Assembly: GCA_003024175.1 (NCBI GenBank)
Contig: MDYQ01000162.1
Location: 21,652 to 85,651, forward strand
DNA length: 64,000 bases
Reading direction: 5' to 3'
Origin: Planoprotostelium fungivorum
Lineage: Eukaryota; Evosea; Variosea; Cavosteliida; Cavosteliaceae
In this document: piece after piece, positions 1 through 64,000 of the stretch
Layout: the number at the start of each line of letters is the position of its first letter
How positions within the stretch are numbered: the first letter of the stretch is position 1
The notes under the pieces: model-generated
Told to the model about the DNA's origin: nothing
Database searches by the model: none
Seen by the model: the letters and a program-made list of their open reading frames with translations, nothing else
Made by a program: the position numbers and the translations under genes

Positions 1-382
1 TTTCCAATATGGTATGATAGAAAGCGAGGAGTTTTCTCGATAGCAACCGTGTTGATATCATTATATGGTCGACATAAACTTTTCAAAGAAATACGTTATT
101 TTCAGCGAAGCAAAATTCGGTGAATGAAAAATATGGAAAATATATCTACAACGTCTTATTTCATATATTTTTCCGCCGGTTAGGACGTTGTGCTTCTTTC
201 CGAGACTCGAACTCGAGTTCTGACGGGTTGTCTCGGATAGGTGGTATTTAAACGTTGTGCGATCGCACAAACACTTTGCCTCTGCATTGAAGTCTCATCT
301 CTTCGGGATTTCTCCTCTTTTTGCTCCTCCAGTGTCGATCGCCCGACTTTCATTCAATCGCACAAGATCATCTGGACTACTG
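1..382. other. AT-rich non-coding stretch upstream of first gene
   Basis: No convincing gene is visible. The stretch is AT-rich, carries one copy of the recurrent CTACAACG motif at 146-153, and probably contains the promoter and 5' leader of the claudin-like gene that starts at 383. Confidence 0.5.
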
Positions 383-1071
383 ATGGGACTATTCAACTTT
401 GCTGCGTTTTCTCTCACCCTCTTTGGTGCTGCACTCCTGTTGGCAGGCACTGCCACCCCCTGGTACATCACCAGCACCGAGTATTCAGACCAATACGGTA
501 TTACTAACTCCTGCAGACAACTGTATGGATTTATGACGGTGAGGCAATGCGTTCAACAACTGGGACTGATGTCAAGACAGGTCTTTATCGATTGTGATCA
601 TACCCACGACCAGAAGATAGACAACTACGATTGGGTCAAGGCTTGTGGAGACGACAGATCCCAGGGCCTGTGTCCTTTCGTCCCTGCATCCATCGCTACC
701 ATGTGCTTGATGATCATCGCCGTTCTCATCGCTGCGGTCGTGTCTCTCACGCTTCTGATGGGCGCCATCTTCAAGAGAGGAGGTGACTTGACAGCTAAGA
801 TCTACATGTTCGGTGGCATCTCCACTTTCGTACTCGTGCTCAGTGAGTCTACGGTTCCCACAGCGACATCATCTGAAAATGTGCAGTTTCCCTCATCGTC
901 TATGGAGTGAAATTTCACGATACAACGGGTGTATTTATCTATCAGAAGGACGGATCAGTGACTTATGGACCTCTCGGCTGGTTGATCTCCCTCATCGGCG
1001 GCATCATCTTTCCTGTCGGATGCTTCTTGGCATCAAAGTCCACCCAAGAGAAGGGATACATCCCCATCTGA
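383..1071 (+). CDS. Claudin/PMP22-like four-helix membrane protein
   Basis: Two exons, 383-842 and 887-1071, give about 214 residues; the junction restores one frame across a 44-nt intron that starts GTGAGT and ends GCAG. The ATG at 383 is chosen because it opens directly on a hydrophobic helix (MGLFNFAAFSLTLFGAALLL). A large extracellular-type loop with several Cys follows, then a helix around residues 115-140, one around 150-160, and one near the end (GWLISLIGGIIFPVGCFLAS). Four helices with a long Cys-containing first loop are the layout of the claudin/PMP22/EMP superfamily, whose members sit in the plasma membrane. No signature motif is strong enough to name the subfamily. A frameshifted 148-bp copy of the middle of this gene lies at 36258-36405. 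Confidence 0.7.
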
Positions 1072-1246
1072 AGAAGATTTCAACAGAGCATAAAATCACC
1101 ACACACAAACCCAGAGCCTTCATCGATATATTACGCGAGCGTAGCGAATAGAATACACATCTTCGATCATCATCACGTCCGAGCGGCAATCATCGCGATC
1201 CCATCTCACTCTCACAAACACTTGACGATAGAAACGGCTCTTTATT

Positions 1247-2571
1247 TCAAGCTGACAACTGCTCGAAAGTCGGGAACGGCTTATCTTGTCCCCTCTGCAA
1301 CCTACACACGGTCACCTTCTGCATCTCCCTCTCTCCTCACCAGTTCCTCTCCGAATACTCGGCACCCCTCTCCACCATGTGAAAGGTATAGACATATCTG
1401 GATTGCGGGCTCGTGTTCTTGTCTGATAGATGAACTAATTCTCCGTGGATGACGAGGCAGCTGCCGGCAGGGCAGGGCAGGGGGACCCAACCGCCGGATT
1501 CTCTGGGAAATTTCTGGGCGAGGGTGTCCCAGGGAGCCTTGTCTGATCCCTTTGCCTTCTCCATGGTGACGCCGCGTTTGTCTCCGGTCAAGACGAACTC
1601 GTCGATGATACCATCTATGGACGATCAGTCGAGATGATGGTAGAGTTGGATCATCGCGATCTTGATGGTGATCGTGTGATGGAGAACACGATGATTGTGA
1701 TGGCGATCGTATGATGGAGATGATGATTGTAATGGTGATCGTATGATGGAGATGATGATTGCGATGATGATCACCCTTGTGAGAGCCTGGTACGGCCCAG
1801 ATGCATCCGTTCTCGAGCGTCGCATCTTCAAGAGGAAACCACAAAGCGGCACATGTCATGGGGTTCGTCTTGATGAAGGTACTGTCTTGGTGGATGTTGA
1901 CTGCAGAGAGTTTATTGTCTGCGTGCGAGGGTGATGATGATCTCACCCGTTCCACCGATCCTGGGTTGTTTGAAGATGAGCATGGATTGAATGATGATGG
2001 GGTCCTTCATACCGAGAGCTTTGGACACTTCAGACACTTTCTTCTCTCCACTGAACTGTTGAGAACGTCACGAATATGTTCCATCTTTGAATGATGGGAT
2101 GAATCCTTACCTTTCTGAAGATGGGGTCTAATTCATGCAGAGCTACCGAGGTCACATTAGAAGAGGATGTGAAGAAGACGACTCACCGTGACCGATCTTG
2201 TTGATTGCCTTAGACTCCTCGACGACAAGTTTGCCTGTGGCATCGACTGCATCTTCCTCGAAGAAGAATCGAACCTTGTCACCACTCGAGATGAAGTAAT
2301 CGGTCGTGTTCCTCTGTTGATCGTTGGTCGAAAAGATCTCCTTGTGTCCACTATTGTCATTTCCAGAGAAGAAATCGGTGACTAACTTGAAAGCCTGGTC
2401 TCTCATTGTCTTTGTGTCGACTTCGTTATCGGTCTTTTGAGTGGGGATGAAATCAGGTATGATTACATAGCTGAACGATTAGACATCGAACACTCGAGAC
2501 ATATCTCACCCATTCTCTTCGTAGAAACGCTTGTATTCTTCCAGTTTTTCGGGGGTCAGAGATGCGGCCAT
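1247..2571 (-). CDS. PHYHD1: Phytanoyl-CoA dioxygenase domain protein (PHYHD1-like)
   Basis: Seven exons on the minus strand (2571-2510, 2470-2187, 2142-2111, 2055-1947, 1900-1775, 1614-1341, 1301-1247) join in frame to 313 residues, the usual length for PHYHD1. The family is Fe(II)/2-oxoglutarate-dependent dioxygenases. The iron triad is visible as HQDSTF (His-x-Asp) and a distal His in [13 protein letters not shown], followed by the 2-oxoglutarate-binding Arg in the SRYVYTFH stretch. The N-terminus [21 protein letters not shown] and the [15 protein letters not shown] segment also match the family. The last exon ends in [17 protein letters not shown], which resembles the vertebrate C-terminus. 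The true substrate of this subfamily is unknown, so the reaction is assigned only at family level. Confidence 0.92.
1657..1768. repeat. GATGATG-rich imperfect tandem repeat in PHYHD1 intron
   Basis: Intron 1615-1774 of the dioxygenase gene consists mainly of imperfect repeats of a unit reading GATGGAGATGATGATTG then TAATGGTGATCGTAT. It makes this intron about 160 nt, three times the local norm. Such ATG/GAT runs are common in introns across the window. Confidence 0.75.
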
Positions 2572-2828
2572 GGTGATGTGATGTGATGTGAAAAACACGG
2601 TTACAAACCGGAAAAATCAGTGTCACAGGCAACGATGATCTGGGATGAACAACAAGACACGCAGTAGAAGGAATAGAAATACATGTCTATGCGCAGTTAG
2701 ACATAGATTCGCAGACGCACGGTGATGTGATCACAGTGCGAAGAGTAGCTGGCCTCTTTTTATGATATCTCAAATGATATCTCTGGAGGTGACGTTCCAG
2801 ACTTGACACAGTTTACGTCATTCTAACC

Positions 2829-4590
2829 ATGGACAACACAAACGGAGATGATGGAAACATCATGAACGAAGAACAAGTATCGTGGATAGTATCCAAGGTG
2901 TATAAAGAGGTGAGAAGTCGAGGTGCTCAAGAGTATTCATGACATATAGCTCTTGTTCAAAATCGCCCTCGAATGCCCAGACGAGAAGAGAAAGATCCAG
3001 GTAATGGTGGGTGCTGATTATGCACCGATATGTCTCACCTTCACAGATGGACGAAGAATATCTTCCCAATGAAGAATGCATCGAGTGCAGAGGTGATGAT
3101 TCCTCCTATCCCTTCATCAACTTGAGATCAGTCACATGGAACATCAGCTCTGTGAGATGGATTTCGACTTTCAGATTGGAAAACATTGGAATCGATCCAT
3201 TGCATCTATCCCATCTATCGGTAGAAGCATCCTCGGCCGGTCATCAGAAGATGGTCACTCTGACAGAACAAGTGATCTTTCACGTCATGACCAATCCCAC
3301 TCACCTCCACAGTTTCATCCCAACGGAAATGAAGGTATTTTTGATACCACTTTCAACGAAGAAGTTTTGGCGGGAAACATGGAAGGCAGTGGTTACGCTC
3401 TCCGAGTGAATCCTCTCTCGCGTCACCCTCCTCATTCTCCTCTCAGATCGCAGCGAAGGACGTGAAGAAGTTTCAACTCGACGCTCAGACGAGACGGCAC
3501 ATCCAGATGTCTCTCGTGGCGAGCCAGGTGAAGAGACGATCGATGTTGATGACGATGACATAACCCTGATTGTACAGATCGACGTCATTCGAAACGGAGA
3601 CATTCTCTTTCGAGGAGAGAAAGACGTGGAAACAACGTGGAAGTCTCTCTTCCATCACGATGAGGTGATGCATCATGAGACGGATGATCGAAAGAATACT
3701 GACTGCTAGAAGATCTCTTTCAATCGATACAAAGGAAAGAAGAAGGCCATCGAAGCATCCACACTCGCCGCTTACGGTGACTCTCCCCCATCTCAGCCTC
3801 CGACCTCGTCCGTGAGTTTGAAATTTCAATGAAATGTCATCGTCGACAGGTGATCATCATGAAAGACGGTCGTCCGGCTCGTGAAGACATCACGAGAATC
3901 TTTCGTGATATCATGAATCGTCCAGAGCAAGAGTACCAATTGAGTTCCGATCCCTTTCAACTCCAATGGAGACATGTACTCACAGCTTCTACACCCTACT
4001 CTTCTTCTCTTCACCTTCTCGTTCAAATCGAAGGTAAACAGATCCATTCGTGAATTCGAACGATGATGGTATATTCATCTACAACGCTGTAGATCAACCT
4101 TTTCACAGGAGATCTGGTGGAAGAAGAGATGGAGGATGTAAATCAGATCGTTCAGAGCACCATCAGTAGATGCATGGAGAATCTCTCACATAAACACCCA
4201 GAGTTACTCTCTCAAAAAGAGAAGAAGGTGAGAACGATCGACACCTTCACCTCCTCACTTCTCATCAGAAGGTGGCCGGCCTGAGAGAGTGCATCCCTCA
4301 CATCAGTGAAGCCATCACGAACATCATCGTCCGCAGCGATTCGATCAACTTCCAAGAAGAAGCTCTGTCTTATTTGGGCATCTCTCGCGGAGATGATGAA
4401 GACTTTCGCACGTCGATCGAGAACAAACTGAGGGACATGCTGCACATCGCTGCGAAAATACCAAAAATGGATCCGGCGGTGAGAGATCGATCTACAACGG
4501 TGTAATTTGATGGGAAATAAGGTGGAGGTACCTCCTTGGTTTGCCCCGCAGGAGACAGAAGAGAGGACGAATAAGAAGAGAAAGAAGTGA
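2829..4590 (+). CDS. Unrecognised multi-exon protein with basic C-terminus
   Basis: Starts MDNTNGDDGNIMNEEQVSWI and can be followed through about nine short exons. Clear exon pieces include LFKIALECPDEKRKIQ, DFDFQIGKHWNRSIASIP, IDVIRNGDILFRGEKDVETT, DGRPAREDITRIFRDIMNRP and VAGLRECIPHISEAITNIIV. The last exon reads VEVPPWFAPQETEERTNKKRKK before TGA at 4588-4590. The KKRKK end resembles a nuclear localisation signal. The stop is followed at once by AATAAA, a likely poly(A) signal. I do not recognise the family. One internal junction near 3385-3450 is uncertain because the donor there is not a clean GT in the required phase. The intron before INLFTGD ends in the hairpin 3' splice site at 4078-4093. 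Confidence 0.55.
4078..4093 (+). other. Intron hairpin motif TCTACAACGCTGTAGA at 3' splice site
   Basis: TCTACA and TGTAGA pair around a four-base loop, and the acceptor cut falls after the second TAG, with exon sequence beginning ATCAACC. This is one instance of the recurrent CTACAACG motif discussed in the findings. Confidence 0.7.
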
Positions 4591-4764
4591 AATAAAATAG
4601 CGACGATGAAGCATTAGAAGATGTGCAGAGGACATGAAGATAAACAGGAGAAGTAGAGACGCCTGTGTCGAGGTTGTCTCGTTTTGGTTCTAAGATGGTG
4701 TTGATGCGATGACATCTCAAAAAATGGGCGACGTATTCTACTTCCGACCGCAACCAGCTTCAAG

Positions 4765-6305
4765 ATGGAGGCACCAACCGAAGAGAACAGTGAGAGAGAC
4801 ACACCATCTATACCAATAGAAGAGAGTCAGCCTCAGCCAGAGGAGAAAATATCGGAAGAGAAGGCGAACCCTGCCGAAGATAATGCAGCTCAATCGAAGG
4901 TCGAATCAGTCCCCGAACCGTCAGAAGCTCCACCTTCGACAATAGTATCCGATTCTCCTCCAAAACAACCGAACACCGAAGACGAACATCAAGAGAAGAT
5001 CGCTTCAGAGGATGCTACTGTCGCGCGGCCCGTTTCAAAAGAATCGGATGTGAAGCCCACAACAACAGAAGAAGTACAGACTTCTGTGAGCGCAGCCGCT
5101 CTTGCAGCTGCTCGAGATGAGTGGGCCCAACTGGAGAATAGTCAACAACCAGGTGATGACTGAGCTGTGTTGGATGGTGAGTGGTGGAAAATAACATATA
5201 GAAGATGATGTGTCTGTGATGAAAGGGGGCGACGACATCACCTTCGAAGCGGCTTGGAAATATTTCGAGAAGATGGACCTCACAGAAGAGAAGGTGATCT
5301 TCCGTCACATGAATCACATTGTGACGTCCAATCAGAAGAAGATCATCACGACAGACACGAAGAAGCAAGGCTTCTTCAAAAGTTTCTTCGGTTCCCTCCT
5401 TGGACCCAAACTATCTCCCGATCATGTTCGCGACAGAGACACCATCTTCGCCATTGCACAGGTGAGTCAACTCTCCACTCCCACTTGTGCTGAAGAGACG
5501 CAGGTCCAATTCAACGAGGACGACAACGTGCATCATGACGTCTTACAGACGATCAGAAGGAAGTTGACGGGGGAGGTCTGCGTGTCTCCCAGATTCGGTG
5601 GACATTGGGAGCAGATCGGTTTCCAAGGCAATGATCCGGCCACAGATCTGAGAGGTGATCGCTGCTCATCTTCCTGGAGAATCAACGTCTATAGGTGCGG
5701 GTATGCTGGGTCTGTTGCAAACTCTTCACATGATATACAAGTTACCCAACATGAGCCAGACATCCTTCACTCTGTCGAGAGACCCAGATCAGGTGATCGT
5801 CGCATGATGCGTGTGCTGATCGATGACGACAGGGTTTTCCTTGGTGTGTTGTATCCATCAATATGTCGAGAATTGCACTGGAGTGTATGAGAGAGGGGAT
5901 ATTGAATTCAGTCATGAGTGGGAGAAATGCCGTGTCGGCCCTCGATGCGGCCAATCAGATGCATCATGCCGCTTTCTTTCACCTCTATCGGTTGTGGTGA
6001 GTTGAAGAAAGACTTTGATGTTTTCACTGTCGTCGCCATCATCGTGTCTGGATGTGACGATCAGCAGGGTGGACGAAGGATTAACTGTCGTGGATTTCGG
6101 TCAAGCTCTCAATCAGGTGAATGCTTCTCTTTCGAATGATGCGTGTCTTCATCATCGTCCTCACGATCGCTGACGAGAGATGATGCAGGTGACGAAATAT
6201 GTGAAGAAGAACCCCACACAAGCTCTGCGGGCCGTAGACGGGCCAAACAAGAGCACACCATCCAAAACAGAAGAGAAGGAGAAGATAAACTTTACGAGTA
6301 TATGA
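4765..6305 (+). CDS. ELMO-domain protein with acidic disordered N-terminus
   Basis: The first exon encodes about 130 residues rich in Glu, Pro and Ser (MEAPTEENSERDTPSIPIEE onward), predicted disordered. The following exons carry the ELMO/CED-12 domain: KFFGS-type stretch FFKSFFGSLLGPKL, then HWEQIGFQGNDPATDLRG joined to AGMLGLLQTLHMIYKLP, then GFPWCVVSINMSRIALECMR and SALDAANQMHHAAFFHLYRL. The (Q/G)xDPATDxRGxGxLGL pattern is diagnostic of the ELMO domain. ELMO-domain-only proteins of the ELMOD type act as GAPs for ARF/ARL GTPases; the larger ELMO proteins pair with DOCK GEFs. Size here favours the ELMOD type. The gene ends VTKYVKKNPTQALRAVDGPN...FTSI. It converges on the methyltransferase gene with 4 bp between stop codons. 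Confidence 0.88.
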
Positions 6306-6309
6306 ACTT

Positions 6310-7277
6310 TCATTTCTTTTGGAAGCACAGGGTGGTCACCGTGCTTCCCTCTTGTCCTCCAAATTTGATGGTCGAGTATTTGATTTCAGAGTGATACTTG
6401 AATTCTGAGAAGATTTAGACGTGATCACAATGATGGATTCTGATGGATGATGATGCATGATGCCGATGCTGACGGTGATGCTGATGACTTACCAGAATCG
6501 AACATGCTGAGGAGCTCTTCCTTGTTGTAATTGCAAGATGTGATGACGAAGAATGACGTGGTATCTTCCAACAAATGAATGACACTCTTTCTATATGCGG
6601 CCTGGTGGTTCAATTTCTCGTCGCTCAACGAAATGGCATCGTATGTTCCTTTATCAAGTATCAACTATAAAAGAGTCAAATGAGACGCTCGATGATGTAG
6701 ATCTAGATGATGATGACGATGGGAGATTGTAAACTGACTTTGAATTTAGAATTCAACTTTGTGTTGAGAATGTCATCTTCCTCGAAGATGACGCCTCTCT
6801 TCTTTGTCTCTTCAATTTTCTTGGCCAACAATATGGAAGGTGCAGAGTAATCTACTCCCAATAGGCTGCTGAATCCCTTCTTCGCCTGTATATTCCATCA
6901 GTACGTGCGAGACGAAGAGGATGGATGATCACCAGTTTGAACAGAGTGGCACCATTTCCTGTCCCGAGATCTAGAATGGGAGAGTTGAGATCCAGAGGAA
7001 GCTTCGTGACGAAAGTAACGACTCGTCTGAGGCAATCCTCACCAAACCTGGTTTGATTCAGGACACCGGAAATCATACATCTGTGAGCTTTCCGCGGTTT
7101 GTGATGAACCCACCATATCTCTCCAATGTCACCGTTGTCGTCATAATTCTTCAGTTCGTTCTCATATGCATCGTCCCAACTGACATCGTTAGAATAACTT
7201 GACAGCTGCAAGGTACCCACTCACTGTTCTCTCGTTCCTAGTTTAGATGGCTGAAACTCTCCCTCGTTATCTGACAT
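6310..7277 (-). CDS. EEF1AKMT2: eEF1A lysine methyltransferase 2 (METTL10/Efm4-like)
   Basis: Starts MSDNEGEFQPSKLGTREH and continues YSNDVSWDDAYENELKNYDD with NGDIGEIWFGED, the family N-terminus. The SAM-binding motif I is ILDLGTGNGATLFKL and the later motif is VLDKGTYDAISL. The last exon ends KFGGQEGSTVTTLCFQKK, also typical. Family members are cytosolic seven-beta-strand methyltransferases that trimethylate a lysine of eEF1A. First exon is 7277-7225; the second begins at 7197 using a CAAG acceptor that restores frame. The stop codon at 6310-6312 lies 4 bp from the stop of the ELMO gene, so the two 3' UTRs must overlap as antisense. Confidence 0.93.
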
Positions 7278-7589
7278 GATGATCCCGGAGGTGATGTGAT
7301 CTCGACCACTCTCTACAAGGCTCCTTTTTGTCGAATTTTGACTTATCCACTGTCTAAGCCACTCTAACAATTGCAAGAGCCGTGGTCGATCGTGACAGAG
7401 TGACGATATTCATCCTCAAGGATATCTAGATAGTAGGATATCATCTGAATCTCGGCGGTCCACACGTGCTCTTGGACAACGTGAACGGGCTCTGTATCTT
7501 CATCAGCACGCTTCCACTCCAGATCGTTCTCTAGACAAAGGAAAGAACAAAAGACGTACAATAAACTCGTATATTACACGGCCATCCGT

Positions 7590-8215
7590 CCAGACGACGA
7601 GAACCTTCAGAGAGCCCACCAATTCTGCAATCTGAACCTTCTGAGGGGGTAGAAGTCGAGTTACTTAGTATCTCGCTCCCACTCGTATCCCTATCGTCGG
7701 TTAGAAAAGATCCAGTGAGATACTTGTCCTGGCATCGATGATCTCTTCTCTGCCAAGAACGCGATTGAAGATGAGGAACTCGTCCAGAACACCGAGAAGA
7801 GATTTAGCAGATGCACTTGCTTCTCCTACAGTGAGCTCTGTAAGTGCCATCATCGATTGGAGTGATTGTTTTGGACTCGACGGAGGTTCCGTTCAAGTAG
7901 ATTTCTGCACGATTGTACGATGTTGGTCTTTCCGGGCGAATCAAGGCGCAGCCAGGTGGCGATCGTGAAATCTTTGTACAGATTGAATGGATCGAGACTG
8001 ATGCTGCAAAGATCGTTGGTTTTGCACTCGTAGCTCTTTCTGAGCACGCCGGGGACGATGGAGAACCTGGATCCGAATTTGCCCGGACGGACCGATCTTG
8101 AGGCATCCAGCAGTCTCCCTTATCCACGGCGGTTCACGATTTGGGAAGAGGCTTGGTGGAGCACACCTGAGATAAACCTATAGCCAATACGGAGAGGAAG
8201 ATAATGATGCTCTCG
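7590..8215 (-). pseudogene. Decayed copy of laminin-G-like secreted protein gene
   Basis: Read on the minus strand, fragments match the second LamG domain of the genes at 24839-27581 and 42092-44806: LDPFNLYKDFTIATWLRLDS, then AEIYLNGTSVESK, then DEFLIFNRVLGREEIIDAR, then a sequence matching the QNWWIF C-terminus. The order is conserved, but the fragments fall in different frames. About 60 codons are missing between the WLRLD and LYLNG segments, and one base is lost in the DARDKYLTG segment. A hydrophobic signal-like stretch (SIIIFLSVLAIGLSQV) lies upstream at about 8165-8215 without an obvious ATG. This is best read as a relic of the same family. Confidence 0.72.
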
Positions 8216-8359
8216 GAAAAAGTCAAATGTGTATTATAATATGTAATACACAAGTGTTCCATCAGATCAAATTGCACAAGATGATACGTCGGTCTCAGAA
8301 CAGTGACTGTTCGAGAGGGCGAGAAGATAAAGACTTTACAGACACGATTCTATTGAAAC

Positions 8360-8980
8360 TTAGACACCGACATGCTCGACGGCCTTGGTATACAGCTTTC
8401 CCTTGTCATCGAAGGTGGTGATGAACTGCTGGGGGATGGGCTGCTCAGAGGGATCGTCGTTCTCGGTCTTGCCGGGAGTGACGACGTTGACCTCTGAAGA
8501 TCCAGAGGTAATGATCTCGACCTGCATAAGACTTTCAGTTTCCATTTCACATGTGATTTGGACGGTCACCTTTCTTCCGGATTGGGACTGGACGTAGAAG
8601 GTAACACCCTGGGTCTTGTCGATGGTGAAAGATGGAATGGCACCATTGGCCTGAGCCTGGATGCTCTGGCTGTTCACGACTTCGACGGTGGCGATGACGT
8701 CATCGAAGACGACTCCGACCTTCTTGCAAGTGTCTGCGTCGGTTAGACGATTCGCATGCAATGTGACTCGATCCCTCACCGATGGAAACGGAGGTGACCT
8801 TTCCCTTGATGATGACGGTGGAAGCCTCGACCTTGTAGAGGAGAACAGATTGCTTCTGTTCCTCGACGGTGATGGTAACTCCCTGGCTGCCCTTGACGTT
8901 TTCCTGAAAGAGAATGAGACGAAACCGATGGAGTGTGAGCCTACCAGGTGCCACTTGTTTCCCTTCAGAACTGCGCTCAT
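8360..8980 (-). CDS. Stand-alone CAP C-terminal (CARP) domain protein
   Basis: Exons 8980-8945, 8903-8780, 8733-8570 and 8521-8360 join to about 160 residues. The sequence MSAVLKGNKWHLENVKGSQG, KVEASTVIIKGKVTSVSIDT, CKKVGVVFDDVIATVEVVNS, IPSFTIDKTQGVTFYVQSQ and PIPQQFITTFDDKGKLYTKA matches the C-terminal domain of adenylyl cyclase-associated protein (CAP/Srv2) closely. In full-length CAP this domain forms a beta-helix dimer that binds G-actin and promotes ADP/ATP exchange. The N-terminal helical-folded and WH2 parts of CAP are absent, and the ATG is followed directly by the first strand of the domain. So this is a CARP-only paralogue or a split CAP, likely cytosolic and actin-related. Confidence 0.9.
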   Translation of the reverse strand: MSAVLKGNKWHLVGSHSIGFVSFSFRKTSRAARELPSPSRNRSNLFSSTRSRLPPSSSRERSPPFPSVRDRVTLHANRLTDADTCKKVGVVFDDVIATVEVVNSQSIQAQANGAIPSFTIDKTQGVTFYVQSQSGRKVTVQITCEMETESLMQVEIITSGSSEVNVVTPGKTENDDPSEQPIPQQFITTFDDKGKLYTKAVEHVGV

Positions 8981-9131
8981 GTTTGTCTTAGGTGTGTTGG
9001 GTTAGCCGATGTATGAGCAACCGAAAATGTTGGTGTCGCTGAATTGCTTCCGACAGATGTCTACATTTGCGACCTGGAACTGATCTACAATGATTTAAAT
9101 ACCGATGCATTTATTCTCTCTTTTCGTACAA

Positions 9132-9908
9132 TTATTCGCACAACGTCACATCATCAGACCAGCTGTGATATAAACGGTAAATCTCTACGTCCACGATGCG
9201 ATAGTCTAAGGGAGCGACTTTCTCTCGTTCGTTTAGGTTCTCTGTTCTCTGACCAAGACCACCCTTGAACGTATTCTCTATGTGTTGCATGCTGGCCCAC
9301 AGGTGGATCAGCTTGTTTAGATTACGTTCGGTGTCGTATATGCAGACAGATCCACAATATCCGGGTATAGTTCTGAGCATGGGAGAGACCACCTGCGATG
9401 GAACGATGAGTCGTGATGATCCGATGTCGAACGATTGATGCATGATGATATGAACATTCGATGATGACATGTAAGCTGAATCTTCTCACATTCTTCAGTT
9501 GACTCCTGATGATGTGCTCATCACCCGTGATGATCTCCAACCTGACCACCAGGGCACACGTGGCTCCCTCCTGCACCCCCGTCATCTACAACGTTGTAGA
9601 TTGATTTCTCACCTTCAGATCGAAGACGCAAGCCTCCCGTGCCGTGTCAGTTGGCGCCAAGCAGTTCAGCCCGTAGATATCTCTCACCACGTAAGAAGAA
9701 CCTGACGACCTTCAATATTCTCCACTTCGAACATCACTTACCCATGGACTTTTCGTAATTCTTTACATTCGCCAGGGAAGAGTACAAGGATATAGAGCAG
9801 AATTGATTTGCTCTGACGATATATCAATTACTTTTTCTTCAGAACATCGTTGGAACTCACTCTGAAATGAGATTGATACAACCGCGAGTGGATCCCTGCA
9901 CGATCGTG

Positions 9909-9949
<41 letters not shown>

Positions 9950-11839
9950 GTCACACGATTCACCTTTCTCCTTCCCCTTCTAGACGATTCTTCGCACAAT
10001 TGCATGCCTTCTGTGACGTTCTCTTCCATAAAGAGTCCTTCCAGTGTGGACGTGTAGAAGACTTGTATGTCTGGGTCATTTCCGGGCCTGACTTCGAATC
10101 TTATCTTCTGCGATGCTCTCGCGAAGGTGCGCTCGACGAGGTCAGTGCCCACGTTCTGTCTACCTCTGGGTCAGTTTTGTTCTCCATCTACAACGGTGTA
10201 GATGCACCTGGTCTTGTCGTTCAACGTCTTGATTCGGGAGAATAATTTGACGATCCTCTTGTAAGCTGGCCTCCTCGTCGGCTGCCTCCTCCAGCACCTG
10301 ACGAGCAACTTTTCCGCGAAAGGTGGTGCGTAATCTGGAATTTCTAACACCCTCTCTACTTTCTTCTGGCCGTGATACTCGAACTCTTGCTCTCTACAAC
10401 GATCCAACGCTCGACTCTTCGTCAGACACTCCCACATCAGGACACCTGCGCCGCGTGAGGATTCTCACGGAAATTTCTCACCCACCAAAACTGTACACGT
10501 CCGATTTTTCCGTGAAATTTGAGTCAGCCTCCCAGGCTTTGAGACTATCAGACCTCCCTATTCCCCCGTAATCAAAATCTCCCAACTTGATCTGAGTCAT
10601 CGTTCCATCCAATCGGACAGACTCCGGCGTCAGATCTATCAGATCTGTCATTCTCCACGAGATCGTGGAGCATCTCACTCTTGTGGAGGAGCGGTGGGTC
10701 TCGCGTGTGGAGGTAGTTCATTCCCTGGGAGATACCGGACAAGATGTCGATCATCTGCTCGCCCGTTATCCGTTGTAGAGGATTATCTAGAAAGTATCGC
10801 AGGCGCCAGACGTCTATAAAGGTGAGTTCACGTGATGATGAGACGATCACGTCTCAACGATGATGTGATGGTGGTGAGAGAAGAACACACCTTCTGCACC
10901 GAAATCTTCCGTGATGAAACTGTTTGGAGAGATGGTGTATCCCATCATGAGGAGCAGATTGTGATGTCTGATCTCCCTGCCGCATCATCAACTCTACCTC
11001 CTCCATCTGATGTCACCTCAAATATCGATCCATTTCATCGATGAAAACTTGCGTCGAATCTTCTAGAACGTGTGACATGTCCGCAACGAGAACTGTCTGA
11101 CTGAAAAAGATGCCCCTGTTACGCATTGAGATGAGATGGAAGACGATCACGTGTCCATTACCTCCGCAGAGGTATGCCCTGTGAATTGAGAGGTGAACTA
11201 ACGACTTTGACTTGATCGGGTTCGACTTGGAAGTGGGGCTCTGGGTATAGATCGGCTGGAGAAACAGAGGACGCATCTTCCTCTGATCCTGTGTCCGATG
11301 ATGTCAATCCGCACGAATCGATGGCTGATCTTCGCTCAGCATCACTTTTTCTTCCACGTCTGTATCTCATCACCTCCCGAGCTGCTGTTCAGACTACTCC
11401 ATGTTGGACTGAGGAACTGTTTCGAGATTCTGGGAGAGAGACCGAGTGGCTGATCTGGTTCTTCTTCTGTATATTCGAAGAAGTCGGCCTGTCGTGGTGA
11501 GTCGCATGTTGAAATGTTACAATCTGCAGCTCACGGGATCTAATTCTTCATCGCTGCTGCCAGAATTATCGAACGAGACACGATCTCCCTGATCGATTCC
11601 GCCCGGAGAAGCATCGAACGTGTAACAGTCGATGAACTGACATTATGATATCAATCCAAATTGATGCATCATGCATAGACAGTCCTCACCTCAATCTTAA
11701 CTTGTGGAATGTTCTTGGTGGGTGCTGGCCATCCTGTAGATGATGTTGAAGACAACCCCAGCAGATTCGGCAGCTCTTCCGACGAGGAATGGTTGATTGG
11801 CGTCTCAGCCCTCAACCATCTCCCCCCTGCTGACATCAT
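9132..11839 (-). CDS. TKL-type pseudokinase with C-terminal ABM-like domain
   Basis: Starts at MMSAGGRWLRAETPINHSSS (11839) and has at least ten exons. After a Ser-rich N-terminal region comes a kinase fold: REIRHHNLLLMMGYTISPNS, ISQGMNYLHTRDPPLLHKNL, TQIKLGDFDYGG, EKSDVYSFG, VLEIPDYAPPFAEKLLVRCW. These align with tyrosine-kinase-like kinases, but key residues are missing. The VAVK lysine position reads TVLVADM, the HRD motif reads HKN, DFG reads DFD, APE is not recognisable and the glycine loop is not visible. After the kinase come a segment GTDLVERTFARASQKIRFEV and a last exon with SPMLRTIPGYCGSVCIYDTE and LIHLWASMQHIENTFKGG, which resembles the dimeric ABM/EthD fold. Likely a scaffold rather than an enzyme. 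The start and some N-terminal junctions are uncertain. Confidence 0.75.
9586..9599. other. Perfect palindrome CTACAACGTTGTAG inside intron
   Basis: Self-complementary copy of the recurrent motif, inside the pseudokinase-gene intron that precedes the exon QEGATCALVVRLEIITGD. Confidence 0.8.
9909..9950. repeat. (ATC)n/(GAT)n microsatellite in pseudokinase intron
   Basis: About 13 uninterrupted ATC triplets, read as GAT/ATG on the coding strand, inside an intron near the 3' part of the pseudokinase gene. Confidence 0.95.
10187..10202. other. Intron hairpin with CTACAACG motif
   Basis: On the coding (minus) strand CATCTACA pairs with TGTAGATG around a CCGT loop, within the intron after the kinase domain (exon end LNDKTR) and a few bases from the 5' splice site. 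Confidence 0.7.
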
Positions 11840-12815
11840 CTTTGCTTCCCCCGCTGCGGCTGTGGCCTTTCGGTTGCTCAGATTTCGTGGTAGATCTCAT
11901 TGTGACCTTAGCTTCAGGTGCTCCAATTCTCCATGGTTGAGTAGAAGTGCCGTGGGGCATTGATAGAGGTCCAGTGGAGCTGAGAGAACAGTACAGAGGG
12001 CCGAGCGCCCAGATCTTTTAATCAATAGATAGACCATTGATGATGGACGGGGTGAGATGAGAGAGCGTAAGAAGGGTGCGAAATTGATATGGAATACGTT
12101 TTATTCAGGTGAATCATCATGTTGTGTTTCAGCATCGTGTGAACTCGTGTTTTAGCTGAGGTGATTGAAGGTCGCTTATCGTGGCATATTATAGGTCGGG
12201 ATTGTGCATTGTGCTCCTTCTCGTGAAATGGTTGAATGGATGCGTGGCGCATTACATCATAACGTGAGAGTGTTTGTTGTGAGGTGATGAGAGGTCACCT
12301 GAACCTTGTCGCTGTCCATCTCGATGCTGAACTGTCCTCAACCTCACGATGATTACGTCACCACATCCAAAAGTCCTGAATCGGCTGACCTACCTCTTCT
12401 CTCCTCGTGACGCACTGCTGATCTCAACACCACCTTCCATTGTCGCCCGATCAGCCCGATCTCTTCCCTCCCCTGTGACCTACCCCATCGTCTCTCTCAC
12501 CTCTTCTCTCTCCTTCAGGTCTCATCGTCAGAGTGCCCTGTTCGATTGTGATGGACTTCCACGATGATCACGTGGCTGACGTTCTTGAAGTTTCATAGGA
12601 CAACGGATTCGCTCACCTCTTTCTTCAGACTTCACAAATTTCTCGTCCTGACGTCACGATATGGTTGTCGACATTCGAATTCGTAACAGCAATTTTGGTA
12701 CATTTATGTCTACATTGCTCGTTCAGAACAAAAGTAGGTGTATCACAACCGTCTGCGTCATCGGCATTCCTTCGTGGACACACACAGACAACACACGCAC
12801 GTCTATACTACAAAC
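11840..12815. other. Intergenic region between pseudokinase and S53 peptidase genes
   Basis: Divergent promoter region of about 1 kb. Open frames here lack family signals. On the minus strand a short ATG frame at 12323 (MDSDKVQ followed by a GTGACC donor) could be an upstream first exon of the pseudokinase gene, but no in-phase acceptor could be confirmed. Confidence 0.4.
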
Positions 12816-14519
12816 ATGAGGGCCACTCTGCTCGCTCTCACCATCTTCGCATGTGCTGCCGCCGTCACATTCAACGCACCCCAGCGTCACCACTGTGCAT
12901 TCCAGAGCTCTGACGACTGTCGCTCTCCTTGGACTCGCACCAACAGAGCCAGACCTAGTGATATGCACAAGGTCGTCGTCTCCATCAAGCACAAGGAGAA
13001 TGCTGCTGCCGATTGTGATTCCCTGATCTACCAACTCGCTGAGCCCAACTCCACCATGTACGGAAAGTACTTGACCATGGAGGAGGTCAACCACAGATTC
13101 AGATCATACGAGAACCTCAACGCCGCCCAGAGCTGGTTGGAGAGACAAGGTTTCGAGACCGTCACCAAGGGATTCTGGATCGAGATCGAGGCACCTATTT
13201 CTCAATTAGAAGAGGTCTTTGACGCCGAATTCCACCACTTCACCACCCAGGGCAAGTTCATCACGAGAACCAAGAAGTACACCATCCCCGAGGAAGTCGA
13301 GGCTCACATTGACTTCATCTCCAACACCGTTGTATTCCCCCCCGTCAACGCTCACATCTACGCACCCCTCGACGCCGCCGCTGCCACCGGCACCGTGACT
13401 CCATCCGTAATCAACAAGGTCTACAATGTCAAGTCGAACAAGGGAGCTACCAAGGGAACCCAGGCCCTCTTCGAGGCCCTCGGCCAGCAGTTCTCCCCCG
13501 ACGATCTCGCCACCTTCCAGTCCACATACAACCTCCCCAAGCAGCCCGTTGCCAAGATCGTCGGCACCAACGATGGCAGCCAGTGCTCATACAACCCCAA
13601 CGCTTGTGTCGAGGCCAACTTGGACGTCCAGTACCTCATGGCCGTCTCTCAAGGAGCTCCCACTTGGTTCTGGTCCATCGATCAGAGCGCTCAAGATCCC
13701 TTCTACGCATGGGTCCAGGCTCTCGGTAACACACAGAACCCCCCTCTCGTTCACTCCATCTCTTACGGATCCATCGCCACCGAAGACGATCAGAACGACA
13801 TGAAGTCTTTCAACACCGAGCTCTGCACTCTTGGAACTCGTGGAGTCACCGTCTCCGTCTCATCTGGAGATGATGGAGTCGCCAACTTTGAGGCCAGAAG
13901 CGACCCATCTGCCTGTGGATTCAACCCCTCTTTCCCCGCCACTTCTCCTTACGTCGTCGCCGTCGGAGCCACTCAGGGACCCGAGTCTGGTCAACCCGAA
14001 GTCGCATGTTCGTCTGCCACCGGTGGCATCATCACCACTGGAGGTGGTTTCTCTGTCACCTTCGACGTCCCCTCTTACCAGTCTGCCGTCGTCTCCAACT
14101 ATTTGAAGAACGGCCCCAACCTTCCCCCCTCTTCTCAGTTCAACGGAAAGGGTAGAGGATACCCCGACATTGCTCTCCTCGGTTTCAACTACGAGGTCGT
14201 CATCGCTGGACAGCAGTATGGAGTCTCCGGTACTTCTGCTTCTTCTCCCGTTTGGGCCGGATTCCTCTCTCTCATCAATGCGAGAAGATTAGAGGCTGGC
14301 AAGCCCGCCCTCGGTTTCGTCAACCCTGCCCTCTACAAGTTGGCCTCCACCAAGGGAATCTTCAACGATATCACTACCGGAGAGAACAACTGCTGCGCTG
14401 GACAGGGAAGCCCAGTGTGCTGCACTTATGGTTTCACTGCCTCCACTGGATGGGATCCTCTTACTGGTCTCGGATCCGTCAACTTCAACGCACTCTCTGC
14501 CGCCCTTCTCAAGGCTTAA
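12816..14519 (+). CDS. Secreted S53 (sedolisin/TPP1-type) serine peptidase
   Basis: A single open exon of 567 residues. The ATG at 12816 opens on a signal peptide (MRATLLALTIFACAAAVTFN). A pro-kumamolisin activation domain follows (about residues 45-190, including YGKYLTMEEVNHRF). The peptidase domain has the Ser-Glu-Asp triad of the family: Glu266 and Asp270 in ACVEANLDVQY, and Ser474 in SGTSASSPVWAGFLSL. The C-terminal STGWDPLTGLGSVNF carries the Ca2+-binding aspartate. Family members are acid endopeptidases or tripeptidyl peptidases of lysosomes, phagosomes or the medium. The gene has no introns, unlike nearly all neighbours, and codon use is strongly C-ending, suggesting high expression or a late arrival by retroposition or transfer. 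Confidence 0.95.
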   Translation: MRATLLALTIFACAAAVTFNAPQRHHCAFQSSDDCRSPWTRTNRARPSDMHKVVVSIKHKENAAADCDSLIYQLAEPNSTMYGKYLTMEEVNHRFRSYENLNAAQSWLERQGFETVTKGFWIEIEAPISQLEEVFDAEFHHFTTQGKFITRTKKYTIPEEVEAHIDFISNTVVFPPVNAHIYAPLDAAAATGTVTPSVINKVYNVKSNKGATKGTQALFEALGQQFSPDDLATFQSTYNLPKQPVAKIVGTNDGSQCSYNPNACVEANLDVQYLMAVSQGAPTWFWSIDQSAQDPFYAWVQALGNTQNPPLVHSISYGSIATEDDQNDMKSFNTELCTLGTRGVTVSVSSGDDGVANFEARSDPSACGFNPSFPATSPYVVAVGATQGPESGQPEVACSSATGGIITTGGGFSVTFDVPSYQSAVVSNYLKNGPNLPPSSQFNGKGRGYPDIALLGFNYEVVIAGQQYGVSGTSASSPVWAGFLSLINARRLEAGKPALGFVNPALYKLASTKGIFNDITTGENNCCAGQGSPVCCTYGFTASTGWDPLTGLGSVNFNALSAALLKA

Positions 14520-14623
14520 GAGAAATGTTGCTATAAATATGATTGTTTTACTGTTTCCTTCGTATGTTTTTGTTCATCATCGGATGTTTATTGAACAACA
14601 TCTTGTATGCACGTTGACGCCAC

Positions 14624-14686
14624 ACATGATGTCTAATGTCTCTCATTATCACTTCACATGATGTATAATGTCTCTCATTATCACAT
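14624..14686. repeat. Two-copy 32-bp direct repeat downstream of S53 gene
   Basis: The unit ACATGATGTCTAATGTCTCT + CATTATCACTTC occurs at 14624 and again, with one change, at 14656. It lies between the convergent S53 and PP2C genes. Confidence 0.85.
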
Positions 14687-14754
14687 CCCATGGGATGTCT
14701 GATGATGAACAGTAAGAGAAGGGTTTCAATAGACTTTTATTACAAGCTCATCGA

Positions 14755-16454
14755 TTACAGAGCGGAGCAGATGATCGTAACGTTGTCCCTGCACTCGCTG
14801 CTTCCCAAGGCCGTGTTCATCAGCTTACGGACCATGTCGGACGTGTTGCTCATCCCGTTCACCATCTCTGCCGCCTTCTCGAACGTCATCACATCCCACA
14901 GCTGATGCACGTCAGTTCTCTTCTCTGAGACGACAGATCTCATGCAAGTGACGTGATGATGTAGAACACGATGATGGTGAAGAACATGATGATGATCTCA
15001 CCCCATCAGAAGCGAGGATGAGAGTGTCTCCTGGTGAGATTGGAACTACGGGGCTGATGAACGGATCTGCGATGACTCCCGTCTTCTCTCCTGGTTTCTT
15101 CATGCAGTGATCTCCCAACACTCTACAGATGGCAAGACCTGTCTCAACGTCATCATGATGATCACATGTCTTTAGAACATGATGATGATGATGTCGATGG
15201 TGATGATGACACTCGATGTGATATCTCACCGTGGAGTCTCGATTGGTTGTCTGATATCTCGATTCCCATGTCTCTCAGTCTCTTCAATTCCTGCGGATTA
15301 TCTTTCATCTTGTGATCGAACGTTAACTCGATGGCCTTGCCCTCTCGACTGTCCCAAACTCATCAGATGAAATTGGGACTCCCCCTCTCACCATAATATC
15401 GCAGAAGAGTCTCCCACGTTGGCAGCCTGGACATATCTCTGACCCTCATGAGTCCAGAAGAAGACGACTGTAGCTGTTGTCCCCTCGAATTGGTAGGTAG
15501 ACAGCTCCTCGTCTACTTCTAAGAAGGTCTGCTGGAAGATGTCGTTCAATTCGTAGGGTCTCTTCAGTGAATCGAGTTTCTTGTGAAATTTCTAAAGAGG
15601 GTGAGGACGTGAGGGTGATGGCTCGTTGTAGATGGATGCTATTTTTAGATCTCATTACCTCGGGGAGTAAGCGTCTGGCAGCCTCGGCGGCGTTTCGATC
15701 GGCGTGACCGTCGCAGACGGAGAAGAAAGCTTGATCTCCCTCCTCGTAAAAGGGACACATCGTGACGTATTCGTCCTGAAATTTCGTCGGCTTTCCATCA
15801 CCGTACGTACGTACCTCGTTCTGAAACTGCATCTTACGCTTCCCATCTACAATGAATTCCTTCTTCTCCTTCTTCGCCCTCTTCAGGCCCCCTGGGTCGG
15901 TCAATACGTAACTCGAATTTTCATTGGATTCTCACCGGGATTCAATTCCGTCTTGACTGCGTATTCCACTACGACTCCATTGGTGATCATTGTAGATAGA
16001 GACCTCTCCTCTACAACGGAGCTTGAAGGTGAAGCCGGCCCACCGAAGAAATTCGTGATGTTGATCCTCCTCGAATTGATTGTTCCGTATTTATCCGGCT
16101 CACTCTCTGTCGGAGGTCACGTGACATCGAGGACGTACGGTACGTACCGAGGTCGAGTGAGGTGGTGTTCGTCTCTAGAGATTTGAGTAGGGCGTCGGCG
16201 TCGACGTTGTTGAGTCCAAAATTGGCGGGAAGTTTGTCTTTGTCTTGCGCGGCCACCACTTCCCTCTTCTCGATCGGCGCCGACTGTTTCCTTCAGCTCC
16301 CATACGGAGAATAAAATGAAATAAAATCGAATAAAACGAATCGAACGGAACCCACATCGAGGAGTCGGACGTTCTTTCCTGCTTTCCTTCCCAGTGTAAT
16401 TGCACCGTTGTTGCCCGTCTTACTGAACATCTTACTCAGATCTTCGTCCTCCAT
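14755..16454 (-). CDS. PP2C-type protein phosphatase
   Basis: Starts MEDEDLSKMFSKTGNNGAIT and runs through about nine exons to TAA at 14755. PP2C (PPM) motifs in order: DEYVTMCPFYEEGD (metal-binding Asp region), FFSVCDGHADRNAAEAARRL, FFWTHEGQRYVQAANVGDSS, LAICRVLGDHCMKK, PISPGDTLILASDGLWDVMT and SSECRDNVTIICSAL. The DGH Asp, the SDG Asp and the final DN pair are all kept, so metal binding and activity are expected. The usual DGHG reads DGHA. The first RxxMED motif is replaced by a FQDEY segment, which is a deviation from the family norm. Mn/Mg-dependent Ser/Thr phosphatase; substrate unknown. Confidence 0.9.
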
Positions 16455-16569
16455 TTTGCCCTGATGATGTCATCATCGTTCGACGAAAATTTCTCGCCAC
16501 CTTGTTTCCTCTCAGGCTGACGAAACGAGACGTTGATTTGGGTGAGCTACCGGCAGAGCCTGAAGACAG

Positions 16570-17476
16570 TCAGTCGATGATGCCGAAGATGATCTCACTG
16601 CCGTGTGTCTTCATCGTGCCGAAAGGTGAAGAGTGCTGCGAGCTCTTTGAGAGTCTCTTCTCTGTCGGTTCTACCTGTAGACAGCCGTTCAGTCGCATGC
16701 GATGTGATGATGATGGAAGATGGATGAGCTCACATCGGGTGATGTGGGTGTGGAATGAGCCTCGGGAGAGACAACGTTAGAGGCAGGTGCACTGTTTGAC
16801 TTCTTTCCAATCCTCTTTGTTCGTGTGAAAAAGTCCATGAGGGGCTTGCGAAGAGAGAAACCTCCCTGTCCACGGTCACATGGGATGTCACGCGATGAGA
16901 GGTCCGCGGAGATGATTGTGATGGACGTCACCTTCTCCTTCTTTGGATCGTCTTTGGGGGAGTTGAGATTGGAGCTGGAGGTAGATGTTACGTTTGAAAA
17001 GGTCTTCCTCTCTCTCTGTGTGATGACCTGTGGAAGATTGGATAATGGACCAAGATCCGATGTAGGTGATATGATATGATATGGAAAGAAGAATAGAGGA
17101 GTACGACGATCACCTCTTCTGCATTGGGTGATTTGGCGGCGATTTGTGAGTTCACGGTCTGGAGGCTTGTCTCTAATTGACCAATCTTCTTTGACCCTCT
17201 ATCATCTAATTTGGCTTCTATAATTTTTCTCTCGAGACGATCCTTCTCTGCAACAAGCGCCGGAAGATCATACGATTCATACTCGTCTTGTGCCCGATTC
17301 GTTCTCAGTGAGAGAAATTGTGTCTTCATGGCCTCCATCACCCTGCCTCCTATCCAGACGTCAACATCTCTAAATGTCTATAACAACATGGATATCATAA
17401 CGACCATTTTCTCACCTTTTCGCTCCGGACGAGGTTGCCGTGCAGGTGCCGCCGGTCGAGCCGGGCCATCCTCCAT
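16570..17476 (-). CDS. Coiled-coil protein, function unknown
   Basis: Starts MEDGPARPAAPARQPRPERK (17476). A second exon gives DVDVWIGGRVMEAMKTQFLS and a heptad-rich stretch ending QLETSLQTVNSQIAAKSPNA, predicted coiled coil (about residues 35-100). A Ser-rich linker, then GGFSLRKPLMDFFTRTKRIG with KKSNSAPAS, and a final exon ending MKTHGSEIIFGIID before TGA at 16570-16572. About 230 residues. The first and second halves keep one frame only if a GAG acceptor is used before RKTFSNV. No family recognised; the basic and Ser-rich C-terminal half may carry phosphorylation sites. Confidence 0.6.
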
Positions 17477-18147
17477 GGCAATGTATAGTGCAAGGTTTCA
17501 GATGTTTAGAACGTATGCGACCTCCCTGCTGTAGACGATGCAACGTTTCACGCCGATTCCTTCACTTCAGGATCACGAATAAGAGACAACTGTCGGCTCT
17601 GCTGTGGGTGTGCGTGTGTTTGATGCGGAGTTTCTTTTTCATCTGGATAGAATATATTTTCCACTCTCAGGTTCTCTTCTCATCCACTATCTGCCCTCCT
17701 AAGTGGTAGATTGATCCTTCGTTTGGACACCAGCCCCCAGCATGGTAAGACATCGAGTGACATGCATGTTGCTCGAGCGTGACATCGCAGAGACGATATG
17801 CTCTCCGTCCTCTGGACACGAAAGTGTTGAATCGAATAGTACTCGGATAAAACATCCTAAAGATCTAAATTACAACGATCGTAGCTGTGTTGACCGATCA
17901 ACATGAGAAGGACCTTAGACTGTGTAGGATCGTAGTTGACGCTATCAAAGCACTGAGACATCAACCTCCCAAGACATGGATTCCACTCCTTCTAAAGAAG
18001 TCTTACATCGTTACATCCATCTTCTCAACCACAGGTACAATTCAACGTTCGTCTATTTATTTGCAAGTCCACCACGATGTGTCCCCCTCTGGCCGTGATT
18101 CGATCACACAACCCAGACTCATTCAACCGTCTCAAACTGTAGAACTT
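17477..18147. other. Mostly unassigned region with one possible exon
   Basis: A stretch open from 17887 on the plus strand contains DQHEKDLRLCRIVVDAIKAL and RHQPPKTWIPLLLKKSYIV and looks exon-like, followed by a possible GTACAA donor. No ATG in that frame and no family match, so it is not called as a gene. Confidence 0.3.
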
Positions 18148-18376
18148 CTCATCGCCCAAGCCAGGTTCTTACACCTGGCCTATAGGGTCATGTGAGACTC
18201 TTCCAGCTGATTCAGAAGCTTCGCCTGGGGATACACTTCCACCTCAGCTGTACCACAAGGATCCACAGACATCTTTCATTCTGCTTCTCCTTGTCTTTTC
18301 ATCTTCTGTCGCTGCTGGGCTCAGCCCCGACGAGTGCATTGACGTCCGACGTGGTTGTGACTGAGGCTTCTTCGTT
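18148..18376. repeat. Local duplicate, copy A (partner at 18552-18780)
   Basis: About 230 bp direct repeat, roughly 80% identical by eye to copy B and free of internal indels over most of its length. Both begin CTCATCGCCCAAGC and share long identical blocks such as the one reading CACAGACATCTTTCATTCTG. Copy A carries an in-frame TGA where copy B, read on the minus strand, encodes Arg. Copy A is therefore the non-coding or decayed member if the minus-strand frame is real. Confidence 0.85.
18160..18179. other. Hairpin GCCAGGT/ACCTGGC, copy A
   Basis: Seven-base-pair stem with a six-base loop. The equivalent hairpin in copy B differs by a compensatory C-to-G and G-to-C pair. Confidence 0.65.
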
Positions 18377-18551
18377 CTTCTTTTCGTGCCGATGTCGATG
18401 TTCATTGGTTCTTCTTTCGTTTCGATCTGGAAGGTGATCAGATCACGTAATGAAATGGAAGAGAGATCACGTGTTATTCGATCGTCTGTTGATCATGGAA
18501 AGCATCTCGTGAGAACCCACGCTCGCACGACTTCCCCACACCTGGAGAGCT

Positions 18552-18780
18552 CTCATCGCCCAAGCGAGGTTCTTATACCTCGCCTATAGGGTCATGTGAG
18601 AGATCCAGAGTGTGACTCAGAAGGCTCGCGTGGGGATACAAATCCACCTCGGCTGTACCGCAAGGATTCACAGACATCTTTCATTCTGCTTCTCCTTGTC
18701 TTTTCATCTTCAGTCGTTGCTGAGCCCGTCCTCGACGAGTGCATTGACGTCCAACGTGGTTGTGACTGAGGGCTCATTGT
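18552..18780. repeat. Local duplicate, copy B (partner at 18148-18376)
   Basis: Second member of the direct repeat. It covers the 3' half and 3' end of the minus-strand reading frame 18592-19005, including the hairpin just past that frame's stop codon. Confidence 0.85.
18564..18583. other. Hairpin GCGAGGT/ACCTCGC, copy B
   Basis: Same position and loop length as the copy A hairpin, with the third base pair swapped from C-G to G-C. It lies immediately 3' of the minus-strand stop codon at 18592-18594. Confidence 0.65.
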
Positions 18781-19005
18781 TCTTGTTTTCGTATGGGGTC
18801 TGATCATCTGATCGTAACTCAGATTTCGGCTTTTCGCGTCTATCCTCCTTACCAAAGATGGAAGACTGGTGGGGAGGTTCTTTGATTCAAGAAAGAATTG
18901 ATCTCTCTCCTTCCATTGCAATTCTTGCGTCTGAGGAAAAATGAGATGGGGTTGCCAAATGTGTAATTTCTTCCAGTTTTCTGGTTTCACTCCAATGCGA
19001 CCCAT
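18592..19005 (-). CDS. Small hypothetical basic protein overlapping repeat copy B
   Basis: An uninterrupted 137-codon frame starting MGRIGVKPENWKKLHIWQPH. The first 50 residues look protein-like. The second half (QPRWTSMHSSRTGSATTEDE and following) is Ser/Arg rich and lies inside the duplicated element. A plus-strand frame through the same repeat is also open in both copies (RIHRHLSFCFSLSFH), so the coding strand is not settled. No family recognised. Confidence 0.35.
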   Translation of the reverse strand: MGRIGVKPENWKKLHIWQPHLIFPQTQELQWKERDQFFLESKNLPTSLPSLVRRIDAKSRNLSYDQMIRPHTKTRTMSPQSQPRWTSMHSSRTGSATTEDEKTRRSRMKDVCESLRYSRGGFVSPREPSESHSGSLT

Positions 19006-19505
19006 GTTCTACAACGAGAACGGTTACGCCTCACACAGATGGCCATCTATGAGCTCTGTCATCTCAGAGATTGGCCTCCTACAGGCGAATCTGTAATCTC
19101 AAGAATGAATGGCTGCATCTTACACTTCGACGATGATCACTGTACTATAGCATCTATAACTCGAAGGGTAGGACGTCTCATCATATATATAGACTGTCCA
19201 ATTACGGTCTCGATTTGAAGAACTCATCTGGCTTCGTGTGGCTGCCAGCTCGGGGGAATTCTGCGACCGGACTACAACTGAAAGCTGAACCGATCAGCTG
19301 TCATCCTCTAACGGCCCACCCTGCAGGGACGGCTGAACAGAAGGTAATGCATTCCATTCATATCTCGATCCCTCTCAACATATCTTCTATGCGGGACATC
19401 ATCCCCTTCGATTGTCTCATTTATGGTAGTCTTCGGCTCTCCCAACTATACGATAAGTGTAGGTTGTCTCATCGATATAGACGTTGACATCTCGACATCT
19501 GCAAG
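19006..19505. other. Intergenic; upstream of the p101-like gene
   Basis: No supported gene. It contains one CTACAACG motif (19008-19015), next to the start codon of the 137-codon frame, and an A/T-rich block ATATATATAG near 19182, which could be a core promoter element. Confidence 0.4.
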
Positions 19506-22500
19506 ATGGATTCTTCATCCTTCCAGGATGGCTCCTCTTCCGTTCACAGTGCGAACCTGGAGGTGAAACAACCATTCGAACCAATCCGCTCAGTCCCACG
19601 CAGGTCAACTCCATAATGGGATCGACTGAGACCGTGGACCGATTTATTGATTCTGGAGGTCATCTGTCCTCTAAAAGACATCAAACCTTCTGGCAGAATT
19701 TGAATAACACTACAGGTGGGTCATTTTGAAGTTTCATTCATTCCAGCCAGCCATCATTCACCCACGGCATCTCGTCATTCGAATGATTGAGACGTCGTCG
19801 CAGGTGTGAGTTTGTACGTATCCGCTCTCTTCTGCAAGTTACTATCCATGGAATTATACATGGGCTCCAAAGATGTTCCCCTCGTCGAGATGATGAAACA
19901 ATTGACAACAGGACAACTCCCTCCCCCCATCCAAGACAATTCGAACAAATCCCCCGATGATCTCACGAGTGAGATGCATATCATATCATCATCGGAACTC
20001 ATCACCCCAGAATCCAACGTGAAGAACAGCGTTTGGACGACCCTCTACTACCTCGGCCTCTTCCACTCAGTCGACCCCGAATACAACTCGGTCAAACTCT
20101 TCATGGACAACTGGAGACACTATATGGCCAAAGACGCCACCGTCCGAGAGTTCGAAGCGGTCATCAAACTGTTCAACATGTCTTACACGGAGTCCCCCGA
20201 AATTGTCAACCTCTTACTCCACTGTTCAGACATACCCGAGCACATCTCAAACGATCCGTACGAAACACACCCGCAGCAACGTGAGTCGAAGCGAAACGTC
20301 ATGGATTGTGACGTAGAGGCAGTGGCTTACAGTATGATCTACGTCTTCGTCTTGTCTTCTCTCTTTCGATTGCATCAGAACAAGACCATCGTCGAGAGGC
20401 TCTTTCACTTGCTCAGGAAGCATCCGAATTTCAAGGCGCCAAAGAGAATTTTAGTCATGCTGCACATCATCAAGAACGTGATGATATTGGTGAGCGGTGG
20501 AAAAAAAGTGACCTGACCGGGTATCGAACAGAATCCTCAGACGTCGCGGGAGAACATTGCCATGGCCATCGATCACATCAAACCTTTCTACCTCTGGCCC
20601 AGGTGAAATTTCCGTGAAATTTCTCGAACTGACAGAGCAGTCCTATCGGTGATTACGCGAGAGAGTTGCTGCAGTGTCTGTCTCTAGAGGCTAAAATTCC
20701 CGGATATACTCTGCGGAAGCAGATTTTAGCCGATTACCCGCAAATATCCGGGGGGTCACCCAAGGAGGGGTGAGTGGGCTGGGGTCGCAATTAAATGAGA
20801 CTCACGGACAAAGGGAGGACGACGTGTACGTCGTGTTGGACTCGTCGGTGCCGCTGGCCATGGTTTTATTCGAATTTATTCGCGCTTCACAACCGTCGTA
20901 CACCTCCGACACACAACTCCAATTGGACCTCTTAGCTCGTATCTTTCATTTTCAACTTGATTTTCAACCTTATTTCATCTTTTTTTTTCAACTTTATTTC
21001 ATCCTTGACCGAAATAAGACATCATGACGATCAACGTGGAGGGAACAGAAGAGATACAATGGGAGAATCTATCAGCAGCGAATGTAAAGACCTTCTTGAC
21101 TGACGCCATGACAGTACAGAACCAGATCGTTTTCGTGTGAGATATCATACGTCGATGCATCACCTCTCGTCCCAATTTGACACCACGACCGTCCCAATCG
21201 GGTTCTGACTCGTTGTAGAACGCAAAAACAATCCGAGGAATTTTGTCGGGACGGTCTGGGAGATTTACTGAAGAAGGTTTCTTCTACGACATTTTCGGAC
21301 TCTTCGCTGAATCTGAGACCCCGACCCCTGAGGTGAGTGTGTGGGAGGTACGGGAGGACCGAAAGTTTGTGCCAGGCACAAACATTTGAACTTTCACTTT
21401 CACTCGATGACTCCGGACAATCGACCCCCGACGGCCCAACAGATTGAGCCGGTGACAAAAATCGTCAAGAGAAACGGCACAGATGTGAGTACATTTTTTT
21501 CACGAAATTTCTCCAAAATATTTTTCGAAAAAAATATTTCTTCTCAACTTTTCACCGCGTAAGAAAACGTCTCGAAGAAAATTCAACATTCAACTTGACG
21601 GCTGATCCGTTCTTCAGGTCTTAGCCAAAATCTTTTCCTCTTTCGCTGAATGCCCCGAAGGCAAGACACCCAAGTGAGTTCACCTTCCATCACAACTTCT
21701 CACGACCCTCCAGACCTGTCGCCAAGCTCATGATTGTCGGTGGCGACTCCCTCTTACACAACATGGCCGGTGCCCTGTCTTACCTCAAGATGACCAACAC
21801 CGAGACGACACGTATATTGGATAACGTCGATCTACAACTCTTCTACGTGCCCTGTGGCTACGGTCACACGAGTTCTTACATGAGCAGGAGAGACCCTTGG
21901 TTCGCCAGGTGAGAATTCGGGTCACGTGATCGAGATGTTGACGTGTAGACAGACACGTCTGCACTACAACGGTCGCGGTTGCCAAGGTATTACCCACCGT
22001 ACTGTCGACAAATCTGAGCACCGAGCCCAGCTCACCCCTGACCGGTAGAACAACCAGCAGCGTTCGGTGAGTCTACGCGCGACGAGGAGAGAAGAGACGA
22101 CTGACGCGTCACAGTGATAACGAGTGGAGGTACAGTGGTTCAATGAACCGAGCGGCCTCTTCTTCTCTCTTCTCTGTGAAATCGATCATAAGGGCACCCA
22201 GACAAGGTGAATCGGATAACAAGATGACGCCCGCCGAGCTGTTGTACACCGAGCTGGAGAACTACGTGCTGCAAGCGAAGGAGGAAGTGCCCATTCACGT
22301 GTACCAGTGTGAATGCACGACGACGGAGGGAGTCACGTACAATATCGTGTTCGTACGGTCGGTCGAGATCGGTTTTAAGGTTTATCAGAGGATAACGGTG
22401 AGGATTTCACGTCTCCACGAGATTTCGAAGAAAAATGATTTTGAAACTTTGCAGGAAGAAGAGTTGGCAGCGGGTATGACGAAGGATAAGATGACCAAAT

Positions 22501-23178
22501 ATCTGGCCCCAGTGTTAGCCGTACGATACAGCGCCAGCAACGTATTAGGAGTGCCTTATAGAGAGCACAAGATCGATTATCAGTACTACCACGTCATTCT
22601 AGCCAACAACATTCCCAACTTCAGCGCACCACTGCACAGCTCTGATCCAACGAAACCGTGGTTGGAGGTCAGAGGATGTGATGCAGAGGTGATGATCTAC
22701 ATCATCATCATTTCAACCATCGCTTGATCCCGTTTCATCGACATCTCATCTTATCACATCATCGACACATCATCGTCCATCATACATCCTCCATCATCGA
22801 CACGTGATCTTCCATCATCGACACATCATCAACATCACTCATCTACAACACCGACTCCATCCATTGACCCTCATCCAGAAGAAATACAAGACGAAGCCCA
22901 CGCCGAAAGACCTAGAGATGCCCTGCCTTGTCGCCCACACCTCCACCTTCGAGGCAGAAGCCAGACCAGGAACACACTTTCAAGTTCTTATAGACGATGT
23001 CCTCTGTGGTCCCTTTGTCAAGATCAAGTGAGACAGTTCATCACGAACATGATCTCCATCACGATCTCCATCGCGAACACGACACTGACACGATGATAGA
23101 GTCAGTCCGGTGGGGAAGAGTGATAACCCTGTGACACTTCCCGTCAGAGGGTTCCTACCTCTCATGACCTTCTCTTGA
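19506..23178 (+). CDS. PI3K class IB p101/p84-like regulatory subunit
   Basis: A long gene of about 16 exons starting MDSSSFQDGSSSVHSANLE. N-terminal helical part: DRFIDSGGHLSSKRHQTFWQ, VWTTLYYLGLFHSVDPEYNS, LLRKHPNFKAPKRILVMLHI. The central segment AKLMIVGGDSLLHNMAGALS and LQLFYVPCGYGHTSSYMSRR followed by DPWFAR resembles the conserved p101/p84 block in which a Rossmann-like strand precedes an FYxP motif and an (R)xDPW(Y/F) motif. Then MTPAELLYTELENYVLQAKE with VPIHVYQCEC, a YQRITEEELAAG segment, and a C-terminal domain HFQVLIDDVLCGPFVKIKVS ending RGFLPLMTFS. In animals these subunits bind p110-gamma and relay G-beta-gamma or Ras signals in chemotactic cells. Family call is by remembered motif pattern only. 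Several introns carry CATC-rich repeats. Confidence 0.55.
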
Positions 23179-23358
23179 AGACGTTGTGTTCGTCGAAGAT
23201 GATGAGAGTGTGTGTGATCCTGTGTGTAACACTTCTATATAAACCGAGTGGGATCATGGTGATGTGTCCTCTCTTTTTCTATTTTCGTGTCGTTTGGTAC
23301 GATAATCCGTTTTAATTCTTTTATTCATTTTTGTCTCTATCATCTGATGTCTTTGCAG

Positions 23359-23772
23359 ATCGTGGATGATTCCTCGATGTCGATGTATCACGGCATCCAC
23401 ATCAAAGTTTATACGTGTGAACAGGGTGTGAGAGATTGTTGTCACGTTGCTGTGATAGGTCACGAAAATCGACCACAAAATGGGGAAATGAGAAAAATTT
23501 GAATTGTAAACCTACCGTTGAATTGGCGCGTTTTTCATTTTTCAACTACGATCCGAGAGAGGCGAACTACCGAGAGAGGACAAACAGTCTGAGGTATCGA
23601 CCACTTCAGTATATCCTCTCTCGTTCATTATACGACTCTCTCAACACGCCCGGGGACAATTCATTCTTTAATCCTCGATCGATTCAGGTGCACTCCCTCC
23701 TTCCTCCTCTTTGACTTCCCTTTCACTAATTACTGATCCACATAGATAGTGTCATTGATGCAGCTTAGATGA
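23359..23772 (+). CDS. Exon-like frames of an unrecognised small gene
   Basis: A pyrimidine-rich acceptor (CTTTGCAG) precedes IVDDSSMSMYHGIHIKVYTC, followed by a GTGTGAG donor. Further on is an open stretch FNYDPREANYRERTNSLRYR with PLQYILSRSLYDSLNTPGDN, a GTGCAC donor, and a short terminal exon IVSLMQLR ending at 23772. Start exon and family are unknown. These may be exons of one small gene just downstream of the p101-like gene, or leftovers. Confidence 0.35.
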
Positions 23773-24003
23773 TCGAACTGGTCCATCTGGCGGTCGTCGC
23801 CCGAGATGGTGCCTCTTCTATCGTTCGACCCTTTTGATACAATCTATTCTCTTTTTACTTGGAAAGGTGAGCTTTTCCCTACTGCTTTGAGTCACCTATC
23901 ATCTGAAGGTGCACCACCTCGTATGGGGGCGAGGAAGGAGTTACAGACAATAGTCCACACAGCTGGAAGTTTGGCAAAGTGTGCCAAGGCGTCACAGCAC
24001 GTC

Positions 24004-24076
24004 GGGGATGTAGCTCAGATGGTAGAGCACTCGCTTAGCATGCGAGGGGTACAGGGATCGATACCCTGCTTCTCCA
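24004..24076 (+). tRNA. tRNA-Ala (AGC)
   Basis: Complete cloverleaf: acceptor stem GGGGATG with CTTCTCC and discriminator A, D-arm TAGCTCAGATGGTAGAGCA, anticodon stem CTCGC/GCGAG with loop TTAGCAT, and T-arm CAGGG/CCCTG with ATCGATA loop. Anticodon AGC. The G3:U70 pair that identifies alanine tRNA is present. Position 6-67 is a T-T mismatch. No intron. Confidence 0.95.
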
Positions 24077-24324
24077 CTCCCTTTTATGTGACAGCGTACG
24101 AGGGTGAGTCCAAATCACGTCGTATGATCCTCTGGTTACTCAGAAACGATACACTTGCTCAAAAAAATCGTCATGATGAAGATAGCACCATCGTGATCAA
24201 CATCATCGCACCGCATCACGATGTCGCTAATCATCCTCACATCAACCTCGTTTTCTACTCTATTAGATTCACTCCTCCGTCTGCAATCGACCCGCCCAAC
24301 CTAAAAGATTCCAGACCAAGGTGA

Positions 24325-24549
24325 GACTGTCTTTGGAGGTCCGACGCTCTTCTTGGGTGGTGCTGATTCCAGATACATCGCCTCTGGCATACGAAGAGAC
24401 GATGAGAAAGTTGTTTCCACTCCACACGACTCAGTTCATCGAAGGAACTGGATACTGAGTACAGGCAGAGAGAAGAGTTTATAAAAATTGTCTCTGCCTT
24501 AAGAGGCAGAGTGAAAGTGTGTTCATCTCAGTCCAAGGCCGTTCATGAC
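24325..24549 (+). pseudogene. Broken tail of ABHD11-like hydrolase
   Basis: Reads GPTLFLGGADSRYIA and then shifts frame, compared with the intact gene at 45104-46222 (GPTLFLGGADSRYIASEYEE). The catalytic-His region has lost bases and has a TGA. Homology runs past the stop codon of the parent into its 3' flank (GTGTGTTCATCT block and CGTTCATGACTT block). It exists only because the inverted duplication included the hydrolase 3' end. Confidence 0.88.
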
Positions 24550-24838
24550 TTTGGAGTGTTGATTGATTCTTTGGAGAGGGGACTGACCAGCAGTTCGGAC
24601 TTTGATCTCGAAAGAACAAACAATGCGTATGTTTTCGATGGAACACGGTCATTGTTGCATCGTCAGCTACACGATCCACGATTCTTTTCACGCGTGATAG
24701 TGTAAGTAGGAGGCGACACTGGAAAGTATCTAATGAGACGTCCATTCACTCAATCTGAGCGACGCATTTGAATAAGCAAACTCTTATATGACATATATAT
24801 TATGCTCAACAACATTTGTGTCCAGAGAAGAAGAGCGT

Positions 24839-27581
24839 TCAGAAGATCCACCAGTTCTGCACTCTGTTCAAGCTGACGCTAGAGAGGATGTTGCCAAGCT
24901 CCCAGCCAGTTCCCCAGTCGTAAGAGGTCGTCTGCTGACTCCAGTTGGTGACAGGCACGACAGCACCGGTGAGATACTTGTCTCTGGCATCGATGATCTC
25001 CTCCTTGACGAGAGTGCGAGCAAAGACGAGGAACTCGTCGAGAGTACCGCGAAGAGGGTCAGCAGACAGCTTGCCTCCCACGTTGAGACCGACGACGCTC
25101 TGAACGAGGGCAGAGATGGGCTTGGCGCCGCAAGAGACGCCGTTCAGGTAGAGTTCGGCACGATCGGCACTGACGGCGACGGCAACGTGAGCCCACACGC
25201 CAACTTGTAGAGAGCTAGCGTCCCAGCTGACTGAGCTGCCCTGAGATGGCTGGAAGGTGATCTGCTTGGCGTTGCCATCGAAGGTGAGCTCCCAGCCGCT
25301 GAGAAGAGCCTTGGTCGATGCGATGACGTTCTTTCCTCCGATCGCATCCAGGCGCAACCAGGTGGCGATAGTGAAGGCCTTGTTGAGATCGAACTGAGGC
25401 AGAGTGATGTAGAGGCGATTTCCGCTCTTCCAGTTCAAAGCCTGTCTCAGCTTACCGACGACGAGAGAGATGTCAGTGGAGAAGGCGCCGTGACGGCCGT
25501 GACCAGAGTCATCGGTACATTTTCCCAGCTTGATCTTGTCGAATGACCAGTAGAGCCAGGGTAAGCCGCACTTCTTGCCGCCAGTCGTGGTAGACGATGG
25601 TGCCACAGTGGAAGATGAGGTAGGAGTGAAAGACTGAGAGGTCGTCGCTGCGTCTGTGGATGGGGTATACGTGGCAGCATCAGTGGGAGTGTAAGTCATT
25701 GCATCTGTTGCAGGTGTAGATGTGACGGTATCGGTAGGAGTGGAAGGCTGAGAGGTCATCGCAGGTGCAGACGTGGAGGTAGAACATCTGTTGCTGATGA
25801 TGGAGAGGATCTGCTGGGCAGAGAGAGACTGAGTGAACATCAGGAAGTCGTCGAGTGCACCCTTGAAGTTGCTGATGCTCTGATCGGCTGCGATGTAGAG
25901 AGGGCTAGTGACCTTGGACAGAGCGATGTTCTGAATGGCGCCAGCAACACCGTTGATGTACAGAATGACCTTGCCGCTCTTCTCTGCAGTGAAAGCCAAG
26001 TGGAACCATGCGTCAGTGGGAATGTTGATGTTCCAAGAAACGCTAGAGTAGCCAGAGGTGTAAGTGCATGTCTTTGCAATAGGGTTGATTGACAGCTCCC
26101 AGCCAGAGACGAGAGAGAAGAGACCTTTCTTTGCGGACACGATCTTCATCACTTTGTTGCTCGCTTGTACCTGTTCAATCTCAGTGATGTCCACGAGAGA
26201 GGAGAAAGAGTATAACTCACCTTCAACCAAGTAGCTATAGAGAAAGCACTTTCAAGACCGGCAGTTTGATCTAGTCTCAGACCCTGGAAGCCAGAAGCAG
26301 AGTCGAAGCCGAGTGCCTGCTTTGTCTTTCCCAAGATGACGCTTGGTAAGCCGAGCACAGTAGCGATCCTACCGTTTCCACTGTCGTCCTTCAACAGGCT
26401 GTTCAAGATGCCGTTGTCAAAGGAGTAGTAGCAGAAGGGGACGGGGATGGAAGGGCCTCCAGGAACGCAGGGAGCCGTCACGAGAGGAATCGAGCTGGTC
26501 GCGGGAATGTAAGTTGTCGGTGCAGGGATGGTGGGGGTCGATGGTGAAACCGAAGTGATGATGTTGGTCAGGGGGAACAGTCCTCCGAGGATGTTTGTGA
26601 CAACGTTGGTGGCGGGTAAAACGGATGTGACGACTTTAGTCACGGGTAGCACCGCAGTGACAACGTTGGTGACGGGCAGCACTGAATTGACGACGTTTGA
26701 CAGAACGTTGGGCACAGTGGGACCAGTGAGAGTGGCGTACAAGTAGTTGGCAGAGCAGGTAAGACCGCTGACCTTGTTGACGTACAAGTTGGAGCCGCCG
26801 TTTGGTGCAGAGCATGCGTACCATAGGAGGCTGCCGTTGTGGCTGAGGTAGTCACCGGAGATACCGAAGATCGTCTTGACAGCAGCGTTGGCAGTGTTGG
26901 CAACAGTGTTGACGGCACCGTTAGCAGCGGTAGTGACAGGGGCTGAGCCGTACATGAGCTGTCCAGCGGTAGAGATGTAGCACTGCTGACCCTTGTGATC
27001 GAAGAGAGATCCTGCAGACAGAGTGAAGTTGACTGCGGCAGTGGCGCTCTTTGCTGCGTTGATACGAAGCTGACCGCCCAGTAGAGAGCGAACATTATAG
27101 AGACCAAAGGGACTCTTGCATGTCGTGTCAGCGACAGCAGCTGTGGGCTGAGGGCAAGTGCTGATGTCTTGAGGCTGGCCAGAGACGCAGCAGAACTTGC
27201 TGCTGTCGTAACATGCGTCGCCGCAAGCCATCATGTTGTTGGTCACACAAGATGGAGGAGAAGAGCAACTGCGGTCAGTTCTGGCAGTGTACTGAACATT
27301 CATCAGTCGACGCTGTCTTAGTCATCTGCAAGAGAAGAACTCACCGAGCCGTCAGTTCCGCACTGGTAAGCGCAAGAAGCGATGCAGACGTCGTTGCAAG
27401 AGGTAGTTCCGATGGCACACAGACGATACTGTCCGTGATACTGGTCAGCGTTGCAGCTGTACTGAGAGGGATCGTAGCATGCGTTGACGCCAGAGCACCA
27501 GACATAGCCAGGCTGGCACATGTCGGCCCACACAGCTGTGGCCGAGAGAGCGAGAAACAGCAAAGTGATTGCGTGTCTCAT
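24839..27581 (-). CDS. Secreted Cys-rich protein with two laminin-G-like domains (copy 1)
   Basis: Three exons with introns 27344-27292 (53 nt) and 26220-26171 (50 nt). The N-terminus MRHAITLLFLALSATAVWAD is a signal peptide, followed by a Cys-rich module of about 130 residues (GYVWCSGVNACYDPSQYSCN, SCSSPPSCVTNNMMACGDAC). A Val/Thr-rich repeat region (VLPVTNVVTAVLPVTKVVTS) and a Pro/Thr linker follow. LamG-like domain 1 spans FCYYSFDNGILNSLLKDDSG to KVILYINGVAGAIQN; a Thr/Ser/Pro-rich stalk (STPTDTVTSTPATD) follows, then domain 2 from LPWLYWSFDKIKLGKCTDDS to DEFLVFARTLVKEEIIDARD. These are the concanavalin-A-like LamG_3 type, usually glycan- or protein-binding. No membrane anchor is seen. Likely a secreted or spore-coat/cell-surface protein. 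Confidence 0.85.
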
Positions 27582-27890
27582 CTTGTTCGTGGAGTAGTTG
27601 GATGTCGTTCGTGTGTTGTTGTTCGTAGGTCTGTTTCTTTTCGAATGATGTTGAGCCGAGGCTCACTTTCAGTCACGTGCATGGCTTCCCGGCACGTGGT
27701 GTAAACCTTTTCCTGTCAGTATTGACGTCTCCGGGTACCGCACACCATGTAGCTGTCTCTGTTTGATCTATGATTCGCTTATACAACACGGATGGAAGCA
27801 TAGAGCATTCGTAGGCGAACGGTGTTTTTCAGGTTGAATGTTCCATATCCCAACTTTTGTGCCTCCCTGCCTGTGGGCTATGAGCTATAA

Positions 27891-28790
27891 AATGATCGTT
27901 CCTCCATATATCTTGACGTCTTTGAGGCTACAAGGGTCACATCAGATCAGATCGCATCAATATTCTAATTTTCTTTTGGATGTCTAAATCGAAAGAAGTA
28001 ACTCAGAAGGATAGACAACTGTTTCATGTCCTCTCAAATTCTCTGTCTGAAATAGATCTCTTCGTTTAGAATCGATCGTTCTCTGCAATTCTCTCCTACG
28101 GCTAGCAGGGATGGTGTGCATACCCCGAAGGTCATGTCTAGTGGTTGTTCGATCACGGACGATACGGAGGGAAAACGAACTGCGGTCTTCTCTTTATTTG
28201 ATATTCCATTCTCGCCGTCGATCCTCTGAGCATCATGGTCAACTTCAGCGTCATACCCAGACACGGTCCGAGAGGAGATACACCGTTTCAGTAGCACCAA
28301 ATCAACTCGTCAAGAGTCACATTATCCAATATCGTCGATCACAAGTATTGCAAAGGTATCATCCTCATTCAGCTGAGGATCGAACACCAGATCGGAACTT
28401 GATCAACAGAAATGAGAGCCTTCGACCGGCAACTTTGACGAGGGAAAGGTCCACAATCCATGGGACTGTACGAATGGGCAACGATGAAACCCTGGATGAA
28501 GCACTGCGGGCAACATTTTGACGTGAAGAGGATTAAGAGTTGTCCCAATCCCAGATGTAAGGCAATGTAGATTGCTTAAAGGGGCTGGGAGTGGGATCTG
28601 TTGTTCTACGTTCACCTCCTATACCAATAAGTCGCGCTCGTTTACATACTATGGAAGTCGCATTGGAAGATCCTTCCAATGAAAGTGTCCAACATTGCTG
28701 TTCGGTTCCGCAATTCATTTTCTTCGTGAGAAAGGAAACCACCATTCTAGGGAGGAGCAACATCATTCTCACACAACACCGACCATCGCC
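27891..28790. other. Unassigned intergenic stretch
   Basis: About 900 bp between the left duplication arm and the small gene at 28791. Frames on both strands are short and overlap, and none shows a family motif or clean splice sites. Confidence 0.4.
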
Positions 28791-29088
28791 ATGAGAGTTC
28801 AATCGATGGAAATACCTCGCCAGATCCTGCCTCAGTTGAAGACGGGTCGCACGTCGAGCGCGAATAAGGTCGTCAGGCCCATCTTTAAGAGTCAGGAGCT
28901 GAGCTTAGAGGTGACACGAAGGTGTTAGATAAGATGATGTGACATTGAAACAGTTGGCCATGCCTCATGTGTTTCCTAGACAGGAGCCTGCGGACGAAGA
29001 GGATGACCGATACACTATCACCATCGACCGAACGGGGAGAAGGATATTTCGAGTGCATCAGATCGCCACCGTGGAGACACTACGCTGA
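28791..29088 (+). CDS. Small conserved-looking protein, 84 residues
   Basis: Two exons, 28791-28910 and 28954-29088, around a 43-nt intron with GTGACA donor and AACAG acceptor. The product starts MRVQSMEIPRQILPQLKTGR and ends RRIFRVHQIATVETLR, with DDRYTITIDRTGRRIFRV between. Basic at the N-terminus, acidic in the middle. An AATAAA follows the stop by about 15 bases. No family recognised; size and charge would fit a ribosomal, mitochondrial or complex accessory subunit but nothing in the sequence decides this. Confidence 0.55.
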
Positions 29089-29176
29089 GTTCGAGGTCTT
29101 GTGAATAAATTGTATAAACGTGCTCGCGATGACAATCATCTCCCACCACGATGCAGATGTCTACACGAACCGATCT

Positions 29177-31377
29177 TTATTTCATGAAAGACTTCCTTTC
29201 TGATTTTCTCTCAGACTTTCTATCTGATCTTCGATCTGATTTGGCGATGAGTGACTGTCTCTCTTGTTTCGACATCCTCTTCTGTTCGGAGTCGCGGTCA
29301 ACTGAGTCAAAGAGGAAGATGGGGCTGCCCGTCTCATCTTCATCTTCGGATGAGAAGTCTAAACTGGAGCGAGGCCTGGGAGGTCCGCGCCTGCGGGTTT
29401 CAGAGGAGGTCTTTAACGTGCACGTGTCATCTCACCAGAAGGTCATCCTCTGTCTTCTGTACTTCACGAGGACAAAACTAATGACAACTAGCATGGCGAC
29501 GCCGATGAGAGTGAGTAGAATAGCTAGTCCATGATTCTTCGGTACGTCTGCATCATCTTCAGATGTGATGCATCATCGTCATGACATCACCTCTCCCACA
29601 GTTGATGGGTCGACCGAAACCGATGAGTCCATTCTTCAGATCGAATTTCGTATAGAAGCCAGTCATCCAATTGTCACCTGTTCCATTCATCACGCTCGTC
29701 GCCCATTTAAAACACTTTAAAATCCTTTTTTAGACATTTCGTCTCTTCTCTCACCTAAGACAACGTGTGATTCGTTGTGTGACAGACCGATCATGAGCTT
29801 GGCACAGTAATTATATTTGAACGAACTGACTGGAAAATAGTGCACGTATTGACGTCCATTGATAGTCTTATTGAATCGAATTCCTTCCACTGTCTCGAAG
29901 ACAAAGGTGAGAGGAGGCAATATGCTGATCTCCTCTGTTTTTGTCATCATCATGATCGTGTCGATGATGTCGATGTTCTGATGATGATGTCTCACCCTCT
30001 TTGACCAACATGCAGCTGGTCGATGTGTTCGAGCACAACAACTTGGGCCCTCCGTCTTTGCAGATACTCTCCAGCTCTCGCACATATTGTCTATACAATG
30101 GATCTGGAAGCCAGATGCCGTCGCTGCCGCTGTCTATGGTGGCGAAGAAAGGTGTATCTGTCTCTTCACTCTTTGCATTCTTACCAAAAGACATGCCCCA
30201 CACGTTCACCGCGTAGGTTCCCTCTCTACAACGCGTCAGAGAGATTAAAATACCGACGTCGTCGATTTAAATGGGTGAAACTGCAATGGATGTAGACGTA
30301 TAGACCCACATTGGAGAGGGATCGAGGAGGGGTGCGTAGTCCATAGACTTCTCGGTGTGATATTTCTCTTGGTCATCTCTTCCCAAAATCAAAAATCCAT
30401 CTTGTTCTCCGAAACAGAGGGAGAAGGTCTGGTCCATCCAGAGGTTGTTGCTGAAGAACGATTGGATGATGCCCGGCATGACGGTTCTACCGTCTCCATC
30501 GGGGGTGGGTCCGAGAGCCAAGACGCCGTCCATCGATTGACTGGATAAAACGGCTCCTCTGATGACATTCAGATGGAATGACGAATCATGTGGTGATCTC
30601 ACACGGTCGTGCGATCTTCGACGGATTCCTCCGTAATAAGGACGAAATGACCGGTGGCCTGTGAGGAGAGTTGAGGATGATGTCTTTATGAGAATGTGAT
30701 GTGATTGATGTCTTCACCTCCGTGGTTCCTAATCTCAAAGTATCTTTCATGGGTAAACCCGTGTTGTTGTTCGTTTGATCCCACTGTTCGAGTCAGTTGG
30801 AGAACAGATGGGGAGCCTCACCGATATGTTCACGCAGCATGGTGTCTTACATTTGGTCTGGTTGCAAGTCTCTGGGTATTTGAGTGGATTCAGCATATCG
30901 TGCGACCACGATGCGTTTCGATCGTAACCCTCATTTTCTTTCGTGTGACGACATTGCTCCTGATTCATGTCGCCAGCACCCTTCACTATATGGCAGTCTC
31001 GGCTCACGACCGCTGTATAATACGTCCCGGTATCTACCTGCATGGAGAGTCACTCTAGAGGGGGTGATGTTTGGGAAGACATACCAACATGACAAACTTT
31101 TGTTCGGGTGACCCGAGACCTAGTGTGATGTAATAATCATTCGTATTGACTCCTCCCGTGATTTGGATGCTCCTCGTCTATGCCGTGATATCAGATGCGT
31201 ACAAATGATGTGTATCAATCTCACAATAGGAACCAGAGGGTTTGCACCTATCTCTAACCTCGACACCTCATCTCCAGAGACATCGCAGAAAATTGTCGAT
31301 GATAAGATGATGCAAACTATATTCAGTGAGACCCAAATAGAGAAGACAAGTGAAAGCTCACACAGTAATCGACACAT
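29177..31377 (-). CDS. Membrane-anchored pepsin-family aspartyl protease
   Basis: Many exons on the minus strand. Signal peptide from MCRLLCELSLVFSIWVSLNI. First active site VDTGTYYTAVV, preceded by DYYITLGLGSPEQKFVMLVD; second active site FFATIDSGSDGIWLP. Both catalytic Asp residues are present (DTG and DSG). Other family segments: SMDGVLALGP, QTFSLCFGEQDGFLILG and SHNESHVVLG. A C-terminal transmembrane helix (GLAILLTLIGVAMLVVISFV) follows, then a cytosolic tail rich in short basic repeats (SDRRSDRKSERKSERKSFMK) and TAA at 29177. Several Cys pairs suit a lumenal domain. The layout recalls BACE-like or plant-type A1 proteases. The intron before REGTYAVNVWGMS ends at a CGTTGTAG acceptor. Confidence 0.85.
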
Positions 31378-31760
31378 CAGGTACCTTCCTGTGAAGACAG
31401 CGGAACGATGAATTTCGCCTCTCAGAGCGATGCACTACAACGTGTATCTCGTGACAGAATACGCTGGCTTTCGCATTGATTTACGTGAGATACATGATGA
31501 CGAACCCATCCACTTCAATCCAAGCTACTGCTATGGTTATGAGTGGACCTGATGTATGCGTCATATGAGATGGTGCTCTGCCACTGATTCTAAATCTGAT
31601 CAAGAAGCATTACACACGATTGCGATTCAATTCACGTTCTTGCAGACTAACAGTTGAGAAAGAAGAAGGAAAGATTGTCAAAATTGTCTCATTTATCTCG
31701 TTGCCGCCAAAATTAAAGTTCAAAAAAATTCTCTGGTTGGGATGTGTGTTCGTTGGTTCC

Positions 31761-32552
31761 TCATGATAGCCATCTCTTGAGATGGGGGTGTTTCCTGATC
31801 TCGGCCATCGTGACTCTCTTCTGTGGCTCGGGCTCTAACATCCTCGTGATTAGATCCTTGGCCGTGCTCTTTACAGCTCTGTCTGGAAAGTGGACTCTCT
31901 GGTTGGGTGACCAATCTTCATCGTAGTTGAAGGGAAAGACTCCGTAGGTGAGAGTGAACATGACGACACCCAAGCTCCATACGTCGGCCAGTGAGGCATT
32001 GAAGTCGATGTCCTTCATGCGGACCTCTGGGGCTGCGTAAGGAAGGCTGCCTCCGTAGTCGTTGCACTCGTTGGATCGACGATCGATGTAGCACAATCCG
32101 AAATCGATGAGGGTGGCCGTCTTGGTGATGTTGTCCCACATGATGTTCTCCAACTTGATGTCCTTGTGGTAGACGTCCAGATCGTGAATTGCCGAGAGGG
32201 TGGCAGTCAGCTGAGTCATAATCCTTCGGATGATTCTGTCTGGCAGTGGCGTGAAGTGTTGATCGGCCATGATGCGAAAGAGGTCTTTGCCCTCAACGTG
32301 ATCCATCACCAGGTAGTAGTGATCGTCATCTTGATAGTACGATTTCAAGCATGCGACTCTCGGTACATTCCTCAGGAGGAGTCCAGCGATGATCTCGTTA
32401 GTGGCCCTTCGGTTGTCGTATGTCTTGACGATCTTCTTCACGATGGATGTCTTTCCATCACGTAGCGGTGGCACCAACAGAATCTGTCCTTGACTCCCTT
32501 GATCTAACGGCTTTGCTCTCTGCAGCAACTGGGTCACTTGCTCTGACCTCAT
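31761..32552 (-). CDS. Serine/threonine protein kinase
   Basis: One uninterrupted frame. Kinase motifs in order: SIVKKIVKTYDN (possible VAIK Lys), YYLVMDHVEGKDLFRIM hinge, VYHKDIKLENIMWD catalytic loop (HKD, catalytic Asp kept), LIDFGLCYID (DFG), GGSLPYAAPEV (APE), LADVWSLGVVMFTLTYGVFP, and the terminal helices ending HPHLKRWLS. All catalytic residues are present, so it should be active. The frame is open 5' to 32864, so the start could be MRSEQVTQ (32552), MRNNDESEKE (32666) or further out; 32552 is chosen because it lies just before the domain. No regulatory domain is seen. Resembles CAMK/SNF1-like kinases at low confidence. Confidence 0.88.
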   Translation of the reverse strand: MRSEQVTQLLQRAKPLDQGSQGQILLVPPLRDGKTSIVKKIVKTYDNRRATNEIIAGLLLRNVPRVACLKSYYQDDDHYYLVMDHVEGKDLFRIMADQHFTPLPDRIIRRIMTQLTATLSAIHDLDVYHKDIKLENIMWDNITKTATLIDFGLCYIDRRSNECNDYGGSLPYAAPEVRMKDIDFNASLADVWSLGVVMFTLTYGVFPFNYDEDWSPNQRVHFPDRAVKSTAKDLITRMLEPEPQKRVTMAEIRKHPHLKRWLS

Positions 32553-33157
32553 CGGCTTCTCTTCTTCTCGACGTTTGGAAAGTAAGAGAAGGCCAACATG
32601 CCAATGCAATTGACAGCGGAAAAATAGATAAGCAAGTTCTTTCTCTGATTCATCGTTGTTTCTCATGCGGAGAGTCCGTATCCATGGATCTGCGACAGCC
32701 CCAGCACGGAACAGTTCAGATTCTTTCCCTCTATGGAGGTTGCTTGGTGATAAATGCGTGATGTTACCACGCGGGAGTTCGTAACTGGCCTGATTAGCTC
32801 TATTTTGGGGGAAGAGATAGCAACTGAGCCATTGGACAGTCGTAATCGAGGCTTCGAAGTACACCTAGCGGGTTCTAACCTACTAAGGATGGCAGGTCGG
32901 CGCCCCATTCGAGGAGGAGCACGCGTGGGGCTGAACGCACGGCTGGGGTGCACCCTCGAACGTGATATGACGAATTCGCGGAACTATACGGTCTACCTGT
33001 GGCTTTTCAAACTGCCGCTGTACTAGGACCAGAGGTTCACCAGACATACCTCACGTGTTGATCGATAACCATATTTCTCACATTTATATTTTCGAAATTT
33101 CCGAAGCGTTTCTGAGCTGATTGGAAAACATAACGTCGCATCGTCATCACAGCCAAC
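32553..33157. other. Region between divergent kinase and dehydrogenase genes
   Basis: Holds the promoters of both genes. A plus-strand frame at 32754-33026 is open for 90 codons but shows no motif and overlaps the 5' extension of the kinase frame; it is not called. Confidence 0.4.
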
Positions 33158-34739
33158 ATGCCTACCGACAAGCCAAAAGTGCTCTTTATGAGTGGACCTG
33201 AATACGCCAAGGATGTCTGGAACGAGTTCATTCAAGATTTCACCGTATTAGTGAGCCTCATTTTACGTATCGTCACGTTTGTCAGCTGATTGTGTCTCAA
33301 GTTATGGGAAGAACAATCAAGAGAGGATTTCATCCGGGATCTATCATCGAAGTACGATGGCATCCAGGCCATCTACCGTGCAGCCAATCCAAAGTATCCC
33401 CACTACAAATTGGGCTCTTTTGACAGAGAGATCGTCTCCGCCTTTCCATCCTCTATGAAGATCTTTGTCAACGGCGCTGTCGGCTATAATGACGTCGCTG
33501 TCGATGTATTGTCAGAAAAGGGTGACGATCGCACCTCATTGTTCTCCACTGATCCTCTGCAATAGGTATCCTCTTCTGTAATACGGCATCCGTGAGATCA
33601 TCGATTGTGATTCGATCTCCTCTGATCATGTTGCAGGGATCAGACAATGCGACGGCAGACACGGCTCTGTGGCTTATCTTGAGTACATACAAGAACACGT
33701 GGCAATCCGAACAATCTGTCCGAGCTGGTGTGTGGAGAGATCGCACGAACGTCGTTGGAAGAGATCCCGCGGGAGACGTGAGAGATCGCATCATCTTCCA
33801 TCGACATCATCCCATGCAACGTCATCATCTCGGATCACGTGCGAGATGGTCTGCATCATCACACGACGGATGTTGACGAGAATAGACGGTGGGCATTCTT
33901 GGATTGGGAAACATCGGAAAGGCAATCGCAGTGCGATGCAAGGCCATTGGAATGAAGGTACAATACCACAACCGCAACCGAATCGATGCAGCAGGTGAGG
34001 AGATGTCTCCTATCTTCTTCTCCTTCGATAGAAGAAAAGTGACTTCACTTTCACGTCATTCAACTCATCTTGCATCTTCACAACGATGACGATCTGATCT
34101 TCATTCCATCTTCTCATCTTCTTCCATTTCCATCTTTCATCTCCCGATCGCGATCACGCCTCATCATCACCTTACCTGTTTCAGAGGAAGAGAAGTACGG
34201 AGTCACTTACAAGACTTTCGACGAGCTCCTCTCCTCCTCCGATACCATTGTCGTCGCTGTTCCTTTAACATCCGATACGAAGCACATTCTCAGTGGGTCG
34301 CACGAGATCATACGAAGTCGTGACCACGAACAGATGCGGAATCGTTTAAGAAAGTGAAGAGGGGAGTGATCATCGTCAACATCTCGAGAGGTGGTTGTGT
34401 CGATGAGAGCGCTCTGGTGGATGCCATCAAGGCCGGCAAGGTGAGGGGGAGAGTGGTGTGAGATCGAGTCTGACGGTGATGTCAGGTGAGCAAGGTAGGA
34501 TTGGACGTTTTCGAAGAGGAGCCCAAGATCCATCCCGATCTCTTGTCTAATGAGAAGCACGCACTCCTCCCTCACATCGGTGGAGCGACCGTCAACACTT
34601 TCTACAACTTTGAGGTGACGTCTCTTCACGTCACCGTCGCTAATGACGCCAGGCCATCGGAATGCAGAACATCAAGATGTGGTTGAAAGAAGGAAAAGCA
34701 AAGACACCCATCAACCTCAGCGCCATCCAAAAGCAATGA
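33158..34739 (+). CDS. D-2-hydroxyacid dehydrogenase (NAD(P)-dependent)
   Basis: About nine exons starting MPTDKPKVLFMSGPEYAKDV. Substrate-domain segments include KIFVNGAVGYNDVAVDVLSE and DNATADTALWLILSTYKNTW. The nucleotide-binding Rossmann motif is TVGILGLGNIGKAIAVRCKA. The catalytic set of the family is visible: Arg in VIIVNISRGGCVDESAL, Glu in VGLDVFEEEPKIHPDLL, and His in ALLPHIGGAT. The product of about 330 residues is the normal size. Fungal and protist relatives act as glyoxylate/hydroxypyruvate or 2-ketoacid reductases in the cytosol; the substrate cannot be told here. The gene ends GKAKTPINLSAIQKQ. Confidence 0.92.
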
Positions 34740-34887
34740 GATCTCCACAATCAAGCACCGAACGATCTTGGACGATGACAAAAAAAAGATGAAATGGTTA
34801 TGCGAATAAATCGTTGTAGATCGATGACGAGGAAATAAGGAGGAACGAAAGGAAGGACACAGAGAGATCATTTTTTCATCACACAAC

Positions 34888-36191
34888 ATGTCTCTGAAGC
34901 TCCACACCGCCGATAAGACCAGCCCAGCCACCTTCAAGGTCCTCGTTGCCGCTCAATACGCCGGCGTGAAGGTCGATGTCGTTGAGACTGAGACTGCTCC
35001 CAAGGGTGAGTCCATTGGAAAGCTTCCCATCCTCGAGACCCCCCAGGGACTCCTCTCCGGATCTGATGCCGCTGCCCACTACAGTGAGTTTCATCCTCTC
35101 CATTTCCATATCCATTCGTCTATATCGACCATCTCAATCGACATCTCGACACGTCAACTGAAGAAACTTCAGTCATCGGCCAAGGAAAGTCCACCCTGAA
35201 CGGCTCCAACGCCTTCGAGGCCGCTCAAGTCTCCCAGTGGGTCGACTACGTCGCCTCCGAGATCGATCTCCCCGCCTCCGTCTGGGTCTTCCCCATCCTC
35301 GGTCTCGTCCACAACGTCCAGCCCGCCACCGACAAGGCCACCGCCGACATCCGCAAGGTCCTCGATACTCTGAACAAGTACTTCACCTTCCGCACCTTCC
35401 TCGTCGGACAGCGTGTGTCTTACGCCGACATTGCCGTCGCCGCTTCTCTCTACCAGCTGTTCCAGAAGCTCTTCGAGCCCGCTTTCATCAAGCCTTACGG
35501 ACACGCCAAGAGATGGTTCTTGACCATCGTCAACCAGCCCCAATTCAAGGCCGTCGCCGGAGAGTTCACCATCTGCGAGAAGAAGGAGTCTCCCCGCGAG
35601 CCCGTGAAGAAGGAGGCACCCAAGAAGGAGGCCGCCCCCGCCAAGAAGCCCGCCGCCAAGAAGGACGACGACGACGAGGAGAAGGAGGAGAACTTTGAGG
35701 ACGACGAGCCAAAGAAGAAGAACCCCCTCGACTTCTTACCCCCCTCCAAATTCAACTTGGAAGAGTGGAAGAGAGTCTACTCCAACACCGACACCCGCAA
35801 GGAGGCCATCCCCTGGTTCTGGCAGAACTACGACCCCCAGGGATTCTCCCTGTGGTACGGAGAGTACAAGTACAACGACGAGCTCAACTCCACCTTCAAG
35901 ACGGCCAACCTCCTCGGAGGCTACATCCAGCGTCTCGACAAGCTCCGCAAGTACGGTTTCGCTTCCCTCGTCATCTTTGGAGACGAGCCCAAGTTGGAGG
36001 TTGCCGGTATTGTTCTGAACAGAGGAACCGCTCAGGCCCCCGAGCTGATCGAGTGTGACGACTCTGAGCACTACAACTGGAGACAGATCAACATCGAGGA
36101 CCCCAAGGACAAGGAGCTCGTTCAGGACTTCTGGGCCTGGGACGGAGAGTTTGGAGGAAAGAAGTTCAACCAGGCTAAGAACTTCCGATAA
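34888..36191 (+). CDS. EEF1G: Elongation factor 1-gamma (eEF1Bgamma)
   Basis: Two exons, 34888-35083 and 35173-36191, give 404 residues. GST-like N-terminal domain (MSLKLHTADKTSPATFKVLV to the GQRVSYADIAVAASLYQLFQ region), a Lys/Glu/Asp/Ala-rich linker (KKEAAPAKKPAAKKDDDDEE), and the conserved eEF1-gamma C-terminal domain (NPLDFLPPSKFNLEEWKRVY, WFWQNYDPQGFSLWYGEYKY, DFWAWDGEFGGKKFNQAKNF). It is the scaffold subunit of the eEF1B nucleotide-exchange complex that recharges eEF1A. Codon use is heavily C-ending, as expected for a highly expressed gene, and this produces long false frames on both strands. Confidence 0.97.
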
Positions 36192-36257
36192 ATTGTCTGA
36201 GATCTCGATATATAAAATGGATCGTACATCGCGTCGTCTCTTGTCTAACGGGAGCAG

Positions 36258-36405
36258 AGTGTGAGGGAAGATGAGCCACCGAACATATAAATCTCGCTCA
36301 TTGAATCACCTCCTCTTGAAGATGGCCCGTCAGAAGCGTGAGACATGATCGCAGCGATGAGAACGGCGATGATCATCAGGCACACGGTGGCGATGGAGGC
36401 ATTTG
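36258..36405 (-). pseudogene. Fragment of the claudin-like gene at 383-1071
   Basis: Read on the minus strand this stretch matches the third-helix region of the first gene (its GCTTGATGATCATCGCCGTT and ACATGTTCGGTGGC blocks), with several small indels that break the frame. Only about 148 bp is present. Confidence 0.85.
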
Positions 36406-36610
36406 GATCACTAATTTTTTGTCATGCATATTCCAGTGACCGTTTCATATTGAATAGTCCAAATTCCGGATCAAGGACAATTCCGGAACTTGTCGTTCTC
36501 ATCTTTGTAAAGTTCACCACACGCAATAGAAGAAGCATGTGTCTGTCGGCTGTTCGATTCAGGGCTCAAAGTTTCACACGGGACGAAGAATCACATCTCT
36601 GTCGAACAAC

Positions 36611-37916
36611 ATGATCCAGAACTTCTTCGGTCGAAATCGTCGAATGAATACTTCCATGGTCTACCGCACACAGAACCACCGCCTGACGCAAGATTTAATC
36701 CACGGAGAACAACAGTATGATGATGAGACGTGGCGACACAAGTGTCTGAGAGACTTCCACCACGAGGTGTGGAGACTGTTAAATCTTTGCGATTCGGTGT
36801 CAATTCCTTCGTCTGCTGACTGAGAGAAGGCGGGAAGAAATCATAACAGAAAATATAGCGAGGTCTATCGAGGTGATCAGGATGCCCGTCCCCTTTTCTT
36901 CTGATCTCGTGCAGATCTTCTCGACTGGAAGAGAATGGTAGAGTCTTTCACCGTCAGCAAGTCCGGTGGTGAGTGCACACCGTCATTCCGTGCCGATGAT
37001 CTCAGGAGGGCTGAGTTTATTCGACCAATTTGGCACGGGCGTCTCTTTACACGGTGAACCTCTCATCTACACTTGGCCTCACCATTGGGATGGTAGTCTC
37101 GTTCGTTACTGTGTGAACGGTTCAGGTTCTTACGAGTGAGTGATGCACCACGATGAGCGTGGAGAAAGTTGCCCTCTAGAGAAGAGATTGAACAGAAGAA
37201 GAGAGAGGGAGAGACTGACGACGAGATGTTGTGGGAGGATGGGATGGATTACTTTGTCTAGCAGTGCACCTCTGGTGTCTATCGGACACAAGACCGTGGT
37301 CTATTGAAAGAAGAGAGGGTGAGGAGAAGGTGGAAGAGTACAGACAGATGATCAGAAGGGGAGGAAGGCCACTGGTACTGGCAGCCGTCCCGAGGACTGT
37401 TCCATACAGTCGAGGCGTCATCGGATTTAGCGATAAGAGCGCACCATTCTATTGGTCGAATCAAAATCATTTCATACTGGATGGTCAAGGTGTCGATCTC
37501 TTCTCATTCAATATCGACGATCGTGATCGCATCATGCGTCACTCTATGTTGATTCCACTCACTTTGCCCAATTCCAGGCTTACAAGGATGAGAGCATAGA
37601 TCCCTTCTTTCTTGCCATCCGTCTGAACCAGAGAATACAAGAGAAGGCTTACGTCAGGCCCGGTGGCATATACTGGGGCGCCTGGGACTCTTGGGTCCAA
37701 CACACACTCATCACGGCTGTGCAAGGAGACGAAGCAGATGATTTCGCGACGAAGGAAGAACTGAAGATGGTTAAGAGGATGCAAGAGATCAGCAGAGAAA
37801 GAGTTGAACGGGGCGAAACACTCGACCCCGACGGAGATGAGGCCCAGATGCTGAGGTGGGAGAGCGATTGGAACAGCTTCTTGGTCAACATCGGGCCAAA
37901 GACAGAAGATAAATGA
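36611..37916 (+). CDS. Unrecognised multi-exon protein
   Basis: Starts MIQNFFGRNRRMNTSMVYRT. Exon pieces in order: RHKCLRDFHHEVWRLKYSEV, DLLDWKRMVESFTVSKSGGL, SLFDQFGTGVSLHGEPLIYT and WPHHWDGSLVRYCVNGSGSY, then RRGGRPLVLAAVPRTVPYSR, SAPFYWSNQNHFILDGQGVD, and a last exon FFLAIRLNQRIQEKAYVRPG, GGIYWGAWDSWVQHTLITAV and WESDWNSFLVNIGPKTEDK. About 350 residues; rich in aromatic residues. Junctions around 37140-37330 are not settled. The ATG could lie in an upstream exon. I do not recognise the family. Convergent with the RNase Z-like gene, 15 bp apart. Confidence 0.55.
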
Positions 37917-37931
37917 AATGATCAGGCAACT

Positions 37932-38852
37932 TCATGTTTCATTCGGATCATCACACCACACGATGATGTTTTTCGGTTTTCCTTCTTTGAAAAAGTCGAT
38001 GATGTCTCTCTTGCTGTACTGATGGCTGAAATGTGTGATGATGAACGTTGTATCGGGATAGCGCACGATCACATCCTGTAAATCGGCCCACAGCGTGTGT
38101 TTCGTCTTCTCTGCGTTCTTTCGGTGTTTCTCATCTAAGAAGGTGCACTCTGTGATGACGACCGGCATGGTAGACAGCCACGATGCACTCTCCTCAGAGG
38201 ACAGAGTCTCGGCCGTTGTGTCTCCCAGGAAGGTGAAGAGGGATTTACGGCAGATCTCGGTGATGTCGATTCCATCTTGTCTCAGCTTCTTCAGATCAGC
38301 ACCAGCACGCCCTTGATATTCTCTTCGGAGGCGGTGGGTGATCTTGTGGAAGGTGAATCCAACTGATGGGCAGCTGTGATCGCAGTTGATGACTGTGATC
38401 TCGTATGGAAGATTGTCCAGAGTGATGATGTCTCCTGGCTGGACGCCGTGGGTCACATGATTGGTCTGGTACTCTTCTGGTGTCATCGCACACGCTCCGG
38501 TCAATTGTTGGCTCGAAAAGAGGTACTGGTCCAACAGAGGTGCAGTGCTGATAGGTATATACACCTTCGGTGGCTTCGCGCGTGAGACCAGTGCAGTCAT
38601 TCCAAACGAGTGATCAGAATGGCCGTGCGTGATGAATACGTGTGAGGGATGCGATGTGTGAACTTTGAAGGGTCCAGCATCTAAAGAGAAGGAGAGTTCT
38701 GGAATGAAGAATGAGGTTGTGTCGGCGGCACGAGAGTATCCAATGAGCGTCAACCTCTCATTGGGTATAGGTAAAGACACCGATAGGTTCGTGTGACCGA
38801 CTCCCAGTCCGATCAACTCTGGTTTGTGTTTCGAGGCAAAGTGTGTTGTCAT
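37932..38852 (-). CDS. RNase Z-like metallo-beta-lactamase-fold protein
   Basis: The core frame from MTTHFASKHKPELIGLGVGH has the TRZ-type layout: GYSRAADTTSFFIPELSFSL, metal motif VFITHGHSDHSFGMTAL (HxHxDH), a later His in VINCDHSCPSVGFTFHKITH, an Asp in LFTFLGDTTAE, and a final FIITHFSHQYSKRDIIDFF. These match plant and protist short-form tRNase Z, the endonuclease that trims tRNA 3' trailers. The frame is open 5' to 39014 and this extension (MNRLIKVPISLTVVLQSRSL) resembles a mitochondrial presequence. Alternatively it contains a 5' UTR intron, since a pyrimidine-rich AG acceptor abuts the ATG at 38852. A tRNA-His gene lies 15 bp upstream of 39014. Confidence 0.85.
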   Translation of the reverse strand: MTTHFASKHKPELIGLGVGHTNLSVSLPIPNERLTLIGYSRAADTTSFFIPELSFSLDAGPFKVHTSHPSHVFITHGHSDHSFGMTALVSRAKPPKVYIPISTAPLLDQYLFSSQQLTGACAMTPEEYQTNHVTHGVQPGDIITLDNLPYEITVINCDHSCPSVGFTFHKITHRLRREYQGRAGADLKKLRQDGIDITEICRKSLFTFLGDTTAETLSSEESASWLSTMPVVITECTFLDEKHRKNAEKTKHTLWADLQDVIVRYPDTTFIITHFSHQYSKRDIIDFFKEGKPKNIIVWCDDPNET

Positions 38853-39029
38853 CTGAAAAGAAGATGTGATGTGATGCGGACAGGAATGCGATGACCCGTT
38901 CACCGAATCGGTGAACTGATCGCCTCTTCTCCTTCGGAAACTTGACGATGTCGAGAGTGATCGCGATTGTAGTACGACAGTGAGACTGATGGGTACCTTG
39001 ATGAGTCTGTTCACTCACAAAAGGTCGGT

Positions 39030-39100
39030 TGCCTACGCGCGGAATCGAACCGCGGTCGTTGGAGCCACAATCCAAAGTACTACCCCTATACTACGTAAGC
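39030..39100 (-). tRNA. tRNA-His (GTG), copy 1
   Basis: Minus strand: acceptor GCTTACG/CGTAGGC, anticodon stem TTGGA/TCCAA with loop TTGTGGC, T-arm GCGG/CCGC with TTCGATT, discriminator A. The base before position 1 is G in this copy. Confidence 0.95.
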
Positions 39101-39187
39101 CAGGTGACGACGCATCACAAACTGCAATAGGATTGGTACGTCTTGACGAGTGCGAGCTGTTATGCGAAGGTATGATAAAAAGTTGAT

Positions 39188-39258
39188 TGCCTACGCGCGG
39201 AATCGAACCGCGGTCGTTGGAGCCACAATCCAAAGTACTACCCCTATACTACGTAAGC
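39188..39258 (-). tRNA. tRNA-His (GTG), copy 2
   Basis: Identical to copy 1 over the mature region, 87 bp away in the same orientation. A T5 tract follows on the minus strand (Pol III terminator). G precedes position 1. Confidence 0.95.
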
Positions 39259-39536
39259 CGGGTGTTGTGCTCATATGATTCTGTGCATAGGACATCACGC
39301 AGTGATATCAGCCCAGTAAGACTCACTCATCGACCATTATAGAAGTGAGTCCACTTTGAAATCATATTAAACTAAGCATCCTCGTGATCACGGAGATTGA
39401 ATAGATCGCTTAGATCTAATATCAGATCCAAAGATTCCCAAGGAACGATTTTGTTTCCAGGAACTGCCGAAATCCGTCTCACATCACAGAAGATGACAGG
39501 GACATCGAAGGAGGCATCACACAGAAGAATCACACC

Positions 39537-41534
39537 ATGACGACCCCAATCACCCAAAATGATCTTGCGTTGGCCACGATGAGAGATGTGGAGGAGACGG
39601 TCGATATGGATGATTCGACGAGTCTAACACTGGCTTGGAAGAAGCTCACGGTGGAGACCCCAGACAAGAAGAAACTACTTTCTGATGTTTCTGGGCAAAT
39701 CAGTGGCAGTCTGTTGGCTATAATGGGACCGTCTGGAAGTGGAAAAACAACACTGATGAATGTCTTGGCTAACCGTGTGAGGGGTGTCAAGATCACAGGA
39801 GATATCAGGATCAATGCACAGAAGGTCACATCTTCTCTGTTGAAAAGAGTATCGGGTTACGTGATGCAGGACGACCTTCTTTTCGAGCACTTAACAGTAG
39901 AGGTGACGGTCGAAATACTGATGGATCATTGAATTCAGTTAGGAGACAATGCATTACACGGCCGATCTGAGGTTACCAAGGGAGATGACTTCGCTTGAGA
40001 AGAAGGAGAGAGTGAACGAAACCATCTCACAATTGGGATTGGAATCATGTCGAGGGACAGTCATAGGAGGTGTAACCATCAAAGGCATCTCAGGAGGAGA
40101 GAGGAAGAGATTATGTGTCGGCATGGAACTCATCACCCACCCCAAACTCCTCTTCCTCGATGAGCCCACGTCCGGTCTAGACAGCTCAACCGCCCTCTCT
40201 CTCATCACGACTCTGTCTCAGATCGTCTCCACTCGAAACTGCACCATCTTGTGTACCATCCATCAGCCCCAATCCAAGATCTTCCATCTCTTCCATTCAG
40301 TTTTGGTGATGAGCAAAGGACACGTCGTGGCGATGGGAGAGAGACAACAAGTCATCGACCAATACGAGAGGGCCGGATTTCCCTGTCCAGAGTTCACCAA
40401 CCCGGCCGACCATCTCATAGACGTAATCACACCCATCAACAGCGGCGATGAGCCAGAGTTAAGAGAGAACGTCGCAGCCATCCGAGCAGAGCAGTTTCAT
40501 CCACAATCAGACGAGGAGAAGGGATGCATCGTGGACGTTGATCCCATCGATCACGAGAGGATGCCCTGGCTGCGTCAATTCTTGACTCTGTCGAAACGAA
40601 CGACAAAGAGCCTCTTGAGACAGCGCTCTATCCTCATCACTCAACTCTTCCAGTCCATCATCATGGCAGTTCTCATCGGTACTGTTTTCTACCACATCGG
40701 AAACGATCAGAAGAGCACGATGAAGAGACAACCCGTGTTGTTCTTCTGTGTCATCAACCAAGGCATGTTCGCCGCTCTCATGATCATCAACTCGTTTCCA
40801 TCAGAGAGATCCATCACACTGCGAGGTGATGTGGAAGATGATGATGACGTCACTGATGTGACACAGAGAGGGCCGCGGGCAGCTACCACGTATCTGCTTA
40901 CTTTTTGGCCAAGTCCCTTGTAGAATTAGCCCCGCTCGTCATTTTCCCCGCCATTTTCTCGAGCGTCGTGTACTGGCTCGTCGGTCTACAACCTGCCGCC
41001 GACAAATTCTTCCTCTTCCTCTTCCTCATGATTCTCACGAATCTGTCGGCCACGTCGGGTGCTTCACCTTCTCATCTCACGATGCACTGACACGTCAACA
41101 GTGGCCCTGGCTATCTCAGCCGTGTGTAGGACGACTGATCTATCGGTGACCGTGATGCCCATGGCGTTAGAAGTTTTTCGCCTGTTCGGTGGATTTCTCA
41201 TGACGCCCGAAAATATTCCAAGGGGCTTCGTCTGGCTCGACGCACTCTCTTACGTCAAATGGGCTTACGTCGGTGGGTTTTATCTCATTTTATTTCTCCC
41301 CTACGTTGGCTGATGAGCGCAGCGATATCACTCAACGAATTGAGAGGACTGCAGTTGAATTGCACGGAGGCACAGAAAGTCAACGGAGCTTGTCCCGTCG
41401 TGAACGGAGAGCAGACGATACGGTCGTTGGGTCTAGACCGATTCACCATCGGTGAATGTGTGGGAGCCCTCTTGGCCATCATCATCGGCTGCAGAGTCAT
41501 CGCATTCCTGGCCCTTCGATTCCTCAAGAGATGA
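39537..41534 (+). CDS. ABCG-family half transporter
   Basis: Five exons. Nucleotide-binding domain: Walker A in LLAIMGPSGSGKTTLMNVLA, Q-loop VMQDDLLFEHLTVEE, signature GISGGERKRLCVGMELITHP, Walker B LLFLDEPTSGLDSSTALSL, H-loop TILCTIHQPQSKIF. The ABC2-type membrane domain follows: ILITQLFQSIIMAVLIGTVF, FFCVINQGMFAALMIINSFP, ERAAGSYHVSAYFLAKSLVE, IFSSVVYWLVGLQPAADKFF, MALEVFRLFGGFLMTPENIP, and a last helix IGECVGALLAIIIGC before RFLKR. NBD-first order and about 600 residues define the White/ABCG half-transporter group, which dimerises to export lipids or small molecules. All four introns are 37-48 nt and close in frame. Its AATAAA is near 41637. Confidence 0.95.
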
Positions 41535-42091
41535 AGAAATGTAAATAGAAAGAGAGTTCGACCTCATCTTGATTTAAGCCATCCACTCGCGATCTACGAT
41601 GATGAGGCGATCTGACAGCATGTAACATCGTAGCTTGAATAAATGTAAAGATATATGAAGAGCAATCGATATCTGATCTAGTGCGTTCAAATGGTATCAT
41701 AATCTATCATGTGAATATGAGCACTTCCATGGTAGCTACCAACCTTCTTCATTATCAAATAGAGATGTCTGTATTTGAACCGCAGTCTCATATCTTCACA
41801 GCCCACAGGCAGGGAGGCGCGAAAGTTTGGATATGGAACATTCAACTTGAAAAACACCGTTTGTCTACGAATGCCCCGTCGAGGGCTATTATAACCGGAT
41901 CACCCATCAGAAAGATATAGATACATGGTGTGCTGCACCCGGAGCCGCCAAAAATGACAGGAAGAGGTTTACACCACGTGCCGGGAAGCCATGCACGTGA
42001 CTGAAACTCAGCCGAGCCTCAACATCATTCGAAAAGAAACAGACCTACGAACAACAACACACGAACGACAACCGACTACTCAACGAACACG
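41535..42091. other. Intergenic, including outer end of right duplication arm
   Basis: No gene seen. From about 41800 the sequence matches the upstream flank of LamG copy 1, so the promoter of the LamG gene was duplicated with it. Confidence 0.6.
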
Positions 42092-45000
42092 ATGAGACAC
42101 GCAATCACCTTGCTGTTTCTCGCTCTCTCGGCCACAGCTGTGTGGGCCGACATGTGTCAGCCTGGCTATGTCTGGTGCTCTGGCGTCAACGCATGCTACG
42201 ATCCCTCTCAGTACAGCTGCAAGGCTGACCAGTATCACGGACAGTATCGTCTCTGTGCCATCGGAACAGCCTCTTGCAACGACGTCTGCATCGCTTCTTG
42301 CGCTTACCAGTGCGGAACTGACGGCTCGGTGAGTTCTTCTCTTGCAGATGACTAAGACAGCGTCGACTGATGAATGTTCAGTACACTGCCAGAACTGACC
42401 GCAGCTGCTCTTCTCCTCCATCTTGTGTGACCAACAACATGATGGCTTGCGGCGATGCATGTTATGACAGCAGCAAGTTCTGCTGCGTCTCTGGCCAGCC
42501 TCAAGACATCAGCACTTGCCCTCAGCCCACAGCTGCTGTCGCTGACACGACATGCAAGAGTCCCTTTGGTCTCTATAATGTTCGCTCTCTACTGGGCGGT
42601 CAGCTTCGCATCAACGCAGCAAAGAGCGCCACTGCCGCAGTCAACTTCACTCTGTCTGCAGGATCTCTCTTCGATCACAAGGGTCAGCAGTGCTACATCT
42701 CTACCGCTGGCCAGCTCATGTACGGCTCAGCCCCTATCACTACCGCTGCTAACGGTGCCGTCAACACTGTTGCCAACACTGCCAACGCTGCTGTCAAGAC
42801 GATCTTCGGTATCTCCGGTGACTACCTCAGCCACAACGGCAGCCTCCTATGGTACGCATGCTCTGCACCAAACGGCGGCTCCAACTTGTACGTCAACAAG
42901 GTCAGCGGTCTTACCTGCTCTGCCAACTACTTGTACGCCACTCTCACTGGTCCCACTGTGCCCAATGTTCTGTCCAACGTCGTCGGTTCAGTGCTGCCCG
43001 TCACGAACGTCGTCACATCGGTTTTACCTTTGACCAACGTTGTCACCAACATCCTCGGAGGGCTGTTGACAGCTACCAAGGTCGTCACTTCCATTTCACC
43101 ATCCACCCCCAACCCTTCTGCTACTACTCCTTTGACAACGGCATCTTGAACAGCCTGTTGAAGGACGACAGTGGAAACGGTAGGATCGCTACTGTGCTCG
43201 GCTTACCAAGCGTCATCTTGGGAAAGACAAAGCAGGCACTCGGCTTCGACTCTGCTTCTGGCTTCCAGGGTCTGAGACTAGATCAAACTGCCGGTCTTGA
43301 AAGTGCTTTCTCTATAGCTACTTGGTTGAAGGTGAGTTATACTCTTTCTCCTCTCTCGTGGACATCACTGAGATTGAACAGGTACAAGCGAGCAACAAAG
43401 TGATGAAGATCGTGTCCGCAAAGAAAGGTCTCTTCTCTCTCGTCTCTGGCTGGGAGCTGTCAATCAACCCTATTGCAAAGACATGCACTTACACCTCTGG
43501 CTACTCTAGCGTTTCTTGGAACATCAACATTCCCACTGACGCATGGTTCCACTTGGCTTTCACTGCAGAGAAGAGCGGCAAGGTCGTTCTGTACATCAAC
43601 GGTGTTGCTGGCGCCATTCAGAACATCGCTCTGTCCAAGGTCACTAGCCCTCTCTACATCGCAGCCGATCAGAGCATCAGCAACTTCAAGGGTGCACTCG
43701 ACGACTTCCTGATGTTCACTCAGTCTCTCTCTGCCCAGCAGATCCTCTCCATCATCAGCAACAGATGCTCTACCTCCACATCTGCACCTGCGATGACCTC
43801 TCAGCCTTCCACTCCTACTCCATCTTCCACTCCCTTCGCCTCATCTGCAACAGACGCTATGACTTACACTCCTACCCCATCTACGACAGATGCAGTGACT
43901 GACACTCCTACCGATGCTGTCACGTCCACACCTGCAACAGATGCAGTGACTGAGACTCCCACCGATGCTGCCACATCTACACCATCCACAGATGTAGCGA
44001 CGACTTCCCAGTCTTTCACTCCTACCTCATCTTCCACTGTCACACCCTCGTCTACCACAGCTGGCAGCAAGAAGTGTGGCTTACCCTGGCTCTACTGGTC
44101 ATTCGACAAGATCAAGCTGGGAAAATGTACCGATGACTCTGGCCACGGCCGTCACGGCGCCTTCTCCACTGACATCTCTCTCGTCGTCGGTAAGCTGAGA
44201 CAAGCCTTGAACTGGAAGAGTGGCAACCGTCTCTACATCACTCTGCCTCAGTTTGATCTCAACAAGGCCTTCACCATCGCCACCTGGTTGCGCCTGGACG
44301 CTATCGGAGGAAAGAACGTCATCGCATCGACCAAGGCTCTTCTCAGCGGCTGGGAGCTCACTTTCGATGGCAGCGCCAAGCTGATCACCTTCCAGCCATC
44401 TCAGGGCAGCTCTGTCAGCTGGGACGCTAAATCCTTACAAGTTGGCGTGTGGGCTCACGTGGCCGTCGCTGTCAGTGCCGATCGTGTCGAACTCTACCTG
44501 AACGGCGTCTCTTCCGGCGCCAAGCCCATCACTGCCCTCGTCCAGAGTATCGTCGGTCTCAACGTGGGAGGCAAGCTGTCTGCCGACCCTCTTCGTGGTA
44601 CACTCGACGAGTTCCTCGTCTTTGCTCGCACTCTCGTCAAGGAGGAGATCATAGATGCCAGAGACAAGTATCTCACCGGTGCTGTCGTGCCTGTCACCAA
44701 CTGGAGTCAGCAGACGACCTCTTACGACTGGGGAACTGGCTGGGAGCTTGGCAACATCCTGTCTAGCGTCAGCTTGAACAGAGTGCAGAACTGGTGGATC
44801 TTCTGAACGCTTCTCTTCTCTGGACACAACAAATGTTGTTTATCATAATACATATGTCATATAAGAGTGTTCTTCTTCAGATAGTTTGTATCTGTGAGAA
44901 CGAGTTATCGTCTTGCGAGTAGTCGCCTTAGCATCGACAATACTTCTCCTCTCTTACGGCGAATGATCAAAGACGAGACAGAAGAGACTCTCTCATGAGC

Positions 45001-45325
45001 TACGAACAGATTCAGTAAAGGCATTTGAAACCATGTTCGGGTGATGCCAAGGTAGCCCCGATGCGAAGTCATGAACGGCCGTGCACTCAGATGAACACAC
45101 TCTTCACTCAGTCTCTCCCTTCAAGAAGGCAGAGACGATCTTTATAAACTCTTCCGGCTTCTCTGCCTGCACCCAGTGTCCAGCCCCTCCGATGAACTGA
45201 GTCGTGTGGAGTGGAAACAACTTTCTCATCGTCTCTTCGTATTCTGACGCGATATATCTGGAATCAGCACCACCCAAGAAGAGCGTGGGACCTCTAAAGA
45301 CTCTCTCGCCCTGTTGAGGAAAGTC
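41800..45325 (+). repeat. Right arm of 3.5-kb inverted duplication
   Basis: Inverted match to 24313-27890. It carries the LamG copy 2 and the 3' end of the intact hydrolase gene. The arms are separated by about 13.9 kb of unique sequence. Confidence 0.9.
42092..44806 (+). pseudogene. Secreted LamG-like protein gene, copy 2, frameshifted
   Basis: Nearly identical to copy 1 at both ends: same signal peptide, same intron positions (42329-42381 and 43332-43381) and same C-terminus QNWWIF. Differences cluster in low-complexity parts. The Val/Thr repeat region is shorter, and a deletion at about 43105-43116 removes the TYIPATSSIPLVTAPC segment and shifts the frame. The main frame therefore ends at 43149, before LamG domain 1. 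Downstream, both LamG domains remain open in their own frame, and the Thr/Pro stalk is longer than in copy 1 (added TDAVTDTPTDAVTSTP units). No splice pair that rescues the frame was found. The product is probably a truncated Cys-rich secreted protein, or the gene is decaying. Confidence 0.75.
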
Positions 45326-46222
45326 TCTGATGTCGGGCATGGACTGTAATTGGATGAGAGAATCGTAAGCGAGAGAGAATAGAAGAGGAGAAGTGAGAGC
45401 GGAATCCCACCTTCGCGAGGGCTTCGAGGTTGATCTTCCAATCGAAAGAAGGAGTCGAAGGATCTTTCGATATGTCACGAAGATTCGTCAGGAGGAATTG
45501 ACGGAGTGTGTATTGCTGATGAAGTCAGCAGAGACGATGATGGAGATGGTGACGTCCATGATGTAGATGACAAGTGCCTCGTCGATATGTGTGTGTATGA
45601 TGACATCTTACCGTTACGAATGGAGCTATCGCGTCGTCTGCTTGTTTCCTGTTCTTTATCTTTGACAGGTCTAATCCCTTCATGATGTCGATGTAATCAC
45701 TAAACTTTTTGAACGAATCTTTGTAATTGATGGGTGAAATGTCCACCACCACCAATTTCTCGATGATTTCAGGCTCACGCAGTGCCAAGTTCATCACCAC
45801 CTTCCCGCCCTGTCTGATGTCAACGATGGAAATCATCAACGTGTCTAGAGATGAAGAGATGAGTCACCATGCTGTGGCCGATGAGATTGGCTTTCGGTGC
45901 ATTGATGGAATCGATGTAACGTAAGACATCTTCGGACATGAGGTCGTAGCTGTGGTCGGGAGTGTGAGGAGATTCACCGTGGTTCCGTAAATCGATCAGA
46001 TGAACTGGAGCTGCCATGATCGTCGGTGACAGTGTCGATCGATGTCATATCATCAATCATCATAAGGCGATGTTGTAGATGTGTTCTATGAGGCATGACT
46101 ACCTTACCGCTCGTATTGGCAGCGAGACGTTTGCCAATCGCCCTCCAATTCTGATGGCTTCCAAACAGACCGTGCATAACAAGGGTCGGATTCTTTTCAG
46201 GGTTCATATTAGGAGGAGTCAT
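45104..46222 (-). CDS. ABHD11: ABHD11-like alpha/beta hydrolase
   Basis: Starts MTPPNMNPEKNPTLVMHGLF with the GSHQNWRAIGKRLA segment. Then HLIDLRNHGESPHTPDHSYD, the nucleophile elbow IGHSM joined to GGKVVMNLALREPEIIEKL across an intron, VDISPINYKDSFKKFSDYID, FLLTNLRDISKDPSTPSFDW, GPTLFLGGADSRYIASEYEE and the catalytic His in FIGGAGHWVQAEKPEEF. This matches ABHD11/YBR139-type esterases, mitochondrial in animals. A possible upstream exon (MFSGVVSVRS, about 46330) was seen but does not join cleanly in frame. The gene's 3' end was copied into the left duplication arm. The second intron near 46071 holds a near-copy of the CTACAAC motif. Confidence 0.9.
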
Positions 46223-46484
46223 GACCTGACTGTATAAACTGGGTCCAGGGGTTGATCTGAATGAGCCTCAATACCATCGTCAGTCTGCGGTCCACACAAA
46301 CCTGATCGTACTGAAACCACGCCACTGAACATGGTTGGTGTGAGCTCTGAGTTGGCTGGTCCGGACGATCATCGGGTGAGATGAGATCATCACATCACCG
46401 ACATCTCCAACGGGTTGTAGTGTCGCGGAATCCTTGCAATTTCATCACACGCGCATGCCTTGTCTCTTCTCAGCTTTCTCATTC

Positions 46485-48863
<2,379 letters not shown>

Positions 48864-48994
48864 AAAACAATAGAGGATGGTTTTTGTAGGTTGTATCGTC
48901 TTTCAAGTGATGGTGTGTGCTGTGCGACTGGAAATGTGGAGTGAAGAGGGTCTCTTGTCTCATTTTCCGTCAGAAAAAAAGACAAAAAGTTGGT

Positions 48995-49065
48995 TGCCTA
49001 CGCGCGGAATCGAACCGCGGTCGTTGGAGCCACAATCCAAAGTACTACCCCTATACTACGTAAGC
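48995..49065 (-). tRNA. tRNA-His (GTG), copy 3
   Basis: Mature region identical to copies 1 and 2. The base preceding position 1 is A, not G, so G(-1) is not encoded here. A T5 tract and further T run follow on the minus strand. Confidence 0.95.
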
Positions 49066-49224
49066 TGGTGAGATCGCGCCTCAGACATTTGTGATAAACC
49101 GCTATGCCTTGCACGAAAGTGTGATTCACAATCATGCAAGGAGAACATAAATGTTCCACGGAACAGATAAAAGCACATAGCCGATCATCATGAATAGAAA
49201 CTCCACATTAGATATACATTTAAT

Positions 49225-50666
49225 TTAAATAACGACATCCTGTGTCTTCATGCCTGATGTGTTCCCAGTGGTGGCCGTGGAACGGATCATCGAGCGTATG
49301 ACTCTCGGGTTCAGCCATCGATGCCAGTCCCAGATTGGAATGAAGACATTCACCGAGGAGAAGGCCATCAGACATGTCATGGTGGCCAGTGCGTATAAGC
49401 TCTGCACATCATCAACTCTGATCGGATGAACAACCAAGACTCACCGCGAGAGTGATGGCGGTGTTGTCGGCGTGGAAGGCGATATTTGTAGAAGCGATGA
49501 TGATACCGAAGAGGGCGAAGAGGGCCATGAGGATCATCACGATCACGATCTTTCCTCTCATGACTTCGGGGATGATTTGAAGGAGTCGCAAGCCATAGAC
49601 GATGTAGCCGATGGAGAATAAGATCCAGACTCCCGTGTAGAAACTGTAGTAGAAGATAGTGTAGGAGGCCCATCCGCCGTAACTGCTGCCACGTAGCTCG
49701 AACAAGATCTGTCGTCATCAATTTGGCAAGGGGAGATTGTAACGACTCACCATGCCCACGAAGACTAATAATGAGAGAGCACATACAGCCACATAACCAA
49801 ATCTGAATTTGGAGACGAGCGATATCTTGAGTAGAATGTCTTCCATCTGCAAGTTTGGCTCGTAACCAGGCTTGATTTTTCGCAGCATCTCCTCTTTCTT
49901 CATCTTTCTTATGCTGGCGTAATACAGTTCTGCCCTGATGTCCAGTCAACATGAGTCGAACGTGACAATCATCGTCTCACCAGTGAAATAGAAGAGCCGA
50001 GAAGACGAATAGGAAGAGGTTGTCCTTGAAGTAGTACATCACGTAGTACGCTTTGACGTCCATTGTTCCAAATGCACCAAAGAAATCACCAGAAAGTATG
50101 GCCACCCCTGGCAGTGTAAGACGATGAGTGAAACGATGAAGAGCTTACAGAGACACAAAAAGGTCAACAAGATCATCGTGTACTTGGTGACGACGTCCGA
50201 TGAGCCACGGGAGAAGGAGATGATGTATTCCAGAATGACGCGATACAGCATGATCAGTGTTAAAAGTCCAAAGAAGACGCCTTGGTAGATTTTGATGTTT
50301 GTATAGGCTTCTCGAAATCCTGGAATGACATCGGCTCCTGGTAGACATCATCAGATCGTCGCACATCTTGACACGCTCACTCAGAGCACAGTTATCTAAC
50401 CCTTTCGTATTGAAAGCAGAGGACGATGTCTCTTGATTTGTGCCAAAGAATCTGAAGGGGTCACGACTGATCGATCATGCATTCGCTCACCCATACCAGC
50501 AGCGACAAGTCCCGTCATTCATGCAGACACCTCTTCCGTCGCAATATGGATTTCTCGTGTTACAGTCAGACTCATAGATGGTCGTATGATTGGTGGATGG
50601 GGTGTCGTTCGTCTGTGCCATCACGAGCGCGCAGAGGGAGATAATTACGGACAGACGAAAGAGCAT
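49225..50666 (-). CDS. Seven-helix membrane protein with N-terminal EGF-like module
   Basis: Signal peptide MLFRLSVIISLCALVMAQTN, then a short EGF-like module with six Cys (DCNTRNPYCDGRGVCMNDGT and CRCWYG). Hydrophobic segments in order: GVFFGLLTLIMLYRVILEYI, KYTMILLTFLCLCKLF, NLFLFVFSALLFHW, FRFGYVAVCALSLLVFVGM, YTIFYYSFYTGVWILFSIGY, IVIVMILMALFALFGIIIAS and LYALATMTCLMAFSSVNVFI. Between the third and fourth is a cytosolic-type loop, IRKMKKEEMLRKIKPGYEPN. Seven helices after a small extracellular module suggests a receptor-like protein. No GPCR family motif is recognised; it may belong to a TOM1/THH1-like or lineage-specific group. Confidence 0.72.
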
Positions 50667-51613
50667 GGTGGTACCGGTGAGAAGGTGGCCCGAGCGATAG
50701 AATGTGAAAAGGTTGTGGTGTAATATACAGCTTTCACTCTGTGGAACTTTAAGTGGCGTGCGTGCCACCTGAGAGTGGGGTACGGTGACTCCGGCCTCGA
50801 GTACTCGCGTGTGCGACATCTGAAGATAGGGCACTAAGGTGCTCATGTTTAAAAATGGGGAGCATGGGCATAGCGGGGAACCTAATCATACAAACGTGCG
50901 AGATATATCGGGTTACTCGGTGCCAACCTTCAGTTTAGGACACTTGCCCCAACAAAGTTTGACGTTAAATGCTCTGCAGTACCTTGATGTACTTGTATCG
51001 GTCTCCGTAGATTTTCAATGACATATTTACAAAGTACCGCGTGACAAGAACGAATCACCGCCGGAAATTTTGGCACCCGATTGCCGCATTTACTCATTAC
51101 ATCGGATACAAGGAAGAGGCGATGCCATCGAGAGAAGAGATCCAAGGGAAGTCGAGAGCTCAGCAGTCGCTGATGGAGGCATCTCCGGAGGTGATACGAT
51201 CGATCAGCATGAATGACATTGAACGTGTTCAGACCTTCAACGTCTTTATTATCTAGTCACGAAGGGAAAGAAGACCAAGCGTGACCAACCTCGTCCGCAA
51301 CGGAAGAGGCTGTCTGAGAAGCGAAATAATCGAATGTCTATTTCCAACCTGCTCTGTTAAATGTCCGTGTACTCTGTCTATTTCTTCTCTGTCGCCTGAA
51401 AATCTGTACGCAGCTGTCCTCGAATGCCATTGGAAAGTGAGGTATATCTGACTTCCTCCCGTGGTGGGGCGAATCACCTCTTTACCAGCCCTCGAGCCCA
51501 ACGCTGCTTAATGAAGAACGGAAGATCATCAATTGGAGCTGTTGAAACTTGAGAACGCTGAAACAATCATTTCTCGTCACATTTCCGAGGGTTAAAGAAC
51601 ACAAAAAGTTGGT
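50667..51613. other. Intergenic between EGF-7TM gene and tRNA-His copy 4
   Basis: Frames on both strands are short. A plus-strand stretch (REEIQGKSRAQQSLMEASPE, about 51130) and a minus-strand frame (51253-51501) look weakly protein-like but have no clear start, splice sites or family. Confidence 0.35.
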
Positions 51614-51684
51614 TGCCTACGCGCGGAATCGAACCGCGGTCGTTGGAGCCACAATCCAAAGTACTACCCCTATACTACGTAAGC
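51614..51684 (-). tRNA. tRNA-His (GTG), copy 4
   Basis: Mature region identical to the other three copies. Base before position 1 is A. The trailer (CCAACTTTTTGT on the minus strand) is the same as in copy 3, so copies 3 and 4 share more flank than they do with copies 1 and 2. Confidence 0.95.
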
Positions 51685-51797
51685 TTGGTGTTTGCGTAGC
51701 TGTTCCAGCCAGGAAATATATGCTTTGATAACATTTGTACATAAGATACATCAACAGAACGAAAGAAGACGAGGCGTCTTATTACTAACGATCCATT

Positions 51798-52797
51798 TTA
51801 ATGTGGAAGAACACCCCAATACGAGTTCTGCCTCTTGATCTTCATCGCCTGCACTCCATAATATACCAACAACACCGTCAGCATTCCCAAAAGGAAGCTC
51901 CACAGAGACATCTGCGTCCACTGTCTCCCATCAGTTCTCCATCGATTCTCCATCGTCTCACCGGTAGCTTCTCCACGACCGTTCTCTCTATGACTGTCTT
52001 TCTCACCCTCTCGTGAGTTCGCATGAGGGGTGATGGACTCATCATGGTGGGAGAGAAGACACTCGATCGCTTCAATAGTGGTGTCAGATTTCCCACTTGA
52101 GCTCCATTGTTCCTCTCACTGATGAGCTGAGCCATTCGCTGGAAAACTTGAGACGATATAGACATGTCCTTCTCACCTTGCTGATGTTGAGGTACTCGAG
52201 CGTAACGGGAGTCTGTCTGCTGTTTCATGAGAAGAGTGATCTCATTAAAATGTGAAATCATATGAAACTCACAGTGGACTCTCTTCGATTTGTATGGCCT
52301 CGTCTAGATTTAAATCGGACTCCATCTGAGATAGACGTTCTAGACTGATGTCTGGATGACTGATGGCGGCTTCTGCCTCGATGAGCTGCGCGGATCAGCG
52401 GTGATGATTGGTGATCGTCTCACCTTGACATCCATCTGTGACTCTCTCTGTTGGTCGTCCATGTCTCTTATTTCGGACAACAGTGTGATGTCTGCGTCTT
52501 CCATGTCTGATGATGTTGTCGATGGATAGTCTTCTGAAAGTAGTTTCTTGTCTTTTCCAACGGCTTCGATTTCTTTCCCCAAATTTTGAATGGTCTCACG
52601 ACTGGGATTGAAAATGAGTGATGGTGATGTTTGAAGAACAAACATCTCACCTTAGAATAGAATAGATCTGCCCGATAAAGGATATACGTTTCTTTGATTG
52701 AAGACAAGCGATGAGGACGATGGTGGCGAGTCTGTGAGACGTTGAGGCCATCGAGTCGACACAGATCAAATATTACCTCTTTAAATGTGGAGCCCAA
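51798..52797 (-). CDS. Predicted tail-anchored membrane protein
   Basis: Starts MGSTFKEETYILYRADLFYS after splicing a first intron. Acidic helical segments follow: SRETIQNLGKEIEAVGKDKK, ADITLLSEIRDMDDQQRESQ, LIEAEAAISHPDISLERLSQ, then TDSRYARVPQHQQGEKDMSI and SSQVFQRMAQLISERN. The last exon has a single hydrophobic segment, SLWSFLLGMLTVLLVYYGVQ, followed by a short tail AMKIKRQNSYWGVLPH and TAA at 51798. The coiled-coil-plus-C-terminal-anchor layout recalls SNARE-like or ER/nuclear-envelope tail-anchored proteins, but no SNARE zero-layer Gln or Arg could be fixed. Function unknown. Confidence 0.6.
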
Positions 52798-53840
52798 TGA
52801 CTTTCTTCTTCTTGATGTGGTAGAAACCCTGGCAATGAATAGGCAAAGTCTAATTGATCAGAGATCGCGTCCTCGATCACTGTGCACAATAGTGGCGGAT
52901 TTAACTCAGGAGGATCGCCTCCGATCTCCTCTAAAAGATGCGGCCTCTCTGATTCTTCGTATCTGCAATGGTTTCAGCCTGTATCGGATGTTGCATCCTT
53001 CATCTTCTCACAGAAGAGACAAAAGACTGGCCAATATGGTGCAGTCGAGGAGATCTTCGAAGCTTTTCGCGTGTTGCTCGGGATCAGTGATGTTGCAATT
53101 GATCTGGCGCGAAGTCAGCCCAAACTAGACTCTGACACTCGAGTGCCATCAGAAGATTTTGCATTTCTATCGTCTCTGATGCTGACACACTCGCAGAATG
53201 AGAGATGTCAATGGTTCACCCATTGAAGGATGCAATCTTGCCAGGTCGATGCCATGCGGTTCGGATGATTGTGAGCTCCTGTCGGAAACCACAAATTGAT
53301 ACCAATAAAACACCAAAACAAAGATTCACTCCATTCACCAATGTTTGAACACCCAAAGCTTTGATGAATGCCAAGTTAAATGTGATAGACTGAGACATAT
53401 AGCTGAGTTTGGTATCTCCACCGCCTCTTGCGTCTCATTTGAGTACTTTCCACGCTCCACAATAGATGGAAAACAGGTGATGGCAGGTCGACCTGCTTGC
53501 GTTTTCTCATTCAGACCTCGAGCTCTTTCCTAGTCCGTCCACAGCCTCGATTTTGAGACGAAACGAAAACCACGATCATGATCACCACGTAAGGGAACAA
53601 GTTCACCGAATGAGAGATATAATTCACAGGACCATCATCTATGCGAACCTGAACCCTGACGCGAGATCTATTCTATAAGTATATGACTCCATATTTAGTG
53701 ACCTTTTCCGTTGTTTGGCGGGAACAAGAGGAAATTCAGAAACGTATGGAAATTTCAGTCTGGTTTACCTGCTTCAACATCCAAAATTTCCAGCCACACG
53801 AGAGCGTCATCAACATCAATCACCTTTTACCTCTAACAAC
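52798..53840. other. Unassigned region, possible membrane protein on minus strand
   Basis: On the minus strand a hydrophobic stretch (SVNLFPYVVIMIVVFVSS, about 53570-53625) and another (GVNLCFGVLLVSICGF, about 53280-53330) could be helices of a small membrane protein. A plus-strand frame at 52882-53226 ending in RCQWFTH is also open. Neither could be given a start, splice sites or a family. Confidence 0.3.
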
Positions 53841-55059
53841 ATGAGCTGTGTAACACTATCGAGTGGAATCACAGACCTCTCGACTACCATCAGAGAACAT
53901 TACGAAGTGAATAAGACAATCACGAATTACACAACTGAATGTAACGAACAGGAACCCACAGAAGACAATGGACAACCGTCTAGTTTCAATCTGGGAATCA
54001 TAGACTTCCTGGTCCAATTGTCTCTTCACATCTTAGGATCGAAAGACATCGAAGCTCCTCCAGTCAAGAGCTCCATGTCTGAACTACCCATCGAACTGGA
54101 TTGGCAGTGGATATTAGGAGTCGCAGAGACCATCATAGTCGAACAAGGACAGAAGAGAAGCGATGAGATCGTCAAAGAGCTCAAGTCGATAGAAGCCAAA
54201 AGCGTTCTACGCTTTCGGTCTTACTTTTCGGTTGCAGTGCGATCTCATTTCAGCGAACTGGATCCGTCGGACAGGCTCACACTGAAAGAACCATTGGACC
54301 CTTCAAAGATCTCCATGATTGTCTATCACATCATCAACGGACAAGGAGAGAGGTGAAGAGAGAAGGTGTCCATTCTCTTGTCCTAACGTCATCCAGATGG
54401 TTCCACTTTATCACAAAACACATTGTGGACAAGAACTCTGGAAAAGACTTCAAAGACAATTACTACGAGAAGCCAAGCCAAAGAAATATCGTGGGGGCTC
54501 TCAAAGAGCTGGTAAGTTCATCTCAAACACCTTCCATTGACCTCTACAGGTTCTCGCTGCCTCCATGGGACCGAAGAACGAAGGACTCACATCCCAGATG
54601 CTTACAGACATCGTCTGGTCCATCTGGTGACTCATTTCTCTCACCTCCCTTCTAATGTCATCACAGGCGAACATTATCGTCTTGTCTCGAGAACCACTTG
54701 CAGAGAGCCCTCGACGCCGTCGAATCAGAAGGCTTGGCCCGAGAACTCCTCTGCACTGTTGAGCCATTCACGAGATTGTGGATCGATACCGTCAAGACAT
54801 CACGAAACGGCACATCGAAGGCCGGAGCCGTCACACAACGATTTAGACAAGAGGCAGAGACGAAGAGGACTGCGTTGAAACAGAGGGTGTCCCTCCAAGG
54901 TGATGCACCATGCACTGTCCGCGTCTGATGATGGAAGGTGTCGATGCCAAATGGATGGGGTTCATCAGATACGATAGACCTGTAGAAGTGACGAGAAAGA
55001 GAGTGAAGGAGGTGCAAGACAGTCTGGAAGGCAAGCTGTTTGTGCACACGAGCCAATAA
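53841..55059 (+). CDS. Unrecognised multi-exon protein
   Basis: First exon MSCVTLSSGITDLSTTIREH to KISMIVYHIINGQGE, about 170 residues, including FNLGIIDFLVQLSLHILGS and DWQWILGVAETIIVEQGQKR. Further exons: WFHFITKHIVDKNSGKDFKD, NIVGALKEL, VLAASMGPKNEGLTSQMLTD, CLENHLQRALDAVESEGLAR, LLCTVEPFTRLWIDTVKTSR, and a last exon VDAKWMGFIRYDRPVEVTRK ending LEGKLFVHTSQ. Helix-rich, about 350 residues. The stop TAA is part of an AATAAA poly(A) signal. The frame used in the exon at about 54666 is chosen from two open ones. No family recognised. Confidence 0.55.
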
Positions 55060-55098
55060 AAAGATTTTGTAAAGACGATCCTTTATTCTCATGCGATC

Positions 55099-56443
55099 TC
55101 AGTTCTTTCCAAACTTTCCATAAGACCTCTTGGGCTGGTTGGGAAGCGATCTGCATCGTGTCAATCACAAGATGCATGATGCATGATGCTTGAGAAGAGG
55201 AGAGCTGTATCGTGAAACACGTGTCATGTGATGGACGTGACGATGCATCGTGTAAGATGATGATGGACATCACCTGATTTCGTTGATGAGATCGATTCGG
55301 TGGCCCAACAGTGTGACACCGAGGTCCTCCTTGAGATGTCCCTCGTTGAGGTAAAAGATGTTGCCTCCGTGGATCTGCTGCTTGCTGAATGCGTTCGAGT
55401 ACCTCTTAAAGCCGACGCTGTCCAACCATGCAGTCACCTGTCCCCTTCAGTCTCCATTTAAAACATACGAAAATGATTTTCGGTCGATTTTAAAGTTCTC
55501 ACGTCTTCCACCGTCCACTCGTTCGACTTGTGGGGATCGGGCTCTTGGTTGTTCTGTCTCTGCTGCTGTAGTTTAGACGGCTCGTTCTTTGTCTGAGGCT
55601 TCGTCGGTTCCCTTCTCACTGGAGCCTGCTGGGAAGTCTCTTCCCTCAGCTGAGACTGTGACTGTTGTCTGCCCGTGTTGGTGTTAGAGGCAGAGCGGTC
55701 GTATTCGTTGTCTTCTCTCCTGTTGTTGCGCTTGAAACGGGGGCCATCTTCGGATTTCGGCTTGTCTTCCGTCTCTGGTTGTGTGTTCGGTTGGTTGTCG
55801 TTTCTGTTCTTTGGACGATATTCCTTTCCTCCCTGCTTGTAGCCACCTCTGGATGAATTGCTGATATGTGTGATTGGGTGAACGATACGATGACACTCAC
55901 CCTCCTCTTCCTCTGGGTCTGCGCTGATCCTCTTCCGTCTCTTCTTGTCCTCCGTTTTCTGTCTGCTGGAGGTGAGCTGGTCTTTTACTTTGGGGAGTTG
56001 ACTGATTGGCAGCTGCATTCTTGTGGTGCTCCTCTCTCTTCTTCTCGTTGGCTTGGCGCAACTCTTGTTGCTCTTTGAGAGACAAACCTTGTTCTATGCG
56101 AGGATCAGGAATCGATTTAAGAGATGATCATGTTCAAACGAACCTGCGGGAGCGTTATTGTTCCTTCCTTGTGTGGGTGTGCCTTGTTGTGGCTCGCTCT
56201 GAGCTGAGATGAAATTCAATCACGTGACGGTGACGTGTTTATCTCACCTGATCTAGCCGTGTCGGGAGACTCCTGTCCCTCGTTAGCTCTGGAAGTTCTG
56301 GGCTGGAGGTAAATCAGTTTAGTTCATCTTTTCACTCTATACGCACAGTACGGTTCTTTCTGAAAGCATGTCAATCGTTGATCGGAACAGGTGAAAGAGA
56401 CTCACCCGGACTTCTCTTTCTGGGATTGGGGGGTGGTAGACAT
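55099..56443 (-). CDS. SAM-domain protein with long disordered Arg/Gln/Glu-rich region
   Basis: Starts MSTTPQSQKEKSG and several short exons lead to a charged coiled/disordered region (SLKEQQELRQANEKKREEHH, RRPRGRGG, YRPKNRNDNQPNTQPETEDK, RREPTKPQTKNEPSKLQQQR). The C-terminal SAM domain reads WTVEDVTAWLDSVGFKRYSN, AFSKQQIHGGNIFYLNEGHL, KEDLGVTLLGHRIDLINEIR, then SLPNQPKRSYGKFGKN and TGA at 55099-55101. SAM domains mediate oligomers or bind RNA; with the RG and Gln-rich tract this could be a condensate or RNA-granule type protein. That role is inference. Confidence 0.82.
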
Positions 56444-56567
56444 GGTGTGCGACTGTGGAACTGCTCGTGTCTAATTCTGTTTGGGCCGCTCAAACGATTG
56501 AGCTGGTCTACAACGGAAAACATGAGCGCCATTTTCAGCATCACATCACACGCACGACATCACCAAC

Positions 56568-57695
56568 ATGGTAGTCATCGTCCACAAGAAAACGGAAGAC
56601 GATCAGTTTATGATCGAATGTACGTGTAGTACGATCAACGGAGACATCACCACACAGATCGTTCGGCTGTCCAACGGAAGATTCAGACTGTCTCGCCTGG
56701 CTGACGAAATGGAGAAGATGGTCGAACTAAATTCCTCGAACAAAGAAGATGAAGATGATGACAAGAGGATCAGAGAAGATGAAGGAGGATATAGCACCTT
56801 GAATCTCAATGATCATCAGAAGTCGTTATTAGATCGAGCCATCAATGATGTCCGACTGTTCTTGTCTAAGGTGCTCACACTGACAAAACATCTTCGGCTG
56901 ATGATCGACAGAAACAAGTCGATCAGAAGATCTCACTGACAGAAGAGACGATCGAACAGCAAGTATCATCCATACGTACAGTACTTACTATTATGAATCC
57001 TGCTGGAGTGAGTCGAGACTGATATGCCAAGAGATCTGATCTTCTCATCAGTTTTCCACAGATCATATCTTGTCGAAGGTCATGAGAAACGATGCGAGCG
57101 ATTTAGAAGGCAGAAAGGTGAGACACCTACAATCCATCGTCAGAGTCTCCACGTTGACACGACATCGCACCCCCGATCGATCGCGGTGACGTGTGATGTG
57201 ATGCATGACAGGAGGTCTATGATGAGAGGACGGCCACGCTGTGGTGGTCGAACAAAGAACTGTTGAGAGATCAGAAGATTGGAGATTTCATCGGTAGGAA
57301 CGAAAAGACGAAAATCATGGTCAAATTGGCCAAGGTATAGTTGGATATCTAATTACAACGAGCCAGAATGTTTTGACTCGTTGTAGAGCGGTAGTTCTGG
57401 GCCACCTGCCAGAGACAACACAGAGACGCAGCAGCAGAAGGAGATGTTAGCTTATTACTATAAGAAGCAACAGGAGCATCAGGTGATGACACACGTTGAA
57501 ACCTCTAAAGGCTCACTCGATTGATTTCGATTGTAGAAGATGGAGACAGACAGTGACGATTCTTATCTCAATTCAGCCTGGGCCGACCCGAAACAATTGA
57601 AGACGGTAAGTCATTGGAAGATGATCGTGATGAGATGATGACGTTCGTCTCAGGCGTTCAATGGTCTGTCCAACATCAACTGGAAGGCGAGATGA
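56568..57695 (+). CDS. CFAP298: Cilia- and flagella-associated protein 298
   Basis: Starts MVVIVHKKTEDDQFMIECTC, with TQIVRLSNGRFRLSRLADEM matching the family's ubiquitin-like N-terminus. Later exons: RAINDVRLFLSK, IEQQVSSIRTVLTIMNPAG, VYDERTATLWWSNKELLRDQ, KIGDFIGRNEKTKIMVKLAK, SGPPARDNTETQQQKEMLAY, DSDDSYLNSAWADPKQLKT, and the C-terminus AFNGLSNINWKAR. The LWW...KEL...GxNEKTKI, APARE-like and YLNSPWAD-like motifs are diagnostic of C21orf59/Kurly. The protein is needed for assembly of outer dynein arms in motile cilia. About seven exons. The intron before SGSSGPPAR holds the strongest hairpin copy of the CTACAACG motif. The stop is followed by AATAAA. Confidence 0.95.
57353..57386 (+). other. 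Intron hairpin: TTACAACGAG pairs with CTCGTTGTAG
   Basis: Ten-base-pair stem (one G-U) with a 14-base loop inside the CFAP298 intron. The 3' splice site AG is the last two bases of the stem. Confidence 0.8.
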
Positions 57696-57950
57696 AATAA
57701 ATGTTCGTTTTATCCGTTTTATTCTCTGTACCGTATATCTACACTGCCGTGGTTGATCCCGCGATCATCACGTTCTTCATCTTGATTCGAGGGTGACCCA
57801 CGGGCGTGTTGGGTGCACTCCTTGTGTCTCTCTTCTCTTCTCTCATCATCTGCAGAGTGTTCTGTTCATCATCAGCTCTCCCACCATCTCACGCTCTCGA
57901 TCTTGATATCGACTCTAATTTATTTGGATTTATTGTTAGATTATTCTTCT

Positions 57951-59233
57951 ATGAAACTTACCCTGGGGTGCTCGCGGTTCGTCGTGTCTGCATCTAATTG
58001 GAAGTCATAATGAGTGTAGATCCATGAGGGTCCTTTCTTCCTCTGCACTCGGCTGCCGTGTCTAGCCGTTGTCGGTGATAGAATGAGTGATTTCAAAGAC
58101 TGTGTTTTGCATCAGGTGATGGATGATGTGACATGCTGGGTGATGTGATTTGTCCAATCATCAGATGCATCACCATCGTTCTTTCGACAAAATGAACGCT
58201 ATCATCTCTCCCGACTAATATGACGGCCTGAGAACGAGTGCCATAAGTGGAAGCTCTTTTAGAGAGGACGGTCGGTGGCATGAAGATGGAAGACATGGGT
58301 CTCTCCCATTCAGAAGGTAGGCCAGTTGCAGGGAGTACCTCTTGATCAGATACCTGTTCTACGTCAATTGTGTCTCTGCCCGTCTTTGGATCGAACGCGG
58401 GGTGCATGATTACACGATGCATGATGGAATCATCACCTGTGGATCTGCAAATTGATGAAACAACCTCTCGACGAGCTCTTCGGCGACTTTCTCTTCATCT
58501 GTCTCGGATGACTCAGATGATAAGACTCGAGCCACTCCATCTTTGGCCCTCTCTAACTTCCACCAGTTGGTGTCCAAGATGGCATTACTCAGACCGTAGA
58601 TCTGATCATCCATCAGCGACGATTTACGATCTGGAGAGGTCATACCTTCCCGTTCTTCAAAAGTTGAGGCCTGCCGCCATCATCTCTGGAACCGAAGTAG
58701 ACCATGTCGAGAGGTTCAAAGAGGTTACCGACGACCAGATTGAAGTCCTTGTACTTGTGACTGTTCTGGCTGACACCTTCCATGTAATCGCGAGGTGATG
58801 TGTCACCATTGAGAAAGTCGTTGAGGAGTTCACCGCGTGACAACTTACTGTTATGATTTGAGATGTGTTTCAAATGTGATCGTTTGCTTACGCCTCATTT
58901 TTGTCCATCTCATCTAGTGGCACTCTGTAATTTGTCAAGGCAGCAATCCGACCCGTTTGTGTCACACCCAGCCATGTTCCTCCTGTAATCTGTCGGTCTA
59001 TCGATTCAAAATGCAATCATTGATCTCACCTGCCTTGAGGTCTCTACCTGCCAGAATCGGTGTTGGACCATCCCAGAAGTGAAGAGAAGAAGTCTCTCGC
59101 TCGAATAGCTCTTCACGATTCGCCACCAACACGAGACGATATTTTGGATGTACCTGTATAGAGCATCAGTCGGCAATCGATATTCGATAGTTCAGAGGTC
59201 CATCACCTCTTGTGCCCAGACTATGATGCACAT
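57951..59233 (-). CDS. TANGO2: TANGO2-like NRDE-domain protein
   Basis: Starts MCIIVWAQEVHPKYRLVLVA with NREELFERE, the NRDE signature at the N-terminus (Cys2 conserved). Then LHFWDGPTPILAGRDLKAGG, TWLGVTQTGRIAALTNYRVP, SRGELLNDFLNGDTSPRDYM, DFNLVVGNLFEPLDMVYFGS, VYGLSNAILDTNWWKLERAK, TYGTRSQAVILVGRDDSVHF and VERTM. A last exon (GPSWIYTHYDFQLDADTTN) matches the family C-terminus. TANGO2 proteins are linked to Golgi, mitochondria, and lipid or heme handling; the mechanism is unsettled. The stop at 57951 assumes no further intron, although a GTAAGT lies just before it. Confidence 0.92.
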
Positions 59234-59541
59234 GTGCCGTTTTACAAATCACCAAAGATGATCTTCCGTTTCCAACACAGGCGTTTTTTTCAAATAACAA
59301 GAACATCCACCATAGAGGCCGCTCTGTATCAATTGCCACTATCTGATAGAAGATAGAGGCCGCAGCTGTACGTGCAGAAGAGCCAGTGAAGAACGGAGCA
59401 AAAAGAGAAGAGAATCTAGAAATAAACCTGTGACTTCCACGTGACACATCAGGGTTCTATCGAAGTCCTATGAGATAAACTACGCACATCTCACACGCAC
59501 ACTCCACACGCACAGTCGACAGACACTATCATCAAACGAAC

Positions 59542-60301
59542 ATGCTGGAACAGCACGTCTTTACGATCGATCCCAGCTCACCATCACGGAAGGCGAGACG
59601 AAAATCGATAGAACAGAAGGTGAGATGGAGATGAAGGTCACAGGAGGTGAGGCTCACTGAATTAGGATATTTCCTATGCAGTCCCATCACCAAAAGTTGT
59701 TCGCGCCATTTCAAGTGATCCATTCATAATGAAAGGGAAGCTCAGTTCACAGTGAGTCGAATGGATGGGTATGGAATTAATGGTGACGAATATTTAGACA
59801 TCTCAATATTCAAAGAATGGAACACGAATTCTTTGAGAGGATGGGGAACACTGTAGATAAACTCGTCCAATACGTTGGCGAGCTCCAATCCGCCAGAAAA
59901 GACAATCTCAACATGACAGATGACCATACGCAGCAGATTTTGCCGGTCTTAAGGCAACTGGAAGAAGAAGCTATCGATACCATCCGTGCCATCAACGAAG
60001 AGGTAATCGCCGAATCATGTACATTCCATCACACGTCATTGAAAACACCCTTTTAATGACGGACACAGGTCCATGCGACAGAAGACTTTGAATTGTTGGA
60101 GTTGGTTAGAGAGGTAGAAGTCAACATCTGGAACGGCGTCTACGAAAATGAGAGATACTTCTACCCAGAGAGCTCATATGCTCAGCTGCCCGAAGGTGAA
60201 GGTCAACGACATGATGCGAGCCGATGTGAACTCATACTTCACCAGGTCTAACGGCTGCTGAATACGCCAACGTCACACCAGAGGCCTCTGTTGATGGATA
60301 A
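59542..60301 (+). CDS. Small helical protein, function unknown
   Basis: Starts MLEQHVFTIDPSSPSRKARR and joins DISYAVPSPKVVRAISSDPF, HLNIQRMEHEFFERMGNTVD, KLVQYVGELQSARKDNLNMT, ILPVLRQLEEEAIDTIRAIN, EDFELLELVREVEVNIWNGV and GLTAAEYANVTPEASVDG. About 175 residues from five or six exons. The middle is a likely coiled coil. No family recognised. Confidence 0.6.
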
Positions 60302-60751
60302 AGGGACGAATTTTGTAAACGGACGATGATGTGAAGTCGAACATTTTACGAGAAATTGGACTACAGAGAGGAAAGTCTTCGTGGCTCGTCTGGATGATGA
60401 TGGCAACCGCCTGTTATTTGGGTTGCATTTGTTACGATAACCGATGAAAATGAAAGTGACTTCATAAACCATCAAAAGCGCTGAAAACGTGCTCGGAGAG
60501 TGAATCAACTCCGATCAATGAATTACTATCACTTCGATTCATTTACCCTCTAAAGACGAGAACAGTTGGTCCTCCCGTCGTGCACGTGAAGATAAATGTC
60601 TTTGGTATCGCTGGCCACAACGAGGTGATCGCGATCAATTGATTCTGCACGAGTTGATGATCGGATCTGCTGATGTCTTCGATTACATATATGCACCATA
60701 AATGAGATCGTCTCTCATCATGTTGTTTCGTTCTTTATCTTAGATTACACT

Positions 60752-61430
60752 CTACATCGACGCCGGGGCCGCCACTCCATCATACATGCCGGAGCTGATC
60801 AGATGCTGATTCACCGCATTGCATATCGTCTTACGGAGCTCTTCTGTATCTGGAGGAACAGGCCACTCGAATCTCTCTACGACGGGTCTGACAACACCCG
60901 TCTTCTTCTGTATCATCTGATGTGAAGATGAATCTCCTCGCCCATTCAATCTCAAATCACCTTTCGAGATGGTTCGTCCCATCTATAATGCATTAAAAGA
61001 AGACAACCCTGGCAAGTCAGGAGTTCCAGTCTTCGGATACTAAAGACTTGGAAGGGTTCCCTCCTGGCCCGACCAAAGAATGGACGGACGGTTCGATATA
61101 TGGTGATTCCAATGGGTGATATCTCAAATTCGCCCTCGCATAAGGCACCGCTCCAATCACGAAACTATTTCGGCTCGTCACAACGTTTGTCATCGAAGAT
61201 CTACTCACGTGTATGGGAAATGATGCTGGGGCAGTCATCATCGCCTCTACACATGCGGTGTCGGACTTGTTGGACTCTGAGATAGAACTATAGTGCATGT
61301 CCGTTGATATTTCGTCGTAAGAATGTGTGCTGCTGATCGTTCCTTGTTCGTTTGTCATGCGAGGAAGCGCTATTTTCCGAAAGCTTCCGAAATATCCCGC
61401 ACTTTTCTTCCGTTTGTACGACCGTTTCAT
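60752..61430 (-). CDS. Unrecognised protein with basic N-terminus
   Basis: Starts MKRSYKRKKSAGYFGSFRKI and runs to HPLESPYIEPSVHSLVGPGG. A GTCTTT donor at GGNPSK joins in frame to WDEPSRK and then to KKTGVVRPVVERFEWPVPPD and LRKTICNAVNQHLISSGMYD. The gene ends at 60752. The C-terminal half, with Pro-rich and helical parts, looks conserved; the N-terminus could be a nuclear or organellar signal. No family recognised. Confidence 0.5.
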
Positions 61431-61697
61431 TTTGAAATTTGAATATCATGGGTCAACTGAACGTCTTCTGGCTGTGCTCGGTGAATGACGAAAATATGCG
61501 TCACCAATACAAAAGGAATGGAACGAAGACCATGATGATGTCTTCATAGACAGCGGCCACGTTCAAAAGGTGCGTCTGATGTTGAGAGTGAGATGAGAAG
61601 AATAGACGTGACGTCCGGTGCCTGTCGCGTGCATTTCATGTCGTTTTTTCCTACATTTTACGATTCCCGACGAGGATCGTCAGCCACACCTCCAAAC

Positions 61698-63964
61698 ATG
61701 AAACCGGAAGGAGAGGGTCTATATTCCTCTGAAGGTCCATCAAGTGGAGCAGCTACTGTTCTATACCCGACTCCACCTACCAATGTTCTTAGTCTCACCA
61801 AGATGCATCAAGAAGCGCGTTGTGCTTTGATTGAACTTCTCGACTCTGTAAAAGGAAAGAAGGTCTTAGTCATGGATCCAAAACTGAGTGGACCACTCGG
61901 ACAGATCTGCAGAGATGACATTGCTGAAAGAACATGGGGTGGATAAGATCTATCATATTCAGAGTGGAAGGTTTTCTACAGACTGCCGGACCATCATATA
62001 TCTCCTTAGACCAAGGTAGTCTCGAAAATGCCTCCATCGCTGATCATTACAGAGTCGAGCTCACCAAATATGTAGCAGAGAACATCGAAAATCACAAGAG
62101 AGAAGGGCAGTCCAAAGAATATCACGTCTACTTCGTTCCTAGAAGTACGACCATCTGTGTCTCCCTTCTAGAAGAACATGGAGTAGACAACGGTGAGAAG
62201 AAGATTCACTCTGCGCCCTGATACAGTCATCGCAGTGATCACCATTGGAGAGTATCCATTAGATCTGATCCCCTATGATGAAGATGTGCTCTCTCTCGAA
62301 TTGGAATCCACCTACAGAGAATGCTTCTTACAGGGAGACCATTCCTCTCTGTATTACGTCGCGAGAAGCATCATGAAGGTGCAGACCACTTTTGGTGAGA
62401 CACCGTCACCAGGTCTCATCAATAGCAAGTCACGATAGAAAAAATCGAAATAAATTGACACCATTAGGAATCATCCCGAAGATCACTTGGAAGGGAAATG
62501 CATCCCGCCTCGTCGCTGACATGTTGGGCAGAATGAGGAACGAATTTGAAGACGAACTCACCAACCCATCCGACATCGATCAAATCATCATCATCGATCG
62601 TCAAGTCGATCTCATCACGCCTCTTATCACTCCTTTGACATACGAGGGTCTCATAGACGAGATCTTTGGTATCCATAACTCGGTGATGGAGATCGACTCG
62701 GACATCATCGGGTCAAAATCTACCGAGAACGCATCATCCGCCAACATCCAGAAGAAAAAGATCTCGTTGAACTCAGGAGACAAAGTCTTTTCACTTGTGA
62801 GAGATCTGCATCTGAACCGCGTGGGTTCTGTGTTGAATCAGAAGGTGAAAGACATCGATGCGTTTTACAAGGTGAAGCGGATGAGACGGAGATGACTGAG
62901 AGAGAATACAGCAGCGGCACAACAACCTGACACCGTCTCAATTGAAAGACTTTGCCAAGAGATTTCCAGCGGCACAACGAGACAGCCTGTCGGTCTCCAC
63001 GCGTGAGTTTATTCACCATCTACAACGAACGGAAGAAGTGGAATTCACGACTCATCAGACACCGATATTGCAGCTAAGATTCAGAAGATAGTGAGGGCTC
63101 CTTCTTTTCTCTCTCGGTTAGAAGCTGAGGTAGAACTTGTGGCAGATGGAAACCCGGTCGATGATTACATCGAAGAGTGTATAGACAAGCGGGAGCCGCT
63201 GGTACGTCTCTTGTGTCTGTGTTCGCTGGTAAACGATGGACTGAAAACCAAAAAGTTCGAGCATTATAGAAGTGGAATCATTCAGGTGATCATCGTCATG
63301 GTCTCGATCACCATCATCATAATCACGACCACACCATGTCATCGTGTATATAGTCGTCACTACCACGTTCGATGCACAGATCAGTAACCATCGAGCTGAT
63401 ATGAAATCAGAGCTACGGATTCGAACACATCCTCACCTTAGACAACCTCGAAAGACTCGGCCTGTTCAAAAAACAAGACGGAAGGAACATCTTCCCCACC
63501 CTCCGCAAGAATTTCAACGTCTACAACGAGGACTTTGATGAAAACGAGCCGGTGGATTTGCACTTTGCTCACTCTGGCTACGCTCCTCTGTCCATTCGCT
63601 TCATTCAGAATTCATTTGAGTCCAACTGGGAAGAGAGAGACGATCTGCTTGGACCGCAAGGTCGTACAGTGCAGACGTGTAGCGGTGCAGAAGGGTCGAA
63701 GAAGTGTGGAAGTCGTATGACGATGGTCTATTTCGTGGGAGGGGTTACGTTTGCAGAGATTTCTCTTTTGAGATGGCTGAGTAGACGAGAAGGTGATGAT
63801 GATGTGAAATGAGACACCCGGGATCTGATGTGAATACAGGGAGTTTGTATGGAGAGTTCATCATCGCCACGACCGAGTTGATCAATGGAGATGGCTTCGT
63901 GCAATCCATCGGGGAGAACATGAAACCTCCAACCGCTCCGTTCCAGCCTTCAGAGAAGAAATGA
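61698..63964 (+). CDS. VPS33: VPS33 (Sec1/Munc18 family, HOPS/CORVET subunit), with apparent frameshift
   Basis: Exons in order: SLTKMHQEARCALIELLDSV, KVLVMDPKLSGPLGQI, TLLKEHGVDKIYHIQSGRFS, YLLRPRVELTKYVAENIENH, YHVYFVPRSTTICVSLLEEH, AVITIGEYPLDLIPYDEDVL, ASRLVADMLGRMRNEFEDEL, IIIIDRQVDLITPLITPLTY, EGLIDEIFGI, LHLNRVGSVLNQK, VDDYIEECIDKREPLVRLLC, FEHILTLDNLERLGLF, HFAHSGYAPLSIRFIQNSFE, MVYFVGGVTFAEISLLRWLS and EFIIATTELINGDGFVQS. This matches VPS33 from end to end. VPS33 guides SNARE assembly in late endosome and vacuole fusion. The frame changes by one base between LSGPLGQI and TLLKEHG (61901-61920) with no room for an intron. A short upstream exon (MGQLNVFWLCS, 61449) may belong here. Confidence 0.93.
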
Positions 63965-64000
63965 AAGAATGTATATGTATATTCCGTGTGTATCTGTACG

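What the first reader, a model, noticed from the sequence alone, without database searches (positions are those of the whole stretch)
24313..45325. 3.5-kb inverted duplication flanking 14 kb of unique genes, with reciprocal gene loss
The LamG gene, its upstream flank and the 3' end of the hydrolase gene occur twice in opposite orientation (24313-27890 and 41800-45325). In the left arm LamG is intact and the hydrolase tail is broken; in the right arm LamG is frameshifted and the hydrolase is intact. The hydrolase gene at 45104-46222 is therefore the source and the left arm the insert. Large inverted arms could also let the 14-kb middle segment flip by recombination.
Basis: seen in the sequence. 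Interest (0 to 1): 0.75.

Follow-up and report, generated by a model that had tools for sequence, protein, structure and literature searches.

The report
Inverted gene pair copying each other
Two copies of a surface-protein gene in a fungus-eating amoeba face opposite ways 14 kb apart and look to have copied sequence from one another, so parts of them seem far younger than the rest; this is a known kind of gene behaviour in a little-studied organism.

Summary
The inverted repeat is real: 24329-27883 against 45301-41796, arms 13.9 kb apart. The host is the amoeba Planoprotostelium fungivorum.

Identity is patchy: 99.85% over 654 aligned bases and 99.1% over 696, about 94% in the rest of the 3' half of the gene, 70-93% in the flanks, and no detectable homology in one 0.2-kb spacer. 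Synonymous divergence is 0.00 in one tract and 0.16-0.26 next to it. That is the signature of gene conversion between older inverted paralogues (run test, 0 of 5000 shuffles).

The gene belongs to a dispersed family of at least 23 places. Hydrolase pieces also lie beside LamG at other loci, and the left arm's broken tail with its tRNA-Ala neighbour recurs on contig C388. So 'right is source, left is insert' is not established. Flipping of the middle is plausible but untested. Assembly error is not excluded. Ordinary kind, modest interest.

The parts
24329..24551 (+). Left arm: broken last exon of an alpha/beta hydrolase gene (protein-level similarity starts near 24251)
   Evidence: 86.1% to 45301-45066; stops and frame change. 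Same tail beside tRNA-Ala on C388.
24004..24077 (+). tRNA-Ala (AGC) just outside the left arm; conserved neighbour of the hydrolase tail on C388 too
   Evidence: C388 tRNA-Ala in L032 2578-2651.
24561..24768 (.). Left spacer between LamG stop and hydrolase tail; not homologous to the right spacer 44881-45050
   Evidence: Smith-Waterman 17 against shuffle mean 16, 72 of 200 shuffles (0.36) as high; positive control (tails) 307 against 17.
24842..27581 (-). Left LamG gene (P0014): signal-peptide-like start, Cys-rich N-terminus, PIR1-like region, STP linkers, two LamG domains; two short introns
25785..26438 (.). Homogenised tract 1 (first LamG domain and intron 2): 1 mismatch in 654 to the right arm
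26708..27403 (.). Homogenised tract 2 (PIR1-like region, intron 1): 6 mismatches in 696; 12 in 868 if taken to 27575
26439..26529 (.). The 91 bases of the left linker that are missing in the right arm (cause of the right frame break)
27582..28035 (.).
27884..41795 (.). Middle segment, 13,912 bases: protein kinase (31761-32864 -), EF1-gamma piece (35415-36191 +), metallo-beta-lactamase fold (37932-39014 -), two tRNA-His, ABC transporter (39537-41534 +)
41603..41670 (.). Right-arm remnant of left 27895-27959
   Evidence: score 39, 0 of 500 shuffles as high (shuffle maximum 34).
42092..44803 (+). Right LamG gene (P0016), frame broken near 43113
45104..46222 (-). Right alpha/beta hydrolase gene, five exons, GHSMGG motif and end present

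Best explanation
The arms are two old members of a dispersed, so far Planoprotostelium-only family of secreted LamG proteins. They lie head to head (promoters inward) 14 kb apart and are kept alike by gene conversion. The ancestral unit probably was the LamG gene with a convergent alpha/beta hydrolase gene. SHOWN: inverted pair; mosaic identity; near-zero synonymous divergence in one tract beside 0.16-0.26 elsewhere; purifying selection on both LamG genes; family of at least 23 places; hydrolase pieces at other LamG loci; left tail plus tRNA-Ala shared with C388. INFERRED: that conversion made the tracts; that it used the usual break repair with the other arm as template; that the right-arm deletion is recent; that the same recombination could now and then invert the middle segment.
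For: Tracts of 654 aligned bases with 1 mismatch and 696 with 6 mismatches sit between segments at 83-95%. Synonymous differences 0 of 95.5 sites in tract 1, 6 of 144 in tract 2, 25 of 172 in LamG2, 14 of 63 in linker 2 (Fisher LamG2 against tract 1 p = 1e-5, tract 2 against LamG2 p = 0.002). Run test on 835 gap-free variable columns of 8 copies: left-right run of 139 identical sites, 0 of 5000 permutations as long (maximum 112); 2 of the other 27 pairs (right arm-C470, C470-C359) also gave 0 of 1000, so exchange is not confined to the arms. Left and right are sisters in LamG2, LamG1 and PIR blocks, support 0.99, 1.00, 1.00. The spacer between LamG and hydrolase tail is not homologous while both sides are, which one recent copy event would not give unless the spacer was later replaced.
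Against: In the N-terminal block left and right are 97.5% alike but not a supported pair (0.36), and in the promoter block the right arm is nearer C152 (96.6%) than the left (92.9%); this fits mosaicism but also independent origins of the two copies. Tract GC is not raised: 50.2% in tract 1 against 57-58% in the unconverted 3' part, so the GC-bias mark of conversion is not seen. No reads were available to rule out that the assembler copied one arm into the other; 3 family copies stop at contig ends (C89, C173, C227). A recent single copy with locally fast decay is not formally excluded.
Confidence: 0.72

Rival explanations
1. One recent inverted segmental duplication from the right locus into the left locus, followed by uneven decay.
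For: Left and right are each other's closest copies in three of five blocks. Left hydrolase is a fragment, right one is whole.
Against: Synonymous divergence from 0 to 0.26 within one gene; non-homologous spacer; left tail and tRNA-Ala junction also on C388; left upstream region continues past the supposed insert edge in 8 of 14 other copies.
Confidence: 0.13
2. Assembly artefact: the near-identical tracts, or the right-arm frame break, come from reads of one copy used for both.
For: The family is repetitive and three copies end at contig ends. The right frame break was the only one at that linker among 8 near-full-length copies (open-frame columns), while the protein shows dN/dS 0.09.
Against: Both arms lie in one contig with different outer flanks and differ at many sites and by several indels outside the tracts. 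Long identical runs also occur between copies on different contigs.
Confidence: 0.1
3. The arms were once swapped by a crossover: the middle segment has already flipped, so that the intact hydrolase and the 28.2-29.0 kb neighbour, linked on C372, are now at opposite arms.
For: C372 carries hydrolase exons, a decayed LamG and the 28171-29047 stretch in one row; in the window the hydrolase is whole at the right arm and the neighbour is at the left arm. The tracts imply arm-to-arm recombination.
Against: The left arm also has a hydrolase tail, so a plain loss of the rest of that gene explains the same order without any flip. The right inner flank keeps a remnant of the family upstream region, so it is not a clean breakpoint. 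C372 is a decayed 13-kb contig.
Confidence: 0.05

Closest known systems
Inverted duplicate genes under concerted evolution by gene conversion, e.g. mammalian BMP8A/BMP8B (PMC2720389, abstract listing and passages seen)
   Same: Inverted orientation, patches of very high identity beside diverged stretches, run-based conversion test positive.
   Different: Here the pair is 14 kb apart and part of a family of at least 23 places in an amoeba; no raised GC in the tract; no second species to show persistence.
Inversions caused by recombination between inverted repeats in humans (PMC3961182, passages seen)
   Same: Inverted arms that could carry such an event.
   Different: No second orientation observed here; arms are shorter identical stretches (longest run 564 bases).
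Laminin_G_3 (PF13385) proteins, public name 'S-layer-like domain-containing protein'
   Same: Both LamG domains match PF13385 well above cut-off; best solved structure by sequence is an S-layer domain-containing protein, 4qvs.
   Different: Whole architecture found only in P. fungivorum: 13 of 16 hits; the other 3 are weak (22-27% identity).

Membership tests
Inverted paralogue pair homogenised by gene conversion | Two paralogues in opposite orientation on one chromosome | tested here: met
   both on contig C104, opposite strands.
Inverted paralogue pair homogenised by gene conversion | Identical runs longer than chance given overall divergence | tested here: met
   run of 139, 0 of 5000 permutations; 8 copies used, the partial, decayed or strongly diverged ones left out.
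Inverted paralogue pair homogenised by gene conversion | Silent divergence drops inside the tract | tested here: met
   0 of 95.5 against 25 of 172 synonymous sites, p = 1e-5 (the tract-1 block includes some codons of intron 2 read in frame).
Inverted paralogue pair homogenised by gene conversion | Raised GC in converted tract | tested here: not met
   50.2% in tract 1, 55.2% in tract 2, 57-58% outside. A frequent sign but not a defining one.
Inverted paralogue pair homogenised by gene conversion | Paralogues more alike within a species than to their orthologues elsewhere | not testable with these tools
   No second Planoprotostelium genome was at hand; one search states that G000 has no relatives here.
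Recombining inverted repeat that flips its middle | Both orientations observed | not testable with these tools
   Single assembly, no reads.
Transposable element | Copies share fixed ends, terminal repeats or target-site duplications, or encode a transposase | tested here: inconclusive
   Homology ends differ between copies and no transposase domain turned up in the arm frames given to Pfam; ends of all copies were not examined for short duplications.
Laminin_G_3 (PF13385) domain protein | Score above Pfam cut-off | tested here: met
   126.8 and 121.3 bits against 27.6 for left and right models.

The most novel reading that the evidence does not exclude
Inverted pairs are a working feature of this LamG family: both contigs that carry two copies in the lists (C104 and C351) hold them in opposite orientation, 14 and 18 kb apart, each with near-identical stretches. 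The amoeba may use arm-to-arm copying to reshuffle a set of surface lectins, with occasional flipping of the genes between, as a slow diversity generator for prey or partner recognition.
Probability: 0.07. Interest if true: 0.55.

Novelty: new member of a known kind. Interest (0 to 1): 0.27.

Why it matters
It is a clean case of how conversion can make an old gene pair look like a fresh duplication, so dates or source-and-insert arguments read from arm identity are unsafe. It also draws attention to a lineage-restricted, many-copy family of secreted LamG proteins in a fungus-eating amoeba, with no function assigned in the records seen. If arm-to-arm recombination is frequent, the 14-kb middle (kinase, EF1-gamma, ABC transporter) may exist in two orientations in a culture, which is simple to test.

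Tried and rejected
Mobile-element origin: homology ends differ from copy to copy and no transposase domain was seen in the arm frames tested; not pursued to the level of short target duplications.

Right-arm inner edge as a clean insert border: first accepted, dropped after one search showed a remnant of the upstream region beyond it.

A crossover that already flipped the middle: attractive because C372 links hydrolase and the left neighbour, but a plain loss on the left explains it as well; kept as a low rival.

So whether such pairs are special to this family is unknown.

Assembly method of the public genome: the genome paper was not held and was not found by searches; PMC5006619 (passages) only announces the genome. 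Name of the genome paper is recalled, not seen.

Full report
Where it is. The window is bases 21652-85651 of an 85,651-base contig (C104) in a genome of 36,859,091 bases and 471 contigs. Proteins from contigs of exactly these lengths (85651, 149226, 32768, 206997 and others) are named Planoprotostelium fungivorum in public records. The organism is a variosean amoeba, so genes have introns and the tRNA-Ala has anticodon AGC.

The observation. Self-comparison confirms a large inverted pair: four collinear pieces between 24329-27883 and 45301-41796, with arms 13,912 bases apart. A full alignment shows that the pair is a mosaic. Per stretch, in left coordinates: hydrolase tail 24320-24440, 92.5%; 24441-24560, 84.8%; spacer 24561-24770, about 42% by forced alignment; 24885-25784, 93.9%; 25785-26438, 99.85% (1 mismatch in 654); 26531-26707, 83.0% with large indels; 26708-27403, 99.1% (6 in 696); 27404-27708, 95.1%; 27709-27808, 70.2%; 27809-27884, 90.8%. 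The spacer pair scores no better than shuffles (17 against a mean of 16, 0.36 of 200 as high), while the tails next to it score 307 against 17.

The genes. The left gene runs 27581-24842 with two short introns, and public annotation calls it an S-layer-like domain-containing protein (P0014, 955 aa). Its parts are a signal-peptide-like start (read by eye), a cysteine-rich segment, a PIR1-like region (below the Pfam cut-off in P0014, 22.8 against 27.6 bits), Ser/Thr/Pro-rich linkers and two LamG domains (PF13385, 126.8 bits against 27.6). A match to a clostridial receptor-binding profile (PF07953) covers the same LamG fold; I read it as fold similarity only. The right gene lacks 91 bases of the first linker, which breaks its frame; the public model P0016 (932 aa) passes this with a predicted intron. 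By the open-frame columns the other seven of eight near-full-length copies (left arm, C36, C152, C470, C14, C359, C321) read through that linker in one frame. The hydrolase beside the right arm has a spliceable five-exon frame 46222-45104 with GHSMGG. Its last exon matches alpha/beta hydrolase profiles close to but just under the Pfam cut-off (24.5 against 25.8 and 20.5 against 26.3 bits).

Family. A protein search of the own genome with P0014 lists 84 matching stretches at 23 places on 21 contigs (48 of 86 candidates scored, so a lower bound; the weakest, C305 and C53, are 31-43% identical). A DNA search adds short pieces elsewhere. Outside this species only three weak hits came up (P0021-P0023, 22-27% identity; 13 of 16 hits are P. 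fungivorum, a word-based search of limited reach). Two contigs carry two copies: C104 (this window) and C351, where the copies at 18.7-19.9 kb (+) and 37.6-40.1 kb (-) are again inverted. There the 98% stretch is in the upstream flank (17154-18307 against 40845-42000), with a 164-base piece lying flipped inside it. C155 has a copy with an internal partial duplication.

Gene conversion. In trees of single blocks left and right are sisters in LamG2 (0.99), LamG1 (1.00) and PIR (1.00). In the N-terminal block they are 97.5% alike but not a supported pair. In the promoter block the right arm is nearest C152 (96.6%) and the left groups with C372 (0.84). Nei-Gojobori counts: LamG2 dS 0.161 (25/172), dN/dS 0.089; linker 2 dS 0.264; tract 1 dS 0 (0/95.5, block includes some intron codons read in frame); PIR dS 0.043 (6/144); exon 1 dS 0.080. 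Tract 1 against LamG2: Fisher p = 1.1e-5; PIR against LamG2: p = 0.002. A run test in the manner of Sawyer (name recalled) on 8 copies and 835 variable gap-free columns gave a left-right run of 139 sites, 26435-25970, never reached in 5000 permutations (maximum 112). Of the other 27 pairs, right arm-C470 (30 sites) and C470-C359 (46 sites) were also never reached in 1000 permutations. Copies left out of that test: C155, C89, C227, C372 and the more diverged ones. Tract lengths of 650-700 bases are near the fly average of 518 bases quoted in PMC3961182 (passage). Against this reading, GC is lower in tract 1 (50.2%) than outside (57-58%); PMC2720389 (passages) describes raised GC as characteristic of conversion.

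Which arm is the source. But pieces of the same hydrolase lie beside LamG on C36 (exon 2-3 part) and on C372 (exon 3-4 part). On C388 the last-exon piece lies beside a tRNA-Ala and upstream sequence that align with the left arm's outer flank from 22876 to 24534 (82%, 87%, 73% and 75% by piece); no LamG was found in the C388 stretches searched. The right tail is nearer C388 (83.5%) than the left one is (75.4%). On the inner side, left 27885-28035 is clearly matched in 8 of 14 other family copies tested (scores 49-164 against shuffle maxima of 25-31), more weakly in the right arm (39) and C351a (36), and not convincingly in C470, C14, C359, C81 and C21. So the left arm has no insert edge at 27890, and the hydrolase-LamG unit was copied several times. 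Which arm came first cannot be told from this genome alone.

Mechanism and function. Most likely: break repair in one arm used the other as template, which renewed at least two stretches of the gene; selection kept the LamG2 domain in both genes in the meantime; the right gene lost 91 bases recently or only in the assembly. The same machinery can give crossovers that invert the middle, as known for human inverted repeats (PMC3961182, passages). Nothing here shows that this has happened. The proteins are probably secreted or surface lectin-like proteins; this is inferred from domains, and no test exists in the material seen.

Verdict. A real feature, correctly spotted, of a known kind; the dating and direction drawn from it do not hold. 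Six paper searches returned no paper whose listing concerns this gene family or this pair. That is a statement about those searches of an open-licence library, not about all print.

Noticed in passing
Contig C351, 17154-20131 and 37591-42000 (L019, L020): A second inverted LamG pair, 18 kb apart, with a 98% identical upstream flank of at least 1.15 kb and a 164-base piece flipped inside one arm; both public gene models there also contain a UBC domain (P0017, P0020).
   Followed up: partly
window 39030-39100, 39188-39258, 48995-49065, 51614-51684: Four near-identical tRNA-His genes; another near-identical match lies just before the window at C104:20826-20910.
   Followed up: no
window 624-2508 and contig C372 (L029): The 13-kb contig C372 starts with a 92-97% copy of window 624-2508 and continues into a decayed hydrolase-LamG-neighbour row.
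   Followed up: partly
window 36399-36437: A 39-base sequence repeated at 90-98% identity on more than twenty other contigs; next to it 36275-36401 matches 685-817 inverted at 84%.
   Followed up: no
window about 48220-48262: A motif of about 42 bases found on many contigs, often in tandem.
   Followed up: no
window 49200-50682: Stretch with relatives on C22 (83%), C443 (two copies) and C80 (71-72%); two of its frames have no Pfam match.
   Followed up: no
window 18108-18813: Repeat with copies on C21 (84%), C315 (87%) and C155 (91%), and an internal direct repeat 18137-18387/18542-18792.
   Followed up: no
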